Assembly (NCBI GenBank): GCA_963971285.1
Contig: OZ020248.1
Coordinates: forward strand, 23,891,873 to 23,955,872
DNA: 64,000 bases
From: Astropecten irregularis
Taxonomy: Eukaryota > Echinodermata > Asteroidea > Paxillosida > Astropectinidae
Direction: 5' to 3'
This document shows, in pieces, positions 1 through 64,000 of this stretch; position 1 is the first letter of the stretch, and the number at the start of each line of letters is the position of its first letter. The notes under the pieces were generated by a model that searched no databases, had not been told where the DNA came from, and saw nothing but the letters and a program-made list of their open reading frames with translations. A program made the translations under genes and the position numbers.

Positions 1-1160
1 TCCCCATGTCAGACCTAGGGTTACGATCATCGCAACTAGGCCTACATGTACTTGGCTAATATTTAGTAACAAATTATTTCTTTTATAATTCTCTACATAT
101 CAGTATATAGGCCTGCTATGTTTTCATACTAATTACCGACCCACCAACAACTAGGCCTACCGAGAATTATATAAACCTGTAGTGATTTTATCTGCTTTGC
201 AATTTCTGCTTATTTTAGCGATATCAATTCAATAAGCCTTATCGCAAATACCGCCTGGTTGATTTTGGACAATGGTGGAAAGGCACCATGGGAAGGAAAT
301 AGGGGCATATTTTGTACCTTTTCCCTTCCCACAGTGCCTTTCGACTATTGTCCAAAATCAACCAGGCGGTATTTACGATAAGGCTTATGGTTATTATTGG
401 TTATTATTAGTACTCAGTTTTTGATACAGATTGGTAATTAAGCCCAAATCAAATGATCAGCAGGGTAACTGACAAAGTCAAACTCAAACTTAAAAATGTT
501 ATCTAATATAATTAAATGCTCTGAGTCTGACATGGGACTGGGACTCAGAAATTACTGAGGTTGGCCCTATAATTGTATAAACTTGTCCCCATGAGGAAAT
601 TTAGATATGTTACATTAAGACAAGGCAAAGATCATGAACGCCTACTTCTTTCGGGCATGGAGAATACCGGCAATACATAAATTATTTCTGCATGGTTCAG
701 ACATGATGATAATGCATGATTATGACTAAAGTTCGTCGAAAAAAAATCGTTCGAAAAATAAAAAGTTGGAAATTGTTTATTTCGGCAAAGCCTAGGCCTT
801 CTTAAAAAACATTTCAACCGACCCAATCATGGGCTTATGGGAAACGGCATCAAGTGAAACTCTTCCCCAAAAAGATACAAAAATATAGGCCCTAACAAGG
901 AAAAATACTCCCTTTATTAAATTAATACTGCTCCCTTTTTCGTCAACACGGTGCACAACATGCAGTACGGGCGCCGCCATGATGTTTATACTAATAAGCC
1001 AACAAATGGTGGCGCTAGTACAGTATGAATTTATAATGAGTCGAGCCAAGTTATCAGGGAGTTCCCCAGCACCCAAGCGGTGCGTGACAAAAATGTTTAT
1101 AGCTGCGTCTGTACGAGAATTATAAGAACATAAAAAATACTGACTACAAAAAAATATGCC
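1..1160. other. Non-coding left edge with no recognised gene
   Basis: I see no supportable coding exon here. The short open frames have no recognisable domain or splice context. The only clear structure is the foldback repeat at 231-388, annotated separately. The segment may hold decayed sequence of the Harbinger-like element whose transposase fragment lies at 1195-1431, since later exons of that minus-strand gene would fall here, but I could not find them. Confidence 0.4.
231..388. repeat. Foldback inverted repeat, arms about 67 bp
   Basis: Bases 231-298 reappear as a near-perfect reverse complement at 321-388, with a loop of about 20 bases. Both arms carry the words TAAGCCTTATCG and CCGCCTGGTTGATTTTGG. 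A few mismatches sit near the loop. The structure resembles a small foldback MITE. I found no other copy in the window and no convincing target duplication. Confidence 0.75.
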
Positions 1161-1194
1161 TAGTCTATGATTTAAGGTAAGTCTGAGGTGTTAC

Positions 1195-1431
1195 CTGTGT
1201 GACATGTTCGATTTCTGGCCCAATCCTTTCCAAAAGCTGAAAAATCCCATGTCGTGTGAACCTATACCGACGGTAAATCTCCTCCTCCGTCAGAGAATCA
1301 AGCGGGTTTTTCCTGTCGCGAAAAATTCGTTCTCTCCTAAGCGCACGTCTGGCCTCAAAATTGGCTAAAAGCATGAGCGCCATTGTCGAATCAATTTTTT
1401 GGTTTACGTGGTATTTAACTATACGTTTCAC
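1195..1431 (-). pseudogene. PIF/Harbinger-type transposase, N-terminal exon fragment
   Basis: The translation contains RRERIFRDRKNPLD followed by LTEEEIYRRYRFTRHGIFQL. This basic N-terminus and D-x-L...YRxxR..I..L pattern is typical of HARBI1-like transposases. The frame ends at a plausible donor (CACACAG then GTAACA), so it looks like a first exon. No downstream exon with the catalytic DDE region is visible at lower coordinates. The flank at 1435-1612 resembles an element terminus. The family call rests on motif recognition; the element appears truncated. Confidence 0.6.
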
Positions 1432-1434
1432 AAC

Positions 1435-1612
1435 TTAAGGTGGCCTAGTAACTCACCTTAACTTACGATGTGTTACCGGGGAATTTACGATGAGTTCAAC
1501 TCATCGTACGTTTCGTGAAATCGAACTTAAGACCCATCGTGGGATACGATGGGTTATCCTTCGTAACTCGAGATACGATTGATCGTAGAGTTTGGTGAAA
1601 TCGACCCCTGGC
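1435..1612. mobile_element. Harbinger-like element end (subterminal palindromes)
   Basis: This stretch contains short palindromes around TTACGATG and ends in GGTGAAATCGACCCC. It lies directly upstream of the minus-strand transposase fragment. The MITE at 45636-45785 ends in the same GGTGAAATCGACCCC motif and has related internal words, so both probably belong to one Harbinger-like family. The opposite terminus is not identified. Confidence 0.5.
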
Positions 1613-2192
1613 CTGACGGTGGCTGAACATTTCAGCGCGCCATCGCACTCAACCAAGGACATGTGCGTCTGCGTTGTTGCCACAGCCTCTTCCGACACAC
1701 AGCGCCATTCTTTGGAACAGCGGATCATCTTCCAACTTGGCACGCTCCACCCTGACGGAATGAACATCGAGTTCAACGCCTTTCCATTCCCCTGAAGAAG
1801 GTGCATCGCACCGAAAGCTTGGGTGAACTATAACTTCATTGTGCACTGTTTTAACTTAATCTTCTTTGTTATCATATGATTCCAGTGCAACGCAGCAACT
1901 TTTTCTTTTTTGGCACCCTCGGTAAATGCGCGTTTGATTTAGGACTTTGCGCGCACACGCTCTGCACTTCAGTCACGCAATTATTGCAAGCGTCATAAAG
2001 ACGCGCTAGGTACCGTTCGCGCATACTTGAGCGTTGCATATAGAGAATTCTCTTCGAAAGGCATTCCAGTCAAAGTGTTCTTGTTCCACAGACACGCACT
2101 CAAATTCAAAATGACTGCGCCCAGACGGCTTCAAAACGTCTACTCACGGAGAACGCAGAGCTAGCGCTCTTGTAATTTTAATATAGCTGTAT
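1613..2192. other. Unassigned sequence left of the A1 duplication boundary
   Basis: No gene or repeat is recognised. Similarity to the 31-kb paralogous segment starts only at 2193, so this stretch is outside the A1/A2 duplication. The open frames here are short and show no domain. Confidence 0.35.
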
Positions 2193-2519
2193 GCATAACC
2201 CACATCTACCCTCACAGGTACATGTGTATATGGTGTTCCATCTCTGCCAATGTCGCCTGGCGGGTGGCGCCTGGCGCGTGGCGACATATCAACAATTTTA
2301 GGACAGTTGTTCATCCGGGCACTCTCCTTAAACTTCCTTCTGTCGTTGAAAAGGGGTTAGTGTAGCCATGTATTTGAACAGTTTGCTAAGCATTTAAAAC
2401 GTCCTCTTTTTGTTTGATGAGTTTTCTTATTTTGATGCATCTCTGGAAAATTGGGAGAAAAGTGGTAAACCTGCAAATAAGTAGAAATTCCTATTGAGGT
2501 CAACTGAGTTCACTCAGTT

Positions 2520-2661
2520 GACCGTGTGGCGCGTGGCGCGTGGCGGGTTTCGGGTGGCGGGTGGCGGGTGGCGCGTGGCGGGTGGCGGGTGGCGGGTGGC
2601 GCGTGGCGCGTGGCGGGTGGCGCGTGGCGCCTGGCAGGTGGCGCCTGGCGCCTGGCGCCAG
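2520..2661. repeat. GC-rich minisatellite with 7-base units
   Basis: About 20 head-to-tail units alternate between GGCGGGT, GGCGCGT and GGCGCCT. The same words occur just inside the inverted ends at 2257-2282 and 8684-8700, suggesting the array grew from subterminal sequence of the surrounding insertion. Open frames through the array on both strands are a composition effect. Confidence 0.85.
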
Positions 2662-2666
2662 GGCCA

Positions 2667-2907
2667 GGGGTCAATTTCATAAAACTGTTAAGCACAAAAA
2701 GTTGCTTAGCGCAAAATAACATCGCCCAATAACACAAACCACCATTGAAAATTCCATTTGATATCCATGGTCAGCGAACAATAGCCTAAGAACAATCACA
2801 AGTGATACACAACACCTGAAAATTTGGTTGTTAACCTTGTTTTTATCAAGACAGAAATGTCATGCTTAGCAAATTGTTGTGCTTAACAGTTTTATGAAAT
2901 TGGCCCC
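2667..2907. mobile_element. MITE of the GGCCAATTTCATAAA family, full length
   Basis: The left end GGGGTCAATTTCATAAAACTG and the right end CAGTTTTATGAAATTGGCCCC are inverted repeats, continuing inward with TTAAGCACAA. A second near-complete copy lies at 47386-47615. Half-copies of a related subfamily lie at 37320-37426 and 48376-48480. No coding capacity is seen. Confidence 0.75.
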
Positions 2908-3085
2908 AGTATTCACGAAACTACTTAAGTCACAAAATTATAAGCACCCCACTTAAATACCCAACTTAGACGACTCTCACTGACTAAGCAGTATTCACGA
3001 AGCGTTTTCGCTAAGTGCCCCGATTAATTTCGAGTCTTAAATTTAAGACTGGTCCGACCTGACTTAAGTGGGGCACTAGGGTGTC

Positions 3086-3286
3086 ATGGCCGCTTTTTTA
3101 CGTGCCGCGTGCCGCAGAAAATTTAACGAAATAATTCTTCGTAGTGAGAGAATAGATCATGAAAGGTGAGATCCATTGGCAGAATTTACGGACAGGGAAC
3201 TTTACTCAAGATATAGATGTGATAGGAATGGTATTTTGTTCGTAATTGAGCTAATAAATGAACAAATCGAGTCGCCAAGGCGGTGC
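3086..3286 (+). pseudogene. Harbinger-type transposase N-terminal remnant
   Basis: From the ATG at 3086 the frame contains RRKFNEIILRSERIDHER, an in-frame TGA, then DPLAEFTDRELYSRYRCDRN and continues to about INEQIESPRR. The arrangement matches the fragment at 1195-1431 (ERI...NPLDSLTEEEIYRRYRF), so the family call is mutually supported. The TGA and the absence of a catalytic region mark it as a dead copy. Confidence 0.6.
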
Positions 3287-3974
3287 TATTTCTGCGGAGA
3301 TCAAGGTATAGTGATATAGCGCCGCAGCGCAGTACATACATTTACATGCTGATGTACTAACACGTAAACTATGCTTGCGGAACTTTTTAATTCTTCTTGA
3401 AAGTAGGCCTATCCAAAATCATCATTATAAAATATAGTCGGTACGTCTTTCAAGAACCCAAGACTAGAGAGTTTGTGAGGTGGCCAGCGGTCGCAGACAC
3501 GTAAATATCCAAAGGGGATATTATCAAATTGCAAGATTTCCAGACGTAACTTTACTGGTTTGATTGACAGCGCACAGTAGGCCTACATACAACCGTATTT
3601 CGCACCTTCAAAACATGTTGTAAATAGTAAGAATTGACCATAACAAAATGTACAATTTGTTGTGGATGACAAAAGTATTTTCACACAAATAAATGCCCAC
3701 CATGATGATGAAAACCTTGTCAGGGATCATGTAGTCCACACGTATTTCCTGTAAGTTTATAACTCCGTTCACAAAAATCACAAGTTCACTCACAACACAA
3801 GCCAAAACATTACGCACTGCATGTACTGTATACCGTATTATGTTTACATTGTACATTATACAGTGCGCACACACAGTCGTCCCGTCCATTCAAATAGTAG
3901 GTCAAGTTCATGAAACAATTTGCATAAATTTGATACAAATTTTAAAACAATTTGATACACAAGAAAGTACTCAC

Positions 3975-5479
3975 TAGGCCTGGGCGATTAACTCGATTAA
4001 TCGATTAATCGCGATTACATTCCTGTGTCGATTACTCGATTAGTAAATTCTGAACTACTCGATTAATCGTGCCAGTGCGATTAGTGCCTTCGAGTTGCGA
4101 TTAATTCCATGAGTTACTACTATTCTCATTCGATCAATAGCCATGCCGTGTGTGTTGCATGGAGCAGCTGCATAGACTTGATGACAAGTCGTTGGACATT
4201 CGTGTTTTGTCCATCCGTCCGTCAATATCATGCATCGTTCGTATAGTGAGGCAACGTAATCTTGATTCAGTAGGGATCGAGGGTGTTTATGTACCGCGGT
4301 CGCGTCCCCGCATGTTGGACATTATGCAGGACGTACACAGTGTAATGTGAACACGCACACCGTACCCCTGGTGTAGCGATACAATTACCGACTTGATATC
4401 ACGTCTGCTGCTGCACGTGCACCGGATGCCCGCCCAATTGTGACAGCACCATGACAACATTTTGAGATTACACTCTAATTGGCCAGTAGCCCTTCTAATA
4501 ATACTGCCTTATATGGTCAACGTGGATGAGGCATGAATGAGGGCTATACCATTTCGCTGTTTATTGAGGTACATTTAGTTATGTTGCATTTTCAATAAAT
4601 ACTATTTATCTCACTTAGTAATAAAACGAAAGGTTGTCGGGACTTGTCGCACACATGAGTTTTTGGATACATACAGTTTAAACGTGTCGGGGTGAATATT
4701 TATTCAAGCCTGACAGCTGACAGCGAAGTTTTTCTCAACTTCTTAGGCCCACGTGTTTACAATGGATTCGGCTACCATGGCCGGCCAGCGAGGCTTGGCG
4801 CATGCGCGATAGCATTCAACTACTCGAGTACAGACGCTACTCGATTATACAATTACTGTACTGGACTACTGTATCGTATCGTATGATAATCGTGAAGTGA
4901 ACATGTGGAGTAATCGTGAAATGTAAAATAATCGCGATGTGTTTAGTAATCGTGAGCTGTGTAATAATCGTGTTCACTGTTCAGTAATCGTGAACTGTAT
5001 AATAATCGTGTTCACTGTTCAGCCTACATGGGGTGTACATAATGTGTCATCGTGTACATGTACTATCGTTGACCTGTACATGCATGTATGGGACTACGTC
5101 TGTGTGTACGTACGTGAGACAGTAACTGCATGCCTTGTCGGCCAACACTCCGCGAAATTACCCTACTTTACTGAAGGCATACCAATAATTATGGACGATA
5201 TTAGCTTCACGAATTTTGCATTATACCTTATCAGAACAAAAATGGCATTGCTCAATGCCTCAGAAATCGGAACTGATCGATGTTGTAACTTGTAAGAATC
5301 TATGCATTACGCTAGTGCAGTTTACTGCAGTGCCGCTATGATGAATACAAGGTACATGCTGCTTGTATAGTCACTTCCGGGTAATCGCGATTAATCGATT
5401 AATCGCGATTAATCGATTAATCGCGATTATTTCCTCCGCGATTAATCGATTAGTGAAAAGCACTAATCGCCCAGGCCTA
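3975..5479. mobile_element. hAT-type non-autonomous element with 8-bp target duplication
   Basis: The ends are perfect 16-bp inverted repeats (TAGGCCTGGGCGATTA). The flanks carry an identical 8-bp direct repeat, GTACTCAC, at 3967-3974 and 5480-5487. An 8-bp duplication is characteristic of the hAT superfamily. Subterminal regions on both sides are packed with AATCGATTAATCGCGATT-type words, the usual kind of transposase-binding arrays. The interior has a run of TAATCGTG repeats (about 4885-5020). No open frame resembles a hAT transposase; the longest is 118 codons with no recognised domain. Confidence 0.85.
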
Positions 5480-7408
5480 GTACTCACGGCGTGCATGTAC
5501 TGTATATAGTGAGAGGTTGAAATAATTGTCAACACTGAGAAAAAGCTTTAAAGACTCCTGTCGGGATTTTTTCACTTGACAAATTGCTGGCAAAAATTGG
5601 TGATTATTATAGAAGGTAAGTAAGCTTTATAGGCTTTATTCACAAACATGACTAAAACATAATGATAATGAATATTGTCAACAATTATTTAGTAGCTAAC
5701 AGCCAAAATAAATGTAGGGATCTGAAGTTTGCGTCCCATGTTAAACTGTAGAGGGCGCTCTTTTCATGAGGCCTCTGCTGCAAAACCCTTTGAAGAGCAT
5801 CATCTCGACGATTTAGCAGTCCGGTAGTTAATCTTTTTTTGTGCTAATTTGGAATCGTAATATGAATGTAATTTGTTAATTATCGTCACCTTTAATGATC
5901 AGGGAATTACCTGAGATAGGTGTTTGGTGTCAGATTCATCATATTTTGAGTGCTTTATCGCTGCAAACTTTCCGTTAACTTGGGTTTTATGTGTAGCAAC
6001 TTCAGTACAGTATAGCATAGTACATGTTCATGTACAATGTGTGTATGCACACAGTACAAGTGCATTGTGTACGGGCACGAATGCACGTGTGGACAGTTTC
6101 GGGCTGTACCCATGGCAACAAGCTCATTGACGGAGTGGGCGCACGCACACATTGCATGTATAATATTGATATGCACTCATTATTAGACTCGTACCTCTTG
6201 GGATTTAAGTTACACATACACTTTATATTTTATAAACTTTATATGTTATATGCTTATTGTGTGTATACAGGGAACAGGCCATACATTATTTGTATGCACA
6301 TCGCTAAGGGGGTTTAGGCTGTTATACGCCTGCCTGCCTGTTGCAGTGATACTGTATTATCACCACCATCCTTTGAGTGTTGGGTGAGTTATAATAATTA
6401 AACAGTCCTTTCCTAAACATGCAACTGTGGGTTAGCCCAACACACTTACTATCTATATTGTTGTCATGATTGTTAGACAATCTAGTTATTTATCTTATGT
6501 CATATAATTATTTTCCAGGGAAATCAAGGGAGTTAACTTTCAGGGAGAACATTACCTGAGATTCAACGATTAGATAATTAAATCCAATAATTAAATACAA
6601 GAATCAGCAATCAAGTTGTCGTCTCTGTGTCATCTTTATTGGTCTTGACGGGATTCTCTTACCGGAGGACACACGTCCTCCACCCCTGAAGGGACTATAC
6701 AGTTTCTTCGCTGGGACGCTGCCACCGGGCGTCGCCGCAACCTTACATAAATAACCTGAATTATGTGTGCAACAGCTTAGTGCACATAAAATTATTTATC
6801 AGAGAGGAGAAAAATTGGTCCCAGTGTAAAGCTAATAGGATAAAATGTGCCCCAAAAAATCAGTAAAAACAAGCAGCTCGGAAAACTGTAATGGTAATTA
6901 ATTGATTAATTGATTGCGCCGACCGTGTAGTCTTGGCAACGATTGTTGACGTTAGACTTTCACACATGCGCAACAGAAATATTTTCACCAACAAACCTTT
7001 GTGGGGTACTAAGATAAGTGGGTTACTAAGTTGTTTCGTGAATACGTCCTTAAGCGCCCGACTTAAGTTAGCGGGGTGCTTGAGACTTAAGTGCATAACT
7101 TAAGTACCCCACTTAGTAAGTTTCGTGAATACCGGCCCTGGCGCCTTAATATTGTCAATGGTGCGGATTCAGAGTGGCACGCATACGGATCGCTGTACAG
7201 TGACGTAGTACCTGATGCATATATTCAATACTCGGCCATGGGTTGCACCAACATACGTTACCTTTATGGGACGAAGTCTTTATTTCTGAGAGAGTTCTTA
7301 TTTCTGCAATTATCTTTAATTCCGTGGATTCAGGCACGCCCTCTCCTGGCCTTTTATTTTCAGTTTGTTTGCAATTCTGCATCTCTTTATTTAAGAAGCT
7401 TTCTTTAA

Positions 7409-7765
7409 AGGTAGTATCATTCTTTGGTTTTTGTCAAAGAAGTACAGATTCATGGGCAAAAATATCAAGGAAGATACAGTCACAGTCATCTGTGAAAATT
7501 TCAGTCCCATGCGGTGCCCACTTTTTGAGAAAATCGTGAAAAATGGCGACAGTATTTCTTAAGTCTTTTCTCTTTTATTTCTGATCTTTGAAAAGATCAA
7601 AAATATTTTCGGTCGTTGTTTTACTAATTTCTGGATAAATACACAATTTCAGGCGGAAACATTTTAACGGTAGGTTTCTACCAGCACCATCTTCATACCC
7701 TTTAAGTTTTACGTAAATCTGTGAACATTTCTGGTTTTGTTTCTTACCAAAGTATGATAGTACCT
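7409..7765. mobile_element. TTAA-flanked MITE, family 1 (AGGTAGTATCATACTTTGG)
   Basis: This is a copy of a ~360-bp element with inverted ends AGGTAGTATCATNCTTTGG, bounded by TTAA at 7405-7408 and 7766-7769. TTAA target duplication is the hallmark of piggyBac-type insertion, so a piggyBac-related non-autonomous family is inferred. Other copies or parts lie at about 9190-9560, 11245-11622, 16393-16772, 33565-33932, 35141-35498, 40674-41000, 48948-49172 and 57385-57560. Confidence 0.75.
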
Positions 7766-7769
7766 TTAA

Positions 7770-8530
7770 TTCTGAGGCTTTGTTTATTCCTGCAGTTGTT
7801 TTAAATGCCGTGTTTGTTTTTATTTCTGAAGCTGTCTTTAATTCTGAGGCTTTGTTGGCTTTTTTGTTTATTTCTGCAGTTTTTTTAAGGGGCCGTCCAT
7901 AAAGTACGTAGGCCTACGCACGAAAGGCCAACTTGTTTGACCCCCCCCCCCCGCATGGCGTACGCAGTGGTCCCAACCCCCAAATGCATACGCATTCCAC
8001 ATTAGGTTTGTCACTTCTCGTGACATTAATATGTCACAGTAATCCGGGCCGGTACCGTTATTGGGACGTCACTTTCAAATTCTGAAATGAATGACTAAAG
8101 TTTAACAGGTTTTTATACATGTACAGATGTATTTTACTTTTTTCATTATGTTGAATAAGAAAAAAAAGGAAAAAACTAAACAATCCCGGTGCGTTTTTCA
8201 GGTTTTTTACCTCTCTATTCGCGCGATAATGCTATGCGAATTGTTCATTTGCGTACGGTACGCATTGGCCTGAACCCCCCCCCCCCCTGTACGCATGGCG
8301 TACGCATCGGTAACAACCCCCCCTCCCCCTCTTCGTGCGTACGTACCTTATGGACGACCAATAAACTCAGTGTTTAATTTTATTTCTGAAGCTATTTCTT
8401 TATTCTAGCCTATATTTTCAAAATTGTTTTATTTCTGTAATGATCTTAAACTGTGTGGTTATCTTTATTTCTGCATTTATTAATTTATTTCTGAATCTTT
8501 CTTAGTAATTCTATTATTGTTGGTTTATTT
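7770..8530. repeat. Degenerate tandem repeat of TTTATTTCTGAAG-like words
   Basis: Imperfect copies of TTTATTTCTG(A/C)AG and TTTAATTCTGAGGCTTTG recur on both sides of the inverted-repeat element at 7889-8359, which appears to have inserted into the array. No coding meaning is seen. Confidence 0.5.
7889..8359. mobile_element. TIR element with GGCCGTCCATAAAGTACGTA ends
   Basis: The left end GGGGCCGTCCATAAAGTACG is mirrored at the right by CGTACGTACCTTATGGACGAC. Each end has a poly-C tract next to a GCATGGCGTACGCA word. It has no coding capacity. The superfamily is not assigned. Confidence 0.65.
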
Positions 8531-9189
8531 TTACTGTTATTAATTTTGGCCCTTTCGGTCGCCCATACGAATTCGACTTCTCAAATTACATGTCATGAAT
8601 GACACCTTATTTTTCCCATACTGAATTATTAGCTTTGTATGTAACCGTTCAGGGATAGAAACGTCAGATCCACGATCTTTGACCCGCCACCCGCCAGGCG
8701 ACATTAGCAGAGATGGAACACCATACAGGTACGTACCCAAAAGGTATAGGGACAGGGTGGGACAGGTAGGGCATGGCAATAGTACGAGTTATGAAATCAA
8801 TATGCAACATGGCGACTTTTGCTTTCTTTATGCTATTTTTGAATAAAAATGTTTCAAAATATTTCGAGTGCGGTGGTCTGTTTGCTAATTTCAGCTCTGC
8901 TAGTGATGGCAATAATTGGTTTCCTAATTCACGCTTCTTATTCACGGCATGTTATTGGGCTTAGAACAGACAAAGTAGGCCACCAGTTTGAGGTAGCTTT
9001 TGCAGTAGCCCGTTTGCATGGGCTAAATGTACAATACATGATTGGTAAAGGTTATAGGACTGCACTCATACTTTGTCTAATCCAGCATGTACATGGAATA
9101 ATAAACCTGTGAAAATTTGAGCTCAATTGGACATCTGGGTCACGAGAAAATAACGATAACCCGACTCGATTTTTCTTATAAAACATGAG

Positions 9190-9560
9190 GAATAGTTTAC
9201 TTTATGTTTGTTCCAAAAATCTTTCGGACGAACGATCTTTGGAAAAGACAGAAATACAGATTCATGGACACAAATATCAAGGACGATACAGTAATTTCAG
9301 TCCCATAGTATACGGTGCCCACTTTGTGAGGAAACAGTGAAAAACGGCCACAGTATTTCTTAAGTCTTTTATTTTTGATATTTTAAAAGATCAAAAAGAT
9401 ATTCGGTCGTTGTTTTACTCATTTCTGGATAAATACACCATTTCAGGCGGAACAAATTTTACGGTATGTTTCTACCAGCACCATCTTCATACCCTGTAAG
9501 TTATACGTAAATCTGTGAACATTTCTGTTTGGTTTCTTACCAAATTATGATACTACCTGT
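9190..9560. mobile_element. TTAA-type MITE family 1 copy (decayed)
   Basis: The segment carries the internal family-1 words (AAATACAGATTCATGGACAC, CAGTATTTCTTAAGTCTTTT, CATTTCAGGCGG) and ends in ACCAAATTATGATACTACCT. The left inverted end is eroded. Boundaries are approximate. Confidence 0.55.
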
Positions 9561-11244
9561 AGGAAAATAAAATAAATTGTTGCTGAATTTGGTCCTTGGA
9601 TATAGTCGTTGTTATCTAAAACAAAAATGGTCACTCGAGTCGGCCATTGGTAATGGCAAGTCAATACTGCATTGCCGCGTCTATAATTTGACTCTTTCGG
9701 CTGACTGATGATGACCGATTTTTGATGCCGCAAAAAATTATTGGAACGTGCGGAGGCACTCAAAAAAGGACGTGTACAATAACAACTATGGGGATGGCAT
9801 TATTGATTTGACACACTTATTTTGTTTTTAGTAACGTTTTACACCACATCATTATAATTTAATTCATAGCTGTTTAAGAAAGATTCTGTTACTGAATTTT
9901 GCCCTTGGATATGGTCGTTGTTAAAAAAAAAGTATCATGAATACTAATTATTCATTATGGCCGAATTAAAAAATCCGATTATTTCATTTGGTCTTTGTCA
10001 ACGGCAAACCGAAAACGTATTGCCGCGTCAACCATTTTTTAATATTTAAAAATTTTTCTGCCGAATAAAGACCGACTTTTGATGTCGGGGGGAAATTTTT
10101 CAAACAAATGGCGGCACGCATAAAAAGGACGTGTAAAATCACCACCATGGGGATGGTAGTATTGATTTGGCACACTGGCACGGTGTCCATAGAAACAAAC
10201 AACCATATTTTCCTTTACTTTCCACTTTGGTGACGAACGCCGACACGATGTCAATTTCACGCATCAATCTCAAAATCAATTGGACGCCACTTATCTAGTA
10301 TCACAGTGCTGGCAGGCCGAGTTATAAATTATTATTTTGGTAAATTTTACCATGCCTCCGAATGCAAGATATGATTTTGCATGAGAATATAAATTTTAAA
10401 AGAGATACTTAAGCCTTATTGCCTTATTTGACCTTTAATTTTGGTCAAAATGATCTCGACACTTGAGGCTTATCTTAAGAATAAGTTATTCGAAGATTGG
10501 AACGTGGTCATTTTGTGTTTGAGGTTTGCTACGTATAGGAAAAGGTAAATGCTGACTTTCAGAAGATAGAAGTTTCATCTTGATTCATGGAGTAGGCCCT
10601 ATCGTTCTTGTGCTTTGTAACTTGTTTTTCCCGAGAAATGAATTAAATACTAAATAAATACTACTTTGCATCTCACACTTAAGCTCACACCGGGTACCCT
10701 ATACACATCACAAAAGTATTTAACAAACAAACAGATTTTCTCATCGATTCATCCTGAACATAAACGTTCAAGTGAAAACCACCAAAGAGCCACCTCTCGC
10801 CTGTTCAACTATAGAAGATTAACGCGTAATTTTGGTTATATGACGTCACGGCACATGGAGGCGAAAAACAGAACATTGTATCGGCTATCACTTTTTTACG
10901 CTATGAACAAATTAGGTTAGGGTCAAACATGGAGGAAAAAATAGCAGATTCTCATGACCATTCAACTCGATCGAAGCGATTGTCTAAACCCCCCCCCCCC
11001 CCAAAAAAAAAGCAACTTCCAGTCTATTGACATTTTCATTATGAAACCTTATTGTAGGTCTTCCCGACCAATTCTTATACTGCTAACATGTGGGTTTGTA
11101 AGAAGGAGTAGAATGCCTCATTCAAACCAAGTGGTTTGTTTCTATTTTCCCCCTCTCCCCCTTTTATTGGGCAAACTTCACCCCAAAGCTAAGACCACAC
11201 ACAATATTGTGGTTCAAAAACATGGTATCTATCTCCATTTTAGG

Positions 11245-11622
11245 TTGTATCATACTTTGGTAAGAGACCAAAACAGAAATGTTCACAGATTTACGTATAA
11301 CCTACAGGGTATGAAGATGGTGCTGGTAGAAACATGCTGTTAAAAGTTTTCCGCCTGAAATGGTGTATTTATCAAGAAATTTGTAAAACAACGACCGAAA
11401 ATCTTTTTGATCTTTTAAAAAATCAAAAATAAAAGACAAAACACTTAAGAAATACTGTGGCCGGTTTTCGCTGTTTTCTCAAAAAGTGGGCAACGTATGG
11501 GACTGAAATTTTCACAGATTACTTTTACTGTATCTTTCTTGATATGTTTGCCCACGAATCTGTATTTCTTTGACAAAAACCAAAGTATGATACTATACTT
11601 TTACTACCTTTAAAAAAAAGTC
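11245..11622. mobile_element. TTAA-type MITE family 1 copy inside the A1 duplication
   Basis: The inverted ends ATCATACTTTGGTAAG and CCAAAGTATGATACTA are visible, with family-1 interior. The partner copy is at 33565-33932, so insertion preceded the A1/A2 duplication. The right end has a small internal duplication near 11590-11610. Confidence 0.65.
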
Positions 11623-13218
11623 GCATTTCAGAGCATCTAAAAACGGAGCATGCTATTTTTTTCATTATTTTGTTGGTACTTCAGATATTTTGTCGGTATT
11701 TTATTTAATGACATTCAACCTCGAAATATTTGGGGGATGATAATACACGCAATCCCCGACCTCAAAGAATTGGGGGGGGGGGGATATATCCCCATCCCCC
11801 TGGGAAGCCCATACTTGCTGCCAATGGGCAAGGCCTTGTTTGGTATGTATTTCAATAGGATAATGCCAGTATCAAATGAGATTGATGATTAAGCTTTATG
11901 GTCAAGTTTGCCCAATAAATGGGGAGAGGTAGAAAATAGAAACAGACCATACACCGTTGGTTTGGATAAACCAGGAGTCATTCAGTCACAAAGAATATGC
12001 ATAAAACATGTATAATACATGGTTACTATAATCAACCGTTAATATTTCAAACTGCTTCTTTAAAACATTGACCCCTTGGGAACTTAAATGATAATAAAAC
12101 AATACAAATTCAGCAAGTATCGTGGAATAGAAACGCAAGATTTATAATGACGGTCAAAATAATGTGCATGTGCCCCCACCAAAGTGTTAAAGCCCTCCAA
12201 GTACAAACTCCAGTGGTTTATTTGTTACTCTGACCATTCTAGATGATCCAGTTTGGTATGAATTCCTTTCAAATGTATTAAAAAATAATTTACAAAATGT
12301 TATATCTATTTTCTTAGCATATAACTCAATGACAGCCTTAAGGTAATTTGTGAAACAATTTTCAAATGTCCAGCGATATTGCGAAGAAGGAATAATTTCC
12401 CCCAGCTATTCTTTTTTCTAGAAGACCAATGTCTCATCTCAACAATATATGGTATTTTTTGAAAATTGGAGCACTGCAATGAGGCGGTTATGAGCTGTTA
12501 AAAAGTGGTATTTTTTTCACACTTAGAATAAGTGAAAAAAGCCCCTATTTCAAATAGGCCTAAATGGTATAACCCAGTCACATACCTAGTTATGATTTGT
12601 ACACATTAAATGCAAGCTTTAAGGACCAACCTATCCACATTTTTTAACAAAATTTATTTGGTGTACATTTTGTAGTTGTAACACGACCTTGAAAATTGCT
12701 AAATTTCACCTATACAAAGTTGGGAAAATGGCGAAAAATGCCTTAAATGGTAATTTGGCTGTTGCTTTGGCAACGAAGTAATTTTTCAAAAAATACATCC
12801 ATATTTGTTAGTTTCGGGCTAAGGTCAATCAAATATAAAAGTATAAAGGAAATCCATTTTTTGGTCATGGCCAACATTTTTCAAGATATCTTTGATATTT
12901 ACAGTCCCTTACTCTTAAGGTTTTCTTTGAATGATTTGATGTGATTAATGAGAAATGACTTTATCATAGACCCCAAAAAGATATTCAAAACTATATAGGA
13001 ACTTATTTAAACAAATCTAACGACATTCACGTCGATAAAATTATCGAACCGTTGAACTACAACGATGGATGGCAATAATTTACACGTTAGCTCAACACAG
13101 CCAAACATTGCACATTGTATGATGGACGAATTATTATTATTATTATTATTATTAAGAATTTCTTTATTCAGGATAAAAGATTTCGAATCAGGGAGAACAA
13201 AAAGAAACGATAACTCAC

Positions 13219-13306
13219 CCGTCTGCATTTTGCCTGGCGTTGTCATCAGCAGCAAAGCGAGAACCACCACCCAGCATGGAGACATGATTCCAAGATGTAA
13301 CATCAT
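13219..13306 (-). CDS. A1: orphan signal-peptide first exon of the lectin family
   Basis: The exon starts at a double ATG, encodes about 29 residues with the hydrophobic core VVVLALLLMTTPG, and ends ATG CAG ACG G before a GTGAGT donor (phase 1). It is the same 88-base exon as in A2, B1 and B2. Downstream on the minus strand, duplicated intron sequence continues to 8726 and then runs into the 6.5-kb insertion. No CTLD, stalk or PAN exon is found between 13218 and 1. It could be an orphan promoter plus leader left by an incomplete duplication, or it could splice to exons beyond the left edge. The neighbouring core promoter is intact by similarity. Confidence 0.65.
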
Positions 13307-13700
13307 TCCCAACCAGGTGGCTTGAAAACGAAGCCAGAAGGGGCTTACTGTTTCTCGTCCTCAACGCCAGTAACTTCAAAGCTCCTATAAATCTGACGGG
13401 TTTCTCGTTTGGTAAATTAAACTTAGTGAAATATTGAAAATTGAAATTGCAACTGTAATGTTTCAGCACAAATTCGATTAATAATCAGTCTCGTGATTGA
13501 TACAAGAGTATATCGCGCTGACTGTTCCTTATCGACACGCAAACCGTTCTCTAGTGCAACACAGACAACCACTCTACACAAAATAGAAATGGATACTGTA
13601 GCACAGGTGACGATTGCTCGGAGTAGTGTTGCGTGTAATCGGTCACTATGACGTATGCCAATTGGAGCGCCCGCCTTCTTGTCTTCTCGCGAAAATATAA
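13307..13700 (-). promoter_or_regulatory. A1 upstream region, conserved core of lectin promoters
   Basis: Read on the minus strand, this matches the A2 upstream block almost base for base: CCAATTGG at 13658-13665, an ACGTCA half-site next to it, GTGCTACAGTATCC, TTGTGTAGAGTGGTTGTCTG and GAACGGTTTGCGTGTCGATA. The block from GTGCTACAGTATCC inward is also shared with B1 and B2. A CTATTTTG motif could act as a weak TATA element. The transcription start is not determined. Confidence 0.45.
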
Positions 13701-13756
13701 AATTGCAGCCACGCTTAAAGGTAGCATAAATAGGTAGTATTTTTCTATTTACATGT

Positions 13757-13795
13757 ACAAACATTTTCAGACATGTACATGTACATGTACATGTA
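13757..13795. repeat. ACATGT microsatellite
   Basis: Alternating ACATGT units form a short simple repeat beside the A1 upstream region. The same hexamer word recurs in short runs elsewhere, for example near 17050 and 54590. Confidence 0.8.
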
Positions 13796-13799
13796 TTTG

Positions 13800-14965
13800 T
13801 GCAGGTGGAATAACTTCAATATTTTTCCCATTTTAATTATCGTGACATATTTATCGATGAATTTTTTTTTTTTAAATGTATAATCATTGGATGCGAAAAT
13901 GGTTTCTCTTTCAAAACACCACTTGTGTTTTAATAAATAGTAATAATTTTTTTTATTGGCTTGCCAAAATATGAAGGAGAGGACGAATCAAATCGATGAA
14001 CATGGCCTATCTCTTATCTTCGCTTGCTTAAAGTCACAAAAGAAAATTTCGAAAGCCAGTCTTTTCTTTCAGACTGGTGTCGATCGTGCTTTAACAATCG
14101 AGCGATTTTAACAAAAGATTATGAGTTGATACAAACACATCATTATTTTTATAAACATTTTGAATTTGTTAAATACTTTTAAAACGACGTCAGATTAAAT
14201 GTTTTAATTTTCGTTTTGTATACATCCGACGTTCTTTTTATATTTTATTCAAACAAAAAGGTCATCAAAACTTGCAATGTAGTTGAAAAAAAAAAATCAT
14301 TTTTACCATCTTGAACTTTTCCAAATTTTTTATCAATATATCATTATGGTTTTCTGATTTTTATACAGTTTTGCAATCACTTTATGATATTGAGTAAAAC
14401 ATGTCTGCAGACTAATTTATAAACTTGCTCAATTTCAACAATTTATGTATAGTACAAAGATGCCACTTTGATATTTAAATCTCCCTATCCATTCTCGTAG
14501 TCTATTTTATTCAATGCACGCGGAGGTTTCAGTACAGGAAGTGCTGAAATTGGTTTTATTCTTTAGTAACAGTCAATGAAAACAACATTATGGAGTTAGT
14601 AATCATTGGGAACACTCTGGAGAAGTAATGTCGATTTTTTCTATGTCATTATTGTATCATTGCAGTAATTTTTTTATCATCAATCGACGTAAGCAATGCT
14701 TTTTGAAAAGGTACTGTATTATAATGAATTTAAGATGATTATCGTGAACTAAAAACCTTCCTGTTCCGGATGTCGCAATGAAAATAAAATAAAAGCTAAA
14801 ATGAATAAAAGATAAATTTACAATGAATATTCAAAATTTCCGATTATGTCGTGTAACTTGATTTTGGTTTTTCTAGTCTCCCTGAGAAAGGTTTGACTTT
14901 ATTTCAATTTTGTTGAAATAACATTATGGGTTGAAAACTTGAAGTCTTTACTACATGTATTAGGA
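13800..14965. other. AT-rich intergenic sequence, nothing recognised
   Basis: I see no exon, repeat end or structured element. Base composition is strongly AT-rich, with many short homopolymers. Confidence 0.4.
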
Positions 14966-14969
14966 ACAT

Positions 14970-15285
14970 AGGTGGTGGTGGTGCCCCCCCCCCCCCCCAA
15001 AAAAAATGTGTCTAGTCCCCCTCCCCGCAAAAAATGTTGAAAATTACTGGATCTTTCCAGTTATTTACGCGTCAATTACATTAAAAGCGCGTTGTGTAGG
15101 CTATAGTGCATGTTTTATACTCTTAAATATGTAAGACATAAACAGTAGCGAGTGTTAGAAGAAGGGTCTAGCCTCCCTCAAAAAGGTGCCTCTTCTCCCC
15201 CCGCACCCCTCCCCCCAAAAATAAATAAATAAATGGCTCTTCTAGCCCCCAAATATTCGCTGTAGAACCGCACCCGAAGCTACGT
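14970..15285 (+). mobile_element. Poly-C/AAAA element, diverged copy
   Basis: The sequence runs from a C16 tract through GTGTCTAGTCCCC, AATTACATTAAAAGCGCGTTG, AGCGAGTGTTAGAAGAAG and GCTCTTCTAGCCCCC to GTAGAACCGC. The same order of blocks occurs at 55728-56022 and 57640-57928 (plus) and 56648-56930 (minus). This copy is the most diverged. Confidence 0.6.
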
Positions 15286-15546
15286 TGGCATAATTGGAAT
15301 TTGGAAGATCGCCGACAAAAGGTTCGTCACGGTTGACAAGCTGCATTACCCGTAGATGTCGTTGTAAATGGGTTGCCCAAGAACAATGCTTTTGCGTGCA
15401 TTGGGTCAGCAAAAATCGTCGTTATAGCCGGATTCGCCTAATCTAATGGAATAACTAAATTATCTCTCCATAGCAATGTGCACAAATTGATTGCTAATTC
15501 CGGGTTGTCGTTATCGCCGAGCTCGTTATAACGGGAGTCGATTGTA

Positions 15547-16064
15547 CAGTGTGTCCCAACAAAAACCCGATACCCATTTTCAAAAAAATATGAGAAGAAG
15601 TTGTAAGGATTCAGCTATTTGATTTTTAGCCTATTGCATTTACTATCTCATTGGGTAAATTCTGACCAAATTTCAATGCAATCCATTCATGCATTACCGA
15701 GCAATTACTGATTGTCTTGAAAAGTCCATTTTGCTACCATTACAAATGAGTGACAGTTGTGGTCATCTTAGTGGTGATCTGCGTGTAGTGAATGTGGGCG
15801 GCCACAATGAGGGGAGATTTACAGATCACAACTAAGAATGTTAAGATGACCACCATTGGCACTCAATTGTAATGGTAACAAAATGGACTTTTCCAGACAA
15901 TCAGTAATTGCTCAGTGATGCATGAATGGATTGCCTTGAAATTTCATCAGAACATGGCCTGGGAGATATTGAATGAGTTAGACTAAAAATAAAATACCTA
16001 CAAACATACAATTTCTTGTCATAATTTTTTGAAAATGACTATCGTTTTTGTTTGGGACACACTG
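15547..16064. mobile_element. Mariner-like foldback MITE, 518 bp, TA target
   Basis: The ends are inverted repeats CAGTGTGTCCCAACAAAAAC and GTTTTTGTTTGGGACACACTG, each flanked by TA (15545-15546 and 16065-16066), the Tc1/mariner target. The two halves are inverted over most of their length (for example GGACTTTTCCAGACAATCAG against CTGATTGTCTTGAAAAGTCC), so the whole element would fold into one long hairpin. There is no transposase frame. Confidence 0.8.
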
Positions 16065-16079
16065 TATAGTGTTAAAGTG

Positions 16080-16330
16080 CAGTTACCATTACATGAAGTC
16101 ATCACTATTTGGTTGTACATGTGTTTGTATCTTGGACAGATTGCATAGACCATTCAATCGCCGCAGTGCATGGAGCAAGACGACGGTCAGAGAGTCAGCT
16201 GCACTATCCTTCTCCTGCTCATAATCTTGTCCTGTGCTGAAATGTCCACAAACGACGAATAGAATGAACTCCTCGTAGTGAAATAAGAGTAAGTAACATC
16301 CAAACTGTTTCTCTTTATTGTCTGCTCGCA
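16080..16330. repeat. Diverged copy of intergenic block 35990-36255
   Basis: Shared words in the same order include TATTTGGTTGTA, TTGGACAGAT, CATGGAGCAAGACGACG and CGACGAAT, then an AGTAAGT-like end. This extends the A1/A2 duplication beyond the promoters. The 114-codon open frame across it does not resemble a known protein and I do not call it a gene. Confidence 0.6.
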
Positions 16331-16392
16331 GTAGGCCTAATGTAGATTCATTTCGAGTGTTTAAAGACCGTTGCTCGAAGAGTGGACGCACT

Positions 16393-16772
16393 TTAAAGGT
16401 ACACACACATGTAGTATCATACTTTGGTAGCATATAACAAAACAGACATTTTCACATATTTACCTATAACTTACAGGGGATGGTGATGGTAGAAACATAC
16501 CCTTCAAATATTTCTGCCTGAAATGCTGTATTTATCCAGAAAGAGTAAAACCTGTCCAGTGACCAAACTTATTGCTGACTCTTTTAAAGATCAAAAATGA
16601 AAGAGAAAAGACTTAAGAAATACTGTGGCCGTTTTCCCCTGATTTCTCAACAAGTGGGCAACGCATGGGACTGCAATTTTCACAGATGACTGTTATTGTA
16701 TCATCCGTGATATTTTTGCCCATGAATCTGTATTTCTTTGCCAAAAACCAAGGTGTGATATTACCTACAATG
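16393..16772. mobile_element. TTAA-type MITE family 1 copy
   Basis: The left side reads CTTTAAAGGTA...AGTATCATACTTTGGTA and the right side ACCAAGGTGTGATATTACCTA, with the family-1 interior (CAGGGGATGGTGATGG, CTTAAGAAATACTGTGGCCG). Both ends carry changes, so the TTAA duplication is not intact on the right. Confidence 0.6.
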
Positions 16773-17444
16773 TACGTTGTTGGGTGGCGTGCGGTGGTGG
16801 GCAACGTTGAGTTTTGTACACACGAGGTATATACGTATATCACGTCCACAGGGAGTGTACATGTATACAAAACCCATGTGCCACCGCAAAATTAACACCA
16901 AGCAACTGTTTTGTCACCGTACCGTTCTGTTTGTTTAGGTTTCCGAATAAATATTCGGGAAGGCTGTCCAAAATCTTTGACTGAAAACGCCTGGAACTGC
17001 GCGCCCGCGCCGTAACAAAATTCCCCACAATTTCGTTTGAACTTTTCCATATACATGTACATGTACCTGTATCCCGCAATGCAGATTGCATGCATTGTCC
17101 CGCAGTACCAGTACAAATTAATCTAGTACAGCACTGTAATGTATTTTGGCACATAATTTTATTTCACTTCTAACATCGATAATCAAAAATAAATCACGAA
17201 GTAAATATAATGATATTTTTTTTTTGATAATTAAACAATAATAATGTGATTTAAAAACAAATATCAATTAAGAATAAATAATATGGTGATTTGTTTTCTT
17301 GTAGGCCCTATGTGGGACCATAATAATTTACAACTCTTTTTTTCAGGCAAATTATTTCCGTAATTATGATTGTTACCCATTTAAAAGTGACGCATTGGCA
17401 TTCTGGTGCTTATACACCTTCTTTATTACCATAGAATAATGATG

Positions 17445-18745
17445 ACATTGAAAAGGAGACTTAAAATGATTTGTCTTGCCAAAGCTAGTACGGTTGAATG
17501 AACTGTGATGTGACGTCATACAAAAGTCTTTATATTCATCGTTCTCATAGGATAAGTTAATTCAATTCTTATTGCTTTTAATAACTTCGGACCGAAACCC
17601 ACAGAAATTGAAAAAAAAACCCAAAACACAGTTATACAGTGCCACAACCTAATTTTAGGGGATAAGATCCACGTTGGTACAGCGTTACTGTCTCGTCTCT
17701 TCACAATAGCCACTGAAGTTATTTAGTTTCATGGTCTACTGAAAGTGTTGTTCTGGTAACTTGATCTTCCCGAAAAATGAACTAAATACTAACAAATACT
17801 TTACTTACAGTCATTTATACTTAATACGAGTTGGAACCATAATCGAGTCATCATTTTATCCCCATGACTCCATCATGGGCTTTCACAATGCTGCTCATAC
17901 ACACTAGCTTCTTATCTCAATTCATGGTGTCTAGGCCTGCATCCTTCATTCCTTGCTAATCATTGACAACGACATTAATAACTGATATACATGTACAGTT
18001 TACAATATCACAGCAAAACGATATCACAGCAAAAAATATACATTTAAATTGAAAATATTATTTAAAACAAGGATCACAAGCTGTTAATTTTATGACACCG
18101 AGCTAATAAAAGAGTGCACACTTAAATGGCAAATATAAATATACACGCAATAACCTAATACTTTAAATTTGTTATTAACTAAATTGTATTGTAATTTATA
18201 TTTGTTTTTTTATTTAATTGATTCAATTAGTCTGGAGTGCCTCTTTGACAGGAACCATTTCTTTTGGGCAATCCCTCAGGAGGGATTTTTAATTTATTAA
18301 TGAAGTAGTTATTTCGTTCTCCTGGTCTACTACAGTGTTGTTCTGATAACTTGTTCTTTCCGAGAAATAAAATAAACACTAACAGATATTACTGACATTA
18401 ATACTTAATACTCTCACTGTAAAAGTGCAGACCAGTAAATAAATTCCCATAGGCTCCCACGCAAACTGGCCAATTAAAAAAAAATATTAAAAATACTCAG
18501 AAGTTTCTGAGGCAATCGACCGAGTACGGCAAAATAAAGGTGAAAACTTCAATTTTCATTTTCTTTTCAATTTTCTATAGGTTAACCGATACCTTTTTGC
18601 CGAAAAGTACATTCAAAGAAAAATACCCCTAAAACGGCCGAATTGACCGGTACCAGACCAAAAATAGTACCCCTCCACTACAGGGCAAAAATAAAGCGAG
18701 TTTAGGGCCTGCTTTCATCCAAACGGCTCAAAGGTGAAAGTCCAA
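17445..18745. repeat. Tandem duplication, unit 1 (~1.3 kb)
   Basis: Unit 1 is repeated directly at 18750-20085 at high identity. Shared landmarks are TGACGTCATACAAAAGTC, AACTTCGGACCGAAACCCAC, AAGATCCACGTTGGTACAGC and GAACCATTTCTTTTGGGC. The 65-codon minus-strand frame in each unit is conserved only because the DNA is duplicated; it has no recognised domain. Confidence 0.85.
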
Positions 18746-18749
18746 GGTG

Positions 18750-20085
18750 ATATTGAAAAGCAGACTTAAAAGTTAATTGTCTCGCCAAAGCTACCACGGT
18801 TGAATGAACTGTGATGTGACGTCATACAAAAGTCTTTATATTCATCATTCTCATGGGATAAGTAAATTCAATTCTTATTGCTTTTAATAACTTCGGACCG
18901 AAACCCACAGAAATTGAAAAACAAAACAAAAACACAGTTATACAGTGCCACAACCTAATTTTAGGGGATAAGATCCACGTTGGTACAGCGTTACTGTCTC
19001 GTCTCTTCACAATAGCCACTGTAGTTATTTCGTTTCATGGTCTATAAGTGTTGTTCTGGTAACTTGATCTTCCCGAGAAATGAACTAAATACTAACAAAT
19101 ACTTTACTTACAGTCATTTATACTTAATACGAGTTGGAACCATAATCGAGTCATCATTTTATCCTCATGACTCCATCATGGGCTTTCACAATGCTGCTCA
19201 TACACACTGGCTTCTTATCTCAATTCATGGTGTCTATGCCTGCATCCTTCATTCCTTGCTAATCACAGTGACTGTACATTAATAACTGATATATAGTAGT
19301 ACAGTTGAGTTTACAATATCACAGCAAAACGATATCACAGCAAAAATTAACATTTAAATTAAAAATATTATTTAAAACAAGGATCACAAGCTGTTAATTT
19401 TATGACACCGAGCTAATAAAAGAGTGCACACTTTAATGACAAATATAAATATACACGCAATAACCTAATACTTTGAATTTATTATTAATTAAATTAAATT
19501 GTAATTCATATTTGTTTTTTTTATTTAATTGATTCAATTAGTCTGGAGTGCCTCTTTGACAGGAACCATTTCTTTTGGGCAATCCCTCAGGAGCTGATTG
19601 GATTTTTTATTTATTAATGAAGTACAATGTAGTTATTTCGTTTTTCTGGTCTACTGCAGTATTGTTCTGATCATAGGCCTAGGCCTACTTGTTTTTTCCG
19701 AGAAATGAAATAAATACTTACAGACATTACTGATATTAATACTTAATACTCTCACCGTAAGAGTGCAGACCAGTAAATAAATTCCTATAGGCTCCCACGC
19801 AAACTGGCCAATTAAAAAAAAATATAAAAAATACTCAGAAGTTTCTGAGGCAATCGACCGATACGGCAAAATAAAGCTGAAAACTTTTTCAATTTTCATT
19901 TTCTTTTAAATTTTCTATAGGTTAACCGATACCTTTTTGCAGAAAAGTACATTCAAAGAAAAATACCCCTAAAACGGCCAAATTGACCGGTACCAGACCA
20001 AAAATAGTACCCCTCCACTACAGGGCAAAAATAGAGCGAATTTAGGGTCTGCTTTCATCCAAACGGCTCAAAGGTGAAAGTCCAA
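18750..20085. repeat. Tandem duplication, unit 2 (~1.3 kb)
   Basis: This is the second unit of the direct duplication starting at 17445, offset by about 1306 bases. It differs by small indels and substitutions. Both units end in the GGTGAAAGTCCAA block. Confidence 0.85.
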
Positions 20086-20553
20086 ACTCTGGTGATCGGG
20101 TTCCATCCATTTTGTCTACAAGACTTCCCACGTAGGGCTCACCAGACGTTTTAAGGGAAAAGATTTTGAGGGTATACAGAAAATTAATTAGCTCCGCGGA
20201 CCGATTTGGGCCTATTTACTGGTCTGTACCCGTAAGCGATTTTTTAAAGACACACGATAGCAATGTCACAGTTTCAAACTATAAACTCTACCAACGTTCC
20301 GTGATTTTTCTTAAGTGTGCAATGGTGCAAACAACTGCAAATCTAAATTTCTGTTTTTTAATAATGTTTTCAAATCTCATATATAGCCTTAATGAGAACA
20401 TTCCAGTGGATTATGATTGCTATAATAATACACTGGTCTTAGGTACCCAATTTAGTACGTTATAAATATGCAAATTAGGCTTGCCCTTCACCGACGTGGA
20501 TGAGCACTGTATACTCAGTGCAGTGTGAGAGCACGTGAAAAAATCACATGCTG

Positions 20554-20625
20554 GCTCAGGTGGGATTCGAACCCATCACCTCCTGCTTACTAGTGCAGAT
20601 GCCCTACCTGCTAGGCCACCGAGCT
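20554..20625 (-). tRNA. tRNA-like sequence, possibly a pseudo-tRNA or SINE head
   Basis: On the minus strand there is an A-box-like TGGCCTAGCAGGTAGG, a T-arm/B-box GGTTCGAATCC and partly pairing ends (GCTCGG and CTGAGC). The anticodon region around CTAGTAA would read AGT (Thr), but the anticodon stem and loop do not fit cleanly: the loop is eight bases with the best stem. A functional tRNA is therefore doubtful; a tRNA-derived repeat is equally likely. No CCA or terminator context decides it. Confidence 0.45.
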
Positions 20626-20689
20626 AGCCGGGGTCTGCAGGGTGAATCGAATCCAATACTGCGGCGGGTACCGCAGTAAATCATGAATA

Positions 20690-21130
20690 TTAAGTGATTT
20701 TTGTACGTTATAGTTTTGAAGTAATTAAAAGTAGGCCCTATTGTGCTGCTTACTGATGTGTATAAGTGACAAATCAGTATATAAGCTATGACCAAGCATT
20801 TACAACACTGTACTTCTATACGTCCTGAAAAACACAACGGCGAAATTGAAAATAGTGTGTAATAGATACAAACTGACTACATAAGTAAAAACATAAAGAC
20901 AATCACACATTCAATCGAATATTTAACCAATGAACCAATACACCATTTACAATATTAAAGTTAACGCAAGCAATTATATTAAGGTCAATTATTTACAAAG
21001 CATTGGAGTTAGCAAGTTAGATCCAAAACGTCAGGCCCTCAGCTAATTCCGGGCATTTGATACAATTATTTCAGGTCATTTTTGAGGTATGATAAGCAGT
21101 TTGCAACAGTTAATTATCTCTCTTGTATTA
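20690..21130 (-). repeat. A2 downstream block matching B1 downstream DNA
   Basis: On the minus strand, words such as TTTTCAGGACGTATAGAAGT, TGCTTGGTCAT and CAGTAAGCAGCACAA match the region 50850-51130 downstream of B1 and its tandem copy at 51420-51600. This places the outer limit of the A2/B1 inverted duplication at about 20.7 kb and 51.1 kb. Confidence 0.6.
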
Positions 21131-21360
21131 TCACTAAGCAATTAATAAGTGAGGCATTTGGCCAACAGAGGAAAAAGCATTTTTAGCCGGCAAAGCAAAA
21201 CAAAAAAAAGTCACGGCGAAAAAATTATAATGTGCCGAAAATGAAATAAAGGCGACTTCAATGGGGCTGGAAAATGATAGGTAAACACGCCAAGTCAGCA
21301 TCCATGGGGATCGAATGTAGAGCAAACTCTACCCTACTCCCACACGCCACAGTGCCTTAA

Positions 21361-21789
21361 ATGTTTACTGTAATCAAAACTCATACAAGTTAAATACATC
21401 TGTATTGTTATAAAACTCAACCTGTCTATCATTGTTTGTGCTAAAAATATTGTATTATAGAAAATAGAGGTATATTTTACACCCGTATATTCAACACCCC
21501 ACTTTTCGCGACGAAAAACTTTGCTTACGTCACATGCAGAACGCCACGCAATATACTGTGGTGCGAGCCTGTACTAGTTCTGTAGGTGACGTCACTCACT
21601 ATTGTTGCGTGGATCGGTTCCAAGGAAGACTTTTTTTCGGGGGCGGTACATGGATATATGCACATGTACTGATTTTGTAACTTGTGGTCAAAAATAAGCA
21701 CTTACATAACTTTATGTAGTCATTAATTATGCATTAAGCAATAATTTTAAAGCACTTTCACCCCTTCCTATTTTGATTACAGTAAACCT
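21361..21789. mobile_element. TTAA-flanked MITE, family 2 (GTTTACTGTAATCAAAA)
   Basis: The inverted ends ATGTTTACTGTAATCAAAA and TTTTGATTACAGTAAACCT are bounded by TTAA at 21357-21360 and 21790-21793, again the piggyBac-type target. The interior has TTTCGCGACGAAAAAC and GTTGCGTGGATCGGTTCCAA. Relatives lie at 39288-39755 and 55310-55640. Confidence 0.75.
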
Positions 21790-22061
21790 TTAAGTTCCAT
21801 AGAGTCTCCTGTATGGATACTGACTCAGGGCGTGTCGAAAGACGGTCACGCCTTTAAGTGGTTGCACCAAACGAGTTTACTTGAAATGATCGCCAAATAC
21901 GGGGTCCGTAGCATAACCTAATTATTAAAAATAGCAGAAAATAACTTAATTCTATTAAGAGTAAATGTTCACATAACTTCACCATTACTAGTCTATCACA
22001 CTTGAAACCAATTCTTCTGTAAAGGCTGTAAATGCGCGCGACCAAGTCAAATGAAATGGGT

Positions 22062-22321
22062 TTACAATGCCATGTAAAACACCTCACTTCCAGCTCTGTG
22101 CTGCACGGTGTTAATATTGAGAACCTTGCTGCACAGCACGCAGTTATCCTCGTTCCCAGAAGTCACGAAGCCGAAGCTCTGGCAGCCAGCCTCCATAGAG
22201 CAGTCCCGTGCACACTGGACTCTGGTCTTGACACGGTAGCTGGGAGTAAGTACGTCTTCTGGACGACAGGTGGCGTCCGTAGAGAGAAACACGAACTTAC
22301 CGGGTCTTCCTCTGAAAGATT
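22062..22321 (-). CDS. A2 terminal exon: PAN/apple-like domain
   Basis: The exon follows the acceptor TTTAACACCAG and encodes about 86 residues to TAA. Six cysteines are spaced TCR, QCARDCS, GCQSFGF, NCVLCS. The CARDC...GCQSFGF core is typical of PAN/apple domains, which mediate protein or carbohydrate contacts. The B1 copy differs at only a few residues (V/M, P/T and an extra terminal Leu here). Antisense open frames over it are shadows. Confidence 0.85.
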
Positions 22322-25300
22322 CTGGTGTTAAAGTATAAAACCAATGATCATCATTTACAAGGTGAACTTTCAACTGTATGCAGACCTCTTATCAGGAGTA
22401 AACGTACTTTCCTTATGGTTTAGAACACTTCAGACAGATTGTTAAACTAGACATCAATACTTTTATTCACTTACTTTTGGTACACAAATCTGCTTCAGCT
22501 TCTTCTGAAAAGAAAGAGAAGAATATTATTTCTATTGAAATAAGACAATTTTGTTTTACCCGATTATGTAACGAAAATGTGAAAGAAGGTGAAAGAAAAA
22601 AACCCAGAGATCAAGGAATAAGAAAATGAAGACTCATGTAAAAATATAATGATCAGAATAATTGGCTACAATGATAACCTTTAGAAGCCTTTATAGTTGA
22701 ATTCTCTTCAGTGGAATTTTCTTCAGTGGAATTCTCCTGAGTGGAATTCTCGTCGGTGGAATTCTCTTCAGTGGAATTTTCTTCAGTGGAATTCTCCTCA
22801 GTGGAATTCTCTTCAAAGTCTGTTATAAAAAAAAACCCGAATCATTCAATCAATTTGAAATTGTAGTTATTCCCGATATCCTCCTCATACGTTTTATTTT
22901 CTGCATGGACATTAAAACCATAACCGAAACCATAACCTAAGTTTCAAAAGGATTTAATTACCCACCTATTTGACGTTTACACAGCGTGTAATACCTCGAA
23001 GAGTGGGACTCGTCTCTAAATTCTCCTAGCCGGTTTTTGTGCATTACAATGCAGTTCTCATTTATCCCTGTGGGTTGTCCTTGTGCCCAGTTGAGATACA
23101 CCGGACTCTGCCCGCTGGAGGTATACCGATAATCGCCTTCTTCCTCCCGGTCATTTTGCCCGATCCAGTAGTCGTTATTCTTGCTGTAGATGTAAAGATC
23201 AAGTTTCTCTCTGTTAATCTGTTTATGACATTCAGCATGAATTTTGTTGTTTCCTTGAGACAAGTTTCAAACAGCTTGTTGAGCTGCGCCAATTTTCCAT
23301 GTTTTAATGGAATGGAGAATCAAACTTTGAACAACCTGTTTTCTATACATTTGTTGTGTGGGGAATCGTCCCCATTGATAATGCTTCATCATTATTTTAT
23401 ATTTCGCTAATTTAAGTGTTAGTGCCGAGTCCCAGAGGGCGCCCCATTTCGCGGGCCTCTTCTCCGTTACACTCAGAATTGAGCAGACTTACGTGGATTT
23501 TCTCCGGTAAATAATCTCCTTTTTCATTATTACCATGACTGATTTGTACACTGGGAATGTCAGTGGCAATGAGATTTAAGTGTGTAGAAGGCATACACTG
23601 TTATAAAGACGTCAACAATAATCTGTACTTGCAGATATTTCCGTGTTATTTTTACATGAAACTTTTCTTTGTATAGAGAAAGTTCTTTCATTGTCATGTG
23701 CTTTAATACAAACAGTACTGTACATTATACTGGCCATGCACTTCAAGTTGTGTGTGTGGGTGTACGCGTACACGGCAATAATGTTGTGTGTGCACTGCGG
23801 ACAATGGAATCTTTTAGCCATGACAACTGTGCCTCGTGTATGGGCCATGCGTGTATTTTATATGCAGTGCATTGATTGTTGACTTTAACTTGTTATGGAC
23901 GCTTATTGTGATATTTCGTGGTGTCCTACTTATGCTTTTGGCCACACTGAGGGGATGGGAAAACCCTAGTGTTGGGTAAGTGCCAGTAGAGTAGCCCTAC
24001 TTAAAGAACAGAATTATTATTTTTGATTGGCACTTTATCCACATTATATCCACATCTGTAACTCGCACCGTCTTTTTGTCTTATTTTTGTTATTGCAATT
24101 TAGGGGTTTGTTATTATTTTATTGATTATCCAACTTCTCATGTAATATCTGGAATAAAATTACTGAGCCTACTGACGAGATACTGGTGTCCAGCTGTGTC
24201 TTTCCTGAAGGGGGAGTGATCCTCCTACCCCGGTGGCTAATAACTACAACCACCCCCAAGGGATCGCAGACCGCGTACCCCGACAGTTGTATACATGTAT
24301 TAATATAAAATGCACATAATTAAAACGTTTTAGCTAAACCTGTTTGGCGGGGTTAGGAGAACCTCTCCAGGATTCTGCCTGGCGTCATTACCCCGCCCTT
24401 TGTAACTTTGCAACGCCAGTTTACTTCTTTTCCTGGTACTATCCTCAATTGGCTCGTCTTTCCGCCGTGGTCGGTCGTTGTACTTTGCCGTATCCTATAC
24501 GATGGCATCAAGGAGGCACTGGGACCAAGGCAGTGCAAGACGGTCCCTTCAAATCCGTCAACTTGGGTACGGTAAGTCATTACTGACCAAGGCCGACAGA
24601 TGGAGAGATGGGTGGAACACTACTCCGACCTCTACTATTTTAGTAGAGTGGCCCTTTCGGGCCTTTCGGGCAATAGCTGGATGATTGGGACAGAATTGTA
24701 CTATAGTTTGTATACAGTAACGATGATTGAATAGGCCTAAGTGACAATGTTGTTTCTGTTTCTGTTTTTGAAAATAATGAACTTACGGGAAATTGTCTCT
24801 GTTCCACACTTCAAGGAACAGATTCTCCTCGGCGTCCTCTATGTCAGCCAGCGACCAGGAACCGTTCTGGAGAGACCGGCAGAAACTCAGGGCGCCTTCA
24901 AAGTTGCGTTTCTGGTAGCTGTCACTGGCGTAACACACCCCGGGCTTGGAGGGATTTCCGAAGGCGCCCGGAAAGATATCACGACAACCTGGCCGAAAAA
25001 ATAAAATATGTTGGAAAAGGCGCAACTCTTCTTATTAAGCGCTAGAATTCGATTTATCGAGATTATTTTTTTTTACTTTCAGCACAGTGTCTTGGCAAGA
25101 AATTGACAAACTCGCCAAGTCGTCTTTATGTTAACGAGACAAGACGACCTTTACCACAACAAATTTTACTCGACTAAGCGACACAAAGTTTAGTTTGCGT
25201 TCATTTAGCTTCCAAAAAGAGTCGACACCAATCAACCTTGTTCACACCCACTCGCTTGTTTTGTGCGGTATACAGGATCCTTCCCAGGTCCCTGTGGAAG

Positions 25301-28300
25301 CTAATATACAATATTTTTATACGACTCCCATTTTGGCTATGAAATTGCAAAACTTACCATCAAGATTCTCCTCGACCTCGGGACAAGAAGCTACTGCGTC
25401 TACAAAACAAAGATAAGTACATGTAGTCACTTTGGTTAAATTTGGCTTTTATAGTTTATAGTTAATTGGAATTCAGAATGCACAACATACATGCACATTG
25501 TAGTCCCAATAGGTTGAACAAATATCAATACTCGGAATATTAGTGATTCTCTAACTGTAATTTTATTGAATAATTTGAATAACTTTGTGGAAAGTAGCAT
25601 TTTCCGTTCCATTCGAGGGACCTGATTCTGTCTTAATTACAGTCAATATTGAAATGATTATCTGTCAAGCTGTTATATTTACAACAATCATCAGAACGAA
25701 GGATTATAGTATCATTACTTGCCAGAATAGGATAACATGTGTTGACATGTGATTACCCCGTACCCTGGCCTGTCAACCAGGCGGGTAGCCCAGGTGGGCC
25801 AGCTACCCTGTCAACCAGTCAACCAACCAGGGAGCCAGACCACCAGAAAACAAGTGTCTCAAGGAATGGCCTAGACTTGTCCGATTCTTTCAGCAACTCA
25901 CCAGATGTATCTTTGATTTTGCATAAGTATCTGTAGGTGTTGAAATCACAACGCCTGTCGTTAAATACCCCGCCGTCTAAGTAGTTGTAGGTCACGCAGT
26001 TCTCTCTACGAACCCCGTCGGGCTGGCCTGATGCCCAGTTGAGATATACCGAGGTGTTACACTTGTTGGAGGTATCGCTCACATATCTCCAAACATTCTC
26101 GCTCTTCATGTCATTTTGGCCGATCCAAAATTCGGCTGCAGACCTGAAGAGATAGATGTGGAATGCTAAGGAATTATGACACTGCATTAAAGGGTTACTG
26201 CAGGATATGTAACCAAACTCATGCATTTACTACTGGCGCGGAATCCATGGAAATTGAATGTTCTAAGTGGATAATGTGATATCTGAAACTATGCATGTTG
26301 GAAGTACAAAAAACGAAAAGTTTTGCGTCAACCACTGCGCGCGTATGGTATCAAAAAGAACTGAGGATATACGTGCAGATACGGATACAACCAATTGTAT
26401 TCTGCAAAAGATACATATCATTTATAAACCACAGCATCCTCGACAGCAGAAACTCTTGTTATTCCATTCCAACTTACAATAAACCTGCATTCCTCAATTT
26501 AGTCAATGCATCTTGAATGAGCTGGATCTCCAACGCGTCTTCTATGTCAGCGACGTCCCATCCTAGTCCCTGACAGAAGGTCCTAGCATCAAGGAAGTCG
26601 CCCTTTCGATTATTGGTCACCAGGTAGCAGACTCCGGGTTTGAGGGTCTCGTTACTGAAAGTTTCGCCGTGGATGTTGGCGCAGGGTCCCACGGGTGCCT
26701 CTTTGGGGGGCCCTGCAATGGTGGTTCATAGACATAGACCTCGTGTTACACTTACTGTACTAGCATTAGTTGTCAAAATTGCTGTTCAATGTCATATAAT
26801 GATGTCTTCAATGAGGTTTCTCAAGATGTGCTTTCGTTTCGTCTAATGAAGGTAAAGCTGCAATCGTTTTACTTTTGCTAATGAAGGCTTCCATGGTATA
26901 GTGAGTTTAATTGAGACAAGAGCTCAATCAGTCAAATAGATTGAAATTCCACATAAAAACAATCATAATCGTTATGTTTGTTCCTTTGTTGTATGCAATA
27001 TGCAAATATTTTCATCTCGTTGTGTGCATGGATAACATGTGTTTTTATAGGACCAACATTCGGCCTTCACTAGGATTATTTTGGATATTCTCTTTCTGAA
27101 ATGTTCAAAGGTTACTTCCTTAAATAACATATGTCACATGAATGGTTGCACATGATTAAAAACCACCAAAACGAAATCGCTCAGTCTCCACCATACATGC
27201 ACTGTATTCCTGTCTGATGAGTGTCTCCATACTGACGAGTTGCTGCTTTATGACACAGTATAGTAGTCTCCGAGTGAAATCGTCAGATGGAATTTGTGAA
27301 TTTGGAAATAAGAAAACGAATGAAGGAAAATGTAGATCTTACCAATGCGCTTCTTGCAGGCCACGAAGTAAGGGTAACGGCATTGTACATCATACCACAT
27401 TCCACCTCGATCCATCACAACGCAGTCCACCGACTTGCCGCCGTCTGGTTCGCCCGGGTTCCAGTTCAGGAACACCCCAGCATCAGACGGCGTGTGGTTA
27501 GATAAGAACTTCCACGTTCCTTCAATCTCCCGATCGTTCTGACCAACCATGTAGTATCCATTCCAACTGCAGGGAAACAGTTAAAATCTCCCTTTTAAAC
27601 GGCGCGTTTTAATCAGGGACAAGCGAGAAATATAATGGCAAGTACGCAACAATTGCAACAAATGGACATTGTACACAAGCAGAAAGCCCCCATTAATAGC
27701 ACGCCTATAATTAGGAAACAAATTATTCGCTTCCGACCTCGGTTTTGTTCCAACGATACATGCGGCCGATGAAAAAAGGAGTCAAAATGGCCGCGACTTA
27801 ACGTTGTATGAGTAAAGTCGGGAAATACTTATTATTTGGACAATACTGTATGTGACTGTAATTCTTCTTACGGTTTGAAATCTCTGTATCTGGCAGACAA
27901 TATCGTATTCTCCGTGGCGTCCTCAACGTCGATCAGAGACCAATTACCTTCCCCCTGGCAATACTCCATGGCCGATTCCCAGGTGAGCTCCAGGTCCGTC
28001 AGGAAATAGCACATACCCGGTTTATTCACGCTGCCAAAGGCGTCTGCACGCAGGTCTGAACAGGCTGATACAGGTACAAAATAAAAATCTATCAATCAAA
28101 GAAAGTTAAGACTTGGAAAACATGACCAAGGTGAGTGGCCAAAGCCTTGTTTGGTCTTTAATTGCTTAACTGGTGTTGATGAACAAATGATGAAATTACC
28201 TGTCACTTCGGGTGGTATAGTACTACCGTCACATCTCGTCAAAGGATCTCGAGTTGGTTCGGGGTCTATATTGGGAGAAGGATGAGGGCGTGACAAGTAA

Positions 28301-31300
28301 TACTAAGATTAGAGCATTTTATAATGCGTACAGTTTCTGGAAATACCATCCAAAGGCACAGGTCTGGGAATAAAAAATGAAAGATTGAAAGCAAGATTGA
28401 AAAGATGTGTCTTTAGATGGAGTTTGAAGCAAGAGAGATCATAATTTATGTTCCACAACTCGTCCAAGCGTTGAAAGAATAATTATTTTCTTTTCGTTTC
28501 CAAAAGTGGAAACTAAATGTCTTCTTTGAGCAGACGTAAATAACACAAATGGTAAAATTCGAACTAAACTAGTTAATTAAGAAAGCAAGGTTTGAAAGGA
28601 AGAAGATTTTATTTGTGATCCGCCCTCTCGGGTCTGGAAATGGTAAAGAAAATGACTACTCGCCTATTTTGAATTTACACAGCGTATAGCAAGTTTCGGT
28701 GCAATATACATCATCAAATTGTGCAATTTTATATTTGTGAAGGACTAGACAATTTTGCATCCCCACTCCGTTTGGCTGGCCACCAGCCCAGTTGAGATAC
28801 ACCGGACACTGCCCGCTGGAGGTATACCGATAATCGCCTTCTTCATCCCGGTCATTCTGGCCGATCCAGTGCCTATTTCTCTTTCTGTCGATGCAAGTCA
28901 AGACAAAAAAAAATACGTGAATGAACAGCAGCAGTACGTTATGCCACGTGATTGTTTTTGTGAGGTTGATAAAATCTAGATATCGTATGCAATGTATTGA
29001 AATTTCAGAGTAAAACCTATGTTCCTTTTAAGGTCTAGGTGTTCTCTAAAATCACATATAAACAAAGGCAATTAATATGAGCCTTAATTGTCGGACTGGA
29101 GTCCTGTGAATGAGTCTTCGGCATTCATTATATCATTACCTGCCAGCCGCATAAATACATATTACCATAATCTTACACGGAGTCGACGCCGTGATAAAAG
29201 TCTGACAGTGTGAACAGGTCAGTCACCTTTACGCGGGTCGGACCCGGTACAACCCGGTATTTGTGAGTGTGAAAAGGTCTTATGACACAAACCAGGATTA
29301 AACCCTGCCATGGCCACCTCCATGAGACTTCCCACTCATTTACATACATTTCCTGCTAATTTGTGGTATTTTTCTGCAGTAAACCTACGGGAAATTATCT
29401 CTGTTCCACACTTCAAGGAAGAGGAGCTCCTCGGCGTCCTCGATGTCAACCACCGACCAGGAACCGTTGGGGAGAGACCGACAGAGATCCAGAGCCTTCT
29501 GGAAGTAAATCGCCTTGCTGGTGGGGCTGACGTAACAAACTCCGGGAACCGATGGATTACTGAAGGCGGACGGCAGTATGTCTTGACATTCTGGTAAGAA
29601 AGACAGAGCCTGGTTTAGGTGATTAACACTTAAAAAATATGGGTTCGACATGGTTCTTGGGGAAGCAATGTAAAAAGGAATGACTTCACCCAGTATACAT
29701 GCACAGAGGCCAGATAGCAATCACCACCTTGTCTTTACGATAGGTGTCTAACCATTGCCAACTCGAGCAATGGACAGTGAGGCGCCATGACATGCCGAAG
29801 TTATGGTAGTGAGTGTCTCCCAGTAGGAGTCTCCATACGATGGTAAAGCCTACATGGCGTCTTTCTTGATACAATAACCCAAATAGTTTCTTACATTTTG
29901 AGGTATACTATATGGGCTTCATGAGAGAAGGCAACTCGGGCAGCCAATATGGCAAGCCGGCCAACGTTCAAACAAGGTCGTGCGCCTTCCAAAGGCAAAC
30001 GGCCCAACCCAGCCCAGACCAGCCCGACCCATTCCTGCCCAAGCAAACCTAGTGCTTACCATCATGAGTGTCTGTAGCATTTTCTCCTGTGGCATTGAGG
30101 CACAGATGTACCGTCTCTGCATAAAAATAAACGAACTTTACGGGTTATTCAAATTGTTTCACCCAGTGACATTCTTAAAAATCCATATAGAAAATCTGAT
30201 GATTTAAAAATCTTATATTATAATTTTGTTTTGCCAATTCGTGGTGAATCTTTTAATTCACACTTCGATCAGCAACTGCAGTTGCAACTTGCACATGATA
30301 AACGATTTAGATCAATTTACGGTAGTACTACTCAAACTCACCAGATGTGATTTTAACTTTGCATAAGTGGCTAACCCAAAGGTAGTCACAACCTATATCA
30401 TGAAAGTTTTCTTTGGTATCGTAGGACAGGTACACGCAGTTCTCTCTACGACCTCCGTCGGGCTGGTCTGATGCCCAGTTGAGATATACTGTGATGTTAC
30501 ACTTGTTGGAGCTATCGTTCACATATCTCCAAACATTCTCGGTCTTCATGTCATTCTGGCCGATCCAGAATCTATTTGAAGTCCTGAAAAGATAGCCAAT
30601 GTTATATTGTTGGCAAAGAGTACTCAAATCCAGTTTTAGTAATGATAGAGTTTGTGGCTTGCCAGTGTTCAAAAACGGGACATGGCAATCAAGTATTCCA
30701 TACTATTTCACACTTACAATGAGCCAGCATTTCGCATTCGAATAATTTCATCATTGATGAGCTTGTCCTCCACCGCATCTTCTATGTCAGCGACGTCCCA
30801 TCCTATGTTGTCTCCGAGTCCCTGACAGAAGGCCCTAGCATCAAGGAATGCTCCCTTATTATTGCTAGCCAGGTAACAGACTCCGGGTTTGAGGGTTTGA
30901 TTGCCGAATGCTTCGTCATGGATATCAGTGCAAGAAACCGCTGTGTAATCGTTGTTTGACGCTGGTAAGGAGGAAAATCAAAGGGGTGTGTAAATTGGAC
31001 TACGGTACTGAAGCCAAAGAACATCAAAAACACCACAACCTCAATATGTCCTTATATGACCCATGTATAATGGCACACCTATATGTACATCGTATACTAT
31101 TATCTCTTGTCATTGGTCTAAATTTACAATCCTGAAACTATCTCAACTCCTTAGGAAGTATATAGCCCAAAACAAGGGCCAATCAAGCATAACCCACATC
31201 TACCCTCACAGGTACGTACCCAAAAGGTATAGGGACAGGGTGGGACAGGTAGGGCATGGCAATAGTACGAGTTATGCAATCAATATGCAACATGGCGACT

Positions 31301-34300
31301 ATTGCTTTTTTACGCTGTTTTTGAATAAAAATGTTTCAAAATGATTCGAGTGCGGTGGTCTGTTTGCTAATTTCAGCTCTGCTAGTGATGGCAATAATTG
31401 GTATCCTAATTCACGCTTCTTATTCACGGCATGTTATTGGTCTACTAAAAAACAGACAAAGTAGGCCACCAGTTTGAGGTAGCTTTTGTAGTAGCCCGTT
31501 TGCGTGGGTTGAGTAGGCCCAAACTCGATTCAGTCTTTGCATTGGAAAGTACAAGAGAGCCCTGAATGAATTCTATCATTTTGTGCAATTAGATAAAAAA
31601 GAAATCAAAAAAAAAAAAATTTCATATGCTTGATTGAAGCTGAGGGGTTGGATTAGCGACACGGAGCGTGGCTGAGGCATTATGGATGAAATGAAGCTTG
31701 CATTGTGTATACCATTCATGAGGCGAAGCGAAAGAAGGAGTGGTGTGCGACTGTAAAAACTTTCTGTTAATGTACAGAAAAGGTATGAATGTAAGGTATC
31801 AGTAAGTAACAGTTGCTGCAAGAAGCGATTCGGTATGTTTATATGCCTATGTATTTTTTGCGCGTATCGGTGAAATGATCCTTGGGATATGGCGGTTTTG
31901 TGCGTGGTTTCATGGCTTCTGAATAGCATACGAACAAAGATAATTGACTATTGGGGTCACCGCCAACGTAGGGCTGGATGGCTCAGTTTGCAGAGCGCCT
32001 GTACGGTGTTCAGGAGGTCACCGGTTCGAATCCCGCTCCAGTCAATTTTTCTTTGTTCACTTTTCACTCTTAAGACAAGATTTGGGAATGTTTATGAAAC
32101 ACTTCCTGATGTGGAGTTCTTTTAAAAAAATAAAATAAATTTTTGCTGAATTTGGTCCTTGGATATAATCGTTTTTATCTAAAACAAAAATGGTCACTCG
32201 AGTCGGCCATTGGTAATGGCAAGTCAATACTGCATTGCCGCGTCTATAATTTGACTCTTTCGGCTGACTGATGATGACCGATTTTTGATGCCGCAAAAAA
32301 TTATTGGAACGTGCGGAGGCACTCAAAAAAGGACGTGTACAATCACAACTACGGGGGTGGCATTATTGATTTGACACAAGTCTTTGTCAACGTCAAACCG
32401 AAAACGTATTGCCGCGTCAACCATTTTCATATTTAAAAACAAAAATAACAAAAAAAATAACAAAATAAAAAATAAAAAGGACGTGTAAAATCAGCACCTT
32501 GGGGATGGTATTATTGATTTGGCACACTGGCACGGTGTCCATAGAAACCAACAACAATATTTTGATTTAGTTTCCACTTAGGTGAGAGCAGATGACGAAC
32601 GCAGACACGATGTCAATTTCACGCATCAATCTCAAAATCAATTGGACGCCACTTATCTAGTATCATAGTGCTGGCAGGCCGAGTTATAAATTATTATTTT
32701 GGTACATTTTGCAATGCCTTCGAATGCAAGATATGATTTTGCATGAGAATATAAATTGTAAAAGAGATACTTAAGCCTTATTGCCTTATTTGACCTTTAA
32801 TTTTGGTCAAAATGATCTCGACACTTGAGGCTTATCTTAAGAATAAGTTATTCGAAGATTGGAACGTGGTTATTTTGTGTTTGAGGTTTGCTACGTATAG
32901 GAAAAGGTAAATGCTGACTTTCAGAAGATAGAAGTTTCATCTTGATTCATGGAGTACATTTGTTCATTATCGTTCTTGTGCTTTGTAACTTGTTCTTCCC
33001 GAGAAATGAAATAAATCCTAAATAAATACTAAATTGCATCTCACACTCGAGCTCACAACGGGTAACCTACACATCACAAAAGTATTAAACAAGCCCACAG
33101 ACCGTCTGAATCGTGTCAATTTTCTCCTCGATTCATCCTGAACATAAACGTTGGTTATATGACGTCACGGCACATGGAGGCGAAAAACAGAACATTGTAT
33201 CAGCTATCACCCTTTTTTAGGCTATGAACAAATTAGTTTAGGGTCAAACATGGAGAAAAAAATAGCAGATTCTCATGACCATTCAACTCGATCGAAGTGA
33301 TTGTCTAAAAATCCCCCCCCCCAAAAAAAAGAGAGCAACTTCCAGTCTATTGACATTTTCATGATGAAACCATATTGTAGGTCTTCCCGACCAATTCTTA
33401 TACTGCTAACATGTGGGTTTGTAAGAAGGAGTAGAATGCCTCATTCAAACCATGTGGTTTGTTTTCTATTTTCCCCCTCTTCCCCTTTTATTGGGCAAAC
33501 TTCACCCAAAAGCTAAGACCACACACAATAGTGTGGTTCAAAAACAAGGTATCTATCCCCATTTTAGGTTGTATCATATACTTTGGTAAGAGACCAAAAC
33601 AGAAATGTTCACATATTTACGTATAACTTACAGGGTATGAAGATGGTGCTGGTAGAAACATGCTGTTAAAATGTTTCCGCCTGAAATGGTGTATTTATCC
33701 AGAAATTAGTAAAACAACGACCGAAAATCTGTTTGATCTTTTAAAAGATCAAAAATAAAAGAGAAAACACTTAAGAAATACTGTGGCCGTTTTTCGCTGT
33801 TTCCTCAAATAGTGGGCAACGTACGGGACTGAAATTTTCACAGATTACTTTTACTGTATCGTTCTTGATATTTTTGCCCACGATTCTGTATTTCTTTGAC
33901 AAAAACCAAAGTATGATACTACCTTTAAAGGGAGTTCATTAAACTCATTTGATAATGACACAAAGTCTTGCCCACTTTGACAGTAAGTATTAGCACCATA
34001 CACACTGACTATTCATACCCCACAGGCGGGTGGATTTTTTTTTGGCCGTGTCCAACATTTTTCAAGATATCTTTGATATTTACAGTCCCTTACTCTTAAG
34101 ATTTCCTTTGAATGATTTGATGTCAGGAATGAGAAATGACTTTATCATAGACCCCTCTTAGGGAGACAAGGTTTGCTATAAATTCGACCTTAGGGAGACA
34201 CCGAACATTAAGGAGACATTTTGATGTCTCCTTAATGTTTTAAGTACCTTTTATAGACACATTTTTATACTGTGTCCAAATGCTATAGAAAATAGAGAAT

Positions 34301-34728
34301 GCTCTCAACAAAAACATATGTCAATTTCAAGTTCATTGGTTTGGAGGATGTTTAGAAATAGGTAAGTAAAGATCAGTGCACAACCCTATGGGAATGTCTC
34401 CCTAAGGTCCCAATTAGGATAATATATATATGAAGTGAACTTATGTAAACAAATCCAACGACATTCACGCCGATAAAATTATCGAAACGTTGAACGGTGG
34501 ATGGTAATATTTTCACGTTAGCTCAACACAGCCAAACATTGCACATTGTATGATGGACGAATGATTATTATTATTATTATTAAGAATTTCTTTATTCAGG
34601 ATAAAAGAATCAGGGAGAACAAAAAGAAACGATAACTCACCCGTCTGCATTTTGCCTGGCGTTGCCATCAGCAGCAAAGCGAGAACCACCACCCAGCATG
34701 GAGACATGATTTCAAGATGTAACATCAT
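22062..34728 (-). CDS. A2: secreted 5xCTLD, Asn-Ser-Thr stalk, PAN-domain lectin
   Basis: Sixteen coding exons (high to low): 34728-34641, 30961-30718, 30583-30342, 29590-29389, 28884-28664, 28265-28200, 28064-27872, 27566-27343, 26712-26478, 26143-25902, 25399-25358, 24988-24787, 23183-22966, 22819-22679, 22504-22475, 22321-22062. They sum to 2850 bases, an exact multiple of three (949 residues), with consistent phases: modules join in phase 1, and each CTLD is split once in phase 2 just before its W-(I/V)-G motif. Order: signal peptide, CTLD1, CTLD2, linker, CTLD3, CTLD4, linker, CTLD5, sequon-rich stalk, short linker, PAN. No membrane segment follows, so a secreted calcium-dependent lectin, perhaps in recognition or immunity, is inferred. 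The exon ending at 28664 uses a GC donor. It is divergent from B1 with a near-identical PAN exon. UTRs are not defined. Confidence 0.85.
22475..22504 (-). CDS. A2 30-base linker exon
   Basis: Between TTTTCAG and GTAAGT lies a 30-base phase 1-1 exon encoding EEAEADLCTK. The B1 counterpart has 18 bases (ADLCTQ): B1 uses a CTGCAG acceptor four codons further in. The single Cys could pair with the stalk or PAN domain. Confidence 0.75.
22679..22819 (-). CDS. A2 stalk exon: eight Asn-Ser-Thr repeats
   Basis: The exon is made of 15-base units (GAA GAG AAT TCC ACT) giving repeated E-E-N-S-T. Eight N-S-T sequons predict a densely N-glycosylated, acidic, extended spacer between CTLD5 and the PAN domain. 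The donor is AAAG followed by GTTAT, weaker than in B1 (GTGTGT). B1 has 17 units. Confidence 0.85.
22966..24988 (-). CDS. A2 CTLD5 (exons 24988-24787 and 23183-22966)
   Basis: The N-half has GCRDIFPGAF, GVCY and LSFCRSL; the C-half has YWIGQND, YLNW, QPT, ENC and TLCK. The usual loop cysteine (D-x-x-C) is replaced by His (DESH), so the disulphide to ENC cannot form, and the QPT triplet departs from the EPN/QPD sugar motifs. Calcium-dependent sugar binding by this domain is doubtful. The 1.6-kb intron between the halves holds the unassigned block at 24300-24700. Confidence 0.85.
24300..24700. other. Unassigned block in the CTLD5 intron
   Basis: Both strands are open for about 75-80 codons and the block is more GC-rich than its surroundings. 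It ends in GGCCCTTTCGGGCCTTTCGG. I recognise no domain. It may be a fragment of a mobile element, but there is no end or duplication to prove it. B1 has no counterpart in the matching intron. Confidence 0.3.
25358..25399 (-). CDS. A2 42-base linker exon after CTLD4
   Basis: This phase 1-1 exon encodes DAVASCPEVEENLD between a TTTTGTAG acceptor and a GTAAGT donor. The B1 counterpart (46841-46882) is the same length and differs at a few residues. Its one Cys may start the extended first disulphide of CTLD5. Confidence 0.8.
25902..26712 (-). CDS. A2 CTLD4 (exons 26712-26478 and 26143-25902)
   Basis: The N-half begins GPPKEAPVGPC and includes TLKPGVCYLV and FCQGLGWDVADIEDA. It is four residues shorter than the B1 exon at the CQGLG(DNIG)WD position. 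The C-half has FWIGQNDMKSENVWRY, YLNW, QPD, ENC and FND. This is the only A2 domain with the full canonical ligand set Q-P-D, E and N-D, the galactose-type arrangement of calcium site 2. It is a close paralogue of CTLD1. Confidence 0.85.
27343..28064 (-). CDS. A2 CTLD3 (exons 28064-27872 and 27566-27343)
   Basis: The N-half is ACSDLRADAFG, KPGMCY and EYCQGEGNWSLIDVEDATE. The C-half has YYMVGQNDREIEGTWKF, FLNW, EPD, DC, WYD and ACKKR. EPD mixes the mannose-type E and the galactose-type D. The Cys before YLNW found in the other CTLDs is absent here. It forms its own subgroup with B1 CTLD3. Confidence 0.85.
28200..28265 (-). CDS. A2 66-base linker exon between CTLD2 and CTLD3
   Basis: The exon encodes DPEPTRDPLTRC followed by DGSTIPPEVT, phase 1-1, between CCAATATAG and GTAATT. 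B1 43300-43365 has the same length and nearly the same residues. Confidence 0.8.
28664..29590 (-). CDS. A2 CTLD2 (exons 29590-29389 and 28884-28664)
   Basis: The N-half has ECQDILPSAF, PGVCYVS, DLCRSLPNGSW and NRDNFP. The C-half has HWIGQNDRDEEGDYRY, QCPVYLNW, QPN, QNC, FDD and YTLCK. The final exon ends AAAATAG followed by GCGAGT, a GC rather than GT donor; reading through gives a stop two codons later. An extra Cys pair (SGQC and TETC) is present. CTLD5 is the nearest paralogue. Confidence 0.85.
30342..30961 (-). CDS. A2 CTLD1 (exons 30961-30718 and 30583-30342)
   Basis: The first exon follows CTTACCAG and joins the signal-peptide exon in phase 1. It encodes SNNDYTAVSCTDIHD, TLKPGVCYLAS and CQGLGDNIGWDVADIEDA. 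The second has FWIGQNDMKTENVWRY, YLNW, QPD, ENC, FHD and HLCKV, so it is galactose-type with most calcium ligands present. B2 contains the closest copy of the first exon. B1 lacks the domain. Confidence 0.85.
31971..32043 (+). repeat. tRNA-derived SINE copy 1
   Basis: GGCTGGATGGCTCAGTTTGC (A-box) and GGTTCGAATCC (B-box) mark a tRNA-like head, followed by TTTCTTTGTTCACTTTTCA. The same head and tail occur at 42397-42540, 43963-44050 and 50611-50755, so it is a SINE family rather than a single tRNA gene. Confidence 0.7.
33565..33932. mobile_element. TTAA-type MITE family 1 copy inside the A2 duplication
   Basis: The inverted ends ATACTTTGGTAAGAG and CCAAAGTATGATACTACCTT enclose the family-1 interior. 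It is the partner of 11245-11622. Confidence 0.7.
34155..34415. mobile_element. TIR element inserted in A2 only (TTAGGGAGAC ends)
   Basis: CTTAGGGAGACAAGG on the left is mirrored by GTCTCCCTAAGG on the right, with an internal CATTAAGGAGACATTTTGAT palindrome. The matching position in A1 (about 12975) lacks it, so it arrived after the duplication or was lost from A1. Confidence 0.6.
34641..34728 (-). CDS. A2 signal-peptide exon
   Basis: The 88-base coding part of exon 1 runs from a double ATG through VVVLALLLMATPG to ATG CAG ACG G and a GTGAGT donor. The first ATG of the pair is taken as the start because nothing in frame precedes it except TTG GGA. The hydrophobic core and small residues after it fit a cleaved secretion signal. 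Confidence 0.85.
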
Positions 34729-35140
34729 TCCCAACCAGGTGGCTTGAATACGAAGCCCAAAGGGGCTTGCTGTTTCTCGTCCTCAACGCCAGTAACTTCA
34801 AAGCTCCTTTAAATCTGACGGGTTTCTCGTTTGGTAAATTAAACTTAGTGAAATATTGAAAATTGAAATTGCAACAGTAAAGTTTCAGCACAAATTATAT
34901 TAATAATCAGTCTCGTGATAGATGTGAGAGTATCGCACTGACTGTTCCCCATCAACATGCAAACCGTTCTCTAGTGTAACACAGACAGCCACTCTACTCA
35001 AAATAAAAATGGATATACTGTAGCGCAGGTGACGATTGCTCGGAGTAGTGTTGCGTGTAATCGGTCACTATGACGTATGCCAATTGGAGCGCCCGCCTTC
35101 TTGTCTTCTCGCGAAAATATAAAATTGCAGCCACGCTTAA

Positions 35141-35498
35141 AGGTAGTATCATACTTTGGTAAGAGACCAAAGCAGACATTTTCACAGATTTACGTATAAC
35201 TTACAGGGCATGAAGATGTTGGTGGTAGAAACATACTGTTAAAATTGGTCCGCCTGAAATGGTGTATTTATCCAGAAATTTGTAAAACAACGACCCAAAA
35301 TCTGATTGATCGTTTAAAAGATAAAAAATAAAAGAGAAAACACTTAAGAAATACCGTGGCCGTTTTTCGCTGTTTTCTCAAACAGTGGGCAACGTATGGG
35401 ACTGAAATTTTCACAGATTGCTTTTGCTGTATCTTCCTTGATATTTTTGCCCACGAATCTGTATTTTTTTTGACAAAAACCAAAGTATGATACTACCT
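35141..35498. mobile_element. TTAA MITE family 1, intact copy beside the A2 promoter
   Basis: Ends AGGTAGTATCATACTTTGGT and ACCAAAGTATGATACTACCT are exact inverted repeats, flanked by TTAA at 35137-35140 and 35499-35502. This is the best preserved copy. It sits immediately distal to the conserved A2 promoter. A1 shows only the first bases of it (CTTAAAGGTAG at 13715). Confidence 0.8.
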
Positions 35499-36253
35499 TT
35501 AACGATCTGGCGTGGGAAGCAGTTTGAGATATTATGAAAAAATACCAGTTATGAACTATATTATGAGGCGTCGGGCCAGCGTCTAAAGAAATGCCATAAC
35601 TATAATTTTTGATAACCGTTTTGACGTTAATGGTTGACTACGTACGGAAAACTAAATTCCCTGAAATCTTGTTACCGATTGTGCACTCGATTTAAGACAT
35701 ATTTAGTTACAGTGCAACCACACCAACTGTTGGGTAGGGGATTTGATTGTGAAAATAATATGCAACAAACTTGAACCGATATTTAGTAACCTGTTGTGAA
35801 TGTAATGTGTACTTGGTCTTCATAGTGAGGTTTTGTTTTTTTCAATTTGCAATAAGATCGTATACTGTTTCTTTCAAGTAGCACGCATTCGGTCCAGGCC
35901 TATATCTCGATCATTGCTTGCAATCCAACATTTATAGGGTGGTTGATCATACCTGTTCACAGATTGAATTGGTTATTGCTTTTATCATCTTCAGGTCATA
36001 ACAGCAATATTTTGGGGCATTTGTGGCTCGAGTTTGCGATGAAGTCATCACTTATTTGGTTGTATTTGTTTCTTGGACAGATAGCACAGATCATTACATC
36101 GCCGCCGTACATGGAGCAAGACGACGCTCAGAGTCAGCTGTATATGTACTATCCAGCTCCGGCTCATTGCATTGCCCTGCGCTGAAATGTCCACAAACGA
36201 CGAATCGAAGGAACTCCTCTCAGTGAAATAAGAGTAAGTGACATCCAAACTGT

Positions 36254-36800
36254 TTTCGTTGTACATTCAGACATCACAAAGAACACACAGTAGGCATCGT
36301 GAGATTTAGTTCCTGTTTCAGCACCAAAGATAGTAGGCCTATAGCACAGCAGGCTGGGCGGCGCTATATTACATTATTGGTCTTTAGGACCCACCCAATC
36401 AAAGGTGAAGCAATCGTCCAAATGTGAATACACGGGTTTACACTTCGAAAAGTGCGCATGCGTGATAGTGCCTCATTTCGAAGTCGCGATCAAAACTGCC
36501 GAAGTGTAAACCCGTGTATTGTCTTCGACAAAGGACGGGCTTACACTTCGAAAAGTGCGCATGCGTAGAATTGCCTCGTTTTGAAGTTGCGATCAAAACC
36601 AAGATGGCCGCCATGGTGTAAACCCGTTAATTGTTTTCGTTGTACATTCAGACATCACAAAGAACATACAGTAGGCATCGTGAGATTTTATTCCTGTTTC
36701 AGCACCAAAGATATTAGACATATATCACAGCAGGCTGTGCGGCACTATCATACCTTTGGTCTATAGGCCCCACCCAATCAAAGGTGAAGCAATCTTCCAA
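36254..36800. repeat. Direct duplication flanking two foldback units
   Basis: The block GTTTTCGTTGTACATTCAGACATC...CAATCAAAGGTGAAGCAATC occurs at 36254-36420 and again at 36632-36800. Between the copies are two related foldback units (36431-36520 and 36538-36628) with arms TTTACACTTCGAAAAGTGCGC and CGAAGTGTAAACCCGT. The second contains AAGATGGCCGCCATGG, a YY1-like word. Confidence 0.65.
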
Positions 36801-37319
36801 ATGTGAATTGTTGACCGTGCATACTTATTAAAGGAGTAGTTTTGCCAAAGCATATAGGTTGCATCATCCAATGCAGTTTTGACAATTAGACATAAATACA
36901 TGTTCTCATCCAAAAAAACAAAAAAACAAAACATAAACACAAGGGAAACTGTCTGAATTTCGCAATGGGGACAGCAGACATTGAATGAAAAAGCTCCGTA
37001 ATATGGCGCGATGAGCCTTTTCATTTAACGTAATGTGACGTCACGAAATCACACAGATTTGTCTGCTGCCCCCATTGACGAAATTCAGACAGTTTCACTT
37101 TTGGGGTAGCTTGCGGGTTGAGCATGTTGAGAGAAAATCATCTTTCTGTGTTCAGTGTAAGATAAATATTTTTATTTCTCATGTCAAGTAATTTAATTAA
37201 TGATTATAGTCATTACAAATAAAGCGAGGTTTGTTGAGTGTTGAAGATTCTCTTTAAGCACCCAAAACTCCTTGTGAATGTTTTGCTCGGCAAACAATGG
37301 GCGAAAACAAGTCAACAGC

Positions 37320-37426
37320 TGTTCATACTACATACAAAATAATTTGGTTGGTAGTCCTGTTTGATCAAGGAAGATTTCCATGCTTAAGCAGACTTTGTGC
37401 TTAAGCAGCTCCATGAAATTGGCCCC
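37320..37426. mobile_element. Half-copy of the GGCCAATTTCATAAA MITE family
   Basis: This right half ends in AGCAGCTCCATGAAATTGGCCCC after TGCTTAAGCAGACTTTGTGC. It is the mirror of the left half-copy at 48376-48480 and forms a subfamily distinct from 2667-2907. Confidence 0.55.
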
Positions 37427-37744
37427 TGTATACATGCATGGACCTAACAGGCCCAAAACGGGCTATGCGCTAAACACTCTGAGTAATTGTTTTGCTATTA
37501 CTGACCTGGCCCTGAGTGATATACATTGTACGTTTATACATACTACGTACATTTAGATTCAATTAAGATTAAGTACCGAACTTCACACTGCTGAAACAAG
37601 TGACTCGACAATGAAATCCGACGGACACTTTTGTGCAGCAGCATCATGTATAAACAACTAATAAATTTAAGAATTTCTTCTAAAATAAAACTTCGCGGAC
37701 CGGCAAATGTACGTGTGTAAATAATGAAGGCCAACGCATGCATG

Positions 37745-37880
37745 GCCGTGTCCAAATTCTCTGGCTGCGGCCGCAAATTACACACGCCCTTTTGGCAGCC
37801 ACTAGCCAGTGACTGCAGCCGTTTCCATAGACTTGTGTGTTATTTGCGCCGCAGCCAGAGATTTGGGACTTGGTCATATG
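37745..37880. repeat. Foldback repeat upstream of B1
   Basis: CTCTGGCTGCGGCCGCAAATTACACACG (37759-37786) is the inverse of the stretch at about 37831-37862 (TGTGTGTTATTTGCGCCGCAGCCAGAG), giving a hairpin of about 40-base arms with GTGTCCAAA and TTTGGGAC at the outer edge. There is no coding evidence. Confidence 0.65.
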
Positions 37881-38099
37881 ACGTTTACGAAACGGAGGCT
37901 CGGGCTCCGTATCGGGGCTCCGGCTCCATTTCGTGAATCCATTCTGAAATAACTGGTATCGAATAAAAGGCTTTTGGCTGCGGTTCTGAAGTAGATTCTC
38001 TGGTTTGAAAGGAAAACAGAGCTTCAGCTTCAATGAAAAACCACAACCTATATTTTCAGCATATGAATGACAGAGCTGGACCCTGACCCTGAGCCTAAG

Positions 38100-38517
38100 C
38101 CTCCTTTTCATTAACGCCCTTAGTTTGCTACAAGATTACCCACTGTCCTTTGCACGCGCGCGTGCGTAGTACATGTACTTCGATATTCTAAGGTCCCTAC
38201 ACGTACAACGTAGTACGTTCCGTACGCCTCACCTGTGCTACAGTATCCAATTTTATTTTGTGTAGAGTGGTTGTCTGTGTTGCGCTGGAGAACGGTTTGC
38301 GTGTCGATAAGGAACAGTCAGCGCGATACTCTTGCATCTATCACGAAACTATATGTGCTGAAGCTTTACTGCTGCAATTTCAATTTCCAATAGTTCACTA
38401 AGTGCGCCTTACCAAACGAGAAATCCGTCAGGTGGAAAGGAGCTTTGAAGTCACTTGCGTTGAAGACAAGAAACAGTAAGCCCCTTTGGGCTTCGTTTTC
38501 AAACCACCTGGTTGGGA
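38100..38517 (+). promoter_or_regulatory. B1 proximal upstream region
   Basis: GTGCTACAGTATCC, TTTTGTGTAGAGTGGTTGTC, GAACGGTTTGCGTGTCGATA and GGAACAGTCAGCGCGATAC match all three paralogues in order. Close to the ATG, AAGCCCCTTTGGGCTT could form a small hairpin in the 5' leader. ATTTTATTTTG near 38252 is the nearest TATA-like word; the start site is unknown. Confidence 0.45.
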
Positions 38518-38605
38518 ATGATGTTACATCTTGGAATCATGTCTCCATGCTTGGTGGTGGTTCTCGCTTTGCTGCTGATGGCAACGCCAGGCAAAATGCA
38601 GACGG
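38518..38605 (+). CDS. B1 signal-peptide exon
   Basis: This is an 88-base exon from the double ATG to ACG G before GTGAGG. It encodes GIMSPCLVVVLALLLMATPG, a clear secretion signal. It is nearly identical to the A1, A2 and B2 exons. Confidence 0.85.
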
Positions 38606-41600
38606 GTGAGGTTTTTTTTTATTGTTCCCCCTGTTTCTTACACATCACAATGTGCAATGTCTAAGTGTGTTGAACTAACATTTAAACATCACAATTTACC
38701 ATTGATGATTTATCGTTTCGATAACGTGTAATGTCGTAGGAATTGTTGACAGAAATCCCAAATTTTGAATATCTTTTTTTTTCTTAAATAAAGTAATTTG
38801 AAATTCCTGACATCAAATAATTCAAGAAAAGGTCAACTTGATTATGGAAACGTACCGATATACTCTCTTCCTGAAAATGGTTTGGGTTTTGAAGAGTTAT
38901 CGGCGAAAAATCTAGCTAGTTGAAATTGTTATGCTTTTAATATTATATTACACTGCTGTACATACTATTTTGTTGTTTTTTATTCTATACAAACAGAAAA
39001 TTAGGTTTAGAAAAGAGCACGCCATTCTGTTTCTTTGCTAAAATGATTTTTTTTCTTGAACAAACGTTTTTACCAAATTTGGGACCTGCCTCTTTGAATT
39101 CCATACAGTTTGACATTTCATTTAAATCATTAGACGAAGAACCACTTTAGATATCTTCAAGGTTCGATATCCCTCCTCTAATTGATGATGTGCTTATTGC
39201 ATGGCATCAAGTGTTTTGTTGTCTCCTCATTGTGTTAGAAAAGTAAACTACTAAGCTCGATTTCCATCGCATTTTATGAGTGGTTAAAGGTGTCCTGTAA
39301 TCAAATTTGGGAAAGGGACGAGGGTGCTTAAAAGTATTGCTTAATGCATAATTAATTATTATTGTTAATTTAAATGTGTATTTAAGTATTTGATTTTGAC
39401 CCAAAAGTAAAAGAAAATCCGTACATGTATGCCCCGCCCCCTAATAAACCCCCCCTCGAACCGATCCACTCAACAATGCGTGTGACGTCAACTACAGAAC
39501 AAGTAGGCTCATATTACCACACGCTGGCTCACGCACGCACACATTGTATGTGGGATTTTGCTCTTGGGTTTGAAAATTCTGCATGAGACGTAGCAAGGTT
39601 CTTCGTCGCGAAAAGTGATGTGCAAAATTAAGCGTCTGAAATACCTCTTTTTTTTTTTACATACAATATTTTATTAGCACAAACAATAATAGACATGTTG
39701 AGTTTTTTAACAATACAGATGTGTTTACCTTCATATTAGTTTGTATTCCAGTAAACCTTTCATTGTGTTTAGTATAAGCCAGAAACATATGCGCAACGGC
39801 AATGCAGACTCTCTGTGAACTCGTGTAGGAATTCAGACTAAGGCCAGCACTACGGTTAGCGCTGAAGACCATGTCGATCCAAGGAGCCAAAATTGACGCT
39901 AAACGCCGTGCTCTTGCCGTGCTTAATTTGAAAATAATTATACACATTATTTGAGTTCGGCACGGCAGTAGCACACAGTGTTTTGCCTAGGCCTTCACTG
40001 GCGTGCACGCGCGTGACGTGAATCGAGCCTTCGCAATTTGGAACGGACACGTCGGCTGCTGAGTCGTGATGTCATGCATGTACCAAGCGGCACATCCACT
40101 CCTTCCACTTCACGGTATACTAACGTAAACCTAACGGCAGGCTTTATTCCATATGCCTGCACGCGTCTTTAAACGAATGAATTCCAATGGAACGTTTGAA
40201 ATTTCGCCCAAATTCATCGCTAAACGGATTTGAGCTTTTTGCTTTTGCGAAGTTTCATGACATTTTGGAACTTTGTTTTTAAAAGTCTGGTTCAAAGGTA
40301 ATGTGACAAAGGTCAATGGTATCCCTTTTACTTCTATTTAATTACTTCTAGGGTTGTGCCACTTTTAACACTTTGTGAATATTTCATTCTGGTAATTTTG
40401 ATACCAAATTTGTAGATTTGTAGGGAGTAGTGATCGGTTTATTCGTGTAAAGAGGTTGCCTCAAAGAGGTTTTAAATCTGGCTACATTTTTAGGCCGATG
40501 GATTCCACTGAAAATTGGCATGTCACTTGGCATGATACTTACATGCATACTTGTGCATGTAAATCAACAGATGATTATTTACAGTAGCTCACGTTTCCTT
40601 CTTTCGCTTCGCCTCATATATATGGTATACACTGTACTAGAGCAAACTGTAAGCTAATGCATCCGCGCGCCTTTAAAGGTAGTATCATACTTTGGTAGCA
40701 TACCGCCAGGAAACAGAAATCTCCATAGAATTACCTATAACTTACAGGGTATAAAGATGGTGATAGTAGAAACATAGCGTTACAATTTCTCTGCCTGAAA
40801 TGCTGTATTTATCCAGAAAAGAGTAAAAACCAGTGACCAACATTATTTTTGATCTTTTAAAGATCCAAAATAAAAGAGAAAAGACTTAAGAAATACTGTG
40901 GCTGTTTTTCACTGTTTTCTCAAAAAAATGGACACCGCATGGAACTGAAATATTCACAAAAGACTTTTACTGTATCTCCCTTGATATTTTTACCCACGCA
41001 ATTTCAGTGGAACACGTCGACCAGCAAAGGTGTCGCGCCTATACTTCCTATCCCTCTATACGTACGTGCCTAGTTTTATCACACAATCATACTTTTTCTG
41101 ATGGAATTCTTCGACGTGACAATTAGTTCTTTGAGGGAGCAATAGACACCGTTTCCCCATCATAACGTTTCCCCAGTTTCGAGCAAGCTATGGAATATGG
41201 TTTGTTGTTGGCCTTGCAAAACAATAATAAATTTTATTCAGGACTTCTTCGTTTCTCTTATATTTTCCATTCCAAAGACTTAATCATGCTGGGCTTAGAA
41301 CAGTCACGTACAGCTGCCGCAAACGGGTTCGTGCATTGTAACCAACCTAAAATAAAACTCTCTCCGTTATACAGGGTGTCCCCCAAAAACAAAAAAACCG
41401 GAACACTTATGTCGAGAACTTTTATTTAAAATTAAACTTTTTATCACTTCAAGATTCAGATATGTGATACAGCTATGTCTTGGCTGCCATCGTGTAGAAT
41501 TTGAGAAAAATTTGACTAAAATTGAGTGAAAAAACTAAGACTGAACTACCCAACCTCAAAACTCGATTTTTATCTTTCTTTCATACACAATGTGTGTAGT

Positions 41601-44600
41601 GACCACTATGCGTGTTATCCTATCAATTTTCTTTTTAAGGAGTACTCGACAATTTCAACCCCAATGTGCCTCAATTTTACATAGTGATAGGCAAGACATG
41701 ATTGTATCACACATAGCTGAATCTTGAAGTGATAAACAGTTTGATTTTTACATAATGGGTCCCGTCACAGTGTTGCGGTTTTTTTGGGGGACACCCTGTA
41801 TATATGCAATACATATGCCGTATATGCCGTAAACAGGAACCTCGAAGTATTCAAATGTTTATTAACAGAGCAGATATTCCTACTTAATTATTAACATAAT
41901 TAGCGAAAATGTCATCGAATGTAAATAAAGCAATATTCGTTACATTTGTAAGGAAATAAATTCTTTCTATTTCACGGCTGCACAATGACAAATAAAGCAT
42001 AATAATGAAAAACTAAGAGGAAAACTTACCTGATGAAAGGTAATGATATGTTTTCAGAACATCACTCACACTTTGTCTGAAAATTTGAGCTACATCGGAC
42101 ATCTTATTCACGAGAAAAAAGCGAAAACCCAACTCTGTTTTTCTAATAAAAAAATGGTTTTGATTTCACCCCGAGATTAAAACTGTTTTCGGTCTTTGTT
42201 TGACTAAAGTTTCTGCATAAATACACCATTTCAGGCATAAATAGTTTACGTTTCCCCATGTACCGTTCCCAGGTTGCAGCATTGCTGCGTGTATCATTGA
42301 AACGATCTTTGGGGTATGGCGGTGTGTGCGTGGTTGCATGGCTTCTGACTGCCAAATGAACAAAGATAATTGACTATTGGGGTCACCACCAACGTAGGGC
42401 TGGATGGCTCAGTTTGTAGAGCGCCTGTACGGTATTCAGGAGGTCCGAATCCTGCTCCAGACAATGTTTCTTTGTTCACTTTTCAATGACTTAAAAAAAT
42501 CAGTCAGTTTCCCTTGTTGTTATTTGAATCTCTAAAACCATATTCTTTCTTTCTGACCAGAGTGTCAAGACATATTGCCGTCTGCCTTCAGTAATATCTC
42601 GGTGCCCGGGATTTGTTACTTTAGCCCCACCGATCTGACGATTGAGTTTCAGTCGGCTCTGGATCTCTGTCGGTCTCTCCCCAATGGTTCCTGGTCGGTG
42701 GTTGACATCGAGGACGCCGAGGAGAATCTGTTCCTTGAAGCCTGGAACAGAGACAATTTCCCGTAAGTTAACATTTTCTGGAGACAAAATTGACCAGAAA
42801 GAACTGACGTGTTGCTATACTGCTGTTTATTTCCGTACATTTTCCTTTTCTCTACTTGTATCATCAGCCACAGAAACGGTTACTGGATCGGGCAAAATGA
42901 CCGGGAGGAAGAAGGCGATTATCGGTATACCTCCAGCGGGCAGTGCCCGGTGTATCTCAACTGGGCCGATGGCTACCCCAAAGGGATAGGGTCGAAAAAT
43001 TGTCTAATCATGAGCAAAGAATCAAATGGACGATTTATAGATGATGATTGCAGCCATAGCGACATCGCCTATACGCTGTGTAAATTCAAAATGGGTGGGT
43101 AAAATATTTCCTTACCTTTTGTCGGTGAGAACGGATCACAAGAAGAGATTTCTTCCTTTCAAACGTTGCTGTCTTAATCAGCTTTTGTTCATGTGAGTTT
43201 TACCATTCATGTTATTTTGGTTTTCCCTGAGTTGCATTAAACTAGCCTAACATTATTAGAAACGGAATGAACATTTCTGATCCACGTTTGTACTTACAGA
43301 CCCGGAACCAACTCGAGATCCTCTGACGAGATGTGACGGTAGTACTCTACCACCTGAAGTGACAGGTAACTTCATAATTTGTTCATCCACACGCAAATAA
43401 AGACCAAACAAGCCTTTGGCCACTCACCGTGATAATGTTTTCCAAGTCTTAACTTTCTTTGATTGATTGATTTTTATTTTGTACCTAAATCAGCCTGTTC
43501 AGACCTGCGTGCAGACGCCTTTGGTCACGCGGCCAAACCGGGTGTATGCTACCTCGTGACGGACCTGGAGCTCACCTGGGAATCGGCCGTGGAGTATTGC
43601 CAGGGGGAAGGTTGGTCTCTGGTCGACGTTGAGGACGCCACGGAGAATACGATACTGGCTGCCCGATACAAAGATTTCAAACCGTAAGAAGAATTACAGT
43701 CACAGAATCGTTTGAAGAAAAAATACCCCAACAATTATTTGCAGCATTTTTCTCATACACATATCGTGATGAATGACGTAAATTCGCGGCCATTTTGTTT
43801 CCTGATTATACCAAATAGGCTTGCTGTCGTTGAGTACTTGTTGCTTGTGTGCAACTTGTTGCAATTGGTGCTTACTATTGTCTTGTCATGTTCTTTGTCG
43901 CTTGTCGCTGAATAGAAACCGGAATATAATATGATTATTATTATTGGGGTCACCACCAACGTAGGGCTGGATGGCTCAGTGGGTAGAGCGCCTTTAAGGG
44001 TAACTTCAGTCAGTTTCCCTCGTGGTTATTTGATTATTATGATTACTATTAAATACAAGGAGCTTTACCGTTTCCCTACAGTTTTAATAAATACTACTGG
44101 GTTGGTCAGAATGATCGGGAGATTGAAGGAACGTGGAAGTTCTTATCGAACGACACGCCGTCTGATGCTGAGGTATTCCTGCACTGGCCCGACGGCCAAC
44201 CAGACAACGACATATCAGAGAACTGTGTCGTGATAACTCGAAATGGAAATTTCAATATTGTAAAATGCAGTCAAACTTACTCCGTCGCCTGCAAGAAGCA
44301 TATTGGTAAGATGAAAATGTTCATCTATACAATTCGTCCTTATTCGTATATCCCATTTTTCCTATTTTCACAAATTCTCTCTGCACTTTTAACTCGTAGA
44401 CCTCTTTGCCATGAATTTGACGATTGTGTGGCAATTGTGTTTGAGGACTGGAATGTGAAGATGCTCGACAGAAAAAAATATATTGTGTTGGAGGCTTCTG
44501 CTTTTTGTTTTGTTTTTAATCTGGGCAGGTGCAATCCTTTATTGGCATTGCTTATTTTGTGCAGGTCACTTTGGAACATTTTAGTAGAAGAATATCCAAA

Positions 44601-47600
44601 ATGACATGATGCTTGTGAATACCGAATGTTGATTCCAACATAATTTATCCAAAAAAGAAAGGATCAAAAGTAATAAAATTGCAGCTTTACCTTTACTAGA
44701 CGAAGCGAAGGCATAGGCTGAAAAGTCTTACAGAGAGTTTAATATGACATTGCTCGGCAATTTTGATTGTTTAACGAGTATGTACTTTGTCCATTACCAC
44801 TTCTGCAGCGCCACCCAAAGAGACACCCGTGGGACCCTGTGACAATATCAACGGCGAAACTTTCAGTAACGAGACCCTCAAGCCTGGAGTCTGCTACCTG
44901 GTGACCAATAACAGATGGGGAGTATTCCTTGATGCTAGGGCCTTCTGTCAGGGACTCGGAGACAACATAGGATGGGACGTCGCTGACATAGAAGATGCGG
45001 TGGAGATCCAGCTCATCCAAGATGCATTGACTACATTAAAGAATGCAGGTTCATGGTAAGGAATGCAATTTCCACAGCTCAAAGTTGTTGTTTTTTCTGT
45101 TGTTGAAGGTGCAGTGATTCAGAACTTGTTGAGTCAGCTAGATATAAATGTGGTTTGATCAATATGTAGACATACGTCTCAGGTCCTCTATCTTTGATAC
45201 CATATGCAGTTTCTTTTTCAATGGCCGAGTTGTGCTATATTTACAGCAAAGCTTTTTCCTTTCTTGGTAAGGTTTGGTTTGGTTTATTTTCATCTTCTTC
45301 AACAGTGTAAAACATCACAAATTCTGCGCATTAATAGAAATACACACCATTTACAGTGATCACTAAAGAATGCATACAATAGACGATGATGAAGGGTGCT
45401 AGGTATGAAGCCAAGGCTTATACGAAACCTAGCACCTTGAATTAAGTATTTGAATCAATATACCAATACTCCCATAGATTTTCCTTTCTTGTACGTTCAC
45501 TACCTCCATGCCTAGCTTCAAGCCTCAAATTATCCCCTAAATTGAAAATAGATTTTACTTTATAGAGTACGAGTACAATTCTTTAGATTGTTCGAATATT
45601 CTACCAATGCTTATTTACTGCCCGTTATGCCTCCTGGGATCGATTTTACCAAACTCTTCGTAACTTACTATCAATCGTAGGACCTTTGATGCATTGCAGC
45701 CCTACGTGGGATAGGCCCCCTACGATGGGTTATCCTTCGTAAATCAAGTTACGATCAATCGCAGGGATTGGTGAAATCGACCCCAATGGCATGAAGGGCA
45801 GCAACGAAGGTCCTCCATTCTGGTCGATTCTGGGCTGTTCTCCGGATCGGACACCTCCTCATGTTAGGAGTATTGATTTCATTTCCTCTTCAACTGAGCG
45901 ACGCCAGGTGATCTTTGGCTGTCCTATCTTTCTTCTACCTTCGTGTGTCCAGTGAAGGGCTGTCCTCGGGATGCTGTCTTGCCCTCTTCTTGGAATAATC
46001 CACTTCCAACGACGTGCATTCTGCAATAAGTCCCCTTTAATGAAGTATCAAAATTCGATCTTGTACCATTTTAAATATTGTTTTCACAGGAGCGGCAATC
46101 ATGTCTGGATCGGCCAGAATGACATGAAGACCGAGAATGTTTGGAGATACGCGAACCACACCTCCAAGAAGTGTAACGACACAGTGTACCTCACCTGGAG
46201 GCAACATCAGCCCGACGGGAATCGTAGAGAGAACTGCGTGAGGTACCACCACCGTTACGGCGGGGTATTTGAGGATCAACGCTGTGATAGTATCACTAAT
46301 TACTTGTGCAAACTTAGAAATACATCTGGTGAGTTGCTGAAGTATTATAACAAGTCTAGTCCAGACTTTTCTTGTGATATTTTTTTTCTGGTGATGTGAC
46401 TCCCTGCTTGGTTGGCTGGTTGACAGGGTAGCTGGCGTAATTGCGTCATTCAAATTAAAGTTTGAAGTGCCGAAATTGTAGATTCTGATGATTGTGAAAA
46501 TAACAGCTAGCCAGAAAATAATTTATTGATTGTGATTCTGACAGAATCAGCTCCCTCAAATGAAACTGAACATTTTACTTGCCAAGATAATAGTGTGGGT
46601 AGCCGTGTCAGTCTATCGAAATAATACAGAAAATTAAGGTAGCACTTAAAGACTAACTAAGAGAAAAACTACATAAGCTTTCGTAGTAACAACTACTTCA
46701 TCAGATGTAATGAAGTGAAGCACTTGCCAAGATGTCATTCACAATATTCAATTTTATAGTTTTATTTAACAGAGGAATATTAATATTTAGAGTATTGACT
46801 TTGTTTAAAGAAAAATTATGTGCATATTTTTCTTTTGCAGAAGCAGTATCTTCTTGTCCCCAAATTGAGGAGACTCCTGATGGTAAGTTTACCCATCTCC
46901 TAGCTGACGTAGTAGTTGTATGAAGCATAGGTATGCTCTTATATAGCTTTCCCAGGACTCGAAGCAAAGCTAATCGGACTAACGGTTTTCCGGTGATGCA
47001 AATATTTTTCCAGGAGCATTTTGTACGGAGCTCAATGAGTGCCATTCCACTTATCCAAATTACCCTTTCGCCAAGTCTACTTTGTGGTAAAAGTCGTCTT
47101 GCCTCGCTAATCATTTCATAAAGACTACTTAGCGAAATAAAAGTCATGGATTTGTCCATTTCTCGCGAGGACGTTGTATTGCAAGTGAAATAAGTCATAA
47201 TCCTCAAACTTAATCTCAGTTTTAGTATTAAGTCATTTTTGCTAGGGGAACTATCAGGATATGTCTACCTTCGTCTTTCAGTAAGTCGTTTAGAAGAACT
47301 TGTCGACATGAAATTGTTATCCTCATCGAGTTCAACTAGTTTGATGTGCGGCTAGGTGGACTGCAGTCGCACGTCAATACACCAGGGGCCAATTTCATAA
47401 AACTGTTAAGCACAAAAATTTGCTTAGCACAAAAATGTCTCGCCCATAAAAACAAACCACCATTGAAAATTCCATTTGATATTCATGGTCACCGAACAAC
47501 AGCCAAAGAACATTCACAAGTGATACACAACACGTGGAAATTTGGTTGTTAACCCTATTTTTATTAAGACAGAAATGTCATGCTTAGCAATTTTTTGTAC

Positions 47601-50255
47601 TATGAAATTGGCCCCAGCACAGCCACCAGAGGCCTGCTAGCGAGTCACCGGTATAGTGCATGCTGACACAGTGGTAGACAAGAGTATCATGTCTTGGCTT
47701 ACCGAACTCTCTCCTTCTTCGGTCAGGTTGTCGTGATATCTTTCCGGGCGCCTTCGGAAATCCCTCCAAGCCCGGGGTGTGTTACGCCAGTGACAGCTAC
47801 CAGATGCGCAACATTGAAGGCGCCCTGAGTTTCTGCCGGTCTCTCCCCAATGGTTCCTGGTCGGTGGCTGACATCGAGGACGCCGAGGAGAATCTGTTCC
47901 TTGAAGTGTGGAACAGAGACAATTTCCCGTAAGTTTATTTTATTCAGAAACAGAAACACAAATGTGACTTATTCAATACTTTTTTACAATAAGTAAGACT
48001 TGCGGTGAAACCATGTATAAAACTCTTTTTGGAAGATGTGTGGTCCTGAAAAGGACCCATGAGAGTGCATGGATTCTCAATACTTTTATTACCCAGCATA
48101 AATCAGCAGTAAAACAAAGGAGATATCCATCAGGCTCGTTCCCTTATCTGCTTCATTCATGCAGGATCTTCTACTTGATTGGTCTATACCTTTACGTGCT
48201 TAATTTGTTACAATCCTACATACATGACTGCCTTCTTGCTTGATAACCCGTTCCCCTGCACTATTGACTGCTTGCTCCAATTGATGCTTTGTTGCTTGGT
48301 TTAACTTCTAGCTTAATCGTTTCGCTCAATTCTTGATTGCCAATGCCTTGATCTTTGGCCTGGTTATAACACACTGGGGCCAATTTCATAGAGCTGCTTA
48401 AGCACAAAATTAGCTTAAGCATGAAAAGTCTTCCTTAATCAAACAGATAACCAACCAATTTCCATATGATGTATACTGCTTTTGAATTGTATTCGCCCAT
48501 TGTATGCTAAGCATAACATTCACAAAGAGAAACTTGATCTTTACATCTACAGCAAGAATGACGGCTACTGGATCGGGCAAAATGATCGGGAGCAAGAAGG
48601 CGATTATCGGTATACCTCCAGCGGGCAGTGTACGGTGTATCTCAACTGGGCTGGTGGCTACCCCAAAGAGACAGGATTGAGAAATTGTCTTATCATGAAA
48701 AAAATTTCAAATGGACGATTTGCTAACCAAGAGTGCAGCGATACCGCCTTCACGCTGTGTAAATTCGGAATGGGTGGGTAATTATTTCTTCACAATTTCC
48801 AGACCTGTGAGAAAACAAGAGATCTGCATTATCATGTATAAAACATGTATTGTAATATAAAATTTGATTTTGATGCAAAACAAAGTTATCAAAACAAAAT
48901 AGAAGAACAATTAATCTTGAGAGAAATTTAAGCAGCCGCAATGTTTAAAAGTAATATCGTACTTTGGTATTTGACAAAGAAATGCAGATTCATTTGTAAA
49001 AACTATGTGAAATTGTAACTCCCATACGGTGACCTCTTTTTAAGAAAACAGTGACAAACACGCACATGCAGTATTTAAAAAAATAATTTTCACCGCTCTT
49101 TTTGATTTTTTAAAAGAGATCTGTGAAAATTTCTGTTTTGGCATGCTACCAAAGTATGATAATACCTTTAACATTCAGTGTAACTGCATGCGTTGTGTGG
49201 ATCAGATTAATATGTTTCATGTTATTTTTTTTTTCGTTATCGTAACTGTTATCTCACCCGCATTGTTGCTCTAGTCTTGCTACCGACATATCGGGAGAAA
49301 TTACAAGTTCAATCTTACCGAATTATTTTTTAACAGACACAGAGCATTCTTGCCCAGGAGCCTTAGGAGAGAATTCCACTGTAAAGAATTCCACTTTAAA
49401 GAATTCCACAGAAGAGAATTCCACTGAAGAGAATTTCATTAAAGAGAATTCCACTGAAAAGAATTCCACTGAAGAGAATTCCACTGAAGAGAATTTCACT
49501 GATGAGAATTCCACTGATGAGAATTCAACTGAAGAGAATTCAACTAAAGAGAATTCCACTGAAGAGAATTCAACTAAAGAGAATTCAACTGAAGAGAATT
49601 CCACTAAAGAGAATTCAACTGACGCTTCTGAAGGTGTGTATTGTAGGACATGGTTCTGCTGATATATGATTATTGGATGTCTTAATTTTCTAATTTTCGG
49701 ATCTCTTAATGAAGTTGTCAGTTTCTTTTTTCGTTTACATTTTTTGGTATTTTACTGATCAAAACAAACTCTCTGACTGAAATAATTTGTGATTCTTCTA
49801 CTTTTTCTTTTCAAACGAACCTGCAGCGGATTTGTGTACCCAAAGTAAGTGAATAAAAATCATTTATGTCTAGTTTAACCATCTGTCTGAAATGTTCTAA
49901 ACCTGAACGAAAGTACGTTTACTCCTGATAAGAGGTCTGCATACAGTTGAAAGTTCACCTTGTAAATGATGATCATTGGTTTTATACTTTAACACCAGAA
50001 TCTTTCAGAGGAAGACCCGGTAAATTCATGTTCCTCTCTACGGACGCCACCTGTCGCACAGAAGACGTACTTACTCCCAGCTACCGTGTCAAGACCAGAG
50101 TCCAGTGCGCACGGGACTGCTCTATGGAGGCTGGCTGCCAGAGCTTCGGCTTCGTGACCTCTGGGAACGAGGATAACTGCGTGCTGTGCAGCAAGGTTCT
50201 CAATATTAACACCGTGCAACATAGAGCTGGAAGTGAGGTGTTTTACATGGCATAA
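38518..50255 (+). CDS. B1: secreted 4xCTLD, Asn-Ser-Thr stalk, PAN-domain lectin
   Basis: Fourteen coding exons: 38518-38605, 42561-42762, 42868-43094, 43300-43365, 43494-43683, 44082-44305, 44809-45055, 46090-46328, 46841-46882, 47727-47928, 48553-48773, 49337-49633, 49827-49844, 49999-50255. They total 2520 bases, divisible by three (839 residues), with all phases consistent and GT donors throughout. Order: signal peptide, CTLD2-type, linker, CTLD3-type, CTLD4-type, linker, CTLD5-type, stalk with 17 repeat units, short linker, PAN. The first CTLD of A2 is missing: I scanned 38.6-42.5 kb and found only intron repeats. The phase-1 leader still joins the CTLD2 exon in frame. As in A2 there is no membrane anchor, so secretion is inferred. 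A consensus AATAAA lies 64 bases after the stop. Confidence 0.85.
39288..39755. mobile_element. TTAA-type MITE family 2 copy in B1 intron 1
   Basis: The left end AGGTGTCCTGTAATCAAAT follows TTAA (39284-39287). The right end reads CCAGTAAACCTTTCA, so its TTAA is mutated. Internal words (TGACGTCA, TTCGTCGCGAAAAGTGATG) match 21361-21789 in inverse orientation. Confidence 0.6.
40674..41000. mobile_element. TTAA MITE family 1 copy, right end lost
   Basis: TTTAAAGGTAGTATCATACTTTGG begins the copy and the interior follows the family to TTGATATTTTTACCCACGCA. The terminal inverted repeat on the right is missing. Confidence 0.6.
41372..41798. mobile_element. Mariner-like MITE, 427 bp, TA target
   Basis: CAGGGTGTCCCCCAAAAA and TTTTTTGGGGGACACCCTG are inverted ends with TA on both sides (41370-41371 and 41799-41800). 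The interior has inverted halves (TATGTGATACAGCTATG against CACATAGCTGAATC) but no transposase frame. Confidence 0.75.
42397..42540 (+). repeat. tRNA-derived SINE copy 2
   Basis: The GGCTGGATGGCTCAGTTTG head has a damaged B-box (GGTCCGAATCC). The tail is TTTCTTTGTTCACTTTTCAATGAC and AATCAGTCAGTTTCC. It lies just before the first CTLD exon of B1. Confidence 0.65.
42561..43094 (+). CDS. B1 CTLD2-type (exons 42561-42762 and 42868-43094)
   Basis: The N-half is ECQDILPSAF...DLCRSLPNGSWSVVDIEDAE; the C-half has YWIGQNDREEEGDYRY, QCPVYLNW, YPK, KNC, FIDDDC and YTLCK. YPK replaces the QPN of the A2 counterpart, so the sugar-site ligands are lost. The same YPK occurs in B1 CTLD5. Confidence 0.85.
43300..43365 (+). 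CDS. B1 66-base linker exon
   Basis: This phase 1-1 exon encodes DPEPTRDPLTRC and DGSTLPPEVT. It matches the A2 linker (28200-28265) in length with one main change (I to L). Confidence 0.8.
43494..44305 (+). CDS. B1 CTLD3-type (exons 43494-43683 and 44082-44305)
   Basis: The N-half has ACSDLRADAFG, PGVCYLV and EYCQGEGWSLVDVEDATE; the C-half has YYWVGQNDREIEGTWKF, FLHW, QPD, ENC and VACKK. QPD replaces the A2 EPD, but the W-N-D position reads FNI, so the last calcium ligand is missing. A SINE fragment lies between the halves. Confidence 0.85.
43963..44050 (+). repeat. tRNA-derived SINE copy 3, internally deleted
   Basis: The GGCTGGATGGCTCAGTGGGT head runs to GAGCGCCTTTAAGGG and then jumps directly to the AGTCAGTTTCCCTCGTGG tail, so the B-box is gone. 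Confidence 0.6.
44809..46328 (+). CDS. B1 CTLD4-type (exons 44809-45055 and 46090-46328)
   Basis: The N-half has APPKETPVGPC, TLKPGVCYLV and CQGLGDNIGWDVADIEDA; the C-half has VWIGQNDMKTENVWRY, YLTW, QPD, ENC, FED and YLCKL. The Q-P-D and E ligands are kept and the N-D pair reads E-D, so galactose-type binding remains plausible. The 1-kb intron holds a Harbinger-like MITE and a LINE remnant. Confidence 0.85.
45636..45785. mobile_element. Harbinger-like MITE
   Basis: GATCGATTTTACCAAACTC on the left mirrors GGGATTGGTGAAATCGACCCC on the right, with palindromic TACGATGGGTTATCC words inside. It shares these with the element end at 1435-1612. Confidence 0.55.
45785..46023 (-). pseudogene. LINE reverse-transcriptase C-terminal remnant (RTE/craTA-like)
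   Basis: On the minus strand, 46021 downward reads NARRWKWI, then IPRTALHWTHEGRRKIGQPK, ITWRRSVEEEMKSI, hits a stop and shifts frame to RTAQNRPEWRTFVAALHAIG. The order LHW-EGRRK-G-PK-TWRR...W..-LCAIG-like is typical of the C-terminal tail of endonuclease/reverse-transcriptase retroelements. It is a short dead 3' fragment in the CTLD4 intron of B1. Confidence 0.65.
46841..46882 (+). CDS. B1 42-base linker exon
   Basis: The exon follows TTTTGCAG and encodes EAVSSCPQIEETPD, ending before GTAAGT. Length and phase are the same as A2 25358-25399. Confidence 0.8.
47386..47615. mobile_element. MITE of the GGCCAATTTCATAAA family, copy 2
   Basis: The left end GGGGCCAATTTCATAAAACTG and the interior match 2667-2907 closely. 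The right end is shortened (TTTGTACTATGAAATTGGCCCC). Confidence 0.7.
47727..48773 (+). CDS. B1 CTLD5-type (exons 47727-47928 and 48553-48773)
   Basis: The N-half has GCRDIFPGAF, GVCYASDSYQ and LSFCRSLPNGSW; the C-half has YWIGQNDREQEGDYRY, QCTVYLNW, YPK, RNC, FANQEC and TLCKF. The loop Cys lost in A2 CTLD5 is present here, so the fold is intact, but YPK and RNC lack the usual calcium ligands. Confidence 0.85.
48376..48480. mobile_element. Half-copy of the GGCCAATTTCATAAA MITE family
   Basis: GGGGCCAATTTCATAGAGCTG, CTTAAGCACAAAATTAGC and the TTTCCATATGATGTATACTG end match the subfamily of 37320-37426 (inverse orientation). It lies just upstream of the B1 CTLD5 C-half exon. Confidence 0.55.
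48948..49172. mobile_element. TTAA MITE family 1 copy, internally deleted
   Basis: TTTAAAAGTAATATCGTACTTTGG and CCAAAGTATGATAATACCTTTA are diverged family-1 ends around a shortened interior. Confidence 0.6.
49337..49633 (+). CDS. B1 stalk exon: 17 units of a 15-base Asn-Ser-Thr repeat
   Basis: After DTEHSCPGALG the exon is a coding minisatellite of E/K-E-N-S-T units. Sixteen of the 17 units keep an N-x-S/T sequon (15 NST, one NFT); one reads NFI. Sixteen N-glycans in about 85 residues would make a stiff, bulky spacer. The unit is in frame (15 bases), so copy-number change alters stalk length without a frameshift. A2 has eight units. Confidence 0.9.
49827..49844 (+). CDS. B1 18-base microexon
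   Basis: CTGCAG then GCGG-type phase 1 gives A-D-L-C-T-Q before GTAAGT. It is needed to keep phase between the stalk and PAN exons and is conserved in A2 (30 bases). Confidence 0.75.
49999..50255 (+). CDS. B1 terminal exon: PAN/apple-like domain
   Basis: The exon follows TTTAACACCAG and encodes SFRGRPGKF, TCR, QCARDCSMEAGCQSFGF and DNCVLCS to YMA and TAA. Six cysteines are in the PAN pattern. It is almost identical to the A2 exon, more so than most CTLD exon pairs. Confidence 0.85.
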
Positions 50256-50319
50256 AATCCATTTCATTTGACGTGGTCGCGAGCATTTACAGGAGAGATA
50301 GTTTTAAATGTGGTACAGT

Positions 50320-50325
50320 AATAAA
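50320..50325 (+). terminator. B1 polyadenylation signal AATAAA
   Basis: AATAAA lies 64 bases after the B1 stop codon in the first downstream block shared with A2. At the aligned A2 position (minus strand, about 21985) the sequence is AATGGT, so the signal is missing there. Confidence 0.6.
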
Positions 50326-50610
50326 TAATTAAATTATGTGTAAATTTTCTCTTAATAGAATTAAGTTATTTTGTGCGATTTCTAATAATCATGGTATGAA
50401 TTATCTTTTTCTTTGTTCACTTTTCAATTTCTTTAAATTCAGCCAGTTTCCTTTGTGGTTATTTAATGATTATATTAATTAAAAAGCCGTATCCTCTTTT
50501 TAGTGATCCCCCATGTACCGTTCTCGGGTTGCAGCATTGCTGCATGTATCGATGTAAATAATGATCTTTGGGATATGGTGGTGTGTGCGTAGTTTCATAC
50601 CACCAACGTA

Positions 50611-50755
50611 GGGCTGGATAGCTCAGTTGGTAGAGCGCCTGTACGATGTTCAAAATAATGGTCACCGGTTCGAATCCCGCTTCTGTCAATTTTGCCTTGT
50701 TCACTTTTCAATGACTTTAAAAATTCAGTCAGTTTTCCTTGTGGTTATTTGATGA
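50611..50755 (+). repeat. tRNA-derived SINE copy 4
   Basis: GGCTGGATAGCTCAGTTGGT and GGTTCGAATCC form intact A- and B-boxes, followed by the family tail TTCACTTTTCAATGAC. A solitary tail of the same family lies at 50405-50475. Confidence 0.7.
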
Positions 50756-51740
50756 AATATTCGATTGAATGTATTTTATTGGTTGTTTTATGCTCTCAGT
50801 AATGTAGTCAGTCATTATTTTGTATCCCACTATTTTGAATTTTGATGTTGTGATTTTCAGTACGTATAGAAGTGCAATATTGTAATGTGCCTGGTCGTGT
50901 AGCCTTTAATGAACTATTAGTTGATTTATCAGTAAGCAGCACAAGAATGGCCTAATTTTCATTTCTTCAATTATATAACGTACTAAATTCGCTACTTTGC
51001 ACTTGTTATAATTATAAAAGTCATAATGCACGCTTACTAAGGACTATTAAGACTATAAGATTTGAAGACATATTCCAAAAAAAATTGAAACTGTACTATT
51101 ACAAACTATCTAGGAATCAATGGACGTAAAGCTTATAGTTTAAAACTGTACCATTGCTGTAGTGTGTCTTTTTCGTTTTACGGTGGAAGTATTCAATATC
51201 AATGTCTTAGTATTTTTTATAACATTATTTAATTCATTTCTCAAAATCACATTCAGTAGACCTGGAGAAAGACAAGTACAAGAACGACATAAACATCCAA
51301 TCAGTTGGTTTATTGGTTAATTAATTAGATGTTCGATTGAATGCTGCGTGTTGCCTTTGTGATTTTCGCACATTGTCAGTTTGTATCCGTTTCTCACGAG
51401 GCCTACTTCAAATTTCTCTGTTGTACTTTTCAGCACGTTTAGAAGTACAGTGATGTATCGTGCTTGGTCATGTATACATGTAGCCCACTTTTTTGGTTCG
51501 TTATTTTTTACCAGTAAGCAGCACAATACTTGTTTATGATTGAAGAAAATATAATTATGTACTTTGCACATAATTAAAACAATCATATGTACGCTTACTG
51601 GAATATTAAGTCTGAAATTTGGAGACAAATTTAAAACAAACCATTGCACCATTGCAAACAAAGTTATGTACATCACTGAATTAGTATTAATTACATATAC
51701 AATTATTATGAAACCTTTGCAGATCCTTGTCACTTAATTA
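50755..51740. repeat. Diverged tandem duplication downstream of B1
   Basis: Blocks at 50755-51170 and 51320-51740 share CGATTGAATG, TTTTCAG(T/C)ACGT, TAGAAGT, GTAAGCAGCACAA, TACTTTGCAC and GCTTACT in the same order, about 570 bases apart. The A2 side has one copy (20690-21130). The frames across it are not convincing genes. Confidence 0.55.
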
Positions 51741-51886
51741 ATTTGAGGATTGAATGTAAATTTTTTTAAATAATATGCTTTATAAAAAGACTAATCCATG
51801 GCTTGCTTCAGAAACGTTGACATTATTTTCCAATCAACGACCATTATTGGTACCATTCAGTTTGTTCCTGTGCGTCCAAGTGACTT

Positions 51887-52391
51887 CAGGGGTGCGCTCC
51901 GCTTGCGCGAACGTTGCCACCGTTTGCCAACGTTTGCGAACAATTTCGGGTGGAACGACTTGTGCGCCGCTAACGTTGGCGGGTGTTAGCAACAGTCGGC
52001 GAACATATTTCTGAGATGTTCGCGAATGTTCGCGTGTCATTTAAAAATGGTCGATCTTTCCAAGATGGCAGAACGGTAAGCAGACGACGTAATTTTTTTG
52101 TGACGAAAGTAAAAACTGCAGTTTTTAAGAATGAAAATTTATCAAGTAGGCCTAGGCTACTTCACAAATTGCACCATAGATAATTGGTACTTAATGATAT
52201 GCTGCAGTACAAGTACTATCAGAAATTTCATCAATTATTTTAGACGCTGCAGGCATTCGACGCCATCTTGGTTACGACTGGACACCGCCATTTTACGGTT
52301 GTGTTCCACGCGCGCTCACAATCGGTTCCGGTTGTACGCAAACGTTGCCGCAAACGTTGAGACATGTTCGCGCAAGCGGAACGCACCCCAG
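51887..52391. mobile_element. TIR element, 505 bp (CAGGGGTGCGCTCCGCTTGC)
   Basis: The left end CAGGGGTGCGCTCCGCTTGC and the right end GCAAGCGGAACGCACCCCAG are inverted, continuing inward with GCGAACGTTG words. No matching target duplication is seen (AGTGACTT against TACGTAAT). It has no transposase frame. A hAT-like origin is possible from the CAGGGGTG start only. Confidence 0.6.
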
Positions 52392-52399
52392 TACGTAAT

Positions 52400-54560
52400 T
52401 GGTCAACAGAGGGCGCGTGCGTGAAGTGGTCAATAGAGGGCGCGTGTTTAACTCGCGCACTCTGCTGTTGACAAAAATGTGTCGACCAATTATGCCCATG
52501 GTCACTGGCGGCAGGTTCAAGCAATTTCGTGTTGCTGAATGATAAAGAAATTGCCGAATTATTTGACGGTGTTATATAAAACAAATAATAAATGTTTTCA
52601 TCCGTGCAATGGAAAGAATATTTGCATTCGTTAAAAAATGAAATATTTGTTCATATCGCCTACTTCTTGTTGAATAGAGCATTCATATTTCAACTCATAA
52701 TTATATAAATACCATTGCACTCATTGACATTCATTATTTGGATACTGTAATATTGCAATCGTGTGTCGTTAACGGATTTTCTTGATGATGAAAGTATTGA
52801 ATTAATTATTAACTTTTTTTTTAATTATTACACGCCTTTGTCATTAAAGTGTACGCTCAGTGTCATGCAATAAAACAGCGTGTGATTCGTGTAGTGATTT
52901 ATTACTTGTCATTCGGTTTGGACACCATAATTATTAGATCTCACAAGTGTATGAAATTTCCATAACGTTGTGCACATACTTTACTGATTACTTAACTGCT
53001 TTACTGGTTACATTTGTAAAAATCCTTCAAACCAATGAACTTGAAATTGACATAATTATGTTCATATCGAGAGCATTCTCTGTTTGTTTGGATTTTTTGG
53101 GGCTAATAAGAAACATTACTTTGTGTACTGTGTGGCAATCTGGATACCATACTTACCGCAGGGAAAACAGGAAAATTGGGGTATTGAAACTTCGTTTATT
53201 TTGTGATTTTTAACTTTGAGAAAGTCAAGAATGCTGTGATCAAAGTAATATTCCAACTTTGAAGAAAACATCATTTGAAATGTGGCCTTTTGTGTCATGC
53301 GGCTTTCGCCTTTAGTACTTTACGTGCCGACGTCAGGCACTGAGAGTGGACAGGGATTCACCCACAGTGACAATTATTTGACATTCTTGTGGTTTGCACG
53401 CTCTGCAATGCCTCTGGAATTTTCGGCCGAGATTCACAATTGAAATTCTTTTTGCGAGCTCATTAAGTCTGAGATACATTAAAGAAAAGGGCGGGGTTTC
53501 AGTCAGTGCACGTAGGTGACTAGTATAATATATGATGCAGTTTGTACACTCTACCGTGCCACACTGTTCAAGCGACTACAATAATTGAAACGTAATGTGA
53601 ATGAGAAGTATGGCGTCTTTTGGATAGCTCATGGATGCTAGTTAACACACTACGCACACGTACAATGAGAACAAGGAATGGTAAATGACTATTAAAGTAA
53701 TGAAATATATTGAAGAGGCTAACGTACATGCACGTGAATTCAATTAATGTGCATGGGGTAAAAAGTTAAGACAAGTTACCTTTAATACAATTCTATGAGC
53801 AATCTTGAATGTTTAACTATGAGGGCCATCACTTGTTAACAAACTCTGTGGAACCCACAGAGGGCGTTTTGAAAACATGGCTGCCGCTGCATTCGACGTT
53901 TATCAGTGTAGGTCTTACCAACAACAACCGTAAAACTCACGTTTCAGATATACTACTTCAGTATTACAGAGCTGAGATCCAAACCTATGGGGTTAGTGTG
54001 CTTTAGTCTTAAATAGGATTATTTCCAAACCCCCCATAATATTCCTCAAAATTCAAAGCCCTGTCCTCTTTCCACAAATTTAACATTAACCTTGCTAGCA
54101 TTGAAGAGGACATCACAACATAATTATTTAGAAGCCATGTCTGAAAATAATCCTTGAAAAACAAAAGATCGAATTTAGACTAAGCTTTAGACTCGGTAGA
54201 AATTTAAATGTTTTACATGACATGCCGATGTCAATAACACACCTTAATGATTTCTTCCCAATATCCATTTCACCGTTGTTCTTTTGCCATTATCGCTAAA
54301 TACAGCAGTATTTAAATGAAATATCCAACAGATCGTCTCGCGGTGATAGCATAATGATCTCCGCCCAATATACATCCCGCGGACGGTAAGACGGTTGAAC
54401 CAATTCAAGGCGTTTGTCTTAGATTCCCATTTGCTGATTTGCAAATTTTCTCAGACTGCGCGAGGTCGCTGTTCGCCTTGATACTGTACATGAACCTTAC
54501 TAAAGATAGTAAACAAAATACGAGGCAATATGCTAAACACTCTGGTAAAATTGTTGCGAG
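52400..54560. other. Intergenic DNA between B1 and B2, nothing recognised
   Basis: I see no splice-bounded exon with a known domain and no element ends. Short frames (up to 88 codons at 52947-53213) have no recognisable features and poor context. Confidence 0.4.
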
Positions 54561-54569
54561 GGCTGACGC

Positions 54570-55162
54570 TGGGTGATGTACATGACTGTACATGTACATG
54601 TTAATAACATGTACGTTTATACGGACATTAGATTCAACTTAATACCTAACCAACTTCACACCGCCTGCAAATAGTGACTTGAAAGTGGAATTCGATGAAC
54701 CCCAGGCTGTGTAGCAGCGTGTATAAACAACTCAAATTAATGTGTACATGTTTTTTTGCTACCAGATTCCCCACCGTACTTTGCGCGCGCATGCGTAGTG
54801 TCAAGACACTCCATCTTCAGTAAGGTCCATGTACGTATAACGTTTTGTACGCGTCATCTGTGCTACGGTATCGTATCCATTGCTATTTTTTGTAGAGTGG
54901 TTGTCTGTGTTGCGCTACAGAACGGTTTACATGTCGATGAGGAACAGTCAGTGCGATACCGTCACATTTATCACAAGACTGACTATCAGTAGTCGTGCTG
55001 AACCTTTACTCGAGGACTTTCAATTTCCACTTGAGGTTTCACTAAGTGCGCCTTAACAAACGAGAAATTCGCCAGCCTGGAAAGGAGCTTTGAAGTTACT
55101 CGCGTTGAGGACGAGAAACAGTAAGCCCCTTTGGGCTTCGTTTTCAAGCCACCTGGTTGGGA
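54570..55162 (+). promoter_or_regulatory. B2 upstream region, lectin promoter copy
   Basis: The block matches B1 upstream over its whole length, including the distal TTTGCGCGCGCATGCGTAG and GGTCCATGTACGTA segments, then the common core GTGCTACGGTATC, TGTAGAGTGGTTGTCTGTG, GAACGGTTTACATGTCGATG and the AAGCCCCTTTGGGCTT hairpin. It is therefore a B-type promoter. Confidence 0.45.
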
Positions 55163-55309
55163 ATGATGTTACATCTTGGAATCATGTCTCCACGCTGGGT
55201 GGTGGTTCTCGCTTTGCTGCTGATGGCAACGCCAGGCAAAATGCAGACCGGTGAGTTGTCTTTTTTTATTGTTCCCCTGATTCGTCCACCAAACAATATT
55301 TTATATAGA

Positions 55310-55640
55310 AAAAGGAGGTATTTTAGGCCCATAATTTTGCACCCCACTTTTTGCGTCGAAAAACCTTGCTTACGTCACAAGCAGAACGCCATGCAGTATA
55401 CTGTGTTGCGAGCCTAAACTAGTTCTGTATGTGACGTCACTTTCTTTTGTTGCGTGGATCGGTTCCAAGGTGGCCTTTTTTTGGGGGGGGGGGGGGGGCA
55501 TACATGTACTGATTTTGTAACGTTTTGGTCAAAAGTAAGCACTTAAATAAACATATAAATATAATAGGCATTAATTATGCATTAAGCAATAATTTTAAAG
55601 CACTTTCAACCCTTTCCAATTTTGATTACAGTAAACCTTT
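55310..55640. mobile_element. TTAA MITE family 2 copy, left end lost
   Basis: The right end TTTTGATTACAGTAAACCT with TTAA at 55639-55642 and the interior GTTGCGTGGATCGGTTCCAA match 21361-21789. The left inverted end is missing. Confidence 0.6.
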
Positions 55641-55727
55641 AAGTTATAGGTAAATCTGTGAAGATTTCGGTTTTGGTATGCTTCCAAAGTATTGTCAACT
55701 TTACGAACGTTGTACACAGGCGGGGTT

Positions 55728-56022
55728 CTACGGGGGGGGGCTAGGGGGGGGGGGCTGTAGCCCCCCAAAATTTTGTCTAGCCCCCCCCAAAAAAAATGCA
55801 GCTGAAAAAAAAATCTTGAAAATACTAGATTTTGTTCAGTTATGATTAATCGCCAATTACATAAAAACGCGTTGTGTGCACGTTTTTTCGACCCCTAATA
55901 AGACATAGCAGAAGCGAGTGTTAGAAGAACCCAAAATATTGGGTCTTCTAGCCCCCCCCCCAAAAAAAAATAATGGCTCTTCTAGCCCCCCCAAAATGTT
56001 GGCTCTAGAACCGCGCCTGGTT
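55728..56022 (+). mobile_element. Poly-C/G element copy, plus orientation
   Basis: The copy starts GGTTCTACGGGGGG, continues CTGTAGCCCCCCAAAATTTT, CAATTACATAAAAACGCG, CGACCCCTAATAAGACATAG and AGCGAGTGTTAGAAGAACCC, and ends GGCTCTAGAACCGCGCC. G and C tracts at both ends pair as inverted termini. It is non-coding. Confidence 0.7.
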
Positions 56023-56647
56023 GTACACGACCTTTTCAGACCTTTCCTCGGCCAATATGTGACACGTACGTTGTAATACTAATTCAGTGATGAAAAATAT
56101 GTTCATGTCATTTTAAGGCATAGGTCTTATAACTATAAAACGATTTAGCAACGTAATTAAGGTTATTAAAAAGAACACGGCATTTGGTTCCTTCACTGAT
56201 GAAATCATTCTGGAACGACCGTTTTTTTTATAACTAAAATATGGGACCTGCCTCTGTGACCATGTGACCTGCATGCAATGTGACATTTCATTTAAATCAT
56301 TGGCTAAGAACCACTTTTCATAGGCCTATCTACAATGCTCAATCTCGCTCCTCACATTTATGCTGTGCCTATTGGATGACACCAAATGGTTCTTCGTCTT
56401 CTCTTTATAAAAAAACATACCCGTTTTCGTTTTTTCGTTTTGGGGCAGCAGACTGAAGTCTCTTTTTTTGCTAGCTCTGAGCATGCGCGCGTTGCTGTGC
56501 GCTTGTGCTATTTAGTTGAAGACCCACCTTCAAAGTCTCCCATTTTCATCGAATTGTATAACAGGGTGAATGTGGTTACAATATCTTTGTTAAAAGAAAC
56601 CGTAGTAAGAATTCAGACTAAGACCAAGCCTTTTTTCTGCGCCATAC

Positions 56648-56930
56648 AGGCGGGGGGGCTAGAAGAGCTATTATTTTTGGGGGGGCTAGAAGACCCAATA
56701 TTTTGGGTTCTTCTAACACTCGCTTCTGCTATGTCTTATTAGGGTCGAAAAACATGCACATTATAGGCCACACAACGCGTTTTTTCATGTAATTGGCGCT
56801 TAATAACTGACAAAATCCAGTATTTTCAAGAATTTTTTTTTCACTTGCATTTTTTTGGGGGGCAAGACAAAATTTTTGGGGGGCTACAGCCCCCCCCCCT
56901 AGCCCCCCCCCCCGTAGAACCGCGCCTGGC
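56648..56930 (-). mobile_element. Poly-C/G element copy, minus orientation
   Basis: This is the reverse complement of the 55728-56022 unit, with the same blocks in reverse order ending CCGTAGAACCGCGCC. It lies about 0.6 kb away in opposite orientation within the B2 intron. Confidence 0.7.
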
Positions 56931-57639
56931 GCCATTACCGATAACGCCCAGTCGAGATCCAGTCGAGCCGAAGAGCCAAATTGACGCTGAATGTGGTGCT
57001 ATTGCCGTGTCAAACTTGAAAATAGAACAATCATAAAAAAATTATGAGTTCCTCGGCACAGCGGTAGCCAAGGCCTTCACTTGCGTGAGCGCGCGTGACG
57101 TTAAACAGGCACTCGCAATTGGGAAGCGACATGGTGGCTCCCGAGTCATTTTTTATCAAACATGTACGTGCAATAATAAACCTGTGAAAATGTCAACTCA
57201 AGCGCACATCTGAGTCACGAGAAAATAGCGAAAACCCGGTGGTGGGGGTGGGGGGGGGGTTGGGGGGACGGGGGGTTGTATAGCCGAACTTGTTCCCGAC
57301 TCCCGTTTGAAAGACAAAATGAAAGACAGTCAATATTACTTGTTTCCTTGTTCTGCTAGATCCGCCCCTGTCCAGTTAAAGGGCATGTACAACATCATGG
57401 TAACAACATATGTACGTATAACTTCCAGGGTACAAAGATGGTGTTGGTAAAAACACCTTTACAATTTTTTGCCTGAAATGATGTAGCCTATTTATCCAGA
57501 AAGAGTAAAACCAAACTCCGAAAACATTTTGATTTTCGCAAGATAAAAAATCCTTCTATATGCTTTATAAGAACAATTGAGTCGGGTTTTGAGCTCAAAA
57601 TTTTACAGGCTTAATAATTCATGTACATGGTGGTAGGCC

Positions 57640-57928
57640 CGGTTCTGTAGCCCCCCAAAAATTTTTGTCTAGCCCCCCCCCCCCTCCAAAAAAAAAATGC
57701 AAGTGAAAAAAAAAATCTTGAAAATACTGGATTTTTTCAGTTATTAAGGGCCAATTACATAAAAAACGCGTTGTGTGGGCTATAATGTGCATGTTTTTCG
57801 ACCCCTAATAAGACATAGCAGAAGCGAGTGTTAGAAGAACCCAAAATATTGGGTCTTCTAGCCCCCCAAAAAATAATGGCTCTTCTAGCCGCCCCCCAAA
57901 ATTTCGACTCTAGAACCGCGCCTGCATG
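57640..57928 (+). mobile_element. Poly-C/G element copy, plus orientation
   Basis: GGTTCTGTAGCCCCCCAAAA begins and CTCTAGAACCGCGCC ends the unit. The interior is close to the 55728 copy. High similarity among the three copies in this intron suggests recent activity or local copying. Confidence 0.7.
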
Positions 57929-57929
57929 G

Positions 57930-60355
57930 TGGATTACACAAAGTGTGAGTTCTGTTCTGTCTCATTTACCAACGTTGTGCCTATCCCTTTAAACAAAGTG
58001 TTCATATGAAATCAGTTTCATTATAATATATTATTTAATTATAGGCTATTATAATTCATTTTGTGTACCCTAGTACCAAGTTTTTGTTTCAGCCGTTTAT
58101 ATATTTTCATAATTTCGTGATTTGTTTATTTCAGCTTTTTATGTTTATTCCCATTCCTGTAATTGGCGGTCATTTCACTGTTGGATGTGATGACAAAATG
58201 GGCGCCGCTATTTTGGAAGTCACATGTCACAGAGCGTGCGCTTTCATTGGTCAGTTGCCCTTTTTTTTCTCAGCACGTAGCTCAAGTCAACGCACACGGT
58301 GAGTTTTTATCCACGCGAGGCAAACAAAATCAAACATGTTAGATTTTGGTCTCACGGCCTCGAGAGGCAGAAATCTCACCAAAAATCGACCGCACACGTG
58401 AGGTAAGTGCTGAGCTAACGGCCTCGAGAGATTTTTTGCTCAGCAGATAGCTCTCGTGTGCGGCGGCCTTAAGAAAACCTATAAAACAACCGCAACTTTG
58501 TGTGCACAAATCAATTGAGTTACTGCTCTCAGTTCCCCAGATGACATCACAGTTTTGCTCATGAATATGGAAATGCTAATTAGCATACAAACTGAAAAAC
58601 CAACCCGTTTTTAACCCTGAATCAGTGTGAGGAAGTGGGTAAAATCACAATTCCCATGTACAGTTTTTCTATTGGCACATGTTCAGGCCATAATATTCCC
58701 ATTGCAGAGACCCTTTAACAGAGGAATTTAAAGGAATTGGATATTATTAGGTCTTACACACAAATGTGTGGGGAATATTTATGTGAAGTTGGTAATTGTG
58801 GTCGTTGAAATCATACACATATATTTGCAAAAATTATGCATGTCTCCCCCTGTGGTCATGAAGCATGTCGAACGATTTTTCCCTGCAATGTTATGGATCT
58901 TGCTCGCTGGCAGTCGCTGTCAGTTGATGTAGCTGGTTGCTTTTGGTTCGGTGGAAATTATTATGGCTCAGGGCACATGTTTATATTTCTGTTTTCAAGT
59001 CCTGAGGGTGCGAAGTAAATCGACCTCATCAAACATTCTCCTCTGCAATATTAAAGATGTCGCTCCGTTGTCAGTTGTCAGTTGTTTTCGGTTGGTTGGT
59101 ATTTCGTTTTGCATGCCCTCTATCAGAACCCTGCCCAACAAACACACAATATGGAGAAACGTATTCCAATGGAACCATGTCACGCCATAGTCTATATGTG
59201 ATAGACGTACTCGCCGTACAGCTGATTAATTATGCAAACCAACCCAGCACTGACCTCTAGGTTTTGACCAATCAGGTGGCATCTACTATCATACCGTTTG
59301 GTGAGCACGTCTATCACGTAAATAGCCACTGCTGCGCGGACGCGCGAAATTGACCAAACAACATCCTCCGTCACGATCCTGACGGAAATGTCCTAAAAAC
59401 AGATCTGATTGGCTGATGTGCCGCGCTGCATAAAATTAGCATGCACGCATGTATCAGACGTTCGTACGTAGTGGCACAGAGTAGAATGGGCGATACTCAG
59501 ACTAGCAAAAGGGTTGAAATTTTGCCAATTCAGTGGAAATCGTTGACAAAAAAAAACCCTGAAAGCCACAACAGTCCCTACTTCCCCACCTCGCTAAATA
59601 CGTCCGTGCATAGTTGACCACACATACATACATGTACATGTTTTGTTTTCTGACCGAATTCTTCCTCGCCGTGCCAATTAGCTTTTGGAGGGAGTAATAG
59701 ACGCCTCTTCCCCACCATAACTGCTTCCTCTGCTTCGATGAAGCGTTATGAAATGGTTGCTAATGGCCTTGTAAAATTATTATAAATGTCATTCAGGGCT
59801 TCTTCGTTTCTCTTATATTTTCCATTCCAAAGACTGAATCATAATGATAGGGCACAGAACAAACATGAACAGATGGATATGTATGCATGGTGCCAGCCAG
59901 GCCCAGCTTACTCGTTTAGGCCCTAGATATTCCGTGAAGTGATCAAATTATTATTATCATTAACAGATATTACTAACTCATTATTAACATATTTTTAGCA
60001 CACATGTCACCGCAGTCGCAACATTCTATTTTGATGTAAACAAAGCCATAGTCGTCACATGTGCACTGAAAAAAAAAATACATTTCAGATCAAACGGATG
60101 CCCGATGGAGCCAAAAATTAAGACATAATCATCAAATGACTAATTTACACGTGAAATATACTGCTTACAAACAAATTATCGTGCGGTCGGTAATCGTGTC
60201 GTTTGTCACGAAGCGAGAGAAACACACAGGCGCCGCCATCTTTGTCAGTCACCTGACTAAAACTCTCTGAGATGATTGGTTGAAATTGCCAAAACATAAT
60301 TCATACAAAGCCATATGGTAAGGATAGTTTACACAGTGGGGGTCAAATTGGGACA
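57930..60355. other. B2 intron sequence with no recognised gene
   Basis: 59655-59850 is paralogous to B1 intron 41095-41290 (shared TCTCTTATATTTTCCATTCC and CCAAAGACT). Around 58330-58460 are two CACGGCCTCGAGAG / ACGGCCTCGAGAG words in a small inverted arrangement. Nothing else is identifiable and short frames are not supported. Confidence 0.45.
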
Positions 60356-60359
60356 AAGG

Positions 60360-60440
60360 TGCAGGAATAATAATAATAATAAAAATGCTTATATAGCGCT
60401 TTATACACAAGTCTCAAAGCGCTTGACACCATAGTAAAAA
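60360..60440 (-). repeat. Retroelement-like tail: (ATT)n with GCGCTTTATA hairpin
   Basis: On the minus strand, CAAGCGCTTTGAG and AAAGCGCTATATAAGC are followed by an (ATT)n run, an arrangement often seen at 3' ends of non-LTR/SINE-type repeats in marine invertebrates. No reverse-transcriptase frame is attached. Confidence 0.5.
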
Positions 60441-61606
60441 TAAGAACGATTAAAAATACAGAGCTAAAAGTACAGTATAAAATTAATAAATAAAATGATC
60501 ACGGTAAAACTAGAACCCCAAAAACTAGGAATTATAGGACAAGTTATTATAGATATTTCAGAGAATTAAACTACAACCAAACTTAGAAGGACAGGGCATA
60601 TAATACTAAAAAGAGTATGACTATACGACTAACATACAAAGATAATCCTATGGGAAAATGGTCTAAGTTAAAAATACTATAGGTAAAAGGCCAGGTAATA
60701 AGTTACACGAAATATTAATTTCAACATTATCTGTCTAAAAACATCTAATAAAAATTACATTAAAGATATTTCAACACTGTTTATAATAAACAATTTAAAC
60801 AATAATATTGAGGTGCCAGCATGGTAAAATTTGATTGTAAACTATTAAAAAATCTATCAAATAGAGTGCTTTTTCTTGTTCCCCGTAAAAGCTCACGACG
60901 CGAGGACAGACACTGCGGCTTATGAGGTTCTTTGACTAATGTACAATAGCTTGACTTATATGTTTTTTCTCCTTACCAGCGTCAAACAACGTTTACCCAG
61001 CGGTTTCTTGCACTGATATCCATGACAAAGCATTCGGCAATCAAACCCTCAAACCCGGAGTCTGTTACCTGGCTAGCAATACGATGGGAGTATTCCTTGA
61101 TGCTAGGACCTTCTGTCAGGGACTCGGAGACAACATAGGATGGGACGTCGCTGACATCGAAGATGCTGTAGAGCTTCAGCTCATCCAAGACGCAATACTT
61201 AGACTGGATGAAGCTGGTTCGTTGTAAGTATTGAACGGAATTCGTGTGCAATGAAAGTGTGCAATATTAAATACATGCATTCATCTTGCGAAATCCAGTA
61301 TTTCCACACTGGTAAGTCACAAACAATAGTAGTAACGCTGGTCCTAGGTCTTAGGTTGTAGGTCCTATACTCATCTTAATGTGTCAACTGAAAAACATTA
61401 CCTATCTCTTCAGGACTGCATGCAGATTTTGGATCGGCCAGAATGACATGAAGTTGTTCCGTTCGGGTTACGTACGCAGACACCTAAAGAAAGAACAGAA
61501 TTGTGTATTTCCCTTCTGTTATACTATACCACCATGTATAGATTCAAATCTCAAATTATCCGCTCAAAAAGAGCATTCGATTTCTTCGAATTCCGAGTTT
61601 ACTTAG

Positions 61607-62095
61607 TGTACAAAAGCCTCTCCACTGTTGGAGCCCGCAACAGCGCCCTCTTGTGATTATCCATTTATAACCTTATATGATTGCACCATCATTTATGAAT
61701 CACGTTGTTTCCCGAAATTTATGCTTCCTAAATCCTCATTTAATGACTCTTAATTACTGATTATGTGATTATCCAATCACCAGCTGATTAGTAGACACTC
61801 CGTGTGCGTAAATTACCAGAAGACCCACACACATGTACGCCTAGTCACACCCACACACGCACATATACATGTAGACACAGCACATTGAGGACATACTTCG
61901 CAGTCTATCCAATAGAGGACACTTGCAGCATGTGAGTTGCGCCTATCAGACTGAGGACAGAGGACAGAATTAATTTGTTCTTTGTACTCTCGACATTATT
62001 GGGCCTTAATTGTGGGGCTAAACAGTGGCTCAGCAACAACAGTGAACTGTTGCATCATTTTAGTCGGGTTAAGCTAGGTAGGACATCTATTGTCT
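61607..62095. other. Spacer between B2 and the recombinase gene
   Basis: The spacer is low-complexity CA-rich sequence (about 61800-61880) with no exon signal. The end of the lectin duplication lies just before it. Confidence 0.4.
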
Positions 62096-62099
62096 CTGC

Positions 62100-64000
62100 T
62101 TATCTAGGGTACAGTTTAAGTGAATTCCGACAAAAGTCTTTGATGTTCTTCCAAGTTCGCGTCTGTAGTGCCACCGAACAAGCTGTCTCGATGTCACGTT
62201 TGCCAGGAAGTTTGCGCAACTGGAAGAACCTCTGGAGGCCCTCTTCAACGTCTCTCTTCTCCTCTGCAGTCCATGGACGACGCTGGACTCGGACCGTGGG
62301 TGATGTGGGTAGTGCAGGCGGTTGACTGGACACAGTGTCTCCTGGTAGTGCAGAGGAAACAAAGAAAACAGGTTCGGAATAAATTAGGGTTCTTAAGAAG
62401 TTCAAACAGAGAGAAATGACCCACAGACACACGCACTGAGAGACGGACAGCCCCACCGACAGCCAGACTGATAGACCGACCAACCAAACAATGAGCAAAT
62501 TATTACCGTTGTCCGTGGGTTCATCTTCATCGATGTTGCTCCCCTGACTGCTCTCGTCGCCGTCGCTGCCGTCGCTGCTCTCTTCTTCACTACTGAAGCC
62601 TTCTGAAAGTATAACAAATTGCACCAAAAAAATAAGTCGGTATTGAACACTTTTGGCAGGGTCTGGGGATGTGTGGGGTGGGGGGGGGGGGGTGTTGGCA
62701 GGGTTGGAGGGAGGATCTTCTCGGACTTCTATGATAAAGTCAAATTGGGATGGGCACATCCATGGGTTTGTCGGGTGACAGTCGAGGCGGGGCGGGTGGG
62801 GGGTTTGGCTGCCAAGTCCAAATCTGATTAAAGGGGTTGAAACTAGTGGGGGGGGGGGGCCTTACCTCCTGTAACATGCAGCTCATCCAAAGATTTGCCC
62901 TCCTGAGAAAGCAAGTTGCCCCTCTCCAAACTCAGGAACAAGCGAGAAAGTTTGGTGACCCGTTGTACAGTATCGGGCAACTGGTAATACTCGCGATGAA
63001 CGCTCAAATCATGGCCCATGAAGTCGGCAAGAGTTTCCAGCTGGTGGTCCTTTAATGCAAGAATTTGAGCTGCAGTGGCTACATGCTTGCGGAGTTTGGT
63101 GGAACGGATGCTACAGGCATTGTCAAGGCCAGCCTTATCTGCATATGTCCTTAGACAGTCACTTCCTCGTATATGACCTGTCCCTCTGTAACAACATCGG
63201 GCGAACAAGAAGATGTTGTCGGGGGCAACTCCAGCTTCGTTTCTGTTGGTGACCAGAGCATTCAACCACGCGACCGCCTCATTGTTGACAAGAACAGGAA
63301 CAGTTCTGCCCCTCTTGCCAACTATTTCGACCACACGGAACATCTTGCACAGATGGCGTTCCAAATCACTCAACAGGCAGTCCCCGTCCACACCGAGACG
63401 GGCTTTGCTGTGCTGTTGGAAATCAGCTAGGGTCATCTTTGATACCTCCCCCTGCCTTCTTCGGTTGAACATGATGAGGTGACATAGGGCGACTTCATTC
63501 AATTTCTGCCAAGCCGGTCGGACTTGTTTGCCCTGAGCACCCTGGAGGAGTTGAAGTGCCTGGTTGCCAGCGTCATGAAGGAAAGACGACATCTTCACCA
63601 CATCGGCATTGGTCGGTAGAGTTACACTTTTATCCCGCTTTCCTTGTTACAATGTTCTGTGCGCGTGCTCAGACACACGGTGTCGCCAGTTCAATTCGCA
63701 CAATTGCAAAAACTCTCCAGCACAGTCGGCTTTGTGTTTTTGGCAAGACTCTAGAGCTAGACCTTTCAGTATGAGTGCACACTTCTTGACCGAATAACCA
63801 ATCTTGAGTGCCAGTGACGGAACATCATATAACTGTTTTTCTTCACTGAAGCCGGCAATGCGGTGAACAGCCTCAACAATATCCGTAAAGTGCTGGGGAT
63901 GCACAAACGACTCCAGGGATGCATTGGGCTGGTGGGTGTTCTTTCGGAGTTGGAGGACGAGACGACCCAATTCACGGATCCTGTTGCGGATGTAGCAGTG
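62100..64000 (-). CDS. Tyrosine-recombinase-like gene (Crypton-like), 3' part
   Basis: Three exons on the minus strand: 64000 (runs off the edge) to 62866, 62602-62507 and 62341-62100, joined in phase 1 at GT-AG introns. The large exon carries a tyrosine-recombinase core: FNRRRQGEVSKM (first Arg box), STKLRKHVAT (Arg box II), ADFMGHDLSVHREYY (G-H and the Tyr). Exon 2 is acidic and Ser-rich (EEESSDGSDGDESS). The last exon has a SANT/Myb-like motif (RRPWTAEEKRDVEEGLQRFF, LPGKRDIETAC, WKNIKDF) and ends in TAG. Such proteins are common in aquatic animals and are related to Crypton transposons or host genes derived from them. An in-frame TAA (63647-63649) splits the large exon between EHAHRTL and QGKRDKS, with the frame continuing on both sides, so this copy may be dead. 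Confidence 0.7.

Follow-up and report, generated by a model that had tools for sequence, protein, structure and literature searches.

What kind of locus places multi-domain lectin genes head to head in what is probably a sea star, and why do some of their exons stay alike while others diverge? We favor, at a probability of about 0.68, a two-armed array of a large germline family of lectins with several C-type-lectin domains (CTLDs), shaped by inversion, tandem duplication and gene conversion, with divergent loops. Judging from their sequences, the genes seem to copy from each other yet keep their presumed sugar-contacting loops distinct. Our analysis covered the window (the whole 64-kb stretch of DNA) and 80 kb on each side of it, in one assembly; negative positions lie left of the window. 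The host is most likely a sea star: on contig C168, where cox1 was recognized by profile and the other protein genes by eye, the arrangement fits the asteroid mitochondrial gene order, nad1, nad2 and much of the tRNA cluster being on the minus strand. Amphioxus and coral, which both have GFP genes, were set aside as hosts on this gene order; a GFP-family search, run with no positive control, found no match.

Layout of the array

The window and its flanks hold five units: A0, A1 and A2 on the minus strand, then B1 and B2 on the plus strand. In this 3 + 2 arrangement one unit, B2, is broken, and gene models of four of the five units have no internal stop and consistent splice phases. Flank comparisons left of A0 and right of B2 mark both ends of the array. 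The four leader cassettes originally predicted in the window are all present, those of A1 and A2 on the minus strand and those of B1 and B2 on the plus strand (coordinates below).

A2 and B1 are antiparallel paralogues, with 20.7-29.6 kb facing 42.5-51.0 kb in addition to the leader blocks. Self-alignment recovers the expected inverted diagonal as a collinear series of blocks (A2/B1, each at E <= 1e-10), among them:

20693-20937/50742-50993, inverted block
21912-22815/49500-50398, inverted block
24753-25000/47715-47962, inverted block
27851-28270/43295-43704, inverted block
29379-29624/42527-42772, inverted block
34605-35032/38229-38639, inverted block

As anticipated, A2/B1 homology runs on downstream of both genes, at 73% identity near 20.7 and 51.0 kb. 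The exon order of the two genes had been described as matching, but the match is not exon for exon, B1 being without CTLD1. The locus had also been called palindrome-like. Its arms are indeed inverted, but blastn finds no inverted homology at the center, about 35.1-38.2 kb. A DNA palindrome has continuous high-identity arms and a short spacer; the A2 and B1 arms match in islands, mostly exon-sized and 70-94% identical, and much of the introns is unmatched.

A1 had been read as a leader only. Its CTLD and PAN exons, which are open and have splice sites, lie left of the window, the former at -5998 to -21061 and the latter at -21578 to -21903. We joined the leader to them on the basis of order, strand and phase. 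A0, also left of the window, is complete, from -29.1 to -51.1 kb. The longer sequence thus contradicts the picture of two complete genes with a broken copy beside each: A1 and A0 are complete outside the window and only B2 is broken. The broken copy on each side was inferred because the window edge cut A1, and such an edge is able to create a false broken gene.

8725-13727, minus: A1 leader with its promoter side and some of intron 1; repeats 31208-35149 directly, in broken blocks
13219-13306, minus: A1 leader exon; A1 continues outside the window, from -5998 to -21903

Genes and encoded proteins

A full gene has 14 exons arranged as phase-1 modules. The A0, A1 and A2 proteins (934, 914 and 935 aa) comprise a signal peptide, five two-exon CTLDs in the order alpha-beta-gamma-alpha-beta, a stalk of N-glycosylation repeats and a PAN-like domain. 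The features of A2, all on the minus strand, are:

34729-35032, minus: A2 promoter-side block, about 300 bp, common to the seven leaders compared (block 34605-35032/38229-38639)
34641-34728, minus: A2 leader exon, signal peptide by eye, ending in phase 1, donor GTGAGT
30342-30961, minus: A2 CTLD1 (N1 30718-30961, C1 30342-30583)
28664-29590, minus: A2 CTLD2 (N2 29389-29590, C2 28664-28884)
27343-28064, minus: A2 CTLD3 (N3 27872-28064, C3 27343-27566)
25902-26712, minus: A2 CTLD4 (N4 26478-26712, C4 25902-26143), loop with QPD, ENC, FND
22966-24988, minus: A2 CTLD5 (N5 24787-24988, C5 22966-23183)
22679-22819, minus: A2 stalk exon, 15-bp repeats, 8 N-X-S/T sequons
22475-22504, minus: A2 30-bp linker exon
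22062-22387, minus: A2 last exon, PAN-like domain and stop (Pfam PAN_1 on the exon)
21164-28147, minus: A2 side of the 7-kb A0/A2 near-identity (conversion) tract

The A2 C2 exon uses a GC donor (ATAG|GCGAGT). On the plus strand, B1 keeps an open frame with four CTLDs. A search of its first intron for a CTLD1 remnant returned two chance-level matches (E 0.28 and 0.99).

38229-38517, plus: B1 promoter-side block
38518-38605, plus: B1 leader exon
42561-43094, plus: B1 CTLD2 (N2 42561-42762, C2 42868-43094)
43494-44305, plus: B1 CTLD3 (N3 43494-43683, C3 44082-44305)
44809-46328, plus: B1 CTLD4 (N4 44809-45055, C4 46090-46328)
47727-48773, plus: B1 CTLD5 (N5 47727-47928, C5 48553-48773)
49337-49633, plus: B1 stalk exon, 17 copies of a 15-bp unit, 16 sequons
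49933-50255, plus: B1 last exon, PAN-like domain and stop (Pfam PAN_1 on the exon)
50759-53982, plus: B1 3' flank, recurring in the same order at 70022-73240 (B2 3' flank, right of the window)
55163-55250, plus: B2 leader exon
60980-61223, plus: B2 N1 exon, open, with splice sites
61370-61453, plus: B2 C1 fragment, where homology ends at 61453

B2 is broken, as predicted: its leader and N1 are intact and its C1 stops short. To 80 kb right of the window we found no later B2 exon at E <= 1e-3, and 61454-70100 yielded one 41-bp match with B1 (E 1e-4), none with A1 and none by protein search. What survives of B2 is the leader end and the 3' flank (to 73.2 kb), the body being gone.

The Pfam profile Lectin_C (PF00059; cut-off 22.6 bits) matches five stretches of the spliced A2 protein (167.1 bits), four of the leader-plus-CTLD part of B1 (135.2 bits) and A2 CTLD2 alone (37.9 bits). 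In CTLDs the Ca/sugar site is marked by EPN or QPD, then E-N-C and N-D before the last cysteine. This set looks complete in C4 of A0 and A2 (QPD, ENC, FND). In others the set is altered, with EPN (as in CTLD2 of A1), QPN, EPD, EPY, EPG, QPT or YPK as the first motif; going by these residues, they may have other sugar specificities or none. The PAN assignment of the last exon is weak: PAN_1 (cut-off 21.4 bits) gives 24.1 bits on the A2 exon alone and 22.3 on that of B1, 18.1 on the whole A2 protein, and a predicted model of the exon is unusable (pLDDT 40). The frame ends just after this domain, with no membrane anchor seen in the last exon; the products are probably secreted, although an alternative 3' exon may lie beyond.

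The family extends well beyond the array. A leader search gave 29 matches, seven of them at least 81% identical and all seven on C11 of the assembly. Mean pairwise identity among the seven leaders compared is 0.78-0.97 in the promoter bins beside the ATG and 0.58-0.68 in the three bins furthest upstream. PAN-exon matches at least 63% identical number 34 of the 41 in the genome (6 on C11, 1 on C17 and 27 on C14), and the same search shows that inverted copies are common in the family. A first look for CTLDs produced 1282 candidates, of which 150 were scored and all 150 matched.

Duplication history

An inverted duplication followed by tandem duplication in each arm, as originally proposed, fits the data. 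A tree of leader and promoter sequences separates A0, A1 and A2 from B1, B2 and two further leaders (at 4.8 Mb on C11) with support of 100, and the A-arm units have long intergenic stretches in common, at 77-94% identity. The B1+B2 grouping has support of only 64. B1-B2 identity in this comparison is 0.878 versus 0.829-0.870 between arms, and blastn blocks give 82% for B1-B2 versus 80-87% between arms. Tandem duplication in the B arm is nevertheless favored, because 3.2 kb of B1 3' flank recurs in order at 70022-73240 (eight blocks, 70-83% identity, E 7e-20 to 6e-103); the A arm has only a few hundred bases of it. In the scheme we envisage, inversion would have placed the two arms head to head, each arm would then have grown by tandem duplication, and later losses would have removed CTLD1 from B1 and the body from B2.

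Probable gene conversion and divergent loops

Gene conversion, which the layout had been said to favor, is well supported at this locus by a tract, by site patterns and by exon uniformity. Between A0 and A2, 14 windows from 21164 to 28147 are 0.970-1.000 identical and 11 flanking windows 0.906-0.963, so that the 7-kb tract has sharp edges within colinear, more divergent DNA, introns included. Its 53 substitutions include 13 in N5+PAN (528 bp; odds ratio 4.0, Fisher p 1e-4). Across the four genes, 87 of 96 informative quartet sites back A0A2|A1B1, and a single history thus accounts for most of the gene. The nine conflicting sites, though few, are clustered (12 switches versus 16.7 expected, p 0.005), and the PAN exon alone (326 bp) contains sites for all three groupings.

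The leader, N5 and PAN exons are uniform, whereas the ligand loops diverge. We compared synonymous differences in N5+PAN with those in the remaining exons of the comparison, leader and stalk excluded, for four of the six pairs. N5+PAN is lower each time: 5/110 versus 104/311 for A1-B1 (p 7e-11), 10/110 versus 91/315 for A2-B1 (p 1e-5), 8/110 versus 84/312 for A0-B1 (p 7e-6) and 10/112 versus 97/410 for A1-A2 (p 3e-4). Constraint on the DNA itself could also explain why leader, N5 and PAN differ so little at synonymous sites.

Loop divergence begins after the VYLNW motif. For C1 to C5, variable columns after it number 23/47, 28/43, 30/40, 23/44 and 28/42, against 7/36, 7/32, 10/35, 16/36 and 7/32 before it (C1 from three sequences). 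In five of six pairs, all but the converted A0-A2, pooled dN is 0.32-0.46 in loops and 0.09-0.12 in the framework, and pooled dS 0.42-0.87 and 0.28-0.37. Pooled loop dN/dS, at 0.53-1.17, is not clearly above 1. These counts do not support positive selection on the loops; the selection for diversity in the original prediction gains from their fast change but is only suggested. One exon, B1 C5, looks mosaic, with a C5-like start and a loop part nearest B1's own C2.

We infer that conversion between paralogues would even out leader, N5, PAN and a large part of the CTLD framework, with the loops after VYLNW staying different or moving between domains, as the C2-like loop in B1 C5 suggests. Each gene would thereby carry its own set of four or five putative binding sites on one scaffold. 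A bolder version, which we hold only tentatively, is that ligand-loop cassettes, each some 40 residues long and placed at the end of a CTLD, escape conversion across direct and inverted copies and swap between CTLD positions, the frame (leader, N5, CTLD scaffold and PAN) being kept. If true, the locus would assemble novel sets of four or five binding loops with no somatic change involved.

Weighing the alternatives

Plain birth-and-death, in which purifying selection that includes synonymous sites evens out leader, N5 and PAN and the loops are simply less constrained, would need no notable conversion. The loop dN/dS values, the concordance of most quartet sites and a PAN core that hardly varies, four C14 copies included, are what it would lead one to expect. 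It sits badly with the sharp-edged A0/A2 tract, the three groupings inside one 326-bp exon and the mosaic B1 C5, and we consider it improbable. An assembly artefact, with allelic haplotypes placed head to head or in tandem, is less credible still. Only the A0/A2 tract has allele-like identity, and that tract could itself be an assembly error; but among the full-gene pairs only A0-A2 has a pooled dS as low as 0.06, the other five reaching 0.23-0.30, usual heterozygosity is far lower than these, and intron lengths vary between units.

Equally slim are the odds of the exact model first proposed, a four-unit palindrome (2 + 2, two units broken). The inverted diagonal, the leader order and the likely tandem duplication in both arms agree with it. 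Its odds are low because the part that remained, the unit count, was settled against it: with 80 kb per side added there are five units, A1 is complete and a further complete gene (A0) lies outside the window. Nor does blastn show inverted homology at the center.

The array account is preferred to these, and what the proteins do is a separate matter. Microbe recognition would be the likeliest use, judged solely from family precedent. A role outside immunity (egg coat or sperm binding, tube-foot or skin mucus, skeletal matrix) is possible but less probable; it concerns function only and is compatible with the anatomy. Probable secretion, several CTLDs and a stalk of glycosylation repeats would suit it, fast-changing secreted CTLDs occur in such settings too, and echinoderm CTLDs serve several roles.

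Comparison with known systems

The A2 C5 exon has the PLA2 receptor, Endo180 (MRC2) and the mannose receptor among the best of its 36 PDB sequence matches, and these proteins likewise carry several CTLDs in a row in one polypeptide. Mannose-receptor-type proteins have ricin-B and fibronectin-II domains before the CTLDs and a C-terminal membrane anchor with a cytoplasmic tail. The array proteins differ in having a glycosylation-repeat stalk and a PAN-like domain; in full A2, only Lectin_C and PAN_1 were reported, with no ricin-B or fibronectin-II match at E <= 0.01 and no anchor or tail seen.

In the very large number of CTLD genes per genome, the family resembles the expanded CTLD repertoires of marine invertebrates such as bivalves (PMC10140915); searching that paper for PAN turned up no mention of the domain. 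Among the titles and abstract openings listed from an open-licence library, none describes a CTLD+PAN array in a sea star. The family is a clean test place: a short, bounded variable loop lies inside an exon with uniform parts alongside, so allele sequences could reveal whether conversion works on one part of an exon and selection on another.

For echinoderms, PMC13428168 presents large germline families as presumed substitutes for adaptive receptors. Excerpts on the sea urchin SpTransformer (185/333) genes describe clustered duplicated genes, some in opposite orientation, discuss duplication, recombination and gene conversion, and report two exons, the first conserved and the second variable, with a link to short repeats (PMC8634487, PMC1988830, PMC5491942). 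As far as those excerpts go, SpTransformer proteins are of another kind, encoded by two exons, whereas the array has 14-exon CTLD genes whose variability lies in defined loops; what the two have in common is only how the locus evolves.

The array and its extent

The lectin genes of the window belong to a two-armed array, with units A0, A1 and A2 on the minus strand and B1 and B2 on the plus strand. Self-alignment contains the inverted diagonal expected of a palindrome-like locus: an antiparallel series of blocks, 70–94% identical, pairs A2 (20.7–29.6 kb) with B1 (42.5–51.0 kb), and their leaders match likewise (34.6–35.0 against 38.2–38.6 kb). The original prediction of four units, two complete genes each flanked by a broken copy, was right in spirit about a locus prone to change but wrong in both counts. 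A2 exons queried against the window plus 80 kb on each side located A1 exons left of the window (negative coordinates), from the first exon of its first C-type-lectin domain (CTLD) at −6.0 kb through its PAN exon at −21.9 kb, and beyond it another gene, A0, occupying −29.1 to −51.1 kb; the window edge therefore cuts the locus. Order, strand and phase suggest that the A1 leader joins these exons across a 19.2-kb intron (first introns: A0, 13.1 kb; A2, 3.7 kb), and leader and A2-exon searches found no further leader between them. Array DNA extends from −58.0 kb on the left, where it corresponds to the sequence at 13.8 kb a short way upstream of the A1 leader, to 73.2 kb on the right. Outside these limits, within the fetched flanks, none of the best non-overlapping hits by blastn at 1e-20 reached 400 bp, a size consistent with dispersed repeats.

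Repeats in the window
7.4, 9.25, 11.24, 16.41, 33.57, 35.14 and 40.68 kb, part at 57.4 kb; both orientations; ~350-bp dispersed repeat, ~74–92% identical (self-alignment)
17443–20085; two 1.3-kb copies in tandem at 92% identity, on the downstream side of A2, with corresponding DNA downstream of A0 and A1
15545–16066; ~520-bp self-inverted repeat, 77% identical (self-alignment)
2526–2658; 7-bp GTGGCGC unit, 19 copies

More copies of the ~350-bp repeat lie in both flanks of the window; copies also flank the A2 leader on both sides and lie within intron 1 of A0 and of A1.

Gene structure

A full gene comprises a leader exon, five two-exon CTLDs (N1–N5 and C1–C5; phases 1-2-1), a stalk exon of 15-bp N-glycosylation repeats, a short linker exon and a PAN-like last exon with the stop. 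A0, A1 and A2 encode 934, 914 and 935 aa without internal stops. B1, 819 aa as built (omitting a possible 18-nt linker exon noticed by eye), lacks CTLD1 and remains in frame because all modules are phase 1. Stalk sequons number 8, 4, 8 and 16 in A0, A1, A2 and B1. B2 keeps its leader and N1; C1 homology ends at 61453 and the 3' flank persists at 70.0–73.2 kb, with no recognizable family exon in the intervening 8.5 kb. In the stretch replacing the B2 body, 62103–64000 (minus) holds open frames, one tyrosine-recombinase-like (Phage_integrase, 18.0 bits, below the 27.1 cut-off). The A2 CTLD2 donor is GC (28658–28664, minus) and its A0 counterpart GT; if the GC went unused, read-through would end the protein after CTLD2. 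Within A2, CTLD1 resembles CTLD4 and CTLD2 resembles CTLD5 (self-alignment blocks, 74–88%), suggesting internal duplication.

Duplication history and genome setting

The likeliest order of events, as originally proposed, is inversion followed by tandem duplication in both arms. A tree of leader/promoter sequences, rooted against two leaders at C11:4.8 Mb as outgroup, sets A0, A1 and A2 apart from the rest with support 100, and A units share long intergenic stretches (77–94% identical). B1 and B2 group with support 64, a value that by itself leaves the B-arm duplication open; the B1 3' flank (50759–53982), however, recurs in order at 70022–73240 as eight blocks (70–83%), and no more than a few hundred bases of this flank occur in the A arm.

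The genome searched spans 475.7 Mb in 168 contigs, the window lying at C11:23891873–23955872. CTLD genes are plentiful (1282 first-look candidates, of which all 150 scored ones matched). The family's main cluster, C14:6694182–7693934, holds 26 PAN exons, 3 with a stop codon, in six orientation blocks over 6.69–7.70 Mb (+3, −9, +3, −4, +6, −1), so the inverted layout of our array is not special. Contig C168 (16,335 bp) is a mitochondrial genome, in which cox1-R-nad4L-cox2-K-atp6-cox3 is followed by nad3, nad4, nad5, nad6 and cytb; the minus strand carries nad1, nad2 and a large part of the tRNA cluster (all protein genes but cox1 named by eye). We take this to be the sea-star order, the host thus likely being a sea star. 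On contig C131 (102,890 bp), cytochrome oxidase genes of bacterial type form a set read in the standard code, probably derived from a host-associated bacterium or from contamination.

Probable gene conversion and ligand-loop variation

A0 and A2 are not neighbours, yet all 14 windows over 21164–28147 are 0.970–1.000 identical, against 0.906–0.963 in the 11 flanking windows. N5 and PAN hold 13 of the 53 substitutions left in this tract (N4, 4; N3, 3), a fourfold excess in odds over the rest, as would follow if other copies had later overwritten both exons. Few synonymous differences occur in N5 and PAN in four other pairs tested as well, and synonymous constraint is an alternative to conversion for this low divergence. 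Weighing against conversion, a single grouping accounts for 87 of 96 quartet sites, so overwritten stretches would be short, and the A0/A2 tract is known from one assembly.

Each C exon varies little up to the VYLNW motif and strongly in the ligand loop after it: pooled dN over five pairs is 0.09–0.12 before and 0.32–0.46 after (0.02 and 0.05 in the converted A0–A2 pair). The sugar-site triplet differs among paralogues (QPD, EPN, QPN, EPD, EPY, EPG, QPT, YPK). B1 C5 starts like other C5 exons, but the loop it carries most resembles that of C2 in the same gene (last three windows 0.76, 0.69 and 0.84, versus 0.34–0.59 for other C5 exons). Pooled loop dN/dS (0.53–1.17) is equally compatible with relaxed constraint and with diversifying selection.

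Predicted function

A signal peptide and the absence of a visible anchor suggest a secreted protein, whose four or five CTLDs could offer several putative binding sites. If it resembles other gene families of echinoderms (PMC8634487, PMC13428168), defence would be its likeliest role.
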